From Acidobacteriota bacterium (GTDB taxonomy: Bacteria > Acidobacteriota > Blastocatellia > Pyrinomonadales > Pyrinomonadaceae), in NCBI GenBank assembly GCA_029557535.1, contig JAKQII010000353.1, positions 1 through 33,883 on the forward strand: a DNA stretch of 33,883 bases, given 5' to 3'. This document shows positions 1 to 33,883 of the stretch, in pieces. Below the pieces are notes generated by a model that saw only the letters and a program-made list of their open reading frames with translations, did no database searches and had not been told where the DNA came from. The position numbers and the translations under genes are program-made. How positions within the stretch are numbered: position 1 is the stretch's first letter; the number at the start of each line of letters is the position of its first letter.

Positions 1-166
1 CGCCGCGATGCGCGAACACGAGAGTACGTTTCGGAAGTTCCTTGAAGATTTCTTTGTCCGAAGCCGGGACTCCGGTCTGCAACGCGGCGTACCCGTAAAG
101 ACCGCCGATAAAAAGAACGGCGGTTCCGAGTCCGTAGCCGAGGATTCTGAAGACGATTGAAAGCAT
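1..166 (-). CDS. Glycerophosphodiester phosphodiesterase, N-terminal part (cut by window edge)
   Basis: This reads from an ATG at 166 towards the left edge as 55 codons without a stop. The first 10 residues are short and mildly basic, followed by a hydrophobic stretch (about residues 6-27) that can serve as a signal anchor. The last visible residues are LVFAHRG. The HRG triad after a hydrophobic beta strand is the first catalytic motif of the GDPD family, which hydrolyses glycerophosphodiesters to an alcohol and glycerol-3-phosphate. The frame is open and fits the family start well, but the rest of the TIM barrel lies outside the window. No clear Shine-Dalgarno sequence precedes the ATG. Family assignment rests on one motif plus the anchor, so it is probable rather than certain. 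Confidence 0.7.
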   Translation of the reverse strand, partial: MLSIVFRILGYGLGTAVLFIGGLYGYAALQTGVPASDKEIFKELPKRTLVFAHRG

Positions 167-180
167 TGATGAGCAGCAAA

Positions 181-373
181 TTCAGGATTCAAAATTCAAG
201 ATTCAAGAAGTTCCAAACCATTTCGATTGGTCGGAATTTTGATGCCGAAATCGTCGAAGTCGTTGAAATTCATTTCGCTCGAACAAAATGCCGTCCGATA
301 GACATCGAACGGCATCTTACACAATCGCTGCGCGTTTTCAGTCGTTCTTGATTCTTGAATTTTGAATCTTGAA
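181..373. repeat. Inverted pair of AT-rich word repeats (R1)
   Basis: The left arm at 181-210 is built from the words ATTCAAG, ATTCAAAA and TTCAAGA. The right arm at 345-373 is its near-perfect reverse complement (TTCTTGA, ATTTTGAATC). About 134 bases separate the arms, and a terminator-like hairpin lies between them. The right arm ends 14 bases from the stop codon of the aminotransferase, and the left arm begins 14 bases upstream of the phosphodiesterase start. It is one of several similar loci in the window. Confidence 0.8.
283..315 (-). terminator. Rho-independent terminator of the aminotransferase
   Basis: A 12-bp stem (288-299 with 304-315, one mismatch) closes on a 4-base loop. On the minus strand it is followed by ATTTTGTT, giving a short U-rich tail. 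It lies about 70 bases downstream of the aminotransferase stop codon, inside the R1 inverted repeat. Confidence 0.55.
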
Positions 374-387
374 CCTGGACTCCGCTA

Positions 388-1530
388 TTACCTCAAAGCG
401 CCCCGCAACTTCTCCATCGCGCCTTCAAGAATGGAATCCTCACGGGCGATGCAGATCCGGACAAACGCGTCCCAGTTGTCGGAGTCGGCGAACGCGCTGC
501 CCGGCACCATTCCGACACCGGCCTTCTCCATCAGCATCTCGTTGAACTTCAGCGCGTCCGAAAACTGTTTCGGGATCCGCGACCAAAGATAGAACGACGA
601 ACCGGTATTCATGATCTCGAATCCGAGTTCGGTCAGCGCGGAGGATACGAACTTCTGCTTCTCTTCAAACTTTGCTCGCAGCGCCGTGTAATATCCCGGA
701 GTCGCCATCAACACCTTAGCCAGCGCGGCCTGGAGCGGCGTCGCCGGACAAACAAAGACGACGTTCGCAGCGTTGTTGACCTTTTGCACCAACTCGCCCT
801 TACCGTAACAGTAGCCAAGACGCCATCCGGAGATATTCCATGATTTCGAGAACGAATTGACCGTGATCGTGCGGTCCCACATTCCCGGAAGCGTCGCGAT
901 CGGGATATGCGGGTGGTCCTCAGAAACGTAATGCTCGTAAACTTCGTCAGAGATCACCAGTAGGTCGAGTTCCTGGGCGACCGCGCCGATCGCTTCGAGC
1001 TCGATCTGCGACATCACCTTGCCGGACGGATTCGCCGGCGAGCAAACAACGATCGCCTTGAGCGGAAACTCCGCGCGCGTCTTGAGTTCACGGCAACGCG
1101 CGAGCAGCGCATCCTTGTCGAAGCCGAGGTGTCGGTCCAGTTCGAATGTTTCGGTCTTGCCGCCGAACTCTTCGAGAATACGACGGTGATACGGATAGTA
1201 AGGCTCGAAGACGAGCGCCGACTTGCCGCGCAGATAGCTCATGGCGATGCCGATGAGCGCGCCGGTGCCGCCGTTGGTGATCATCACTTCGATCGGTTTC
1301 GCGTCAACGTCCACCATGACGCCGTTGTATTTGGCGATCTTTTCCGCGACTGCACGCCGCAAGTTGGCGTCGCCCTCTGAAGCTCCGTAATGATTTCGGC
1401 TGGCGGCGATGATCTCGGCCGCTTCCTTCGCGAGCTGCGGATCGATCGGGAGTTCCGACTGTCCCTGAACGAGGTTGCCGCTCGGCGGAACAAGACGCGT
1501 TATCGCACGGATATCGGGTTTGATCTTCAT
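388..1530 (-). CDS. Class I/II pyridoxal-phosphate aminotransferase
   Basis: This is a fold-type I PLP aminotransferase of about 380 residues, the normal family length. The Schiff-base lysine is in the motif SFSKSWNISGWRLGY (K229 from this start). Upstream are the PLP-contacting NHYGASEGDANLR region, an SPANPSGKV motif and the SDEVYEHYV aspartate/tyrosine block, and the C-terminal arginine region (VRICIARED) is present. The overall pattern resembles aspartate or branched/aromatic aminotransferases, but the substrate cannot be told from sequence alone. I chose the ATG at 1530 because AGAAG sits 8 bases upstream. ATGs at 1548 and further out extend the frame without adding recognisable sequence. 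It is transcribed away from the P450 and appears monocistronic, ending at the terminator near 300. Confidence 0.9.
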   Translation of the reverse strand: MKIKPDIRAITRLVPPSGNLVQGQSELPIDPQLAKEAAEIIAASRNHYGASEGDANLRRAVAEKIAKYNGVMVDVDAKPIEVMITNGGTGALIGIAMSYLRGKSALVFEPYYPYHRRILEEFGGKTETFELDRHLGFDKDALLARCRELKTRAEFPLKAIVVCSPANPSGKVMSQIELEAIGAVAQELDLLVISDEVYEHYVSEDHPHIPIATLPGMWDRTITVNSFSKSWNISGWRLGYCYGKGELVQKVNNAANVVFVCPATPLQAALAKVLMATPGYYTALRAKFEEKQKFVSSALTELGFEIMNTGSSFYLWSRIPKQFSDALKFNEMLMEKAGVGMVPGSAFADSDNWDAFVRICIAREDSILEGAMEKLRGALR

Positions 1531-1668
1531 CGGTTTCACTTCTGTCATACGTAAAAACATAGCAGTTTTGGGGCAAAAACTCGAAATACGGTGAATTAAA
1601 TCCATGTAACGGCGAGCGTCGCGGTCCACAAAGTGTCACGTTTCAGTGCCGGAGCGGTGAGTCGAATC

Positions 1669-1677
1669 TGCTAAAAT
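1669..1677 (+). promoter_or_regulatory. Extended -10 element of the P450 gene
   Basis: TGCTAAAAT is an extended -10 box (TGn plus TAAAAT at 1672-1677). I see no good -35 at the usual spacing. Only 6 bases separate the box from the GTG at 1684, and there is no Shine-Dalgarno sequence, so transcription would begin at or within a base or two of the start codon. The same nine bases recur in front of the foldase gene at 25399-25407. Confidence 0.45.
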
Positions 1678-1683
1678 CAATCC

Positions 1684-3030
1684 GTGGCAAACTTAGTTCC
1701 GCCAAGCGTAAAGCCGGGAATCCTCGGGGGTCATTTCATCAAGTTTCGGAGCCGTCCGACGGAGTTCTTGTCGGATTTGGCCGAACTCGGCGACGTCACC
1801 ACGTTTCGTCTCGGCGGTCAACGATCCTACTTTCTCAACAATCCCGAAATGGTGCGCGACATGCTCGTCGTTTCGCACCATAAATTCGTCAAGGGACGTG
1901 CGCTCCAGCGCGCCAAACGGCTTCTCGGCGATGGGCTTTTGACGGCCGAGCACGAGTTCCATCTGCGCCAGCGGCGCATGATCCAGCCGGCTTTTCACCG
2001 GCAAAGGATCGCTGACTACGCGCGGTCGATGGTCGAATACGGCGAGCGCCTTTCCGATCGCTGGAAGGACGGCGAGACGCTTGATATCGATCAGGAAATG
2101 ATGCGGCTGACACTTCAGATCGTCGCGAAGACGCTCTTCAGCGCGGATGTCGAGGGCGACGCCGACGAAGTCGGGCAGGCGATGACGAATCTCATCAATC
2201 TGTTCAATTACCTGCTTTTACCGTTTTCCGAATTTCTCGAAAAGATCCCGCTGCCGCAAACGCGTCGTTTTCGGAACGCGAAGGACACGCTCGACAACGT
2301 GATTTACAAGTTCATCCGCGAGCGGCGCGAATCCGGCGAGAACACTGGCGACCTGCTCTCGATGCTGCTCGCGGCGCGTGACGAGGACGACGGCGGACGG
2401 ATGACCGACGAGCAGGTTCGGAACGAAGCCCTGACGCTGTTCCTCGCCGGCCACGAGACAACGGCGAACGCGCTGACGTTCACGTGGTATCTGCTTTCGG
2501 AAAATCCCGCGGCGGAAAAGAAGCTGCATGAAGAACTCGACCGCGTGCTCGGCGGCCGCGCGCCGACGGTCGAGGACCTGCCGAGCTTGAAATACACGGA
2601 AGCGGTGCTTGCCGAGTCGATGCGCCTATATCCGCCGGCTTGGGCGATCGGGCGGCTTTCGACCGAAGATCATGCGTTCGGCGGCTTCGACGTTCCGCGC
2701 AATTCATTGGTTCTCGTTTCGCCGTTCGTGACACAGCGCGATCCGCGATTTTGGGACGAGCCTTTGAAATTCGAACCGGAACGCTGGTTCGATCAGTCGG
2801 TGAAAGAGGCGTCGAACCGATTCATCTATTTCCCGTTCGGCGGCGGTGTCCGGCGCTGCATCGGCGAACAGTTCGCGTGGACCGAGGGCATCTTGCTGAT
2901 CGCGTCGATCGCTCGGAACTGGCGTCTCAGACTCGATCCGGAACAAAAGATCGGACTCAAGCCGATGATCACGCTGCGACCGAAATACGGAATGCGGATG
3001 AAGATCGAGCGACGGAACAGTGAGCGGTAA
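1684..3030 (+). CDS. Cytochrome P450
   Basis: A 448-residue soluble P450 monooxygenase with all signature motifs. The C-helix stretch is HLRQRRMIQPAFH (about 93-105), the I-helix oxygen-activation motif AGHETT is at about 255-260, the K-helix ExxR (ESMR) at 311-314, and the heme loop FPFGGGVRRCIG carries the thiolate ligand Cys392. The AFH-type C-helix and the AGHETT motif resemble the CYP4/CYP102/CYP110-like bacterial group, which hydroxylates fatty acids, alkanes or terpenoids. The actual substrate is not readable, and no redox partner gene is adjacent. The start is GTG with no ribosome binding site. The last residues (NSER and the TAA stop) are written in the GTGAGC-type repeat that begins at 3018, so the native C-terminus may have been altered. 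Confidence 0.95.
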   Translation: MANLVPPSVKPGILGGHFIKFRSRPTEFLSDLAELGDVTTFRLGGQRSYFLNNPEMVRDMLVVSHHKFVKGRALQRAKRLLGDGLLTAEHEFHLRQRRMIQPAFHRQRIADYARSMVEYGERLSDRWKDGETLDIDQEMMRLTLQIVAKTLFSADVEGDADEVGQAMTNLINLFNYLLLPFSEFLEKIPLPQTRRFRNAKDTLDNVIYKFIRERRESGENTGDLLSMLLAARDEDDGGRMTDEQVRNEALTLFLAGHETTANALTFTWYLLSENPAAEKKLHEELDRVLGGRAPTVEDLPSLKYTEAVLAESMRLYPPAWAIGRLSTEDHAFGGFDVPRNSLVLVSPFVTQRDPRFWDEPLKFEPERWFDQSVKEASNRFIYFPFGGGVRRCIGEQFAWTEGILLIASIARNWRLRLDPEQKIGLKPMITLRPKYGMRMKIERRNSER

Positions 3031-3112
3031 GCCGTGAACGGTGAGCAGTGGCCGGGAGCGGCGCTGTCAGAACCGGGAGCGGCAGCGACCGGGTTTCCTG
3101 AAAGGATGCACG
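3018..3112. repeat. GTGAGC-type and CCGGGAGCGGC-type word arrays (R2)
   Basis: At 3018-3049 the words AGTGAGCGG, CCGTGAACGG and GTGAGCAGTG follow one another. At 3051-3112 come two copies of CCGGGAGCGGC and further GGGAG/CCGGG words. The array fills the 103-base gap between the convergent P450 and vapC genes and overlaps the P450 stop codon. Unlike the other loci, no clear inverted partner is visible. The GTGAGC words match those at 20912-21025, about 18 kb away. Confidence 0.75.
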
Positions 3113-3133
3113 CGGATCCGGGAGAAAGCGCTC

Positions 3134-3559
3134 TTAAATGACTTCGAATTCGAAGTTTCGAAACTCGCGGAGCAACGTGAAATCCCGGGCGTTCGCAGTC
3201 ACGATCCTTATTCCGAGCCTTCCGGCGGTAGCGGCAAGAAGCGCATCGTTCGTTAGTTTCTGTTTGCCAATTCGGTCGAAACCATACTTCCGCCCGATTT
3301 TGTTCAAAATCAGACCAGTCGAAGTCCAATCCGATTGATTCGGTACGATCAGCCGATTGACTTTGCTGAAGCTCTCTTCAAATGTTCGCAGAGCCTTCAG
3401 GCTTTTCGTGTCGGCGGCGCCGGCGAACAGTTCCTCGACCACAACCGCACAGAGATAGATCCGGTTCGTCGAGCCAGAACTGTTTCGTAAGTTCGGGCGA
3501 TCGTCTTGTCTTAATGAACGAATGTAGAATGAGGTGTCAAATAGGATCTTTTGAGTCAT
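3134..3559 (-). CDS. PIN-domain toxin, VapC-like
   Basis: A 141-residue PIN-domain ribonuclease, usual length for VapC toxins, which cleave specific RNAs using Mg2+/Mn2+ held by acidic residues. The expected acids are present: Asp8 in ILFDTSFYI, Glu42/43 in VVVEELFAGA, Asp105 in LTNDALLAATA, and Asp126 in TANARDF. Its ATG overlaps the stop of the upstream antitoxin in an ATGA, so the two are translationally coupled. It converges on the P450 gene across repeat R2. Neither catalytic acids nor frame are disrupted, so the toxin looks functional. Confidence 0.88.
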   Translation of the reverse strand: MTQKILFDTSFYIRSLRQDDRPNLRNSSGSTNRIYLCAVVVEELFAGAADTKSLKALRTFEESFSKVNRLIVPNQSDWTSTGLILNKIGRKYGFDRIGKQKLTNDALLAATAGRLGIRIVTANARDFTLLREFRNFEFEVI

Positions 3560-3783
3560 TTCGCTTCCAGCGCGCCGAACACGTCGTGAATGTCGATTCC
3601 GCTCCTCAGGAATCGTTCGGTCGCTTCATCTGTGAGTCTGTCCTTTTCGCTTTCAGAAATCACTCTGTCAAGAGCGAACTCGATCGTTTCGGTTTCTGTT
3701 TTTGCTCCCAAAATTCTCTTGGCCATCGTGAGTTTTGTTTGATTGAGAATCAAATGCTTTCGTCGTTTATGTTCGGGTTCCAC
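3556..3783 (-). CDS. VapB-like antitoxin
   Basis: A short (about 75 residues) partner encoded directly upstream of the PIN toxin with a 4-base overlap. The core KHLILNQTKLTMAKRILGAK followed by TETETIEFALDRVI is the beta-strand plus helix-turn-helix pattern of ribbon-helix-helix VapB/DUF2191-type antitoxins. The C-terminal part (FLRSGIDIHDVFGALEAK) would be the toxin-binding tail. In-frame starts exist at 3819 (TTG), 3813 (ATG) and 3792 (ATG). The predicted promoter overlaps all of these, so I favour the GTG at 3783, which would be almost leaderless. The start is uncertain; the family and role are well supported by context. Confidence 0.75.
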   Translation of the reverse strand: MEPEHKRRKHLILNQTKLTMAKRILGAKTETETIEFALDRVISESEKDRLTDEATERFLRSGIDIHDVFGALEAK

Positions 3784-3819
3784 GATGCACATAATAGAAG
3801 AAATTATGTGCATCGTCAA
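3782..3819 (-). promoter_or_regulatory. vapBC promoter and palindromic operator
   Basis: A perfect 14-bp inverted repeat (3782-3795 and 3803-3816, 7-base spacer) contains the core GATGCACATAAT and its complement. On the minus strand TTGACG (3819-3814) and TATTAT (3796-3791) are exactly 17 bases apart, a good -35/-10 pair covered by the palindrome. This is the arrangement expected for autoregulation of a type II toxin-antitoxin operon by the antitoxin. Confidence 0.7.
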
Positions 3820-4061
3820 TCATCGTTGGACCCAAGGAACGCAATTAATAGGTGACTTCGCGCGCGAACTTTCGCCAGTTTCGCGAACCACGTGGGCGAT
3901 TTCCATTTCGTTTCGGTAAATGTCGTTGCGGACAATTCGCGTCGATCGGCGGAGATTCGCGGGCAAGGGTCTCACATTTGGTCTTCGGTTGATTCAGTCC
4001 TGATTTTCCCCGTTTTGGCGTTGCGGACACACTCGCGCTAAACTCAGCTCAAATCAAAGCC
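3820..4061. other. Divergent intergenic region without a recognisable gene
   Basis: The 240 bases between vapB (-) and the M14 carboxypeptidase (+) hold no convincing gene. A 61-codon minus-strand frame here has a lysine/arginine-rich, low-information sequence and no family signal. No word-repeat array is present. CGCTAAACT at about 4034-4042 may be the -10 region of the carboxypeptidase gene. Confidence 0.4.
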
Positions 4062-6440
4062 ATGAGAATCAACAGACTCGTTTTCGTCGCATTTCTTCTT
4101 CTTTTCGCCTGTTCCGCGTTCGCCCAAACGGTCCCGACGCCGAAGGACGTTCTCGGGTTCACGCCCGGCGAGGACCGCAAGCTCGCCTCGTGGAGCCAGA
4201 TCGTCGATTACTTCAAGAAGCTCGACGCGGCGAGCGATCGGGTGAAATTCCAGGAGATCGGCAAGACGACGATGGACAAGCCGTTCGTTTACGCGACTAT
4301 CTCGAGCCCGGCGAATCTCAGGAACCTCGAGGCGATCAAACTCGCGAACGCGAAACTTGCCGATCCGCGGTTGATCAGGTCGAACGACAAAACGGCCGCC
4401 GAGCTGATTAGGAACGGCAAAACGATCGTGCTGATCACCTGCGGCATCCACTCGACCGAGGTCGGCGCGTGGATGTCGTCGATGCTCATCGCGGATCAAC
4501 TCGCGCGCGCGACCGATCCTGAAACGAAGAAGATACTCGAAAATACGGTCATCCTGCTCGTGCCGTCGCTCAATCCGGACGGCGTCGATATCGTCAAGAA
4601 CTGGTACGACAAAACTCTCGGCACGCCATACGAGGGCACGAGCCCGCCTGAGCTTTATCACAAATACACCGGCCACGATAACAACCGCGACTGGTACGCG
4701 TTCACGCAGGTCGAAACTCAGATGACCGTCGACAAGATCCACAACGTCTGGCATCCGCAGATCGTCCACGACATCCATCAGCAGGGCGCTAACGGCGCAC
4801 GCCTTTTCCTGCCGCCGTATATGAAACCGGTCGAACCGAACGTTCCGAAGGAGATCGTCGAGGGCTACACCGAACTCGGGAATTACATGGCGACGACTCT
4901 TCGCGAGAAAGGTTTCGAGGGCATCACGACCGATTCGACGTACGACGCGTGGACTCCGGCGCGCGCCTATTCGCATTATCACGGCGGCGTCAGGATACTT
5001 TCGGAAACGGCGTCCGCAAGGCTCGCGACGCCGATCGAGGTCACGTTCGATCAGCTCCGGCCCGGTCTGTTTTTCGATCCAAAGAAGGAAACGCCGAACT
5101 TCGGTCCGATCTGGAAGGGCGGAAAATGGGGACTCCCCGATATCACGAAGTACATGACCGCCGCGGCGCACCAACTGCTCAAACATGCGTCGGACAATCG
5201 CGAGGCTTGGCTCAAACGGTTCTATGCGATCGGCAAGGAAGCGGTAAGACCGCGGAAAGACGGGGAGACGTATGGTCTCAAGATCAAGACCGGGGACAAT
5301 GTCCCTATTCTGCTGAGTATTCTTGAACGTGCAGGTGTGCAATACGGCTTTCCCAAGGGAGAGAAAACGACGAAGGTCAAGGATCTGAGCTACTTCGATT
5401 CCGTCACAACGTACCCTTCGGAATCCGTGATCGTACCATCCCGGCAGCCGTATTGGGCGTTTGCGAAGGCCATGTTGGAGAGTCAGGAATATCCCCACTT
5501 ACTTGATAAGGATCAGAATCCAATTCCGCCGTACGATGTAACCGCGCATAGTGTAAATTTGCTGATGAATGTGTCAGTCAGCGAGATCAAGGCCCCCTTC
5601 AAACCCGATTGGATCAAACACGGCCGAGTTGAGGACGCGATCTCGGATTGTATGTTGGGACAGCACAAAACCGGACTTTATCGATCGCAAATTCCAGTAA
5701 TGGACGAGGGCTGGACTAGATGGACGCTGGAGAAGATGGGGATTTGCGAAGAATTCGAGAGTGTTACAGATAGCGAGATCCGAACCGGGGATTTCAACCA
5801 AAAGAAGCCGCCATTTGGAAATTTACCCGAGAGACTTCGCCCGGCTTCTGCGAAGGACCCGAGATACCGGACGATCGTCTTCCCCGACCAGAATCCGAAT
5901 CAGATCCTGAACGGCTACGCGAAAGGCTCGATGCCGGACGAACTGACCGGCGGGATCGGAAAAGACGGCGTCGCGAACCTCAGGAAGTTCGTCGAGGACG
6001 GAGGGACGCTAGTCTTTCTGAACCGCGCATCGGACTTTGCGATCCGCGAGTTCGGCCTGCCTGTCCGCGACGTCACCGACGGCCTGCCGCGAAAGGACTT
6101 CTACATTCCGGGATCGATCCTGCGGACGATCATTGATACGAAGCATCCGATCGCGGAGGGGATGCCGGCCGAATCGATCGCCTGGTTCGAGAACTCACCC
6201 GCGTTTGAGGTCACGACCAGTGACGACACGAACGTCGAGATCGTCGCCCGGTATCCCGAAAAGGCGTCCGATATACTTCTTTCAGGATGGGCGCTCGGCG
6301 CCGAGAAGATCGCCGGCAAAGCGGCGCTCGTCTCGATCAACGTCGGCAAAGGCAGGATCGTCCTCTTTGGCTTCCGGCCGCAGTACCGCGGCCAATCGCT
6401 GGCGACGTTTCCACTCTTTTTCAACGCGATTGGAAGATAG
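4062..6440 (+). CDS. Secreted M14-family zinc carboxypeptidase
   Basis: A 792-residue exported metallopeptidase. Residues 1-22 are a Sec signal peptide ending AFAQ. The M14 domain follows: zinc ligands His130 and Glu133 in GIHSTEVGAW and His236 in IVHDIHQQG, the substrate-carboxylate Asn/Arg in HDNNRDWY (Arg209), and the general-base glutamate probably in RILSETAS. The C-terminal third, after about residue 600, looks like a glutamine-amidotransferase-type alpha/beta domain often seen fused to these large M14 proteins. It should trim peptides in the periplasm. Between about 5250 and 5850 codon choice changes clearly (AGA arginine, TTA leucine, GTA valine, more A/T third positions) while the frame stays open. 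The start is the only ATG giving a complete signal peptide, with a weak ribosome site. Confidence 0.9.
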   Translation: MRINRLVFVAFLLLFACSAFAQTVPTPKDVLGFTPGEDRKLASWSQIVDYFKKLDAASDRVKFQEIGKTTMDKPFVYATISSPANLRNLEAIKLANAKLADPRLIRSNDKTAAELIRNGKTIVLITCGIHSTEVGAWMSSMLIADQLARATDPETKKILENTVILLVPSLNPDGVDIVKNWYDKTLGTPYEGTSPPELYHKYTGHDNNRDWYAFTQVETQMTVDKIHNVWHPQIVHDIHQQGANGARLFLPPYMKPVEPNVPKEIVEGYTELGNYMATTLREKGFEGITTDSTYDAWTPARAYSHYHGGVRILSETASARLATPIEVTFDQLRPGLFFDPKKETPNFGPIWKGGKWGLPDITKYMTAAAHQLLKHASDNREAWLKRFYAIGKEAVRPRKDGETYGLKIKTGDNVPILLSILERAGVQYGFPKGEKTTKVKDLSYFDSVTTYPSESVIVPSRQPYWAFAKAMLESQEYPHLLDKDQNPIPPYDVTAHSVNLLMNVSVSEIKAPFKPDWIKHGRVEDAISDCMLGQHKTGLYRSQIPVMDEGWTRWTLEKMGICEEFESVTDSEIRTGDFNQKKPPFGNLPERLRPASAKDPRYRTIVFPDQNPNQILNGYAKGSMPDELTGGIGKDGVANLRKFVEDGGTLVFLNRASDFAIREFGLPVRDVTDGLPRKDFYIPGSILRTIIDTKHPIAEGMPAESIAWFENSPAFEVTTSDDTNVEIVARYPEKASDILLSGWALGAEKIAGKAALVSINVGKGRIVLFGFRPQYRGQSLATFPLFFNAIGR

Positions 6441-6512
6441 TCTGGGGTCGCCCTCTCGGGCGGCAAGGTGAAATCCGGAAATCGTTGTAGTATAGCCGCA
6501 CGGAGAAAAACG

Positions 6513-7082
6513 ATGGGTTTGATCACGATATTTTTGGCAATCGGGGGTTTTGGATTCTTGTTTCTTGTGTTGTCGCTCGTAATCGGCGATCTCTTCGACG
6601 CGATGGGCTTTGACTTTGACACGAATCTCGACGGCGCGCACGATTTCGGCTTGCTTGACAGCCGCGTGATCAGCATCTTTTTGACCGCGTTCGGCGGCTT
6701 CGGTGCGATCGGCGTTTCGCTTGGATTCGCTGCCGTCGGCGCGACGTTCTTCGGTTTGATCGGCGGAGTCCTGTTCGGCGGACTGGTCTTTTATCTTGGG
6801 CGCCTTCTTTACCGTCAGCAATCCACGAGTTCGGTCACCGAGGAAGACCTGATCGGAAGAACCGCGCAGGTCGTGGTCAGCGTCGAAGAAGGCCACATCG
6901 GTCAGATCGCTTGCCGGGTCGGCGAGGAACGCGTCGAAAAACTTGCCCGTTCCGCCGACGGTTCGGCGATCCCCGCGGGAACGATCGTCCACATCGAATC
7001 GATCTCCGGTGACGCCGTTATCGTCAGTCCCGAACGGGATCGCGGCGCCTCGCTCTTCGCGGACCAACAAACGGCCGATTAA
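6513..7082 (+). CDS. NfeD-family membrane protein
   Basis: From the ATG at 6513 (GGAG 8 bases upstream) this is 189 residues. Three hydrophobic segments span about residues 2-22, 48-66 and 68-92. They are followed by a soluble C-terminal OB-fold of the NfeD type (about 110-185) with EEDLIGRTAQVV, a central glycine-rich turn and IPAGTIVHIESISGDAVIV. NfeD proteins are genetically and functionally tied to flotillins in membrane microdomains, and a flotillin gene follows after 37 bases, so the two very probably form an operon. This is the short NfeD type without the N-terminal ClpP-like protease. A longer frame from 6468 adds a basic leader with no ribosome site and is not preferred. Confidence 0.88.
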   Translation: MGLITIFLAIGGFGFLFLVLSLVIGDLFDAMGFDFDTNLDGAHDFGLLDSRVISIFLTAFGGFGAIGVSLGFAAVGATFFGLIGGVLFGGLVFYLGRLLYRQQSTSSVTEEDLIGRTAQVVVSVEEGHIGQIACRVGEERVEKLARSADGSAIPAGTIVHIESISGDAVIVSPERDRGASLFADQQTAD

Positions 7083-7119
7083 CTGCGGCTTTCATTATTA
7101 GAACCAGAGAGGTAAACCA

Positions 7120-8736
7120 ATGCTTGAATCACCAATTGTTTTGATCGTCATCGTCGTCGCCGGCATTTTCATCGCACTGCTCATCGTTCTGATGCTGCTC
7201 AGCAAGAACTACATTAAGGTCTCGCCGAATCAGGCCGCGGTCATATCCGGACGGACGCGTCGATTAACCGACGGCACGACCGTCGGTTACCGCCAGGTTC
7301 GGGGTGGCGCGACGCTCGTCGTACCTTTCCTTGAAAAGGTCGAATATCTCGATCTCAACGTGATCACGGTACCGCTGACGACGACGCGTGCTTACAGCGG
7401 ACAGGGCGTGCCGGTGTCGGTCAAGGCGGTTGCCAACGTCAAGATCAAGGGCGACGACACGTCGCTTCGTGCCGCCGCCGAGCGGTTTCTCGGAATGCCG
7501 CAGGAGGAATTTCACAAGCTGGTTTTTCAGACTCTCGAAGGCCATCTGCGGGCGATACTCGGTACATTGACGGTCGAGGAGATCAACAACGACCGGCAAT
7601 CTTTCGCGCAAAAGCTGACCAGCGAGGCGGCGGTCGATCTCGAGAAAATGGGTATCGGGCTTGACGCCCTGACGATCCAGGAGATCTCCGACGAAGAGGG
7701 TTACCTCGACGCGCTCGGCAAGCGCCGCACGGCGGAGGTTAAACGCGATGCCGAGATCGGACAGGCCGAGGCCAACCGAGATTCGAAGATCAAAGCCTCG
7801 CTCGCGCTTCAGGAGGGCGAGAAGGTGAGACTCGAAACCGAAGCGCAGATCGCCCAGTCGAATCGTGAGACGGAGATCCAGAAAGCACAGGTGCAGGCCG
7901 AGATCCAGAAAGAGCGTGCGAAGGCGAATCAGGCCGGACCGCTCGCCGACGCCAAGGCGCAGCAGGAAGTCGTTGCCGAAGAGGTCCGCATCGACCGAAT
8001 CCGGACTCAGGAACAGATTGCGGTTCAGGAGCAAGAGGTCCTGCGCAAAGAAAAGGAACTCGAAGCGACCGTCGTCAAACAGGCGGAGGCCGATCGGCGC
8101 GCCGCGGTTCTTCGCGCCCAGGGTTTGCAGGAATCAGCGATTCTCGAGGCGGAGGGCAAGAAGCAGGCGCAGATCGCCCAGGCCGAAGCCGAGGCTCAGA
8201 AGCTTCAGAAAGAAGGCGCCGGACGCGCCGCGGCGATCGAAGCTGAAGGCCGTGCCGAAGCCGAAAAGATCCGGGCACTCGGTCTTGCCGAGGCGGAAAA
8301 GCTGCAGGCGCAGGGTCTTGCTGAAGCTAAGGCCATCGAAGCGCAGGGCTTGGCAGAGGCAGTCGCGATCAAGGAAAAAGCCGCCGCGTGGCGAGAATTC
8401 AATGATGCCGCCCGGTTGCAGACGATTCTCGAACGCCTGCCGGCGATCATCGAATCGAGCGCCCCGGTTTTCCAAGCCGTGGCCGAACCGCTTGGCAAGA
8501 TCGACAAGATCGTGATGATCGATCAGGGCAACGGAAACGGCGAAAGCAGTGGTATCAATCGGTTCGCGCAAACGGCACCGTCGGTGATCTTCGGACTGCT
8601 GCAGCAGTTGCAGGCGATGGGCCTCAGCATTCCCGAAGTGATGGAGCAGCTCGGTATCAACAACGAAGAAAAGATCGTCCAGAAACCGGATCCGGCCCCG
8701 AAGGCTGAGAAAGACCTGAAATCCGGCGGTGCCTAA
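7120..8736 (+). CDS. Flotillin-like SPFH/band-7 protein
   Basis: A 538-residue flotillin. One N-terminal membrane segment (about residues 5-28) is followed by an SPFH/PHB domain (about 30-210: KVSPNQAAVISG through LTIQEISDEEGYLDALGK). A very long Glu/Ala-rich coiled coil runs from about 215 to 420, and a C-terminal tail contains GLLQQLQAMGLSIPEVMEQLG. Such proteins assemble into oligomeric cages at the inner membrane and organise microdomains, working with NfeD, encoded just upstream. The ribosome site AGAGAGG is well placed. Near residues 385-420 the coiled coil contains three 11-residue units built on QGLAEAxAI. The start, length and neighbour all fit the YuaG/FloT/YqiK group. Confidence 0.93.
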   Translation: MLESPIVLIVIVVAGIFIALLIVLMLLSKNYIKVSPNQAAVISGRTRRLTDGTTVGYRQVRGGATLVVPFLEKVEYLDLNVITVPLTTTRAYSGQGVPVSVKAVANVKIKGDDTSLRAAAERFLGMPQEEFHKLVFQTLEGHLRAILGTLTVEEINNDRQSFAQKLTSEAAVDLEKMGIGLDALTIQEISDEEGYLDALGKRRTAEVKRDAEIGQAEANRDSKIKASLALQEGEKVRLETEAQIAQSNRETEIQKAQVQAEIQKERAKANQAGPLADAKAQQEVVAEEVRIDRIRTQEQIAVQEQEVLRKEKELEATVVKQAEADRRAAVLRAQGLQESAILEAEGKKQAQIAQAEAEAQKLQKEGAGRAAAIEAEGRAEAEKIRALGLAEAEKLQAQGLAEAKAIEAQGLAEAVAIKEKAAAWREFNDAARLQTILERLPAIIESSAPVFQAVAEPLGKIDKIVMIDQGNGNGESSGINRFAQTAPSVIFGLLQQLQAMGLSIPEVMEQLGINNEEKIVQKPDPAPKAEKDLKSGGA

Positions 8737-9208
8737 GCAAGCGCGGCCGACGAAACTCTTGGCAGTTTCATCTCGACCTTCGGTGTGCGGCGCACCGAAG
8801 AAAAACGGGATGCCGTAAGAATCGACAAACGCCACGATCCGTGGGAAAACGTGTTGGCGATCGTTGATTTTGGCATCCCGGACGGTGAACGAATCCGGCA
8901 ATTTTCGAACGGTTTGACTCAGAAATAGCTGCAAGTTATTAATTCACAATGTTTTATGTTGCTCAACGCAACCTATGTGATTTCGAACTCAATCTCATAG
9001 CTCGCACGTTTGAGATCTGAGATTTAGGATAATGAGATCCGGATTTCCGAGCCCTTCCGCTCATCGGGCACCCAAACGCAACCGGGTTTCAGCGGCAGGC
9101 GAAACGCCGAGCCTTACTTTTGATTTCACGCGGCCTGTCATCCCAGCGGGCCGCACCCCGAATTGTCCTCCGACACCTCATTTGTGCTAGATTCTTACTT
9201 CGCGAAGA
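8737..9208. other. 471-base gap between flotillin and M16 genes, no gene seen
   Basis: No frame on either strand here has a recognisable protein. Directly after flotillin are two small perfect hairpins: GAAACT/AGTTTC (8752-8769) and TTCGGTG/CACCGAA (8779-8799). Neither has a T-run, so factor-independent termination is doubtful. TTGACT (8914-8919) and TATTAA (8937-8942), 17 bases apart, form a promoter-like pair on the plus strand. It could give the M16 gene a long leader or drive a small RNA. At 9010-9050 there is a weak run of GAGATCTGAGATT-like words resembling the repeat arrays. TGCTAGATT at 9185-9193 is a nearer -10 candidate for the M16 gene. Confidence 0.4.
8914..8942 (+). promoter_or_regulatory. 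Candidate promoter in the gap before the M16 gene
   Basis: TTGACT and TATTAA are separated by 17 bases in a locally AT-rich stretch. The start codon downstream is 267 bases away, so the transcript would have a long leader or be a separate RNA. The only support is the motif pair. Confidence 0.25.
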
Positions 9209-10477
9209 ATGATCGAGGCGATCGAAACAACGAAATTCCCGAACGGACTGACGATCCTTACTGACCGCATGCCGGGTGTGCGGTCGGCGACCATCGGATT
9301 TTTCTTCAAAACCGGCGCGCGGCACGAGCCCAAAGAACTCAGCGGGATTTCGCATTTCATCGAACACGCGGTCTTTAAGGGCACGCGAACGCGGAACGCG
9401 CTCGAGATCGCGATCGAGACCGACCGGCTCGGCGGCAATTTCGATGCCTTCACCATGCACGAGGAAACGGGCTTCGCGATGAAGGTCATCGACAGCGAGT
9501 TGCCGAAGGCGTTCGAACTGCTCGCCGATCTTCTGACCGATCCGCTTTTCGACGAGAAGGAACTCAAACGCGAACAAAGGGTAATCATCGAAGAAATAAA
9601 GATGACGGACGATTCGCCCGAGGAGTACCTTCACGAGATCTTCAACGAAAAGCTCTTCCCCGGCCATCCGTTGGGACGCCCGATCGCCGGCACGCCGAAA
9701 ACGGTTCGCACCTTCGGCCATGACGTAACGAAGAAATTCCACAAAGAGTTGTTTTGCCCGTCGAACCTGGTCATCGCGGCCGCCGGAAACGTCGATCACG
9801 GTCAGATCGCCGACCTCGCGAACACGTATTTCGGCATTCAACCGTCGCAAATCCGCAATTCCAAATCCGAAATCCCAAATGTGACGGCTCCGATCGTTCT
9901 GAAAAAGAACAAAACGCTCGAGCAGGCGCATCTGATCATCTCGACGCCGTTCGTTTCGGCGACGAGCGAACGTCGGTACGCCGCAGACATCCTCGCTAAC
10001 GCGCTCGGCGGCGGAACGTCTTCGCGGCTATGGCAGAAGATCCGCGAGGAAAAAGGACTCGCCTACTCGGTCGGCGCGAGCGCCGCGATGTATCAGGACT
10101 GCGGGGTGTTCACGATATTCGCCGGAACGTCGCCGAAGCAAACCGAGCAGGTTCTGAAGATCGCGCTCAAAGAAATGCGGTCGTTAGTCCGTGACGGGAT
10201 CACGCCGGACGAACTTGATCTGATGAAGGCCCAGACCGTGTCTTCTATCCTGCTGGGACTCGAAGATTCAGCCAACCGCGCATCGACGCTGGCCCGACTG
10301 GAAATGGTTCACGGGCGGCAAATTCCGCTCGAAGAGACAATTAGGAAGGTAGAAAGTGTCACAGTCGACGAAGTACGCTCGATCGCGATCGATTACTTTC
10401 AAACCGAGAACATCGGATTCGGCGCGCTTGGCGATCTCAACGGGTTCAAAGTCACGCGGGCCCGCCTCGAAGTTTGA
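9209..10477 (+). CDS. M16-family zinc peptidase (processing-peptidase type)
   Basis: A 422-residue single-unit M16B peptidase, the typical bacterial length. The inverted zinc motif is His49-Phe-Ile-Glu52-His53 in GISHFIEHAVFKGT. The distal acid is in QRVIIEEIKM, and the second domain carries the ANALGGGTSSRLWQKIREEKGLAYSVGA segment typical of processing peptidases. No signal peptide is seen, so it probably acts in the cytoplasm. TGCTAGATT lies 15 bases before the ATG, and GAAG may serve as a weak ribosome site. Residues 214-224 (QIRNSKSEIPN) are encoded by a short-word array at 9848-9881 like those found between genes. It sits in the linker between the two halves, where an insertion could be tolerated. 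Confidence 0.92.
   Translation: MIEAIETTKFPNGLTILTDRMPGVRSATIGFFFKTGARHEPKELSGISHFIEHAVFKGTRTRNALEIAIETDRLGGNFDAFTMHEETGFAMKVIDSELPKAFELLADLLTDPLFDEKELKREQRVIIEEIKMTDDSPEEYLHEIFNEKLFPGHPLGRPIAGTPKTVRTFGHDVTKKFHKELFCPSNLVIAAAGNVDHGQIADLANTYFGIQPSQIRNSKSEIPNVTAPIVLKKNKTLEQAHLIISTPFVSATSERRYAADILANALGGGTSSRLWQKIREEKGLAYSVGASAAMYQDCGVFTIFAGTSPKQTEQVLKIALKEMRSLVRDGITPDELDLMKAQTVSSILLGLEDSANRASTLARLEMVHGRQIPLEETIRKVESVTVDEVRSIAIDYFQTENIGFGALGDLNGFKVTRARLEV
9848..9881 (+). repeat. In-frame word-repeat array inside the M16 gene (R4)
   Basis: The 34 bases are composed of the words CAAATCCGCAATT, CCAAATCCGAAATCCC and CAAATG. Nearly the same words make up the intergenic array at 27798-27833. Length and phase keep the M16 frame open, adding residues 214-224. 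Confidence 0.75.
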
Positions 10478-10517
10478 ACAACCAAGCCGCGTAAGTCGTT
10501 TAAGTCAGGAGGAAACG

Positions 10518-11183
10518 ATGAGCATCAAACGTCTTTCGCTTTACATTCTTATCGCGTCGGTCGCGATCAGCGCATTGCTCGGGATCGCGGTCATTCTCTT
10601 CGGTAACTTTGGAGAATTCGAACAGAAGATCCTTGCCACGACCTCGATCGTCACGATGACGAGCATTTTCGGGCTCGCCTGCGGCGCGTATCTTGAAACC
10701 GGCCGCGGTAAGATTCTGCCGTACACGGGAATCATCGCGGCAATCGTTTCGGGGACGTTGTGGGTGATCTTTCTTTGGGCCAATGTGAACGACGAATCGC
10801 GGTTCGCAAGGTTCGGATTCACCGGGACGCTCGTCGCCGTCTCCTGTTCTCTGCTCTCAATGCTTTCGCTCGCACGTCTCGACAGGCGGTTCCTGTGGTC
10901 GCGTTACGCCGCTTATCTTTTCATCGGCACGCTGACGCTGATCATTTTTCTGGTGATTTGGGATTTGATAAACCCGAACACGGACTTCATTTCGAGAGTC
11001 TTCGGGATCAACTCGATCATCGTCGCGGCGCTGACGATCGTGACGCCGGTATTTCACAAATTAAGCCACGAAGGAACCGGGATCGAGGAGATCGACCGCG
11101 AGATCGCTGAACTGAAAGAACGAATCACTGAGCTCGAAGCGAAGAAGGCTTCGATGTCCGAAGTCAGTACGCCGGCCAAATAG
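10518..11183 (+). CDS. Membrane protein of unknown function with C-terminal coiled coil
   Basis: A 221-residue protein that I do not recognise. The start is secure: a consensus AGGAGG lies 5-6 bases before the ATG at 10518. Hydrophobic segments run at about residues 8-30, 40-60, 72-92, 102-122 and 134-152, with one more possible at about 165-182. They are followed by a charged helical tail (about 188-213, [20 protein letters not shown]) likely to form a coiled coil in the cytoplasm. It lies 40 bases behind the M16 gene and may be co-transcribed. Its 3' end overlaps queC by 20 bases in convergent orientation. The sequence gives no active-site motif; a sensor or scaffold role would be a guess. 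Confidence 0.75.
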
Positions 11184-11898
11184 CGTAAGATATCGGGTCA
11201 TCAATGCCCGCACGTGCAAAGCCGCGAAGGCGAAGTGCGCACGAATCGCAAGTCCCGCACGCGACGTCTTCGCTACGATAACACGACCAGGAGAGTTCAA
11301 GCGGCGCTCCCAACTCGATCCCTTTCTTCACGATCTCCGCTTTCGAAAGATCAATGATCGGCGTAACGATCCGAATGATCGTGCCAGGTCTCGTTCCGGC
11401 TTCGATAGTTCTCTCGAACGCGTCGAAAAACTCGCGCCGGCAGTCGGGATAGCCGCTCGAATCCTCGGCGACGGCGCCAATGTAGATCGAAGGCGCGCCA
11501 ATCACTTCCGCCCAGCTCGTTGCAATCGAGAGAATATTCGCGTTCCGGAACGGCACGTAGCTCGTCGGAATCTCCTTGTTCCCGAGGTCGGCCTCGGTGA
11601 CTTCCATCGAACGGTCCGTGAGCGACGACCCGCCGATCCGCGCAAGGTGTTCGATCGACACGTCTAGCCTCCTTTCAGCGCCGTAATAATCCGCGATCTC
11701 GTTGAACGCTTGCCGTTCACGCGCTTCGGTCCGTTGGCCATAGTTGACGTGGAGGAACGCAAGTTCTTCGTAATCCCGGCGCGCGATCGCGGCGGTCACG
11801 CAGGAGTCCATCCCGCCGGAAACGAGAACGATGGCGAGTTGGGGAACGGGAGAGTGGGGGAGCGGGAGAGCGCTCCTCTTCACTTCTTCGGTGTCCAT
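11164..11898 (-). CDS. queC: 7-cyano-7-deazaguanine (preQ0) synthase QueC
   Basis: QueC is an ATP-dependent cytoplasmic enzyme that converts 7-carboxy-7-deazaguanine and ammonia to preQ0, the precursor of queuosine. The PP-loop SGGMDS is at residues 27-32, followed by [12 protein letters not shown]. Near the C-terminus the zinc-binding cysteines are in [16 protein letters not shown]. Its substrate is made by QueE, encoded upstream on the same strand. Normal QueC proteins begin only a few residues before the PP-loop. Here residues 1-20 ([20 protein letters not shown]) come from the end of a truncated four-helix-bundle gene and a GGGAGAGT word array. No start codon lies between that array and the PP-loop, so the extension seems obligatory. 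The 3' end overlaps the convergent membrane-protein gene by 20 bases. Confidence 0.93.
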
Positions 11899-12105
11899 TT
11901 GTTTGGGTCGTTAATCATCCTGACCTGCTGACCGAGTACTTGATCATATTCTCGATCGAATCGGTCGCAGTCGCTCTGACAAATGTATCCGCATCGAAAA
12001 GAAAACTCCAACCAGACGCGGGTCTCCTCAGCCTCCGATTCTGCATCGCTCAACTTGCTGACGAAAATTCGCCGGATATCCACTCTCCCCTTCACCCACT
12101 CTCCC
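11841..12105. repeat. GGGAGAGT word arrays bracketing a truncated gene (R5)
   Basis: On the plus strand 11841-11870 reads as GGGGAACGGGAGAGTG plus GGGGAGCGGGAGAG. At 12080-12105 the reverse complement appears (CACTCTCCCCTTCACCCACTCTCCC). The two arrays are therefore inverted and enclose about 210 bases with the four-helix-bundle remnant. The right array abuts the queE stop codon, whose TAG is part of TAGGGAGAGT. The left array is read as residues 10-19 of QueC. Confidence 0.8.
11880..12095 (-). pseudogene. Four-helix-bundle (S23/IVP-like) protein, C-terminal remnant
   Basis: The 71-codon frame ends with the recognisable second half of the S23/four-helix-bundle family: FVSKLSDAESEAEETRVWLE followed by FSFRCGYI, then [19 protein letters not shown]. 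Family members are usually about 115-130 residues; here the first two helices are absent. The frame begins at a GTG inside the inverted word array, whose codons supply MKGRVDI, so the 5' half has been replaced rather than shifted. The stop lies within the first codons of queC (19-base overlap). Relatives include proteins encoded in 23S rRNA intervening sequences and Avd proteins of diversity-generating retroelements. Whether this remnant is still translated is unknown; it sits in an active queE-queC transcript. Confidence 0.65.
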
Positions 12106-12755
12106 TAGACACCATTCACATCCGGCCCCCAAACATACTTGTGAAGCTGTAAATTCAGGCGCACCTTTTTCCCGCTTCGGGTGAGGCTTTCAGCGATTTC
12201 CTTCAACTTCGGAGTTCCAAAGACCGGTGAGATCAGGATCTCTTTCGCTCTCGATTCGAGGTCGTGCTTCTTTATGATTCCGTAGGCGAATTCAAGGTCA
12301 TCGAGATCGGCGACGACGAATTTCACTTCGTCCTTTGACGGATCTAGCCGCTCGAGATTCGGCCAATGATTACGCTCGGATTCGCCGGACGCGGGGCATT
12401 TCACATCGAGAATGATCTTCGCCCGTGGGTCGACGTTCTCGGTCGAAACAAATCCGCCCGTTTCGATCAGAACCTCGTAACCGCGGTCGCAAAGTTCGGC
12501 GATGAACGGAAAAGCGTTCTTCTGCGCGAGCGGTTCGCCGCCGGTGACTTCGACCAGCGTGCAGCCGTAAGATTCGAGCGTTTCGAAGATCGAACCGAAC
12601 GACATCTTTTCGCCACCGGTGAACGTGTATTCGCTGTCGCACCAAACGCAACGCATCGGGCAGCCGGTCAGGCGCACGAACGCGCACGGACGTCCCGCGT
12701 GCGAGGATTCGCCCTGAACAGAGAGAAAGATCTCGGTGATCCGGAGTTCGCTCAC
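12105..12755 (-). CDS. queE: 7-carboxy-7-deazaguanine synthase QueE
   Basis: A 216-residue radical-SAM enzyme that contracts 6-carboxytetrahydropterin to 7-carboxy-7-deazaguanine, the step before QueC. The 4Fe-4S cluster motif is Cys32-x3-Cys36-x2-Cys39 in LTGCPMRCVWCDSEYTF. Other family marks are SVQGESSHAGRPCAFVRL near the start, VTGGEPLAQ, IETGGF and the C-terminal LQLHKYVWG. The start is GTG, overlapping the stop of the upstream secreted-protein gene in a GTGA, so the pair is translationally coupled. queD and queF are not in the window. Confidence 0.95.
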   Translation of the reverse strand: MSELRITEIFLSVQGESSHAGRPCAFVRLTGCPMRCVWCDSEYTFTGGEKMSFGSIFETLESYGCTLVEVTGGEPLAQKNAFPFIAELCDRGYEVLIETGGFVSTENVDPRAKIILDVKCPASGESERNHWPNLERLDPSKDEVKFVVADLDDLEFAYGIIKKHDLESRAKEILISPVFGTPKLKEIAESLTRSGKKVRLNLQLHKYVWGPDVNGV

Positions 12756-13204
12756 TTGAAAGAGCGTACCATTTTCGTCACCGCCGCGTCGTAGGTCGCG
12801 CGGCGCGATTCGTCGTATTCGATCATGAACGTGATGAACGCCCCGTCCGCGTTCTCAAACGTCTTCTGATAATAGATCCGGCCGCCGGATTTTCCGGATA
12901 TTACGAAGAACGATCCCTTCAAGACTTTGTACGTGACACTCGAGCCTTTCTCACGCAGCAATGCCCTGTATTCGCCCGAAAGCGTTTCATTGAGCAGCAT
13001 GTTGCTGCCGAATACCCGCATTTCGGCGCCCTTCCCGCGGAATACCTGACCGTCGCCGTTAGCCGCTTCGCCCTGCGGTTTGAGCAGGCTCGAAGGATAC
13101 GAGATCGAATATCCGAACCGCGCGTTCGAGTACGTTTTGTAGGTCTGACCGAACGCCAGCGACACGAAAAAAAGAACAACAAAAAAGCTGGCTGCAACTT
13201 TCAT
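12752..13204 (-). CDS. Small secreted protein of unknown function
   Basis: From the ATG at 13204 (GGAGG 7 bases upstream) this is 150 residues: a signal peptide of about 20 residues ending AFGQ, then a compact domain beginning YSNARFGYSISYPSSLL. That opening, with alternating strands and a late FMIEYDESRRATYDAAVTKM helix, resembles the PsbP/MOG1-like fold of many small exported proteins. The fold assignment is by pattern only and no function can be named. Its stop overlaps the queE start. It lies 105 bases downstream of the VIT/vWA gene, so it may be shared by both transcripts. The longer frame from 13252 lacks a ribosome site and would bury the signal peptide. Confidence 0.75.
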   Translation of the reverse strand: MKVAASFFVVLFFVSLAFGQTYKTYSNARFGYSISYPSSLLKPQGEAANGDGQVFRGKGAEMRVFGSNMLLNETLSGEYRALLREKGSSVTYKVLKGSFFVISGKSGGRIYYQKTFENADGAFITFMIEYDESRRATYDAAVTKMVRSFK

Positions 13205-13309
13205 AACATCGCCTCCAGCTTCGATACTTTCGCCTTTCTGACCGTAAGTCAAACGCGGCGTGCGACCATTGGATCGCCCGCCGTGACGAGCGATCCGGAT
13301 CCGCTCCGG

Positions 13310-16042
13310 TCAATTGGATTGCGGCGAAATGAAGGTCACCTGATCGAGTTCGGCAAGCGTTGCGATCTTCTCGATCGCGACCCGAACGATCACAGCGTTT
13401 ATCGCCGGAACATCCGTCAGTAACTCGAAGCCGGCTTTCTTCAACAAGGCGATCGTTTCCGGCTTAAGGTCGGTAAGCCGAACGATCAGTTCCGCCTTCC
13501 CATCCTTGACGTACGTAAACTCGTCCGGACGCAGTTTCGTGTTCGAACTGATGCGGTCCAGAAGCGCCCGAACGGCGGCAGCGTATTTCGCCGCAATCTT
13601 TCGTTCGCGTTCCTGTGCCGGAGACAATTTGATCGAGAACCGGCCGATCGTGGGCGAACCGATAACCTTCTTGCCAGACCGTTCGAACCTGTAACTGATC
13701 GATCCGGTCAGTCCGACGGGTTCCGTTCCCTGCTTGATCTTGAACTTCGTGCGGCGCGCCGCATCTTCGGCGAATGGGCGCAGGGATGCGTTGCCGGAGG
13801 TGGCCTTGATCTCGGTAACGGTTCCCTTGGCATCGACCGAGACGCTGACGAACACGACCGGATCGGTTCCGTCCCATTTAGAACCGTCGGAAGCCGCTGC
13901 TTTCGGAAGTTTCGCAACCTTACCCTTCGTCGCAACGCGATCGTTCTTGTTCAGTGCCCCGGTCCTGAAGTTCTCCACTTCGGTTCCGTCGATAACAAAC
14001 GTATTCTCGGATGAACTTGAGCCATCGACCTGGATGCCGCGACCGGTACCGAGCCCGCCAAAACTGTCGGGTCGAATGATCGTCGTGACCGAAGAACTCG
14101 TTGTGTCGATCATCGAAGGCGAGTCAGACGTGACTTCGACGGACATCGAAACGATGCTCGATCGTTCGCCGCTAACTTGGACGACGTCCGTGTAGACCTT
14201 TTCCGAAACGCCTTCGGGGCGTTCGACAGGAACGTCGATCCTCCGCGGCGCCTGGCTGCCGTCGGTGACCATCCGCTCTTCGACGGCGACGAACGATGTG
14301 AAATTCGTCATCAATCCGAAATCGAGCGCGAGATCGGTGATCGCTTTCGTGACTTCCGGATTTTGCGTCGTGTAGTCCTGCCGTGTGAGTTCGTCGATCC
14401 GGGCACGGGCCCAGAGCACGGCGAGCGCGTCGTGATCCGGATTGTTTTCCGTGAAACGCACGGGCACCTCACGGACGGTTTCCTGACCAAGGAACTTGCC
14501 GCGGATCGTCACCGAACCGACCGCCGGCCCGGTGAACCTGCCTTTGACGATGATCGGCTTGGCGCTGAAGAGATCGTTGATCCGCCTCGGATATACGTCG
14601 GCCGCGGGAAGATCGCCGAAATCGAGCGACACATTCGTCAAGAGCGGGCTCCTGACCCGCTCGTGAAACCTCTTCGCCGCAGCCGAACCGTCGTCTTTCA
14701 AACCGACGTACTCGACCTCGCCGCGACCCTCTTCCGCCATCTTGTCGAGAAGCGCCTGGTTGATCGAACTTCCGATCCCGAAGCTGAACACGCGGGCGTT
14801 AGGATGACGCTGAATCTCGGCGACGATCTCGTTTTCGTTTCCAACATACCCGTCGGTCATGAAGCACACGACGCGCAGATGGTCCTGCGAATCGCTCGGA
14901 TCGAGCGCCGCCTTGATCGCTTTCATCATCTCGGTACCGCCGGCGCCGTTGCGCGAGGCAAGGAAATCCTGCGCTTTCTGCAGATTGTCGGGTGTTGCCG
15001 GAGCCGGTTCCGGGAAGAGAATGTGGGTGTCGCCGGCAAATGTAATGAGATTGAACGTATCGCGCGGATTCATCCCGTCGAGCGCGAGTTTCATCGCTTC
15101 CTTCGCCTTTTCGATTGGAAATCCGGACATCGAACCAGACGTATCAAGCACAAAAACGATCTCTTTCGGCGTTACGTCCTCGATCCGCGGATTGTCAGGC
15201 GGCTGAAGAATCAGTGTGAAGAAGCCGCCTTTTCCGGCGCTGTGCGTCAGAATCGCATCCTCGATCCGCTTTCCGGAGACATCATAACGAAGCACAAAGT
15301 CCTTGTTCGGGATCGAGTCGGAATCCTTGATCCGGACCGATTGATTGCTCGGCGAAAGCATCGCGGATTCGATCTCGTGGGAATTCGACGCGATCGATTC
15401 GATCGGCACGCCGGCGTCAATGTTCAACTCGACCGAGATGTCGTGGCCGGCGCGGGTTGCGGCGTACGCCGGAATGATCCGCGCGGCCTCTTCGTTACTA
15501 ACGGACGACGGGTTGTAACGCGGTCCGACGACCATCGGAAAGCGGAATTCGTATTGCCCGTCTTCGTATTTCAGGGTTTCGACGTAACTTATTTCGATCG
15601 AGATCTTCTCGCCCGGCATGATGTTGGCGACTGATTGCGTGAAGATATTGGTCCGCTCCTGATCTAGAAGGCTCGCGACCTGGCCGTTTGACTTCGCGGC
15701 CTCGTAAACTTCGCGCGCCTCTTCCCGGCGCATGATTCGTCCGCGGATGACGCGCTCGCCGATCCGCATCGTCATGCGATCGACGGCGGCGGCGTTCGGG
15801 AGGGGGAACACGTAAACGGCCTCGATCTTCCCGTCAAAATTGTTCTCGAATTCCTGCGTGACGGTGACGCGCGAAATGAAGCCGGCGATGTCGGCCTTGA
15901 CGGCCGTGTGTTTCAGCGGACATTCACCGAGACGCTTGTTTCCGGCGCCGATCGCGTTGAGCGTTCCTTGCGTGACCTTCTGTCCGTGTGCGGCGAGCAC
16001 CAGGAAAAGGCACAAAAAAACCGGAAAGATAAATCCTTTCAT
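13310..16042 (-). CDS. Secreted VIT/vWA protein with TonB-receptor-plug-like and TonB-C-like segments
   Basis: A 910-residue exported protein. Residues 1-20 form a signal peptide. A VIT domain (about 25-165; TQEFENNFDGKIEAVYVFPL) precedes a von Willebrand A domain (about 292-465) with an intact metal site: DTSGSMS at 300-306, later threonine in GTEMM, and MTDGYVGNE. Residues about 620-695 (SPSMIDTTSSSVTTII, GRGIQVDGSSSSENTFVIDG) match the plug region of Oar-type TonB-dependent receptors. Residues about 722-790 (VFVSVSVDAKGTVTEIKATSGNASL, SISYRF) resemble a TonB C-terminal domain. A final helical region ends the protein. VIT/vWA proteins usually bind proteins at the cell surface or periplasm through the metal site. 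The ribosome site AGAGG sits 7 bases before the ATG. A long antisense frame over the gene is a codon-bias shadow. Confidence 0.88.
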   Translation of the reverse strand: MKGFIFPVFLCLFLVLAAHGQKVTQGTLNAIGAGNKRLGECPLKHTAVKADIAGFISRVTVTQEFENNFDGKIEAVYVFPLPNAAAVDRMTMRIGERVIRGRIMRREEAREVYEAAKSNGQVASLLDQERTNIFTQSVANIMPGEKISIEISYVETLKYEDGQYEFRFPMVVGPRYNPSSVSNEEAARIIPAYAATRAGHDISVELNIDAGVPIESIASNSHEIESAMLSPSNQSVRIKDSDSIPNKDFVLRYDVSGKRIEDAILTHSAGKGGFFTLILQPPDNPRIEDVTPKEIVFVLDTSGSMSGFPIEKAKEAMKLALDGMNPRDTFNLITFAGDTHILFPEPAPATPDNLQKAQDFLASRNGAGGTEMMKAIKAALDPSDSQDHLRVVCFMTDGYVGNENEIVAEIQRHPNARVFSFGIGSSINQALLDKMAEEGRGEVEYVGLKDDGSAAAKRFHERVRSPLLTNVSLDFGDLPAADVYPRRINDLFSAKPIIVKGRFTGPAVGSVTIRGKFLGQETVREVPVRFTENNPDHDALAVLWARARIDELTRQDYTTQNPEVTKAITDLALDFGLMTNFTSFVAVEERMVTDGSQAPRRIDVPVERPEGVSEKVYTDVVQVSGERSSIVSMSVEVTSDSPSMIDTTSSSVTTIIRPDSFGGLGTGRGIQVDGSSSSENTFVIDGTEVENFRTGALNKNDRVATKGKVAKLPKAAASDGSKWDGTDPVVFVSVSVDAKGTVTEIKATSGNASLRPFAEDAARRTKFKIKQGTEPVGLTGSISYRFERSGKKVIGSPTIGRFSIKLSPAQERERKIAAKYAAAVRALLDRISSNTKLRPDEFTYVKDGKAELIVRLTDLKPETIALLKKAGFELLTDVPAINAVIVRVAIEKIATLAELDQVTFISPQSN

Positions 16043-16251
16043 TAGTTTACCTCTTAACTAAGTTCGAAATTTTTCTTCCCGCGGGTTGTTATCTATTCGT
16101 AGTTTGAACCTTCGATTCGGTTGCTTTGACCACCGATTAATTTTTTTCGCCATGCGTGACCGACGATGCGTTACCGCCATCCGCGCGGCGGCCGCCGTTC
16201 ACGACAATACGGCGTTTTGGGTTAGAATCGATGCAACAAGGAGACGTCAAT

Positions 16252-17553
16252 ATGCGCAAACAACTGAAAGATTTCATGGAGCAGATCGGGAAGGACGCGA
16301 TCGCCGTTATTCCGGCGGCTCACGAACAAACGCGGAGCTACGACACGGAGTTCAAGTTTCACCAAGACCCTGATTTTTACTATCTCACGGAATTCCCGGA
16401 GCCCGATGCGATCGCCGTCATCGATCCGGCCGCCCGAAAATCGCGGTTCACGCTTTTTGTCCGGCCGCGCGACCCGTTGATGGAAACCTGGTATGGTCGT
16501 CGCCAGGGCGTCGAGGGCGCAAAAAAGAACTACGGGGCCGACAAGGCGATGCCGATCGAGAAATTTGAGTCCGAGTTACCGAAATTGTTGAACGGCAAGG
16601 AGAAACTTTATTACCGATTCGGGCTCGACAACCGGCTTGACCAAGTGATCCTGAATTATCTCTCGGGACAGCGTTTCCGGCGTCTCAAGACGGCTTACCC
16701 GCCGCATACGATCATCGATCCGACGCTGCTCATAGGTGAAATGCGGCTGCATAAAACTCCTGAAGAAGTTGCGTTGATGCAGAAGGCGGCCGACATCGCG
16801 GCCGAAGCGCACGTCGTGGCGATGCGCGAGTGCAAGCCGGGATTGAACGAGGCGCAGATCGAAGCGATCATCGAGCACCACTTCCGGATGTCGGGCGCAG
16901 CCGGCGCGTCGTACAACTCGATCGTCGGCGGCGGCGCGAACGCGACCATCCTGCATTACGTCGAGAACAATGCTCCGCTGAAGGACGGCGACCTGCTCCT
17001 CGTCGACGCCGGCTGCGAATATCAAGGCTATGCTTCGGACATCACGCGCACGTTCCCGGTCAATGGCCGTTTCACAAAGGCGCAGCGTGAAGTTTACGAC
17101 GTCGTTCTTGAGGTCCAGTTGGAATGCCTTGCAGCGACCCGAAAAGGCGTCACCGTGAAGGACCGGCAGGATCTGTCGATCGAGCTCCTGACCGAAGGCA
17201 TGAAGAAGTTGGGACTGCTGAAAGGAAAGACGAAGGACCTGATCAAGAAAGGCGCTTACATGAAGTATTACATGCACGGCGTCGGCCACTATCTCGGACT
17301 CGACGTTCATGATGCCGGACGTTATTTCACCGAGCAGAAAGCGCGCTTTTCACGTCCGTTCGAGCCGGGAATGGTACTCACGGTCGAGCCGGGTCTTTAT
17401 ATTCCGGCGGACGACAAAACAGCGCCGGCAAAATATCGCGGTATCGGGATCAGGATCGAAGACGACATTCTGGTTACCGAAGACGGTAACGTGAACCTGA
17501 CCGTCGGCGTCCCGAAAGACGCGGATGCGATCGAGGAAATAATGAACAGCTAG
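16252..17553 (+). CDS. pepP: Xaa-Pro aminopeptidase (M24B)
   Basis: A 433-residue dinuclear metallopeptidase that removes N-terminal residues preceding proline. The N-terminal creatinase-like domain (1-165; DPDFYYLTEFPEPDA) is followed by the pita-bread catalytic domain. The metal ligands are visible: Asp in LLLVDAGCEY, Asp in ASDITRTFPV, His in MHGVGHYLGLDVHD, Glu in LTVEPGLYIP and Glu in GIRIEDD. AAGGAG 8 bases upstream fixes the start at 16252; longer frames to 16156 have no homology to the family. TTAGAAT at about 16222-16228 may be the -10 region. There is no signal peptide, so it is cytoplasmic. The stop TAG is the first three bases of the TAGACGG array. Confidence 0.94.
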   Translation: MRKQLKDFMEQIGKDAIAVIPAAHEQTRSYDTEFKFHQDPDFYYLTEFPEPDAIAVIDPAARKSRFTLFVRPRDPLMETWYGRRQGVEGAKKNYGADKAMPIEKFESELPKLLNGKEKLYYRFGLDNRLDQVILNYLSGQRFRRLKTAYPPHTIIDPTLLIGEMRLHKTPEEVALMQKAADIAAEAHVVAMRECKPGLNEAQIEAIIEHHFRMSGAAGASYNSIVGGGANATILHYVENNAPLKDGDLLLVDAGCEYQGYASDITRTFPVNGRFTKAQREVYDVVLEVQLECLAATRKGVTVKDRQDLSIELLTEGMKKLGLLKGKTKDLIKKGAYMKYYMHGVGHYLGLDVHDAGRYFTEQKARFSRPFEPGMVLTVEPGLYIPADDKTAPAKYRGIGIRIEDDILVTEDGNVNLTVGVPKDADAIEEIMNS

Positions 17554-17646
17554 ACGGTAGACGGTAGACGGTAGACGGATTCTTGCCTTTCAATCGCAAA
17601 TTGCAAATTGAAAATCGCAAATCAAGGGTCTACTGCCTACCGTCTA
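17551..17646. repeat. TAGACGG tandem array with inverted partner (R6)
   Basis: Four exact tandem copies of TAGACGG fill 17551-17578. At 17626-17646 the minus strand reads TAGACGG, TAGGCAG and TAGACCC, giving an inverted partner. Between them (17591-17623) are ATCGCAAATT/GCAAATTG words. The first TAG on each strand is the stop codon of the converging gene: the Xaa-Pro aminopeptidase and the M16-like protein. The arms can pair as a long hairpin and could act as a bidirectional terminator, although no T-run follows. Confidence 0.9.
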
Positions 17647-19014
17647 GTTCTTCTGCAGAAAAATATCCCGGTTGATCGCGGCCGGATCACCGATCACGAC
17701 AAAGCGGATATTCTTCATGTACTTCTGCGCGACGCGGCGAATGTCCGTGTCTCTGACCTCCCGGATCCGGTCGATGAACTCATACGATTTCTTCCAACCG
17801 CCTCCTGCAAGTTCGTACCGCGCGAGCGATCCGGCCTGTGCGGCATTCGTCTCTTCGCCAAGATAATAGGTTGTCAAAAAGTAGTTCGAGACGGCGGAGA
17901 TCTCTGACCGATCGACGAGCCGGGTTTTCAACAGATTGATCTCCTGCAGCATCACGCTGATTGCCTGGTTCGCGTCGTTTGCGGTCACATAAATGTTTGC
18001 TGTGTTGGTCGCGGTGGCATTGATCTCGGCGTTCGGAGCGTAGGAAAGCTGACGCTTTACGCGGACCTCGCGGAAGAACTGAGCCTGCAGAAGACTGATC
18101 GCGACGCGCATCGGATAATAATCGGGACTTCCCGGTGGCGGCGCGTCAAAGACTCCCTTGATATAGTTCGTCGGCAAGTCTCTCTGGACGACCTCCAACG
18201 TCGGTTTTGAAAAATCAATTTGCGGCAACGACGTATCCTCGTATTCGCCTCGGGGCAATTTCCCGAAGGTTGACGCCACTTTTTCCCTGATTGCCTGAGG
18301 ATCGAGATCGCCGACAAAGACAAGCAGAAGCTGTGACGTCTGCATAACCTTCTTGTGGTGTCCCCGGAGCTGTGCCAAAGTGAATTTCGAAACGGTTTCG
18401 AGCGAGCCGTCAGTTTCGAAAGAGTACGGATGGCCGGTATAAACGACGCGGTTCTCCAGAACGTCAAGATAATTATCGGGATTCGTCTCAGACTCTTTGA
18501 GGCCCGTCATGATCTGTTCCCGGACGCGCTCGACGTCGGCCGGGGCAAAGACGGGGTTGATAACAACGTCGGCGAATAATTCCCACATTCGGTCAAAATT
18601 CGGGCGCGTCACGCCAAGTGAAAAGACACTGAAGTCCTTTCCGGCCGTACCGCCGACGGTCGATCCGGTACGGGCGAGTTCGCGGCGAACGACATCGCGC
18701 TTGAACTTTGCCCCGGCTTCGATCGAAGCGTTGATCATGAAATTCTCAAGACCGGCCGTCTTATCGGAGCTGTTGCGAACACCACCGCGAACGAAAAGTC
18801 CAGCGGCAACCGTTTCCGCGTTCGGACGCCGTTTGACCAGAACTTTCAGTCCGTTGACCTCGAATTCGGTCACCTGCGACGCGCCATCCGCCGATCGCGG
18901 CGCGCCTCCGGCTTGTGCCATCGCGGCCGACGCCGCAAGAGTCATCGTCAGCAGCAAGAATGCCAGTCGTCTCCCAACGATTTCAAAACGAGTTGATTTC
19001 ATATTCCTTACCAT
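17644..19014 (-). CDS. Secreted M16-like protein lacking the zinc motif
   Basis: A 456-residue exported M16 homologue with an N-terminal signal peptide (about residues 10-34, ending AMAQ). The fold is clear: FEVNGLKVLVKRRPNAETVAAGLFVRGG at the start, a GLRGHH-like middle segment and FREVRVKRQLSYAPNAEI in the second half. Where active members have HxxEH, this one reads GLENFMINAS, with no histidines, so it should not bind zinc. It lies 16 bases downstream of an M16 protein with an intact site, the known pattern of two-subunit M16 peptidases (catalytic plus inactive, substrate-holding partner). The stop codon is within repeat R6. The start is either the ATG at 19014 or the one at 19002; GGAG is 12 bases before the first, and AAGGA is too close to the second. 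Confidence 0.88.
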   Translation of the reverse strand: MVRNMKSTRFEIVGRRLAFLLLTMTLAASAAMAQAGGAPRSADGASQVTEFEVNGLKVLVKRRPNAETVAAGLFVRGGVRNSSDKTAGLENFMINASIEAGAKFKRDVVRRELARTGSTVGGTAGKDFSVFSLGVTRPNFDRMWELFADVVINPVFAPADVERVREQIMTGLKESETNPDNYLDVLENRVVYTGHPYSFETDGSLETVSKFTLAQLRGHHKKVMQTSQLLLVFVGDLDPQAIREKVASTFGKLPRGEYEDTSLPQIDFSKPTLEVVQRDLPTNYIKGVFDAPPPGSPDYYPMRVAISLLQAQFFREVRVKRQLSYAPNAEINATATNTANIYVTANDANQAISVMLQEINLLKTRLVDRSEISAVSNYFLTTYYLGEETNAAQAGSLARYELAGGGWKKSYEFIDRIREVRDTDIRRVAQKYMKNIRFVVIGDPAAINRDIFLQKN

Positions 19015-19030
19015 TTTCGACCGAGGCTCC

Positions 19031-20569
19031 TCACCTGCCGATCAGATCCGTTTCCGTCAAATTTGCGGCGGCCTTTGCGCGCGGCGAAACAAGCGCCACT
19101 CCGACGTGATCCTTGCCGAGAATGTAGGTGCGCAGGTAGCGATTGATCCCGTCGCGGTTCGTGGCCCGGAGGTTCTTGTGATACCCGCGGAAGTACTCAA
19201 TCCCGGTCGATGACCACCAGAAGCTCAGGGTATGCGCGTACTCGCTGAGTTTTTCACGGTCGAACAGATCGCGCGACTCGAGGATCGTCGTCGCGCTCTC
19301 AAGTTCTTCGTCCGTGAAATAGTTGGGCTTGTCGAATTGCGCGATCTCGGTGTAAAGAGCTTTGATCGCAGCCTTAGCGCGCTCGGGCGAAGTGACGAGA
19401 ACAACCTGGATCGGGCCAACGTTGCGCTGGGTGTAGTAATTGATGCTCGCGCTCGTCGCCAGTCCGCTGTCGACCAAGGCGCGCTGGAACCTTGAATCCG
19501 GCTGAGCCAGGATGTACGAGAACACGTCCGCGGCGTACGTCGATGCATCGTCCTTGCCGATCGAAGGTCCGTGCCATCCGATCTGGATGAAAACGTTCTC
19601 CGCACCGTCCCGATCGATGTTCTTCTCAACGATCACGCCTTCGCTTTTCGGCAACGGCGGATGCTCGACCATCGGGAATTCCTTGAATGGCTCAACCGCA
19701 CGGCGCGGCCATTTTCCGAAGTACTTTTCGGCAAGCTCGAAGACCTTTTGCGGATCGGCATCACCGGTCACGACCAGAGCCGAGTTGTTCGGCACGTAAT
19801 ATCGGCCCTGAATGAGTTTCATCTTCTCGGTTGTCGCGGCGAGCACCGAAGCGCGCGTCCCGAGCGGATTCTTCCGGCTCGGATACTTGAAATAGAGTCG
19901 GTCGTTGATCGCGCGGTCGAGATAATAAAACGGATTCGACTCGTTGCGGTCGATCTCGCCGACGACAACGCGGATCTCATCATCGAGCTCCTGCGAATCG
20001 AATGTCGGAACCTGGATCGAATGGCTCATGTACTGCAGGGCCGTTTCGATGTTCGAACTGGTCGTGTTCAGGTAGTAGTTGACGACCTCCTCACGGGTCG
20101 ACGCGTTGGACGTCATACCGATGTTGTCGATGTCGTAAAGGTAGGCCGTGTCTCCGATCTCCGGCTTCAGCTTCAGGGTCTCGGCACATCCGGCGCCAAA
20201 AAAGTAATTCGTGTTCTTCTCGGCCCGCGCCCGTTCGCAATTGAACACGTAGATCGCCTTGTTGGGCTTGAAATACATGTGTTCGTAAAGATGCGACAGT
20301 CCGTTCAGGTCGGGCGGTTCGGTGAACGAGCCGTTGCGGACCGCAATCTCGACGGTGAGCAGCGGAACGCTCGAGTCCTGCAACACGATCACTTCGAGTC
20401 CGTTCGGCAGGACCTTGTTCACGAACGGTATCTCGATACCGACCTGCGCAGGTTTTGTGGCCGGAACCGGCTTCGAACTGTTCGGTTGCGCCACTTTCCG
20501 GCTTTGTGCAAAACTGAAGTTCGTCGTGATCGCTGTGATCAGGACTAAACCAAGGAACGATTTTTTCAC
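19031..20569 (-). CDS. Secreted M16 zinc peptidase, catalytic subunit
   Basis: About 512 residues from a GTG at 20569, chosen because GGGAG lies 7 bases upstream and a clean signal peptide (KKSFLGLVLITAITTNFSFAQ) follows. The longer frame to 20959 reads through the neighbouring plus-strand gene and is not real. The zinc site is His93-Leu-Tyr-Glu96-His97 in LSHLYEHMYF, with the distal glutamate in VVVGEIDRNE. After the zinc motif there is an unusual stretch (about residues 100-150) with two cysteines (FNCERARAE, FGAGCAETL) before the conserved NASTREEVVNYY. The protein is periplasmic or outer-membrane facing and is very probably paired with the inactive homologue encoded 16 bases downstream. 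Confidence 0.9.
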   Translation of the reverse strand: MKKSFLGLVLITAITTNFSFAQSRKVAQPNSSKPVPATKPAQVGIEIPFVNKVLPNGLEVIVLQDSSVPLLTVEIAVRNGSFTEPPDLNGLSHLYEHMYFKPNKAIYVFNCERARAEKNTNYFFGAGCAETLKLKPEIGDTAYLYDIDNIGMTSNASTREEVVNYYLNTTSSNIETALQYMSHSIQVPTFDSQELDDEIRVVVGEIDRNESNPFYYLDRAINDRLYFKYPSRKNPLGTRASVLAATTEKMKLIQGRYYVPNNSALVVTGDADPQKVFELAEKYFGKWPRRAVEPFKEFPMVEHPPLPKSEGVIVEKNIDRDGAENVFIQIGWHGPSIGKDDASTYAADVFSYILAQPDSRFQRALVDSGLATSASINYYTQRNVGPIQVVLVTSPERAKAAIKALYTEIAQFDKPNYFTDEELESATTILESRDLFDREKLSEYAHTLSFWWSSTGIEYFRGYHKNLRATNRDGINRYLRTYILGKDHVGVALVSPRAKAAANLTETDLIGR

Positions 20570-20707
20570 TAGAAAACTCCCAAAATGTTGGATGTCAGAT
20601 GACGGCCGTCGGGGTCGGGTTGCGTCAATCATTACATTTGAAACCACTTCTACGCAATATACCCGAACGGAGTTTTTGGCCGACGAACTTAATTGACGAA
20701 GGAAACG

Positions 20708-20923
20708 ATGGAACGAGACAATTTGATGCATGGGGCCCGGACAGCGATGAACCGCAGCCCCGAGATCCGCGAATGGGCGGAGAACTATCTGAAGGCGAAA
20801 ACACGTACCGAAAACGAGTCGATGTCGGACGAGGAATTCGAAAAATACTGGAAGTACCACAAGCCCGAGATCATGCACGCCGGCGCCGCTGAAGCGATCG
20901 AGGCTTATAAGAGTGAGCGGTGA
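20708..20923 (+). CDS. Small acidic helical protein, unknown function
   Basis: A 71-residue frame from the ATG at 20708, with AAGGA just upstream. It is hydrophilic and rich in Glu, Lys and Ala (REWAENYLKAKTRT, EEFEKYWKYHKPEIMH), predicted mainly helical, with no cysteines or membrane segment. I do not recognise a family. Composition and codon choice match real genes nearby. It is divergent from the M16 pair and convergent with the nuclease. Its last three residues, SER, and its TGA stop are written in GTGAGC repeat words, as in the P450 gene. The native C-terminus may therefore have been different. Confidence 0.55.
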   Translation: MERDNLMHGARTAMNRSPEIREWAENYLKAKTRTENESMSDEEFEKYWKYHKPEIMHAGAAEAIEAYKSER

Positions 20924-21028
20924 GCAGTGAGCGGTCGATTTGCAATTTTCGATTTGCAATTTGCGATCGTTCGATCAGACCGACGGCTTTCTGCTTGCTG
21001 CTCACGGCTCACTGCTCACTGCTCACTG
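20912..21028. repeat. GTGAGC word array with inverted partner (R7)
   Basis: At 20912-20933 the plus strand reads AGTGAGCGGTGAGCAGTGAG and on. At 20998-21028 the minus strand reads CAGTGAGCAGTGAGCAGTGA followed by GCCGTGAGCAGC. Between them are TCGATTTGCAATT words (20935-20966). The stop codons of the small gene (20921-20923) and the nuclease (21023-21025) are both the TGA of a GTGAGC unit. The arms can form a long hairpin between the convergent genes. Confidence 0.9.
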
Positions 21029-22897
21029 AATATTGAAGATCGCCAGCGCCGAGTCGTGGTCCGAAAATCGTTCGACGCGGTTCGGATCGTTCCTGTAAAT
21101 CTCAGGGAAATCGGAGTTGATGTGGGCGAATCCGAATCCGACCACATTCTTCCGGAACGGACCGTTGACGATGAAGTGATCGAGAACCTGGCCATTGCCG
21201 TCGAACACATATGAATAACGTTTCTTCGGATCGATCAAATCCACGAGGTTAACAAGATCCGATTCGACCAGATCATCCATCGGGACGATCAGCGAATCCT
21301 TGGCGGCCGGAGTGCCTTTGATCGTTCCGATAACGTCCATGATCCCGTCGCTGAATTGATAGAAGTTGAAATCGCCGATCAGGGCGATCCTCTCGTTCGG
21401 ATTCGCCTTCTGGCGCTCGTTGACGAATTTGGCGAGGAACTCGGCCTGGAGCTTTTTTTTCATCCTCACGAACGGCGCGTCCTTTTCGTCATCGTAACCA
21501 CGAAACGACTTCAGATGGTTCACTATTACGGTGAACTCGAACGGCGTCCCACCGTTCTTGATCGATGCACGCAGCAGAAACGGCGGCCGGTCGTTCAAAT
21601 GGACATCGTTCTTTGATACGGGGTTCTTGAATTCGTCGTCCTTTCCGAACTGCACGGTCTCGAGGACCTCTACACGCGATCTTTTCACAAGGAACCCGGA
21701 ATCGATTCCGCCCGGATCGTTTCCTTCGACGAGATACGCGTCATACTTCGGATTTTCGGCACCCGACAGTTCAACATCCTTGTTGATCCGCTCGGCCAGA
21801 CGTTTCAATGCCGACAGGTTCTCGGCCTCGACCATTCCAATGACATCCGGCATTTTCAGATACATGCGGATCGCCCGTGAGATCTTCTTGAGCCGCCGGT
21901 CGAATCCATCGCGGGTGATGATCGGCTCCTTGACGTCGGGATCGTCCTCATCGTCAAAGAAACGTTCGATGTTCATCGACGCGATCGAAAGTTGGTTATC
22001 CTTGGGCGACGGAAGCGCCGATGCCTCCATGAGCCCGGAAACCTCTGGCTTGTTGTCGGGGTCGAGACGCACGGCGTAGGCGCGGTAAATGTAATCGACC
22101 ACGCCGGTGAGGTTCTTGACCGTTGCGCCGGTAGAGACGTCGATCGCCTGTCCGCCCAGCTGCCCCATGCTCTCGATCCTGATTCGCTCCGGGTTGTGAT
22201 CGAAAATCGGGATCTTCGGGGAATCGCGCTTGAGCTTGTCCTTTTCCTTGTCCGGCATCAGCAAGTAACTCAGAATGTCGAGACCCGGTTCGCGAAACGG
22301 CCGCTGGAAACCCGGCAAAACTCCGTAAAACGCGCCGCTCGATGCGGACGTCCCGTTCACTTCGTCAACCGAACCGCGCTTGTCGGTCGGCGCAACGACG
22401 CTGACCTCGCGGATCGTTACCCGCATTCCTTCATACTTTTCGAGTTGGTTGACGACCAAAGGCTTAAAATCTTCCATCGTGAGGACGACCGGTTTCGGCA
22501 GCGCGTTGTCCTTCGACTCGACCGCGACAAGATCGCGCCCGCTCTGCATCGAAATCTCGGTGATGGTCAGGCTCGACGGATCGCCGAATTCCTTGACTTC
22601 CCCGGTCACGGTTACGAGATTTCCGACCGTCGCCTCGCCGCCCGGTTCGGTTTTCGTGAAGACATAGATCGCCTCTGACGTCTTCGGATTGTCGTCAACC
22701 TTGTCATCCGGATTTTGAATAAAGAACCCGGCCCTTGTCCGCGCGGTAACGATACCCGTCACGCGCACGATCTCGCGTACGTACGGCGAGATGTCTTTAT
22801 CACCTTGAATCTCATTGATCTGCCGGGACCGCTGCGCCGACGCATCTACCGCAAGCAAACACAGAATTCCAAATAACCCAATGATGGCTCGTTTCAT
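21023..22897 (-). CDS. Secreted endonuclease/exonuclease/phosphatase-family nuclease
   Basis: A 624-residue exported protein. The signal peptide covers about residues 1-22 (KRAIIGLFGILCLLAVDASAQ). An OB-fold-like segment (about 30-120: VRVTGIVTARTRAGFFIQNP) is followed by a linker region and an EEP nuclease domain (about 300-624). The nuclease motifs are present in order: SIASMNIERFF, VIGMVEAEN (metal-binding Glu), VNHLKS, IGDFNFYQFSDG (Asp/Asn) and the C-terminal SDHDSALAIF (Asp-His). This arrangement matches extracellular nucleases of the ExeM/NucH type, which degrade DNA or RNA outside the cell. The ATG at 22897 places the signal peptide at the N-terminus; an ATG at 22912 adds five residues. 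The stop codon lies in the R7 repeat. Confidence 0.88.
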   Translation of the reverse strand: MKRAIIGLFGILCLLAVDASAQRSRQINEIQGDKDISPYVREIVRVTGIVTARTRAGFFIQNPDDKVDDNPKTSEAIYVFTKTEPGGEATVGNLVTVTGEVKEFGDPSSLTITEISMQSGRDLVAVESKDNALPKPVVLTMEDFKPLVVNQLEKYEGMRVTIREVSVVAPTDKRGSVDEVNGTSASSGAFYGVLPGFQRPFREPGLDILSYLLMPDKEKDKLKRDSPKIPIFDHNPERIRIESMGQLGGQAIDVSTGATVKNLTGVVDYIYRAYAVRLDPDNKPEVSGLMEASALPSPKDNQLSIASMNIERFFDDEDDPDVKEPIITRDGFDRRLKKISRAIRMYLKMPDVIGMVEAENLSALKRLAERINKDVELSGAENPKYDAYLVEGNDPGGIDSGFLVKRSRVEVLETVQFGKDDEFKNPVSKNDVHLNDRPPFLLRASIKNGGTPFEFTVIVNHLKSFRGYDDEKDAPFVRMKKKLQAEFLAKFVNERQKANPNERIALIGDFNFYQFSDGIMDVIGTIKGTPAAKDSLIVPMDDLVESDLVNLVDLIDPKKRYSYVFDGNGQVLDHFIVNGPFRKNVVGFGFAHINSDFPEIYRNDPNRVERFSDHDSALAIFNIQ

Positions 22898-23022
22898 AAG
22901 TTGATCGTTCAAACGACGAACGTCGTCCTGTTTCGATGATTGAATTCTACTTCGCGCAGATAAAAAGTATGTGAAGAATCTAACACAGGCCTGAATCGAT
23001 TCCGAGTCGGCGCGACCGAACC

Positions 23023-24279
23023 TCAGAACTGCTTGATGACGTTTCCGCTTGATAATCCGATCACGAAACTACTGCGGTTCCCGCGCTCGTCGCTGATCTC
23101 GACGGTGGTTTGGTTGCCGGGAGCCGATATCTGCAAAAGGAACGATCCGTCGCCGAGCGCGAACGTCGATTTGCCCTGCGAACGAACGGTCGCACCGGGC
23201 TGGGTCTTGCCGCTGATCCGGTAGATCGGTCCGCCAAGCGACTCTACGTTCCAGTCACGCGCGCCGATTGCGTTGCTGCTCTCCCGTTTGATGACCGTAA
23301 ATTTCCAGTAAGCGCTCCAGTTGCTTGACTGGCCGGAACTGGAAAGTGCCTTGACCCGCCAATAGTACGTTCCCGGAAAAAGTCCGCCGACCGCGAGGCT
23401 CGGACTGACAAGGCCCTGTTTGTCCACGAGAATGGCGTCCGGGGGTGAGAATTGGGGCAATTTGGACACTTGAATCGAGTACGTCAGCGCGAGGTTCACG
23501 TCGGGACTTTGCCACCGGAACATGACGTCCGTCACTCCGCTCATCGAACCGACGAGCTGCTGATCGGACGAAGGCGAGTTGTGTATAGGCGGAACGAGCA
23601 ATTTCTCTCGCGTGCCCAACCTGCCATCGTTGAGCGCGGCAAACTCGTTCTCCTTGACGACCATCTTTTCGCCACCGATCGTTGTCTCGATGCTGCCGCG
23701 GCTGATTCGGATCTCGCCGCTGTTGTTCTCTTTGTTGATGTCGAAACTCGCGTCGGTGTCCGCCCCGATCTTGTTCTCTGACTCGCGGACTTCGACGACG
23801 TTTTCGGTGTTCTCAGGTTGTTCCTCGGTACGAACGTTGATCTGCCCGTCATCGAGCGTCACGCGGACATTCGGTCCCCCGAACAGCGAACTGCTGTCGC
23901 GGATTACGACCGTCGAGTTTGGCCGGATCGAAAGTACCGAACCGTCGATCATCTGGATCTTCGCACGACCGTCGGCCTGGGTCTGGATGGTGTCGCCGGC
24001 GCTGACGAATGTTTGTCGCGTGACGAGGATCGTTTCACGGGTGGCTGCCCGAATCACCCGAACATCTCCCTCAAAAGAAACGACGATTGCCGCGTCCTTC
24101 GGAGCTTCAGGACCGTCGGGATTGTTGACGAAGTCGCTCTGCATGAACTTCCAGATGCCGAACGCCGTCAGTCCGCAAAACAACAACGTCGCCGTCACAA
24201 GGTAAATAGTGCGGCGACGGATGTTCCACCAGTCGACATAGAACTTTTGGTATTTTGGTCCTTCGGGCTCTTTTGGCAT
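23023..24279 (-). CDS. Membrane-anchored FecR-domain protein
   Basis: About 418 residues from the ATG at 24279, which shares its A with the TGA stop of terC (TGATG). A cytoplasmic N-terminus (PKEPEGPKYQKFYVDWWN) precedes one membrane segment (about 23-45, TIYLVTATLLFCGLTAFGIW). A periplasmic FecR-type domain follows (about 65-215: VSAGDTIQTQADGRAKIQMI, RGSIETTIGG), then a fibronectin-III-like region (about 240-335: YSIQVSKLPQFSP, GTYYWRVKALSSSG) and a C-terminal beta-rich domain. FecR domains often act as transmembrane signal receivers, but no sigma factor or anti-sigma motif is seen here. The coupling to TerC suggests a shared envelope role. The frame beyond 24279 lies inside terC and is not used. 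Confidence 0.82.
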   Translation of the reverse strand: MPKEPEGPKYQKFYVDWWNIRRRTIYLVTATLLFCGLTAFGIWKFMQSDFVNNPDGPEAPKDAAIVVSFEGDVRVIRAATRETILVTRQTFVSAGDTIQTQADGRAKIQMIDGSVLSIRPNSTVVIRDSSSLFGGPNVRVTLDDGQINVRTEEQPENTENVVEVRESENKIGADTDASFDINKENNSGEIRISRGSIETTIGGEKMVVKENEFAALNDGRLGTREKLLVPPIHNSPSSDQQLVGSMSGVTDVMFRWQSPDVNLALTYSIQVSKLPQFSPPDAILVDKQGLVSPSLAVGGLFPGTYYWRVKALSSSGQSSNWSAYWKFTVIKRESSNAIGARDWNVESLGGPIYRISGKTQPGATVRSQGKSTFALGDGSFLLQISAPGNQTTVEISDERGNRSSFVIGLSSGNVIKQF

Positions 24280-25328
24280 CAGGGCGTCTCCGAAACCTCT
24301 TCGTCGGCGTTCGGAAATATCAGCGACAGAGCGATTGAACACAGGATCGCAAGCACGACGACACCGAGGGAAATATTGATCACAGCTTGTTCGAACTCGT
24401 GGTGTTGGTAACGTCGGACAAATTCGGCGAACCCCGTAGTGCTTGACCCGAGTATCATTATCAAGCCTTCTGCCAAAAGTGGCAAGAGCATCTTCACCCC
24501 GATAAAACTGAGGACGAACGCCAATCCGTACTTGAGGTAATGGAATTTTTCGGCCATTCCGAGCAGCAAGAAGAAGAACGTTCTGAGTCCGAGGATCGCG
24601 AAAATGTTTGACGTGTAGACAATGAATCGATCCGTCGTGATACCAAAGATGGCGGGAATGGAGTCGACGGCGAAGACCAGGTCGACGACGTTGATCACCA
24701 CGAGGACGAGAAGAAGCAGGGTCCCGACCCGTCGTCCCGCATCGTCCCGGATAATGAAATTGTCGCCGTCGTATTGCTTCGAGATCCGGATGAAACGAGT
24801 CGTCAGCCGTACCACGAAGTTCTCGTCAGGATGGAATTCGTCGTCCTCGCGGACCATGTTGATACCGGTGTAAACGAGAAACGCTCCGAATATGTACAGA
24901 ATCCAGTGGAACTGCTCGACGAGTTCGGCACCGGCGAAGATCATGACCATTCTCAATACAAGCGCCATGAAGATGCCCCAAAAAAGAACCCGGTGCTGAT
25001 ATTTTTTCGGAACCTGAAAATAGTTGAAGATCAGGAGGAATACGAAAAGATTGTCGACCGAAAGCGATAGCTCGATGATGTAGCCGGTCAGGAATTCCTT
25101 CGCCTTGAAGAACGCGGTCGCTGCTCCGTGATTCGCGTTGACGTACCAATAGACGAAGCCGTTGAACAGAAGCGCCAGCGATACCCAGACGATACTCCAG
25201 GCGATCGTTTCTTTGCGGGACGGAACATGGGAACTTCGATTGACTATTCCGATGTCGACGAACAGCGCAATGAACACCACCGCGAAGAAGAAAGTCCAGA
25301 CCCAAATTGGAAACTCGACCGGATTCAT
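24279..25328 (-). CDS. terC: TerC-family integral membrane protein
   Basis: A 349-residue polytopic protein with about eight or nine membrane segments. The two family signatures are ELSLSVDNLFVFLLIF (about residue 86) and VDLVFAVDSIPAIFGIT, each with the membrane-embedded Asp-Asn/Asp-Ser that defines TerC/Alx. Members export manganese or other metals and help metallate secreted proteins. The start at 25328 follows a -10-like TTAAAT by only 9 bases and has no ribosome site, suggesting a leaderless message. The stop overlaps the FecR gene start, so the two are translationally coupled. No manganese riboswitch is visible upstream. Confidence 0.92.
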   Translation of the reverse strand: MNPVEFPIWVWTFFFAVVFIALFVDIGIVNRSSHVPSRKETIAWSIVWVSLALLFNGFVYWYVNANHGAATAFFKAKEFLTGYIIELSLSVDNLFVFLLIFNYFQVPKKYQHRVLFWGIFMALVLRMVMIFAGAELVEQFHWILYIFGAFLVYTGINMVREDDEFHPDENFVVRLTTRFIRISKQYDGDNFIIRDDAGRRVGTLLLLVLVVINVVDLVFAVDSIPAIFGITTDRFIVYTSNIFAILGLRTFFFLLLGMAEKFHYLKYGLAFVLSFIGVKMLLPLLAEGLIMILGSSTTGFAEFVRRYQHHEFEQAVINISLGVVVLAILCSIALSLIFPNADEEVSETP

Positions 25329-25337
25329 AGTGGACTA

Positions 25338-25407
25338 ATTTAACCCACCGCCGTTACGAAAGTCCAAGACCTGTCGACATTGGACTTTAAGAGCGTATCT
25401 GCTAAAA
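25338..25407. promoter_or_regulatory. Divergent terC / foldase promoters sharing a palindrome
   Basis: A 9-bp inverted repeat, AAAGTCCAA (25359-25367) and TTGGACTTT (25380-25388), has a 12-base spacer. Its right arm supplies TTGGAC, which lies 17 bases before TAAAAT (25403-25408 region) for the foldase gene. Its left arm supplies TTGGAC on the minus strand, 18 bases before TTAAAT (25343-25338) for terC. Both -35 boxes are therefore parts of one palindrome, so a dimeric regulator bound there could control both directions. Confidence 0.6.
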
Positions 25408-25465
25408 TCGCGGTTTGTCCCAGCAGGCAAGTTGGTTCCAATCTTTTTCGTATAGGTATTTCAGG

Positions 25466-27466
25466 ATGTTAAAGTTTTTCAGTCGCTTAGAGAAGACCCG
25501 CAACTTTGTTCTTTTGTTCATCGGGGTCTTGATGATCCTCGGTCTCGTTGTCGGAATCGGAAGTTCAAATCTGTTTTCGACGCAGACCACATCTGACGGT
25601 CTTATCAACAGTACCGAAGCGGTCGCTAAGGTCGGAAGCGAGAAAGTGACGGTCGGCGAGGTTGCCCGGATCAAGCAGGGACGCATGGCGTCGCTGCCGA
25701 CGCGGTCGATGATCAATTCGATGATCGGTCAGAAGATCATCCGCGTCGAAGCCCAGCGTCTTGGGTTGCGTGCCTCCGATGCGGAGGTCGCCAACGCGAT
25801 CCGCGAGCAAAACAAATCGCCCGACGGAACACCGCTCGACGTCAAACGATACGAGCAATGGGCCGTTCAGAACTTCGGCAGCGTTGCCGAGTACGAACAG
25901 TCGGTGCGTGATCAGATCAGCGGCGAAAAACTCGAGGCGTTTCTGACCTCGGGAGTGGCGGTTGCCGAGGACGAAGTCCTGAAAGATTACCAACGGAAGA
26001 ATACGAAGTTCGATCTTTCCTACGTCGCCGTGAACACGTCGGAATTGGCTCAGGCTATCAAACCGACCGACGTCGAGATCTCCGAGTACTTCGAAAAGAA
26101 CAAAGCGAACTATTACATTTCCGCGCCACAGAAAAAGATCCGCTACATCTTCTTAAATACGGCGAAGGTCGGCGAGAAGATCGCGATCGCGGACGAAGAT
26201 TACAAAGCCGAATACGACAAGATCCCGGCCGACAAGAAGAAGAAAGGCGTCGAAGGCCAGCAGATCGTGCTGCGCATCCCGAAGGCTGACTTTGAATCAC
26301 AGGTGATGCAGAAGGCTGCTGAGATCGTCGAGCGGGCGAAGAAGGACGGAAAGATCTCGGAAGAGGCATTTACCGAACTGGTTAACGGTTATTCAGAGGA
26401 CGCGGTAAGCAAGGCGCGCGGCGGCAAGCTCGCGGGCCTGGTCCGAGAGAATCCGGCGAAACCGACGGATCCGTACCAGCGACTGCTTTCGATGCAGGAG
26501 GGTGATGTCACCGAGCCGATCAAGGAAGGCAGCGCCGTTTACATTCTGAGGCGCGGCAAGGATGTGCCGAAGACGTACGAGGACGCCAAACCCGAACTCG
26601 AGGTCAGTTTGCGCAACCGCAAGGGCTACACCGCGGCGGCTGAAATCGCTCAGAAGGTTTCCCAGGACCTGCAGCAGACCAAGGATGTCGCGGCGACCGC
26701 GAAGAAATTCGCCGCCGAAGCGAACATGAACCCGACCGACATGGTCCGCGAGACGCCGTTCGTCAAACCGGGCGACAATATCGCGAACATCGGCATCTCG
26801 CCGCAGTTTGAGGAAGGCATCAAGAACCTTGAGAACGCGAACGATGTCGGTGAAAAGATCCCCGTTCAGAGCGGCTTCGCGGTCCCGCTTCTCGTCGAGA
26901 AGAAGGATCCGCGCGATGCGACGCTTGACGAGGTCCGTTCGCAGGTCGTGGAATCCGTGAAGCTCGATAAAGCACGCGCTCAGGTTGAAGAGGTCGCGAA
27001 GGCGATCGCAGCCGGTGCGACCGATGTCGCGGGACTTTCGGCCGCCGCCCAGTCAAAGGGACTGAAGGCTCAGGAACAGAAGAGCTATATTATCGGCTCG
27101 CCGCTTGGAACCGGCCCCTCGGCCTCGACGAACGAAGCCCTTGAGGACGCTGTCTTCGCGCTCAAACCCAGTGATGTGACAAAGACTCCGTTGCTCGTTG
27201 GCGACAACTGGTACATCGTCGGCGTGAACAAGCGCGAAGATGCGAATATGGATGAATTCGCGAAGCAGCGCGACACGCTGATCGAGAGCATGCTCCAGCA
27301 AAAACGCGGACAGTTGTTCTCAGATTATCTCGCGGCAGTTCGTCAGAGAATGGAATCCGGCGGCGAGATCAAGATCTATGACAGCGTCATCGAACGCATC
27401 GAGGAAGCTTTCCCGCCGACGTCGAACCCGCAGTTCCCCGGCGGACTTCAGTTCCCGCAACAATAG
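25466..27466 (+). CDS. PpiD/SurA-like periplasmic peptidyl-prolyl isomerase
   Basis: A 666-residue foldase anchored by one membrane segment (about residues 12-33, NFVLLFIGVLMILGLVVGIG). Next is a SurA-N-like chaperone region (about 50-190: VTVGEVARIKQGRM, GQKIIRVEAQRLGL). A parvulin-type rotamase domain (about 255-370: QIVLRIPKADF, GYSEDAVSKARGGKLAGLV, GDVTEPIKEGSAVYILRR) is followed by a second, degenerate rotamase-like half. It should assist folding of outer-membrane or secreted proteins. Length and layout match PpiD rather than SurA. I chose the ATG at 25466 because the membrane segment follows directly; the longer frame from 25415 starts upstream of any ribosome site. The promoter with TTGGAC/TAAAAT lies 60 bases upstream. 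Confidence 0.9.
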   Translation: MLKFFSRLEKTRNFVLLFIGVLMILGLVVGIGSSNLFSTQTTSDGLINSTEAVAKVGSEKVTVGEVARIKQGRMASLPTRSMINSMIGQKIIRVEAQRLGLRASDAEVANAIREQNKSPDGTPLDVKRYEQWAVQNFGSVAEYEQSVRDQISGEKLEAFLTSGVAVAEDEVLKDYQRKNTKFDLSYVAVNTSELAQAIKPTDVEISEYFEKNKANYYISAPQKKIRYIFLNTAKVGEKIAIADEDYKAEYDKIPADKKKKGVEGQQIVLRIPKADFESQVMQKAAEIVERAKKDGKISEEAFTELVNGYSEDAVSKARGGKLAGLVRENPAKPTDPYQRLLSMQEGDVTEPIKEGSAVYILRRGKDVPKTYEDAKPELEVSLRNRKGYTAAAEIAQKVSQDLQQTKDVAATAKKFAAEANMNPTDMVRETPFVKPGDNIANIGISPQFEEGIKNLENANDVGEKIPVQSGFAVPLLVEKKDPRDATLDEVRSQVVESVKLDKARAQVEEVAKAIAAGATDVAGLSAAAQSKGLKAQEQKSYIIGSPLGTGPSASTNEALEDAVFALKPSDVTKTPLLVGDNWYIVGVNKREDANMDEFAKQRDTLIESMLQQKRGQLFSDYLAAVRQRMESGGEIKIYDSVIERIEEAFPPTSNPQFPGGLQFPQQ

Positions 27467-27872
27467 GAATTTCGATTTCAGGGATTTGGGATTGGCTTCC
27501 GGACGTCGGGTTCGGGAGCCATTTTCCATTTGGGATTTGGGGTTTGGGATTGCGAATTGGATGCAGAAACGCGCACGAAGTAAGCGTGCATGCTCGCGGA
27601 GCGAGCAATCTCATGTGAAAATTGGGATTCTCAGTTCGCGCTGTTTCGCGTTGAATGGTGGTCGCTCTCGTCAGATGTAATTTGGTGTTCCCGCATTGAC
27701 GCGAAGTCGCAAAGAACGGAATTCGATTGCGGAGACGCGCGGCGTTCAGGTCCTCGGAACCGAGCTCGATTGATCGTCCCCAGATGAATTCGTAGATCCG
27801 AAATCCGCAATCCGAAATCCCACATCCCAAATGGAAAAGGGGCGGCCCGAAGACCGCCCGAATGATTCAAGA
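27467..27872. repeat. 406-base convergent gap filled with word arrays (R8)
   Basis: No gene is seen here; a 147-codon minus frame is just translated repeat. At 27468-27494 are ATTTCGATTTCAGGG/ATTTGGGATTGG words. At 27526-27560 a second array (CCATTTGGGATTTGGGG and TTTGGGATTGCGAATTGG) has an inverted partner at 27798-27833 built from AATCCGCAATCCGAAATCCC. Inside lie two hairpins, GCACG/CGTGC (27573-27589) and GCTCGC/GCGAGC (27592-27606), and a GACGCGAAGTCGCAAAGAACGG word run near 27700-27720. The rest is unremarkable. The same words occur inside the M16 gene at 9848-9881. Confidence 0.85.
27832..27859 (-). terminator. Rho-independent terminator of the permease operon
   Basis: On the minus strand GGGCGG and CCGCCC (27859-27854 and 27845-27840) form a 6-bp GC stem with an 8-base loop, followed by CCTTTTCC. 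It lies 14 bases downstream of the permease stop codon at 27873. Confidence 0.6.
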
Positions 27873-29696
27873 TCAACCGGCCTTGTGATACTCGGCATAA
27901 TGCGTCAGGAACCAGTAAAATACCCAACCCCAAAACGCCAAATTGATCACCGAAGCGACTAAACCAATGGTGCGGACCTGATCGCTGCGCCTGCCTCCGG
28001 CAGCCTTTTTTCCGTACATCAGCATCGCGACGAGGATCCCGGTCACACCCCACGCAAACGAACGTACCGCGGTGTCGATCCAGCTCGTGTTCGGGATGAA
28101 AAACTCAACCTGCCAGATCGTTAATGCGATCGCGCCGAGTACAGCCAGCATTGCGGCGATCGGAGGTTTGTAATCCGTCACTCCGGTAACGGGCGTATCC
28201 TCATCAGTCAATTTTGCGAGATGACTGTGCCGATAGCTGTACGCGAAATAGACCACCAGACCGATCGACATCCAGACGATCAAACGCAGCCACGTGTCGA
28301 GCGGCTGATTGTTCATTAGGAACGCCGCCACCCAGACCGTACACATCGGAACGATCGGCGAAAACGGTACCTTGAACGGCCGGTGCAGATTCGGGTTCGA
28401 CGACCTGAGAATGATGATACCCGTGCCGACGATGACGAAAGCGAACAGCGTACCGATCGAAACGAGTTCACCGAGAAGATGGATCGGTACGAAACCGGCC
28501 AGGATCGCGACGATCACGCCGGTGATCGCAGTCGTGATGTGCGGCGTCTGGAATCTCGGATGAACCTTCGCGGCCCATTCCGGCAAGAGTCCGTCCTTCG
28601 ACATCGAATAGAAGACGCGCGGTTGACCCATCACCATGACGACCATCGTCGAGCTCAGACCAAGTACGGCGCCGACCTTGATGATCGTCGGGAAGGCGAT
28701 CAGGATCGTTCCCATCGTCGTTCCCTCTGCCTGATTGCGGGCGGCGTCGATCGCGGTGGCGATCGGAGCGGCGGCGTTCGTCAGCAGTTTGTAGTCAACG
28801 AGTCCGACCATGATGCCCGAAACCAAAATGTAGAGAACCGTACAGATCGCGAGACTTCCCAGGATCCCGATTGGCATGTCCTTCTGCGGATTCTTGGCTT
28901 CCTGAGCGGCCGTCGACACGGCGTCAAAACCGATGTACGCGAAGAAGATCACCGCGGCGCCGGTGATCACGCCGCTGAACCCGAACGGCATGAACTCGGC
29001 ACACGAGGTCGTCCCCGAGCAACCGATACCAATGTTGTTCGGGTTCACGAAGCCGATGCCGGCGATAATGAACAAAACGACGACCAGGACCTTAATGATC
29101 ACGATCACGGTATTGAAACTCGCCGATTCCTTGATGCCCCTGATCAGAAGCAATGTGACCGCGATCGCGATCAGAAAGGCAGGTAGATTGAATACCCCGA
29201 CTCCGGCCGTCGTCCCGTCAGCCAGTTTTATTTCGACTCCGGGAGGAGCGCTGAGCGCGAGCGGGAAGTTGATCCCAAGCGTGTCGCGGAACAAACTGAC
29301 GACGTAGCCCGACCAGCCGACGGCGACCGTCGCCGCGCCGAACGCGTATTCGAGGATCAGGTCCCAGCCGATGATCCAGGCGATGAATTCGCCAAGCGTG
29401 CCGTAGCCGTACGCGTAAGCCGATCCCGAGATCGGAACGCTGGCCGCAAATTCGGAGTAGCAGAGCGCGGCAAACGCACTCGCGATACCGGCCACGACCA
29501 TCGAGACCACGACCGCCGGTCCGGCGTGTTTGCCGGCGGCCTGTCCGGTCAGAACGAAGATACCCGTACCGATGATCGCGCCGATCCCGAGCATCGTCAG
29601 GTCAAGCGAACTCAGCGTCTTCTTAAGGGTATGCTCGCCGGTCTCCGCGGCCTCGGCGATGATCTTGTCAATTGATTTTGTCGCAAAAAGAGACAT
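27873..29696 (-). CDS. APC-superfamily amino-acid permease, cationic-amino-acid-transporter type
   Basis: A 607-residue secondary transporter with about 14 membrane segments. The first helix carries [19 protein letters not shown], the unwound substrate-binding motif of the family. [21 protein letters not shown] with the conserved Glu-Ala-Lys-Asn-Pro is the consensus loop of the CAT group (YhdG-like), and [18 protein letters not shown] also fits. CAT-type proteins take up lysine, arginine or related amino acids, but specificity cannot be read here. GAGGAGG lies 6 bases before the ATG. It follows a second APC permease after 24 bases and is probably in the same operon, ending at a good terminator. 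Confidence 0.92.
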
Positions 29697-29720
29697 CTAA
29701 AACCTCCTCGAATTGGTAGA

Positions 29721-31244
29721 TTACGATTGCGAATCGGGATCGGTCTTTCCCGAAAGATTTCTCCAAATAAAGTAGACGGGCACGCCGGTCAGGACGATCA
29801 CCAGACCGGGCCATGTCGCGGTCGTCTGATACACGAACAGAACGACGAGAACGATGAACGCGCCGATGCAGTACAAAGCCGGAATTATCGGATATCCGAC
29901 CGCGCGGTAAGGACGCTCGGCATCGGGCCGTTTGAATCTCAGCACGAAGACCGCGGCGATCGCCAGGATATAGAAAATGAGCGCCGCCGAGATGACATAG
30001 GTCAACAGATCGCCGTAAACGTTTCCGTACGTGATCTTGCCGTCCGTTTCCTTGACCGTCCGCGGCAGCACGTAGAACGCGGACCAAATACCCTGGATGA
30101 CGATCGCCCACGCGGGAACGTGAAATTTGTTGAGCTTACCCGCAGCCTGAAAAAAGAGTCCGTCTTTCGCCATCGCATAGTAAGCGCGGGGTCCGGCGAA
30201 GATCAATCCGTTATTGCAGCCGAACGTCGAGATCATGATCGCGGCGGCCATCAGCGTCGCCCCCCAGCCGGGGAAAATGACGTCCGCCGACGCCGATCCG
30301 ACGCGGTCGCTGGCGACCTTCTGGATGTCCTCGAAACGCAAGGTCACGAGATAAGCGATGTTCGCGAGCAAGTACAAAACTATTACTCCGCCCGTTCCGA
30401 GCAACAGCGAAAGCGGCAGGTTGCGCTGCGGATTCCGAACTTCGCCGGCCGTGAACGTGACGTTATGCCACGCGTCAGCCGAGAACAGAGAATTCGTCTG
30501 CGCGACGCAGAGGCCGACAAAAAGACCGAAGGCGGCGACCGAGGTCAATCCGTGCCCGACATCCTGCAGGCTTCCGCGCACAGTCCAGAGGTCGCCGAAA
30601 TTCGCCGCCGCGACGTCGCCATGCGAAATGAGCCCGACGATGATACCGAGCACGATCAGCGCGATCAGCGATCCGGTTTTGGCAAACGTGAAGACGTTCT
30701 GGACGAGTTTCCCGAGATTCAGCCCGCGCGTGTTCATCCATGTCAGGAACACGATCATCAGAATGCCGATTAGCTGTGCGGTCGACAGCGAAAAGGCATA
30801 ACTCGACGAGCCGATTCTGAACGGTTCGACGATGTAGCTCGTCTCGGAGATCCACGGGATCAGGATTCCGGTGAACCGCGCGAAGGCCACACCGACGGCG
30901 GCGATGGTCGCGGTTCCGATCACCAGAAAGTGCGTCCAACCGTAAAGAAATCCCCAGAACGGAGAGTACGCCTCTTTCAGATAAACGTACATACCGCCGG
31001 CCTTCGGCATCATTGCGGCAAGTTCGCCGTACGACAGGGCGGCGCCGACGGTCAAAAGTCCGGTGATGATCCAAACGACCAACAGCCATCCGGGCGACCC
31101 AACCTGACGCGCGATGTCGGCGGAAACGATGAAGATCCCGGATCCGATCATTGATCCGGCGACGATCATGGTGGAATCGAGCAATCCCAATCCGCGAATG
31201 AAGCCTTCGGAGGGTCGTTCGAGTTCAGAAGCCTCTGTTGCCAT
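29721..31244 (-). CDS. APC-superfamily amino-acid permease, LAT-like
   Basis: About 507 residues and 12 membrane segments. The first helix has the GSMIGSGIFIVSADIARQVG motif. ALSYGELAAMMPKAGGMYVYLKEAY and the HNVTFTAGEVRNPQRNLPLSL loop match the L-type/y+L amino-acid exchanger group, and GPRAYYAMAKDGLFF is another family mark. It is a second, different permease in one operon with the CAT-type transporter, opposite a PLP decarboxylase gene. The natural hypothesis is import of an amino acid and export of its amine, but specificity is not shown by the sequence. I chose the ATG at 31244; a TTG at 31292 is in frame but the extra 16 residues carry no family signal. Confidence 0.9.
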   Translation of the reverse strand: MATEASELERPSEGFIRGLGLLDSTMIVAGSMIGSGIFIVSADIARQVGSPGWLLVVWIITGLLTVGAALSYGELAAMMPKAGGMYVYLKEAYSPFWGFLYGWTHFLVIGTATIAAVGVAFARFTGILIPWISETSYIVEPFRIGSSSYAFSLSTAQLIGILMIVFLTWMNTRGLNLGKLVQNVFTFAKTGSLIALIVLGIIVGLISHGDVAAANFGDLWTVRGSLQDVGHGLTSVAAFGLFVGLCVAQTNSLFSADAWHNVTFTAGEVRNPQRNLPLSLLLGTGGVIVLYLLANIAYLVTLRFEDIQKVASDRVGSASADVIFPGWGATLMAAAIMISTFGCNNGLIFAGPRAYYAMAKDGLFFQAAGKLNKFHVPAWAIVIQGIWSAFYVLPRTVKETDGKITYGNVYGDLLTYVISAALIFYILAIAAVFVLRFKRPDAERPYRAVGYPIIPALYCIGAFIVLVVLFVYQTTATWPGLVIVLTGVPVYFIWRNLSGKTDPDSQS

Positions 31245-31351
31245 ATTTTGCGGTTGAACGGAAACGGCACTTGCCCGAGCAATATCGGACAATCTTCCAA
31301 TTAATCAATAAATTGCAAATCTTGTACGTTGGCGAGAAAAACGTTTGAGCT

Positions 31352-31379
31352 ATTATACTTGGATTACAAAAACTGTCGA
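31352..31379 (-). promoter_or_regulatory. Promoter of the permease operon
   Basis: On the minus strand TCGACA (31379-31374) and a perfect TATAAT (31357-31352) are 16 bases apart. Transcription would start near 31345, about 100 bases before the chosen ATG. Further into the gap, CGGATC/GATCCG (about 31405-31420) forms a small palindrome between this promoter and the decarboxylase. Confidence 0.55.
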
Positions 31380-31461
31380 GCGTTTCGGGATGTTTTTGTC
31401 GGATCGCCCGATCCGGCCGAGGAGGCGGTAGAATTCCCTTGCCCGGAACTCGGAAATTACC

Positions 31462-32901
31462 ATGACACAGAAACATAGAGGCGACATGCCGCGAGACGAA
31501 TTTCGTCAATTCGGTCACGAGATCGTTGATTTCATCGCGGACTACTTTGAGAACATCGAATCGTTCCCGGTTCTTTCGCAGAACAAGCCGGGAGATCTGA
31601 CCGCTGCACTTCCGAAATCCGCACCGCTCGCGGGCGAAGATTTCGGCAACGTCATAAAAGATGTCAACAATCTGATCCTTCCTGCGGTCACTCATTGGAA
31701 CCACCCGAATTTTCACGGGCTTTTTTCGACTTCTGCCAGCTCGCCCGGCGTCCTCGGCGAGATGCTCTCGGCAGCGTTCGACATGAAGGCGATGCTTTGG
31801 CGGACCTCGCCGGCATCGACGGAGCTCGAATCCGTCGTCGTCGACTGGCTCAGGCAGATGGTCGGACTTCCCGTCGAATTCAGAGGTCTGATTTACGACA
31901 CCGCTTCGATCTCAACGCTGCATGCGCTCGCGATGGCGCGCGAACGGCTGAATCTCGGAATCCGCGACAAAGGGATGAGCGGACGGACGGATCTGCCGCT
32001 GCTTCGAATCTACTGCTCTGAACACACTCACAGTTCGATTGACAAAGCGGTGATCCTGCTCGGGTTCGGCGCGCGCTCGATCGTGAAGATTCCGTCGAAC
32101 GATCGTTTCGAGATCGATGTCGAGAAGTTGCGCGAGGCGATCGCGGATGACAAAGCGGCGGGTCATTTGCCGCTGTGCGTCGTCGCGACGATCGGCACGA
32201 CCGCGACGACGAGCATCGACAATGTCAATCGCGTCGCGGACATTTGCGAACGAAACGGGATCTTCCTCCATGTCGATGCGGCCTATTCGGGCTCGGCGGC
32301 GATCGTGCCCGAGTTTCAGTCATACTTCAAAGGCTGGGAACGCGCGGATTCGATCGTCATGAACCCCCACAAATGGCTTTTCACGCCGTTTGATCTTTCG
32401 GTTCTATATGTGAAGGATCTGGATCTTTTGAAACAAACGTTCTCGCTGGTCGCCGAATATCTGAAGGTGACCGAGACGGTGATGAACCAGATGGATTACG
32501 GAATCCAGCTCGGACGCCGGTTCCGGTCGCTTAAACTCTGGTTCGTGATGCGGTATTTCGGTCAGGAAGGCCTGATCGCTCGGATCCGCGAGCACTGCCG
32601 GCTGGCGAGACTGTTCGCGAATTGGATTGACGCGGATCCCGATTTTGAGATGATGGCGCCGGTGCCGTTCGCGTTGGTTTGTTTTCGGGCGTGCCCTTCG
32701 GGAGTCGAGGACTTGAACGCGCTCAACGAGCGCATCATGAACGAGATCAACGCTTCGGGCGAGGCTTATCTTTCGCACACGATGCTGAACGGCAAGTTCA
32801 CCTTGCGGCTGTCGGTCGGAAACATCCGCGTCGAAGAGCGACATCTGCAAAAGGTATGGAAGATCCTTAAATCAAAGATTGGGGCAGTCGGTGAGCACTA
32901 G
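31462..32901 (+). CDS. PLP-dependent aromatic-L-amino-acid-type decarboxylase
   Basis: A 479-residue group II decarboxylase, full length. The Schiff-base lysine is K304 in MNPHKWLFTPFDLS, and the PLP-ring aspartate is in FLHVDAAYSGSA. HWNHPNFHGLFSTSASSPGVLGEML and AMLWRTSPASTELE are hallmark blocks of the DOPA/tryptophan/tyrosine decarboxylase group. The active-site loop and C-terminal domain (TLRLSVGNIRVEERHLQ) are intact. It should release CO2 from an amino acid, probably aromatic, giving an amine in the cytoplasm. TAGAAT at 31428-31433 may be the -10 box. The divergent permeases are likely partners, by context only. The stop at 32901 is followed after 32 bases by the R9 hairpin. Confidence 0.92.
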   Translation: MTQKHRGDMPRDEFRQFGHEIVDFIADYFENIESFPVLSQNKPGDLTAALPKSAPLAGEDFGNVIKDVNNLILPAVTHWNHPNFHGLFSTSASSPGVLGEMLSAAFDMKAMLWRTSPASTELESVVVDWLRQMVGLPVEFRGLIYDTASISTLHALAMARERLNLGIRDKGMSGRTDLPLLRIYCSEHTHSSIDKAVILLGFGARSIVKIPSNDRFEIDVEKLREAIADDKAAGHLPLCVVATIGTTATTSIDNVNRVADICERNGIFLHVDAAYSGSAAIVPEFQSYFKGWERADSIVMNPHKWLFTPFDLSVLYVKDLDLLKQTFSLVAEYLKVTETVMNQMDYGIQLGRRFRSLKLWFVMRYFGQEGLIARIREHCRLARLFANWIDADPDFEMMAPVPFALVCFRACPSGVEDLNALNERIMNEINASGEAYLSHTMLNGKFTLRLSVGNIRVEERHLQKVWKILKSKIGAVGEH

Positions 32902-32933
32902 TCAGCCTCTTAAACGCTCTAAGAAGATTCCTG

Positions 32934-33011
32934 CCCGCGAAACACGCAAAATACGCGAAAGACTACTAGGAAATTGTCTATTTTTCGCGTCTTTTCGCGT
33001 ATTTCGCGGGG
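32934..33011. repeat. ACGCGAAA word hairpin (R9)
   Basis: The left arm at 32934-32963 (CCCGCGAAACACGCAAAA and TACGCGAAAGAC) and right arm at 32976-33011 (GTCTATTTTTCGCG and CTTTTCGCGTATTTCGCGGGG) are near-perfect reverse complements around a 12-base loop. Each arm is made of degenerate ACGCGAAA units. It lies between the decarboxylase and the SRPBCC gene and could work as a strong transcript-end hairpin, although only broken T-runs are present. Confidence 0.85.
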
Positions 33012-33078
33012 TAAATCCGTCTTCGTTAATCCCTGATCTAAGCTTGATTTCGACGGCGCGCGAAATTAGCTTGGAATC

Positions 33079-33528
33079 GTGAAATTCGTCAAAGAGTCGA
33101 TCATCAAAGCGTCGCCGGAAGACGTTTTTGCGTTTCACGAACGGCCCGATGCGATCGAGTTGCTGGTGCCGCCGTGGGAAAATGCGACCGTTGTCCAAAA
33201 AGCCGAGATCTCGAAGATCGGTTCTCGTGCGATCATCGAGACGCGACTGTTTGGTCTTGTATCGGTTCGCTGGGTCGCCGAGCACACTGCATATGAACCG
33301 CCGCGGATGTTCGAAGACGTTCAGATCTCGGGCCCGTTCAAGTCATGGCGGCACAAGCATATCGTTGAGCCACATGAGACGGGCGCCATCCTGCGCGACG
33401 AGATCGAATTCGAGCCGCCGATGTCGTTCCTCGGACGGTTCGCCGCGCCAATCGCGATCATTCCAAAGCTCGAAAAGATGTTCGACTTTCGCCACGAAGT
33501 CACCAGACGCGAATGTGAGCCGAAATAG
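33079..33528 (+). CDS. SRPBCC (START-like) family protein
   Basis: A 149-residue protein of the polyketide-cyclase/SRPBCC fold, a helix-grip cavity domain that binds hydrophobic ligands. The opening FVKESIIKASPEDVFAFHER matches the first beta strand and helix of the group. The middle (GLVSVRWVAEHTAYEPPRMF) and FEPPMSFLGRF also fit, followed by the C-terminal long helix. The closest named relatives are usually annotated as cyclase/dehydrase or cell-division-inhibitor-like proteins; the ligand cannot be inferred. The start is GTG at 33079 with GGA shortly before it. It lies 177 bases behind the decarboxylase, separated by the R9 hairpin. Confidence 0.82.
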   Translation: MKFVKESIIKASPEDVFAFHERPDAIELLVPPWENATVVQKAEISKIGSRAIIETRLFGLVSVRWVAEHTAYEPPRMFEDVQISGPFKSWRHKHIVEPHETGAILRDEIEFEPPMSFLGRFAAPIAIIPKLEKMFDFRHEVTRRECEPK

Positions 33529-33621
33529 CGAGACGCCGCCCGGCCGTGCCGTGATTGGACCGAAATTCGATCAAATGGTCACACTTCTCTCGGCCGAATA
33601 TGCTTCAGCCTTACATTTCCT

Positions 33622-33627
33622 TATAAT
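33622..33627 (+). promoter_or_regulatory. -10 element of the Dabb gene
   Basis: TATAAT lies 8 bases before the ATG at 33636 with no Shine-Dalgarno sequence, so the transcript would start at or next to the start codon. No convincing -35 is present 16-18 bases upstream. Confidence 0.4.
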
Positions 33628-33635
33628 TTGAAACG

Positions 33636-33883
33636 ATGCTGACGCACATTGTTTGTTGGAAATACAAGGCAGAGACGACGCACGAGCAGCGCGCGGACCA
33701 TATTGCGAAGCTTCGTGCGCTGCCTGCCGTCATCCCGGATATCATCAGTTTCGAGGTCGGTTCGGACATTCTGCACCTCGAACGATCGTTCGACACCGGA
33801 CTGGTCGCGACGTATCCGGACCGGGCGGCGCTCGATTTCTATACCGATCACGCCGAACACCAGAAAGTTGCCGCGCTCGGAAA
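33636..33883 (+). CDS. Dabb-family (stress-responsive A/B barrel) protein, 5' part
   Basis: From the ATG at 33636 the frame stays open to the window edge (82 codons). The N-terminus LTHIVCWKYKAETTHEQRAD followed by LRALPAVIPDIISFEVGSDI is the start of the Dabb domain, a dimeric ferredoxin-like barrel of about 95-105 residues found in stress-related and heme/aromatic-handling proteins. ALDFYTDHAEHQKVA is the typical final helix before the last strand, so only about 15-20 residues are missing. No enzymatic activity can be assigned from this sequence. Confidence 0.82.
   Translation, partial: MLTHIVCWKYKAETTHEQRADHIAKLRALPAVIPDIISFEVGSDILHLERSFDTGLVATYPDRAALDFYTDHAEHQKVAALG

Follow-up and report, generated by a model that had tools for sequence, protein, structure and literature searches.

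The window, as the whole stretch of 33,883 nucleotides of Acidobacteriota DNA (apparently from one of the Pyrinomonadaceae) analysed here is termed, contains arrays of short, imperfectly repeated words whose repeat unit is 7 nt. When periods from 4 to 24 were scanned, six segments were found at period 7, five at period 14 and one at period 16, with none at any remaining period, and 100 dinucleotide shuffles gave a mean of 0–0.03 segments per period. The first-pass annotation had reported short-word arrays at a set of named loci, and these stand far above chance; its words of freely varying length, from 7 to 15 bases, were not recovered, the exceptions to the 7-nt unit being an 8/16-nt unit at 11836–11870 and an 8–9-nt unit at 32934–33010. 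Two of the arrays it had named (3018–3050 and 27528–27551) lie under the threshold of the period scan and were detected by Tandem Repeats Finder only. A reverse-complement partner array had been described at six loci, and at six loci the arrays do pair as inverted arms, with stem scores higher than in any of 20 base shuffles of the gap; for this test the gap edges were set by hand, and at four gaps were stretched into the neighbouring gene, taking in overlapping arrays. Genes were called by a hexamer script of our own and not by a published gene caller.

The features are given here in order along the window, without a strand except where stated. A heptad array of the TTCAAGA family (178–209) forms a hairpin arm and, together with its inverted partner (345–373), spans the tandem gap between two minus-strand genes (stem 181–209/345–373, score 24, shuffle maximum 8.5). 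The GTGARCR-type array on the plus strand at 3018–3050 overlaps the stop codon of a P450 gene (end 3030) and has no partner arm, its best stem scoring 5.5 against a shuffle maximum of 9. Also unpaired is an AATCCSM-type array (9848–9880) that lies within the M16 peptidase gene 9209–10477, at approximately residues 214–224, in a length-variable stretch inside the C-terminal Pfam match (172–342); several rows of the M16 alignment across this array were in the wrong frame, and no counts were drawn from it. The earlier statement that arrays are confined to gene ends fails at this site. A GGGAGAG-type array of period 16, or 2 × 8 (11836–11870), is located where the queC reading frame extends N-terminally beyond its Pfam domain (residues 22–230), and the portion 11848–11870 has an inverted partner at 12083–12105 (stem score 15.5). 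Two hairpins contain a second array nested in the loop. In one, the TAGACGG array that forms the 5′ arm (17550–17578) supplies the TAG stop codon of an M24 peptidase gene, an AATYGCA array (17592–17623) occupies the loop, and the 3′ arm (17628–17647) is complementary to the TAGACGG words (stem 17550–17569/17628–17647, score 15); the RNA fold of 17545–17650 is −42.5 kcal/mol (z −6.3). In the other, the GTGAGCR array of the 5′ arm (20912–20935) supplies the TGA stop codon of a small plus-strand gene (end 20923), an ATTTGCA array (20935–20967) lies in the loop, and the 3′ arm of GTGAGCR words follows at 20986–21028 (stem 20912–20935/21004–21027, score 19), with an RNA fold of −60.4 kcal/mol for 20905–21034 (z −6.9). 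The convergent gap 27467–27872 contains an ATTTGGG array as 5′ arm (27519–27558) and an AATCCSA array as 3′ arm (27796–27841), which pair as 27519–27558/27802–27841 (score 27.5). Finally, an inverted pair of an 8–9-nt CGCGAAA-type word fills 32934–33010 in a tandem gap (stem 32945–32960/32993–33008, score 13.5), and this element folds at −37.3 kcal/mol (z −6.0). Most words of the window are without a G-run; the ATTTGGG and GGGAGAG arrays contain them, a G-quadruplex needing four runs of at least three G. Among 35 named orthologue loci of the window gene 16156–17553, a period-7 array follows the stop codon in L223 only and 9-nt arrays are found in L219 and L228, the remaining loci having no array in the stretch scanned; a GGATGAG hairpin in the matching gap after the orthologue in genome G017 (L121) was spotted by eye.

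Placement depends on the orientation of the flanking genes. By our own gene calls, all four non-overlapping convergent gaps of the window contain or touch an array, and none of the six divergent gaps contains one. The divergent gap 3443–4062 carries a perfect 14-bp palindrome that is unrelated to the arrays. Across ten genomes, long stems were found in 28 of 72 convergent, 75 of 329 tandem and 4 of 74 divergent gaps, and in 0 of 475 shuffled gaps. The contrast drawn by the first-pass annotation holds within the window; genome-wide, divergent gaps are depleted rather than empty, and the frequencies are not equal among orientations. Its suggestion of an insertion that avoids promoters is supported by these counts and by the variation in presence and absence at one junction between genomes, described below.

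Each arm of an element is made of approximately 3–4 degenerate 7-nt words (~22–31 nt), and the arms enclose a loop of ~15–40 nt. A complementary partner within 300 nt was found for 40 of 101 arrays, compared with 12 of 101 for direct orientation and 10 of 101 when the partner was sought in the flanks of another array (26 of 127 arrays, near contig ends or too long, having been dropped). The variant units are mirrored in register between the two arms: over 123 heptad stems of ribosomal-protein gaps, identity is 0.885 between arms, 0.782 between adjacent units and 0.777 between arms shifted by 7, and the observed arm match exceeds that of unit-shuffled arms in 88 of the 123 (16 ties) and in 32 of 45 stems of a genome set (5 ties). 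Two sites of genome G003 resemble each other over the whole element. Counted in transcript sense, the arm mismatches in array-bearing gaps are 65 G–U and 106 A–C, and those of stems in gaps without a detected array are 37 G–U and 26 A–C, the copies being related and not independent.

In a sizeable share of the relatives examined, the gaps of the ribosomal-protein operon are largely or at least frequently occupied by hairpins of this kind. Of 256 gaps that separate ribosomal-protein genes (45–170 nt, in 21 genomes; the wobble counts above were limited to the same range), 144 contain a heptad hairpin, and 0 of 256 do so after shuffling. The stems begin a median of 3 nt past the stop codon (10th–90th percentile −2 to 11), and the 5′ arm has more G than C in 103 of 131, more C than G in 23 and equal numbers in 5. 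In nine genomes, 64 of 112 ribosomal gaps compared with 27 of 225 other tandem gaps carried one (odds ratio 9.8), and the enrichment is significant individually in six of the nine; the comparison is partly confounded by promoters that the other tandem gaps may contain, and gaps within an operon do not count as independent. Ribosomal genes were located by tblastn, which misplaced one interval (rplD–rplW of G028), and some ribosomal stretches are incomplete (e.g. L195, L199 and L201). Among 122 junctions of six genomes, from which the rplE–rpsH interval (it contains rpsN) and gaps >300 nt were left out, 77 have one hairpin, 45 have none and 0 have two. Occupancy varies between congeners, as does the word used, which is not what ancient and fully conserved arrays would give: G001 has a hairpin at the rplV–rpsC junction whereas its congener G003 has none, and clean gain or loss is also seen at rplD–rplW in G013 and rplR–rpsE in G028. 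Heptad hairpins are found in 0 of 10 ribosomal gaps of G019 and 0 of 6 of G020, and G014, with 0 arrays over 72 kb of non-ribosomal sequence, has decayed heptad stems in 6 of 12 ribosomal gaps.

The hairpin word differs from gap to gap and from genome to genome, and from this variety between loci it had been concluded that this is not one dispersed repeat family. Most words nevertheless belong to dispersed families rather than being private to a locus: the GTGARCR triplet pattern has 271 overlapping matches in the source genome and 0 in three congeners, and TTCAAGA, AATCC, ATTTGCA, CGCGAAA and degenerate forms of AGTAGAC turn up again in a 637-kb sample, in which neither the GGGAGAG word nor the exact sequence TAGACGGTAGAC was found outside the window. 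Similarly, overlapping matches to the CCGTRAA triplet pattern number 435 in G013, 10 in G004, 2 in G049 and 0 in the other 33 genomes. A word family is shared by 18.6% of 623 pairs from the same genome, 6.3% of 654 pairs from the same junction in different genomes and 2.6% of 9019 other pairs. Words are largely private to a genome yet common to many sites inside it.

Several processes could produce such elements. Neutral growth of simple sequence, by polymerase slippage anywhere with survival where promoters and coding sequence are unharmed and with pairing by chance inversion, agrees with the finding that, among long repeats, heptanucleotides are the most frequent in the majority of genomes surveyed (Mrazek 2007, as summarized in a passage of PMC4679880), with the depletion in divergent gaps and with arrays that are unpaired or lie within coding sequence. 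It is nevertheless unlikely, and already strained by an arm–arm match that exceeds the match of adjacent units inside an arm; slippage also sits poorly with an essential ribosomal-protein operon that is enriched rather than depleted, with the limit of one hairpin per junction across 122 junctions, and with the same word recurring at many sites and missing from congeners. The array-rich genome G008, which has no mutS1 match above the cut-off, speaks for slippage, but 34 of 36 genomes have a mutS1 match above it, among them the array-rich G013, G018 and G022. Loss of mismatch repair was rejected as a general cause, only G007 (78% complete) and the array-bearing G008 being without mutS1 in the 36 genomes. 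Fold-back or reverse-transcription-like synthesis that copies local sequence, as the first-pass annotation had suggested, is distinctly improbable. Mirrored arms and the two G003 sites that are alike over the whole element fit palindromic copying or fold-back; the local part of the proposal fails, as words are genome-wide and largely genome-private, and a reverse transcriptase is not needed. RVT_1 was not matched in the array-bearing genomes G000, G003, G013, G018 and G022, and has one or two matches in each of G001, G002, G009 and G012.

There is very little to be said for reading the elements as intrinsic terminators of transcription at the 3′ ends of genes, even though the elements are positioned just past stop codons and in convergent gaps and three window folds are very stable: only 2 of 120 ribosomal-set stems are followed by a T-rich tract (at least 6 T in 9 nt), and the elements sit inside a normally co-transcribed operon. 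Equally remote is the reading of the arrays as REP palindromes that a Y1-type transposase mobilizes. PF01797 matches occur in 31 of 36 genomes searched, with 11 in G000, the elements are likewise palindromic, extragenic and present in many copies, heptad arrays lie 258–656 nt from a transposase match at 3 of 22 loci (L134, L041 and L140), and at L135 short TAGACG words flank the match on both sides. At the other 18 of the 22 loci, however, there is no period-7 array within 700 nt, and the palindromes closest to the transposase in six G000 flanks have another sequence. G013 has 0 PF01797 matches and yet ranks with the most array-dense genomes of the sample (59 arrays per 100 kb when the ribosomal stretch is counted, 35 when it is not), which refutes this mover as a general explanation unless a divergent transposase escapes the model.

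The reading that we favour, at a probability of about 0.6, is that these are dispersed palindromic elements, copied whole to gene 3′ ends within a genome and retained as tolerated or useful transcript hairpins. A hairpin would be duplicated in full, as DNA, from the end of one gene to that of another, perhaps by conversion or template switching between palindromes, and the number of units would then be altered by 7-nt slippage; among the candidates examined (RAYT and reverse transcriptase) no copying enzyme was identified. Once transcribed, a hairpin between cistrons would be at least harmless, and may serve as a sequence-independent mRNA structure that separates, protects or marks neighbouring cistron ends for cleavage, in which case any word, even an unrelated REP hairpin, could serve. 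The hairpins are putative intercistronic mRNA elements that may act on processing, stability or translation, and they may also be 3′-end hairpins, as the first-pass annotation had suggested. Selection at the RNA level would favour G–U over A–C mismatches, and no G–U excess was seen among copies that are not independent; relatives with few or no hairpins, and arrays that are unpaired or in coding sequence, are also counted against the favoured reading. The supply of stop codons was set aside as the reason for the word lexicon, several 5′-arm words containing none. More tentatively, Pyrinomonadaceae might punctuate their transcripts with a sequence-independent hairpin after stop codons, written in genome-private heptad words by a palindrome-to-palindrome DNA copying system that progressively rewrites the ribosomal-protein operon, one hairpin per junction.

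That heptanucleotide repeats abound in bacteria has been known since 2007, and no agreed function is named in PMC4679880 or PMC4692102. Many of those described here resolve into hairpins with mirrored arms after the stop codons of a highly conserved operon, which makes two questions testable: by what route the repeats are disseminated, and what part a hairpin plays between the cistrons of a ribosomal-protein operon. Different genera have different words at one and the same junction, a natural experiment on a large scale in which the sequence is exchanged and the structure stays. Heptad repeats themselves are known from cyanobacteria; their putative use as gene-end punctuation looks new, and the open-licence literature, represented mostly by titles and abstract openings and with subscription papers outside its scope, yielded no account of heptad hairpins in Acidobacteriota.

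Like the elements described here, REP, BIME and REPIN elements are extragenic palindromes in many copies at intercistronic sites. They are moved by RAYT and to our knowledge have no repeated 7-nt unit; unlike REP/REPIN, the present hairpins are abundant in G013, a genome without a Y1 match. STRR is the name used for the heptanucleotide repeats of Nostocales cyanobacteria, and the STRR-type features found here are degenerate 7-nt tandem units that are mostly intergenic, dispersed and in many copies, together with words common to cyanobacteria in the case of GATTTTR, the one word family searched. By BLAST, a G018 hairpin matches Nostoc, Tolypothrix and Calothrix plasmids (E 1e-7 to 8e-4), with both arms in order in seven cyanobacterial records among the matches listed, and a Nostoc plasmid sample is mainly of period 7. 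An array pair of Nostoc (L254, at about 18901 and 19054) has its C-rich arm first, which counts against a fixed polarity. A study of the Nostocales trnL intron describes, in P6b, a 7-nt unit from which stem arms are made and two unrelated word classes that substitute at one site, both as found here, and its motifs TDNGATT and NNTGAGT match our GATTTTR and GATGAGT words (PMC4476775). The hairpins described here differ from what was seen in the Nostocales, where the sequence sampled was plasmid: they occupy many gaps of the ribosomal-protein operon, draw on numerous words in each genome and lie at stop codons. The TAACTGA repeats of marine Beggiatoaceae are also heptamers, in part within ribosomal-protein operons and patchy across phyla, but they are direct (169 sets, one indirect, in the main genome), use a single word and mostly lie just upstream of start codons (PMC4679880). 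The GGGNATC repeats of Xanthomonas and Nostoc are heptamers that are likewise scarce between divergent genes; G-quadruplexes were proposed for their one word type, whereas most words here are without G-runs and paired as arms (PMC4692102). They are found in sense ≤50 bp downstream of a stop codon or in antisense upstream of a gene (PMC4692102), which is the placement expected of a single hairpin whose 5′ arm is rich in G and whose 3′ arm is rich in C, and the two placements could be the two arms of one element.

A scan for periodicity across the window (periods 4 to 24, scoring +1 per match and -2 per mismatch, segments kept at 12 or above) returned six segments at period 7, five at 14 and one at 16, all other periods being empty; the chance expectation was 0 to 0.03 segments per period (mean of 100 dinucleotide-preserving shuffles of the window). 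The array loci reported in the first-pass annotation were recovered, two of them (3018-3050 and 27528-27551) by Tandem Repeats Finder alone. Its six loci with a reverse-complement partner were also reproduced, as six inverted pairs exceeded the maximum of 20 shuffles when stems were scored in each gap; array 3018-3050 had no partner arm by this scoring. RNA folding gave three window hairpins z-scores of -6.0 to -6.9, and elsewhere values of -2.5 (9840-9890), -1.2 (3010-3133) and +0.8 (27795-27872, a segment that covers one arm only). The hairpins at 17550-17647 and 20912-21028 each carry a second, unrelated array of heptads (degenerate 7-nt words repeated in tandem) inside the loop. One array sits within an M16 peptidase gene; the arrays are therefore not strictly extragenic, and the claim that they are confined to gene ends is contradicted. 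Array 11836-11870 accounts for the greater part of the N-terminal extension that QueC has outside its conserved domain, and the true start of QueC may lie further in. The stretch 3134-3819 encodes a PIN-domain toxin, and a small reading frame lies upstream of the toxin gene. The divergent gap in front holds a perfect 14-bp palindrome (3782-3795/3803-3816), as would be expected of a toxin-antitoxin operator and not related to the heptad arrays. Relatives of a window protein were found at 39 loci, 34 of them assigned to Acidobacteria/Acidobacteriota, Pyrinomonadaceae, Blastocatellia or Aridibacter (67-86% identity); of the other five, one is at 68% and four are distant (32-48%) and from other groups. 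On this basis the window's genome probably belongs to the Pyrinomonadaceae.

The same period predominates in the window's own genome, G000 (4.77 Mb, 404 contigs, the window being contig C402). In a 637-kb sample (13% of the genome; score 13 or more), 71 segments were found at period 7 vs 16 at 8 and 7 at 9, with 0 to 2 at each of 4, 5, 6, 10, 11, 12 and 13; longer periods were mainly multiples (48 at 14, 15 at 16, 17 at 21, 13 at 24 and 19 at 28). The 118 arrays lie in convergent (16), tandem (51) and divergent (5) gaps, within called coding sequence or at its ends (17) and in contig-end gaps (29). Several arrays of the genome are located at contig ends, where the assembly may have broken on them. 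A complementary partner within 300 nt, the search proposed in the first-pass annotation, was present for 40/101 arrays, vs 12/101 for direct orientation and 10/101 when the flanks of another array were used. Array density per kb of gap was 1.84 in convergent, 1.26 in tandem and 0.30 in divergent gaps. When ten genomes of the family were compared, long stems (some of them non-heptad) occurred in 28/72 convergent, 75/329 tandem and 4/74 divergent gaps (convergent vs divergent, p = 7e-7; tandem vs divergent, p = 3e-4), and in 0/475 shuffled gaps. Equal frequency in divergent gaps, which would have spoken against the first reading, is thus not what was found; divergent gaps are depleted genome-wide rather than free of arrays. 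In six genomes, heptad stems made up 45 of the 82 whose arms were at least 18 nt long. In tandem gaps the stem begins at a median of 6.5 nt past the stop codon in G000, and at medians of 0 to 23.5 nt in the other genomes of the ten.

The significance of these elements comes mainly from a pattern located outside the window. A stretch of a related genome, G013, chosen without regard to arrays, turned out to be the str-S10-spc operon, and most of its gaps held a heptad hairpin, with two complementary arrays as arms; the operon was therefore read, wholly or partly, in a further 20 genomes. Amongst gaps 45-170 nt long in these 21 genomes, a heptad hairpin was present in 144/256, vs 0/256 after shuffling. 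The richest operons were those of G013 (16/18 gaps filled), G018 (13/15) and G028 (13/14); G000 had 6/12, G019 0/10 and G020 0/6. The stems start at a median of 3 nt after the stop codon and end at a median of 13.5 nt before the next start. In the nine genomes with both data sets, 64/112 ribosomal gaps were filled vs 27/225 other tandem gaps of equal length, a comparison in which the other gaps may contain promoters and ribosomal gaps within a single operon are not independent of each other; the excess was significant alone in G000, G003, G012, G013, G014 and G022, and not in G009, G016 or G019. Among 122 junctions of six genomes, 77 held one hairpin, 45 none and 0 two. In many ribosomal gaps (loci L203, L209, L202 and L198) a near-constant GCGAACGGAGTGAGCA-like stretch, which holds a likely ribosome-binding site, lies between hairpin and start codon and may have been copied together with the hairpin. 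A REP-like palindrome around AGACTNNAGTCT occurs at rpmC-rpsQ and rplO-secY of G012 (L206) and at fusA-tuf of G032 (L205), junctions that in other genomes can be occupied by a heptad hairpin, as though the position could be taken by a hairpin of any kind.

Presence and word both vary between syntenic gaps, as the first-pass annotation had suggested comparing. At rplV-rpsC, two genomes of one genus (G001 and G003) have alike flanks around 83 nt with a hairpin vs 12 nt without. At rplD-rplW, G013 alone has a hairpin, in a gap of 88 nt, with the others at -8 to 13 nt (one misplaced interval left out); at rplR-rpsE it is G028 alone (106 nt; others -14 to 21 nt, and 50 nt in G010). Some junctions are lengthened and hold weaker stems that stay below the threshold (rplP-rpmC of G015, rplN-rplX of G003). 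A single junction may hold 7 word clusters in 16 genomes (rplW-rplB) or 9 in 15 (rpsQ-rplN). Within one genome, a single word family occupies many sites, as seen by triplet-pattern searches, in which hits overlap inside one array and so outnumber sites. GTGARCR gave 271 overlapping hits in G000, 0 in three congeners, 125 in G019 and 47 in G004 (any hit in 16/60 genomes); CCGTRAA gave 435 in G013, 10 in G004, 2 in G049 and 0 in 33 others; GATTTTR gave 227 in G018, 176 in G008, 103 in G001 and 55 in G003. Backward-read controls gave 0 for CCGTRAA, no more than 9 in any genome for GATTTTR, and for GTGARCR 0 in G000 and G019 and 1 in G004, the control exceeding the query in some genomes (e.g. G020, G028 and G030). 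For the set as a whole, the view that the arrays do not form one REP-like family stands, but most words, GTGARCR with its 271 hits included, are themselves dispersed families. Hairpins of 9-nt words with the same architecture (AGTCTGGAA and AGTTTGGGA; rplC-rplD of G025, L213, and 3885-4018 of L181 in G002) form a minority, and 7 is therefore preferred, not obligatory.

Dispersal by copying of whole elements is well supported, and the sequence-level facts on arrays and hairpins are strong. Family sharing amounted to 18.6% of 623 hairpin pairs within one genome, 6.3% of 654 pairs at the same junction in different genomes and 2.6% of 9019 other pairs, which, together with near-identical elements in two gaps of G003, points to within-genome copying with a weaker vertical signal. 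The CCGTGAA elements of L161 (G013) have a loop-proximal GACAAG/CTTGTC-like stem in common around a variable loop core, which supports common descent of the copies. Were each arm to have grown independently, variant units would not be mirrored; in 123 ribosomal heptad stems, arm complementarity was 88.5%, vs 78.2% likeness of adjacent units within an arm and 77.7% for arms shifted by one unit, and the observed register, the best one by choice, exceeded shuffled unit orders scored in the same way in 88/123 stems (16 ties), so that variant units are mirrored between arms. The 5' arm is G-rich (G>C in 103 ribosomal stems, C>G in 23, equal in 5; 36, 8 and 2 in the genome set); non-heptad stems had no significant bias (4 vs 4; 26 vs 15, p 0.12), and no inside-out element pairs were found at the family threshold. 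A function of the hairpins in mRNA is a plausible hypothesis; mismatches lend no support to selection on RNA pairing, since G-U shows no excess over A-C (65 vs 106).

As for what might move them, searches for Y1 transposase, reverse transcriptase and mutS1 yielded no copying enzyme. Y1 (RAYT) transposase has 11 matches in G000, and heptad arrays lie within 700 nt of a match at 3/22 transposase loci; at one further locus, L135, TAGACG words stand on both sides of the transposase unit, as if it had been inserted into a heptad hairpin. It was rejected as the general mover because G013, with no match, is one of the most array-dense genomes sampled (59 arrays per 100 kb, or 35 excluding its ribosomal stretch), and because the palindromes closest to it in six G000 flanks (L134-L137, L016 and L041) are of other sequence. 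Several unrelated REP palindromes occur in those flanks, and ordinary REP systems thus exist alongside the heptad hairpins. The reverse transcriptase whose co-occurrence had been suggested is present in G001, G002, G009 and G012 among others, with none in G000, G003, G013, G018 or G022. mutS1 was over the cut-off in 34/36 genomes, and not in G008, which bears arrays.

Among long simple repeats, heptanucleotides have been described as the most frequent in the majority of bacteria studied (Mrazek 2007, via excerpts of PMC4679880), and TAACTGA repeats as lying within ribosomal-protein operons of a Beggiatoaceae genome (same excerpts). In excerpts of PMC4692102, the GGGNATC repeats of Xanthomonas and Nostoc are few between divergent genes and lie at most 50 bp past the stop on the sense strand, or ahead of a gene on the antisense strand. 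The P6b stem of the Nostoc trnL intron carries one of two mutually replacing motifs, TDNGATT or NNTGAGT, with their origin given as unknown (PMC4476775, in excerpt); the hairpins of Pyrinomonadaceae include words of both classes (GATTTTR; GATGAGT in G018). The G018 hairpin matched 59 plasmid records (E-value limit 10). Among the 40 listed in detail, all at E 8e-4 or better were cyanobacterial and seven cyanobacterial records had both arms in order; the weak matches, which include a Chloroflexota plasmid (E 0.1), Emticicia and Borreliella, may be chance. An exact 29-mer of its word was found in 3/396 Acidobacteriota genomes, all of one class, in a sample that left out G018, G008 and G015. In 100 kb of Nostoc plasmid sequence, half of which was picked around a hit, there were 10 segments at period 7, 3 at 14, 2 at 21 and single segments at 15, 18 and 24, with 0/10 arrays in divergent gaps; one array pair there has the opposite polarity, and the sole heptad stem starts 10 nt past a called stop codon. 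Given this likeness in words, period and placement, the window arrays are filed as heptanucleotide repeats of the cyanobacterial kind, from which they differ in being organized as mirrored hairpins at stop codons and in pervading the ribosomal-protein operon of many relatives.

Follow-up and report, generated by a model that had tools for sequence, protein, structure and literature searches.

M16 peptidase gene and its repeat segment

The window, i.e. the whole stretch of 33,883 bases that was analysed, is one contig (C402) of a 4.77 Mb assembly comprising 404 contigs; the nearest named matches belong to the Pyrinomonadaceae (Acidobacteriota). It encodes an M16 peptidase in which a short period-7 array is translated in frame as part of the linker between the two lobes, while further members of the same repeat family lie between genes. 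The relevant features are:

9209..10477, plus strand: host gene, coding sequence of an M16 (pitrilysin-type, M16B-size) zinc peptidase of 422 aa, with PF00675 (6.7e-35) and PF05193 (2.5e-39)
9353..9367, plus strand: zinc-binding motif HFIEH, residues 49-53, invariant in 38 aligned homologues
9833..9892, plus strand: inter-lobe linker, residues 209-228, without secondary structure in the AlphaFold2 model
9848..9881, plus strand: period-7 array of the units CAAATCC, GCAATTC, CAAATCC, GAAATCC and CAAATG, read in frame as residues 214-224 and a near copy of one dispersed-element arm
27519..27559, minus strand: left arm of an intergenic palindromic element, reading CCCAAATGG... outward, of the same family as the M16 segment
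27796..27833, plus strand: right arm that completes this intergenic element (27519-27833) and ends in CCCAAATG, likewise of the family of the M16 segment

Both M16 Pfam domains of the host protein scored above cut-off, and the best solved relative was the 'Processing protease' 3hdi (E 1.8e-74). Downstream of the HxxEH motif, E128/E129 are likewise invariant across the 38 aligned homologues, and the ORF is uninterrupted, with the frame preserved through the repeat segment. In the AlphaFold2 model, based on 38 sequences, the linker sits between helix 197-208 and strand 229-233, and the block of residues 211-220 shows the lowest pLDDT of the entire model (64, compared to a mean of 94.2). The preliminary description had placed the segment in an exposed inter-lobe linker with the frame kept, which agrees with the modelled loop and the intact ORF; judged by the model, the linker is the permissive place that would be expected. 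Two further, divergent M16 homologues are encoded on the minus strand of the window (17686-20134).

Residues Q214-N224 (QIRNSKSEIPN) are encoded by the 34 bases CAAATCCGCAATTCCAAATCCGAAATCCCAAATG at 9848-9881, and Tandem Repeats Finder reported a period-7/14 array at 9848-9880. Comparison with the intergenic array at 27796-27833 revealed exact recurrences of CCGAAATCCC and CCCAAATG, whereas only the core AAATCCGCAAT of CAAATCCGCAATT recurs there; apart from this last word, the earlier assignment of the segment to intergenic repeat words was accurate in both coordinates and words. The segment furthermore matches one arm of a dispersed composite, including its usual CCCAAATG end with the terminal G, and it is mainly this match within its own genome by which the array is recognised, its plain lag-7 score being low (9.5, p 0.0075). 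A BLAST comparison of the repeat region with its own genome listed at least 50 matches, the best non-self match being identical at 34/35 positions (E 7.6e-10). Within 890 kb of the genome, 98 places matched the M16 34-mer at 26/34 positions or more, a number that is biased upward and does not represent a genome-wide density, as the contigs fetched were partly picked for hits; the reversed 34-mer, 20 shuffles and 19 other 34-mers of the M16 gene gave 0 such places in the same DNA. The match between the M16 segment and the intergenic array is far beyond chance, and derivation of the segment from the intergenic repeat family of this genome is supported.

The dispersed heptamer element

Inverted arm pairs of the form CATTTGGG...loop...CCCAAATG are common among the dispersed copies (e.g. 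L146 10122-10209 and window 27519-27833), many of which carry the terminal CCCAAATG, and the copies are not plain heptamer runs. The units of an arm are ordered: of 47 arms, 13 begin with CCGCAAT and a single one ends with it, and 27 end with CCCAAAT. This order led to the conclusion that an arm is copied whole, as a composite, and does not build up one unit at a time. Period-7 arrays numbered 85 in 398 kb, with 0-9 for other periods except for the harmonic 14, and 241 in the 890 kb of own-genome contigs partly picked for hits; the genome has many further heptamer words. Four GGG tracts occur in some arms, while other arms (GGATTTC) are devoid of them. Direct reading of the sequence shows that (CCCAAAT)n is stop-free in all six frames, and the frame therefore stays open after any copy that alters the length by a net multiple of three.

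The Y1 transposase family PF01797 was detected in all 14 genomes searched (1-21 matches each), but its counts did not correspond to array load and thus lend no support to spread driven by a REP-transposase. Neither a mobilising enzyme nor a direct mechanism for the spread of the elements was identified.

Linkers of M16 orthologues

Orthologues from the same genus are also 422 aa long with a linker of equal length, and class-level relatives that lack repeats have linkers of overlapping length. All or nearly all of the genomes compared at this linker are metagenome-assembled. The segment had been proposed as an addition of 10-12 residues; given the equal linker length within the genus, a lineage-unique insertion in the M16 gene was discarded. 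The repeat words in the linker had likewise been taken as unique to the lineage, yet ten clade relatives (L065-L073 and L099) carry heptamer-derived linkers of other words at the same place: CCGAAAT in L066, CCAAAAT in L070 and L099, CCAAAGT in L071, CCAAAAA/CCAAAGA in L072, CCGAAGA in L073, and CGCAAAT in L065, while L067 and L069 have decayed CCGAAAA or CCAAAAA and L068 has a degenerate form. Conservation of the residues in orthologues from genomes lacking the words, named in the preliminary description as evidence against acquisition, was not found. When the linker was omitted from tree building, the window and the ten relatives formed one clade (86/94), with L065 as nearest relative of the window.

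The lag-7 periodicity of the linker exceeded a synonymous-codon null in the window and eight relatives (L065-L067, L070-L073, L099; p 0.0005-0.019), the linkers of L068 and L069 were not significant against the same null, and outside the linker the lag-7 score never rose above 9 in any of these M16 genes. Selection for a flexible linker rich in K, P, N and E might in principle yield repeat-like DNA via codon use, and the linker is indeed disordered and variable in all orthologues. However, the periodicity is lost when the same peptides are synonymously recoded, equally flexible linkers outside the clade lack it, and the segment has near-exact matches in intergenic DNA. Such a coincidence at the protein level is hardly credible, and convergence was ruled out by the synonymous-codon null.

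The linker word is not equal to the dominant intergenic word of the respective genome. CCAAAAT-type arrays lead the best matches in several genomes with differently worded linkers, and the idea that the linker word tracks the commonest intergenic word was dropped for this reason; the data thus lend no support to simple, repeated conversion by whichever element is most common. As a separate observation, the genome of L066 (G041, also G002) contains 2661 matches to CCRAARWCCRAARW versus 17 for the reversed control, a massive expansion of one heptamer class. The M16 linker of L119 (JAHBYL010000121.1, labelled Parvibaculum) is identical to that of the Acidobacteria MAG L078, and this contig is probably misbinned.

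Measured from a downstream Ala-Pro anchor, nine relatives have their arrays in a common register, each array ending on a Pro codon conserved throughout the family, while the array of the window is one base off. The relatives' arrays end on native codons, e.g. CCC GAA ATC, which contains CCGAAAT. The shared register of the nine and the offset of the window fit an old array whose units changed species by species, followed by rewriting in the window lineage. Alternatively, the window linker could descend from the ancestral array of the clade through point mutations plus a short deletion at its boundary, with no acquisition in this lineage. Heptamer-derived linkers are indeed found in all other clade members, and a 6-base boundary deletion alone would give the one-base register difference; on the other hand, the nearest relative L065 carries a different word, CGCAAAT, and the window array matches the composite of its own genome at up to 34/35 positions, the terminal G included. 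Pure inheritance of this kind is possible, though doubtful. The window copy was probably rewritten within its lineage, a reading weighed at about 60:40 relative to inheritance plus a boundary indel, the figure being held at about 60% because the deletion could also shift the register.

Outlying lineages carry other repeats in this linker. The linker of L084 is a TTCAAAG array with many copies elsewhere in its own genome, that of L087 is a 51-base REP-like palindrome read as SPAFRRQAASRLKAGL with dozens of copies in its own genome, and that of L074 contains a repeat of about 30 bases that likewise recurs many times elsewhere in its own genome. The linker of L079 (TTCAGCC) had one 28/28 copy among the matches listed, and that of L076 retrieved only itself and weak matches from its own genome. 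At least three outlying lineages thus carry other dispersed repeats in the M16 linker, and the copies of the L084, L087 and L074 linkers elsewhere in their genomes imply that this linker has received different dispersed repeats several times.

In-frame arrays in other genes

A scan for arrays inside long frames of the fetched own-genome DNA, filtered for Pfam support, revealed five further host genes:

Leucyl-tRNA synthetase (LeuRS), two sites, residues 259-288 and 756-766: in-frame arrays, Pfam-supported
2-oxoacid dehydrogenase E2, residues 134-146: between lipoyl and E3-binding domains
Topoisomerase I (TopA), residues 677-687: between zinc ribbons
XdhA-like protein, residues 181-192 and 232-243: between Fer2_2 and FAD domains
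XdhC, residues 174-201: between its two domains

Within the host genes, the stretches span about 34-90 bp, correspond to whole or half elements, are built of heptamers whose words differ by species, and lie in or adjoining loops or inter-domain linkers. Arrays occupy the E2 linker in the window genome, G002 and G008, and the TopA linker in the window genome and G002. The first LeuRS site represents a clean insertion of about 19 residues comprising both inverted arms and the loop, which is absent from 19 relatives, two of the same genus among them; G002 has a smaller, different insert. The claim that the repeat process reaches coding DNA and is tolerated is well supported by in-frame copies in LeuRS, E2, TopA, XdhC and the XdhA-like protein, which are clearer than the M16 case. 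The phenomenon is wider than previously claimed, yet it is not a lineage-specific addition in M16.

Arrays within ORFs of L145, L152 and L154 lie in frames without Pfam support and were excluded from the conserved host genes. Among these, an 85-base GGGGAAA-type array (L145 12272-12356) is open in frame within a 684-codon frame without Pfam match, which is hydrophobic and membrane-like, and the array yields (PFxLFHFSPF)n. In genome G003, a 28-base non-heptamer repeat, TCAGAACCATCTGCGGTAGCGGATGGGT, encodes the peptide SEPSAVADG in frame in both LeuRS (L230) and E2 (L258).

Since most of the genomes are MAGs and repeats misassemble easily, the arrays might be artefacts of assembly or binning. 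We regard this as highly improbable: the M16 ORF is intact, several genes carry arrays in frame, and analogous arrays recur at identical codon positions in genomes that different studies assembled independently.

The arrays could also have grown in situ, with a short native match (CCC GAA ATC in M16, GTG GAT TTC in LeuRS) being amplified by replication slippage and without any outside copy. This would fit the nine M16 arrays ending on the conserved Pro codon, with native codons holding the heptamer, as well as the LeuRS insert, which begins on native GGATTTC; heptamers are moreover the commonest class of 5-11 nt repeats in many genomes, for which polymerase slippage has been proposed (PMC4679880). 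Slippage by one unit, however, breaks the frame, the window array shows mixed units with the order and the CCCAAATG end of the dispersed copies, and both inverted arms plus loop, as in LeuRS, are not a slippage product. Growth in situ is accordingly an unlikely origin.

Origin of the linker sequence

Taken together, the reading we favour, with a probability of about 0.7 for the explanation as a whole, is that an arm of a dispersed element serves as the M16 linker, that such elements enter genes and persist in permissive linkers, and that the window copy was rewritten. Elements would be copied into genes at random, probably by template switching during replication or repair or by slippage at short homologies. 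Copies that break the frame or fall into folded parts would be removed, while those in permissive linkers whose net length change is divisible by three may survive there and supplant the earlier linker. In M16, the array would be old in the clade, its unit sequence having turned over between species with little change in linker length, and within the window lineage a resident element would have been the source from which the copy was rewritten. It is possible that copies entered or grew where the native sequence holds a short match to the unit (GGATTTC in LeuRS, CCGAAAT in the M16 relatives), although these two sequence matches are two cases and not a test. A stronger version, in which a process across the Pyrinomonadaceae repeatedly writes intergenic repeats into the same core-enzyme linkers by templated copying rather than point mutation, guided by short native matches, appears improbable to us. 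Since the same kind of DNA is found in the linkers of several enzymes and of related species, non-coding repeats are raw material for protein linkers.

Comparison with known repeat systems

The closest known system is that of the Rickettsia palindromic elements (RPEs), dispersed palindromes that occur between genes and in frame in many unrelated housekeeping genes, where the protein tolerates them (PMC10969869). The elements described herein resemble RPEs in being palindromic, dispersed, and both intergenic and in frame (LeuRS, E2, TopA, XdhC, XdhA-like, M16). RPEs measure about 150 bp and encode a conserved peptide, whereas the heptamer elements are shorter, use many words and often consist of one arm; lacking this length and peptide, they are set apart from RPEs by description and not by sequence. 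Unlike RPEs, they reside in Acidobacteriota, and different species fill one and the same linker with different words.

Intergenic repeats with 7-base units have been described in Xanthomonas (GGGAATC) and Nostoc (GGGGA(T/C)T), along with the cyanobacterial STRR sequences (PMC4692102). The own-genome arrays likewise consist of over-represented, dispersed 7-base tandem units (here GGGATTT/CCCAAAT), and share with these repeats, as presented there, about four units per array, some inverted pairs and a mostly intergenic location. In the accessible sections of that study, the Xanthomonas and Nostoc repeats were treated as possible G-quadruplexes, intragenic copies were left out of the transcript analysis, and use as protein linkers is not described (PMC4692102). 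The TAACTGA heptanucleotide direct repeats of marine Beggiatoaceae are mostly intergenic with few copies in ORFs (PMC4679880); they contain stops in all three forward frames, and their copies within ORFs sit at protein ends, while the arrays described herein are stop-free and internal. Tandem repeats within ORFs of Borgs make disordered segments and turn over rapidly (PMC9879509), but their units are divisible by three and near perfect, in contrast to the unit of 7 found here in dispersed palindromes, which keep the frame via net length only.

A search of the accessible literature yielded no paper on in-frame repeat linkers in Acidobacteriota. Bacterial examples of selfish or non-coding repeats that are read in frame as parts of proteins come mainly from Rickettsia. 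The present cases are from free-living Acidobacteriota; they involve unrelated short elements and core enzymes, and several lineages have been hit in the same linkers. These cases represent natural replicates of how non-coding DNA becomes protein and of where proteins tolerate such DNA, and the many Pyrinomonadaceae genomes make presence or absence and word turnover datable.

Further arrays in the window and assembly

Additional period-7 arrays of other words were observed in the window: an inverted pair with the word ATTCAAG (178-208 and 345-379), four copies of TAGACGG adjoining AATCGCA (17551-17623), and an array of the words GTGAGCG/ATTTGCA/CTGCTCA (20913-21028). Elsewhere in the assembly, a very long (GCAGTGA)n array spans the join of L156 1-136 and L155 19951-20000 (G000:C331).

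Follow-up and report, generated by a model that had tools for sequence, protein, structure and literature searches.

Tail-to-tail peptidase genes and the arrays between them

The window, i.e. the whole stretch of DNA that was analysed (33,883 nt of contig JAKQII010000353.1, from the draft genome of an uncultured Acidobacteriota bacterium of the Blastocatellia), contains two genes that meet tail to tail: a gene for an M24 metallopeptidase with an AMP_N domain, resembling Xaa-Pro aminopeptidase (16156-17553, plus strand), and a gene for an M16 family peptidase (17644-19014, minus strand). The region between them is bounded by two arrays of the heptamer TAGACGG that lie in inverted orientation. 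The direct arm (17551-17578, plus strand) consists of four exact tandem copies, and its first TAG, at 17551-17553, is the stop codon of the M24 ORF. The inverted arm (17628-17646) reads TAGACGG TAGGCAG TAGAC on the minus strand, which corresponds to one exact and ca. 1.7 degenerate copies, and the M16 gene stops at the first TAG of this arm (17644-17646). A preliminary description of this DNA had proposed that the plus-strand gene has its stop in the first TAG of four exact copies and the minus-strand gene in the first TAG of an inverted copy, and that both coding regions end in the first unit of the array; all three points are borne out here, and only the inverted copy needs amending, since it belongs to a longer and partly degenerate arm. 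The loop between the arms is occupied by an inner, AATCGCA-like heptamer array of 4.6 copies (17592-17623).

The hairpin region extends over 17544-17653, with arms of 26 nt (17544-17569 and 17628-17653) that are 85% complementary, and the RNA of 17530-17665 is predicted to fold at -45 kcal/mol (z = -5.6). This places a stable hairpin just 3' of the gene, as found in intrinsic terminators; a U-tract directly after the stem is absent, no canonical terminator was detected at the M24/M16 locus, and a search of Rfam gave no match.

Other heptamer arrays occur in the window. The TGA stop of a third gene (21023-22912, minus strand) is supplied by a TGAGCAG array located at 20998-21028, whose partner arm, a GTGAGCR array, is found at 20913-20935 with an ATTTGCA array in between. 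Two more inverted pairs of heptamer arrays lie near gene 3' ends (178-206/346-373 and 27528-27551/27796-27832). Finally, a CAAATCC-like array (9848-9880) located within an M16 peptidase ORF (9209-10477) is in frame, encodes IRNSKSEIPN and was probably inserted into the gene.

The pairing of the M16 gene with a neighbouring M16 gene is conserved in all 22 relatives examined, but M24-M16 adjacency was found in none of the relative loci fetched. Where both genes were found, they were located either far apart on one contig or on different contigs, the latter being weaker evidence for separation because the assemblies of the relatives are fragmented. The tail-to-tail junction therefore appears to be particular to this genome or its close lineage. 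The array sits at this rearrangement junction (17553/17644), a single case that does not prove that arrays cause junctions.

Comparison of C-termini with those of orthologues

The C-termini of four proteins whose genes end in arrays were compared with those of orthologues. The M24 protein ends in EEIMNS*, as opposed to EEIMNSAKV*, EEIMNTGRE* and EELMMKSLN* in the three same-genus genomes, and is at least 3 residues shorter than these orthologues. The isoleucyl-tRNA synthetase (IleRS) ends in EIEK-SRP*, of which SRP is encoded by the array, versus EIERSAAA* or EIEKSAAA* in orthologues, and an SDR/DUF1731 protein ends in KDQ-VDSRQ* versus KHVLD* and similar ends. The M16 protein, on the other hand, has its native length with no overwriting visible. 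The comparison thus supports, at the level of sequence, the overwriting of a variable tail by the array in three of the four genes (M24, IleRS and SDR), while in M16 the array may have joined at or beside the native TAG. The idea that the array inserted by replacing native stops, one of the two origins put forward in the preliminary description, accordingly fits the first three genes and not the fourth.

That same description had allowed that TAGACGG might simply be present at orthologous stop codons through amino-acid conservation, but none of the compared M24, IleRS, SDR and M16 orthologues has TAGACGG at its stop. Other heptamers were detected at orthologous 3' ends, namely GGGATGA in G003 (SDR) and G017 (M24), AAATCCG in G002 (SDR) and GGTTAGT in G026 (IleRS). 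For annotation, arrays of this kind replace native C-terminal tails, and array-coded ends should not be taken as features of the protein.

Abundance of period-7 arrays in the genome

The genome was sampled as stretches totalling 557 kb from a draft assembly of 404 contigs, and genes were called with a simple codon-usage finder that gives exact stops and approximate starts. Much of the sample comes from contigs picked for TAGACRG arrays, so that the abundance of this unit is inflated but not that of the others. The genome contains 24 occurrences of doubled TAGACGG versus none for the same motif written backwards, indicating that the array is not due to chance, and the wider pattern TAGRCRG has 73 matches, again with none for its control. 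In the first 336 kb sampled, 49 exact runs of period 7 were found (45 intergenic and 4 coding), making this the dominant tandem repeat, as compared to at most 7 runs for each period that is not a multiple of 7. When mismatches were tolerated, the 557 kb contained 147 arrays of period 7, i.e. ca. 26 per 100 kb, versus at most 24 for any other period examined (5, 6, 8-11 and 13). The number of copies differs between loci. Near stops, the predominant units are GATTTNN, TAGRCRG, GTGAGCR, GATTCAA and AAAAGGS. Several draft contigs (C81, C315, C343 and C374 of G000) start 2-50 nt from a TAGRCRG array, suggesting that the assembly was probably broken by the arrays.

Position, strand polarity and pairing

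Arrays are densest where genes converge (3.20 per kb), followed by intergenic regions of tandem (1.31 per kb) and divergent genes (0.14 per kb). The distance to a gene 3' end is at most 5 nt for 43% of the arrays, as opposed to 7% when arrays are randomly placed in the same intergenic regions. After stops, the G-rich unit was on the sense strand in 53 classifiable arrays and on the antisense strand in none; since the unit classes behind this count were named after the data had been seen, the G/C skew and the relatives provide more independent tests of polarity. By skew, sense and antisense arrays after stops number 57 and 5 in this genome and 29 and 6 in the pooled relatives, and the bias is reversed before starts (4 versus 20, and 8 versus 28, respectively).

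An inverted partner was found within 250 bp for 40 of the 61 stop-adjacent arrays, about a third having no clear partner arm. Predicted folding is stronger at 3' ends that carry arrays than at other 3' ends (median z of -2.6 versus -0.7), and runs of five T are rarer there (13% versus 31%). A hairpin requires no fixed order of strands, so the fold does not account for the polarity. That many unrelated units obey one rule of position and strand argues that transcription or RNA, and not the unit itself, imposes the rule. The membership of the array in a genome-wide, strand-polar class of heptamers at 3' ends had escaped the preliminary description, as had the fact that the supply of stops results from unit composition together with position.

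Distribution among relatives and other phyla

A pattern of 2.4 TAGACGG units was not detected in the three same-genus genomes and was found in only two other genomes of the family. Period-7 arrays as such were detected in nine sampled relatives, at about 7-38 per 100 kb, and are dense in G013, G022, G008 and G025; none was found in samples of 40-60 kb from five others (G016, G023, G024, G011 and G034). Because this distribution is patchy, the cause of the arrays could be mapped to gene content.

Beyond the family, (TAGACGG)3 was retrieved from at least 116 stretches belonging to many phyla. When located after stops in other phyla, these arrays are sense in 40 cases and antisense in 9, and 18 of them contain the stop itself, in copy 1, 2 or 3 in 10, 4 and 4 cases, respectively. 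Horizontal transfer of TAGACGG between phyla was considered and is not needed, since recurrence by chance is expected from our own estimate, which assumes ca. 1,170 classes of heptamers and 85,000 genomes, those rich in heptamers having several units each.

Origin and possible role of the arrays

In the genome sample, 14 genes stop inside a TAG-type array, in copy 1, 2 or 3 in 6, 4 and 4 cases, respectively, as assigned by eye; both window genes are among the six copy-1 stops. Such a spread is predicted if an array lands in any frame. Seven further TAG-type arrays come after a separate, independent native stop. Heptamers without stop codons, such as GATTTNN, occupy the same position at gene ends. 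These observations, together with the replaced tails of three genes, make it very unlikely that each array grew by tandem duplication from a native TAG followed by ACGG, and the other origin put forward in the preliminary description, seeding from a stop-codon context, is unsupported as a general route. What speaks for such growth is the copy-1 stop of the two window genes and the native length of the M16 end; copy 1 is also slightly favoured in the pooled counts (16, 8 and 8 for copies 1, 2 and 3), so that in some cases the TAG of the array may be a native one. Selection for stop codons within the unit was likewise rejected: among sense-only units, 19 of 52 bear a stop, where a fraction of 0.32 is expected from composition, and stop-bearing units are thus no commoner than their purine-rich composition predicts. 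Given this and the stop-free GATTTNN arrays found in the same place, the supply of stops is an incidental outcome of unit composition and position, and not the seed of the array.

Polymerase slippage might also make and expand arrays that persist only where tolerated, their 3'-end location being due to selection purging insertions in genes or promoters and their hairpins having no function. Slippage has been put forward as the source of 7-nt units (Mrazek 2007, as cited in PMC4679880 and PMC4692102), and arrays are depleted in genes and in divergent, i.e. promoter, regions, while units turn over quickly between relatives. Yet such a neutral process predicts neither the strand polarity after stops seen in this genome and in its relatives nor the frequent inverted partner arm, and we regard it as possible but doubtful. 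The palindromic and intergenic nature of the repeats, along with 11 Y1_Tnp matches in the genome, might instead suggest hairpins moved by a Y1, REP-associated transposase (RAYT). This is highly improbable: Y1_Tnp is missing from G013, with its 38 arrays per 100 kb, while 60 kb of G016 and of G011 contain no arrays despite 13 and 9 Y1_Tnp matches, respectively. The units, moreover, vary freely without a fixed head. Overall, the presence of arrays was not associated with Y1_Tnp in the 15 sampled genomes, and Y1 transposase was rejected as the mover.

The locus is thus probably best understood as one copy of a genome-wide class of 3'-end heptamers that have a fixed orientation, land in any frame and often form a putative 3' hairpin by inverted pairing. 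At sequence level, this class combines a 7-nt periodicity, a position at stops, a G-rich sense strand after stops, a frequent inverted partner, scarcity between divergent genes and units that change from one relative to another. As suggested by the comparisons, arrays would arise or land at a gene end irrespective of reading frame, and the last residues of the gene may be overwritten in the process. With TAGACGG every 7 nt, three units suffice to place TAG in each of the three frames, and the gene ends at the first in-frame TAG. In RNA, the arms would fold into a long 3' hairpin serving both convergent genes, for which we infer a role as a terminator or in protection of the mRNA 3' end. A bolder proposal, which we consider unlikely, is that polar heptamer hairpins are active 3'-end elements that recurrently colonise gene ends, overwrite tails and provide an all-frame stop together with a bidirectional terminator, being especially useful at fresh tail-to-tail junctions such as M24/M16; their 7-nt unit would then be made by a factor that only part of the genomes of the family possess.

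Relation to known heptamer repeats

To our knowledge, repeated heptamers have been recognised in bacterial genomes for a long time, with no demonstrated function. Those known as STRR were reportedly described by Mazel in 1990 in Calothrix and other cyanobacteria. The arrays described here resemble them in being dispersed, mainly intergenic tandem heptanucleotides with an over-represented 7-nt unit and several units per genome, but STRR belong to another lineage and have other units. These cyanobacterial repeats are also mentioned in PMC4692102. REP elements are, likewise, extragenic inverted repeats downstream of genes that are able to fold in RNA; the arms here differ in being tandem heptamers without a fixed head sequence or association with Y1 transposase. 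The intrastrand-triplex (PIT/BoxC) repeats (PMC4666352) were considered as a precedent and set aside, as no relation to heptamers or stop codons was found.

Two published systems come closest. TAACTGA direct repeats occur in marine Beggiatoaceae, Cyanobacteria and Bacteroidetes, and their arrays carry stops in all frames that end overlapping genes (MacGregor 2015, PMC4679880). They share with the present arrays the tandem, mainly intergenic heptamers and the forward stops in all three frames, some of which overlap the stop of the upstream gene. They differ in that they lie mostly just upstream of start codons and not at 3' ends as in this Acidobacteriota genome, and in that they have one main unit and almost never form inverted pairs, whereas here units are many and inverted pairs common. 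The second system corresponds to the GGGAATC/GGGGAYT heptamers of Xanthomonas and Nostoc (Rehm 2015, PMC4692102), in which the G-rich strand is sense within 50 bp after stops and some repeats overlap stops; these are rare between divergent genes and, in Xanthomonas, form many inverted pairs. The G-rich sense strand after stops and the rarity between divergent genes are both found here. Each species, however, has a single G-quadruplex-forming unit in that system, as opposed to several units here, one of which contains a stop, and the present units mostly lack the G-tracts needed for a quadruplex (at least four tracts of at least three G), TAGACGG having only GG. The M24/M16 locus is therefore a local case of a kind of heptamer repeat already published for other bacteria, as TAACTGA and as GGGAATC.
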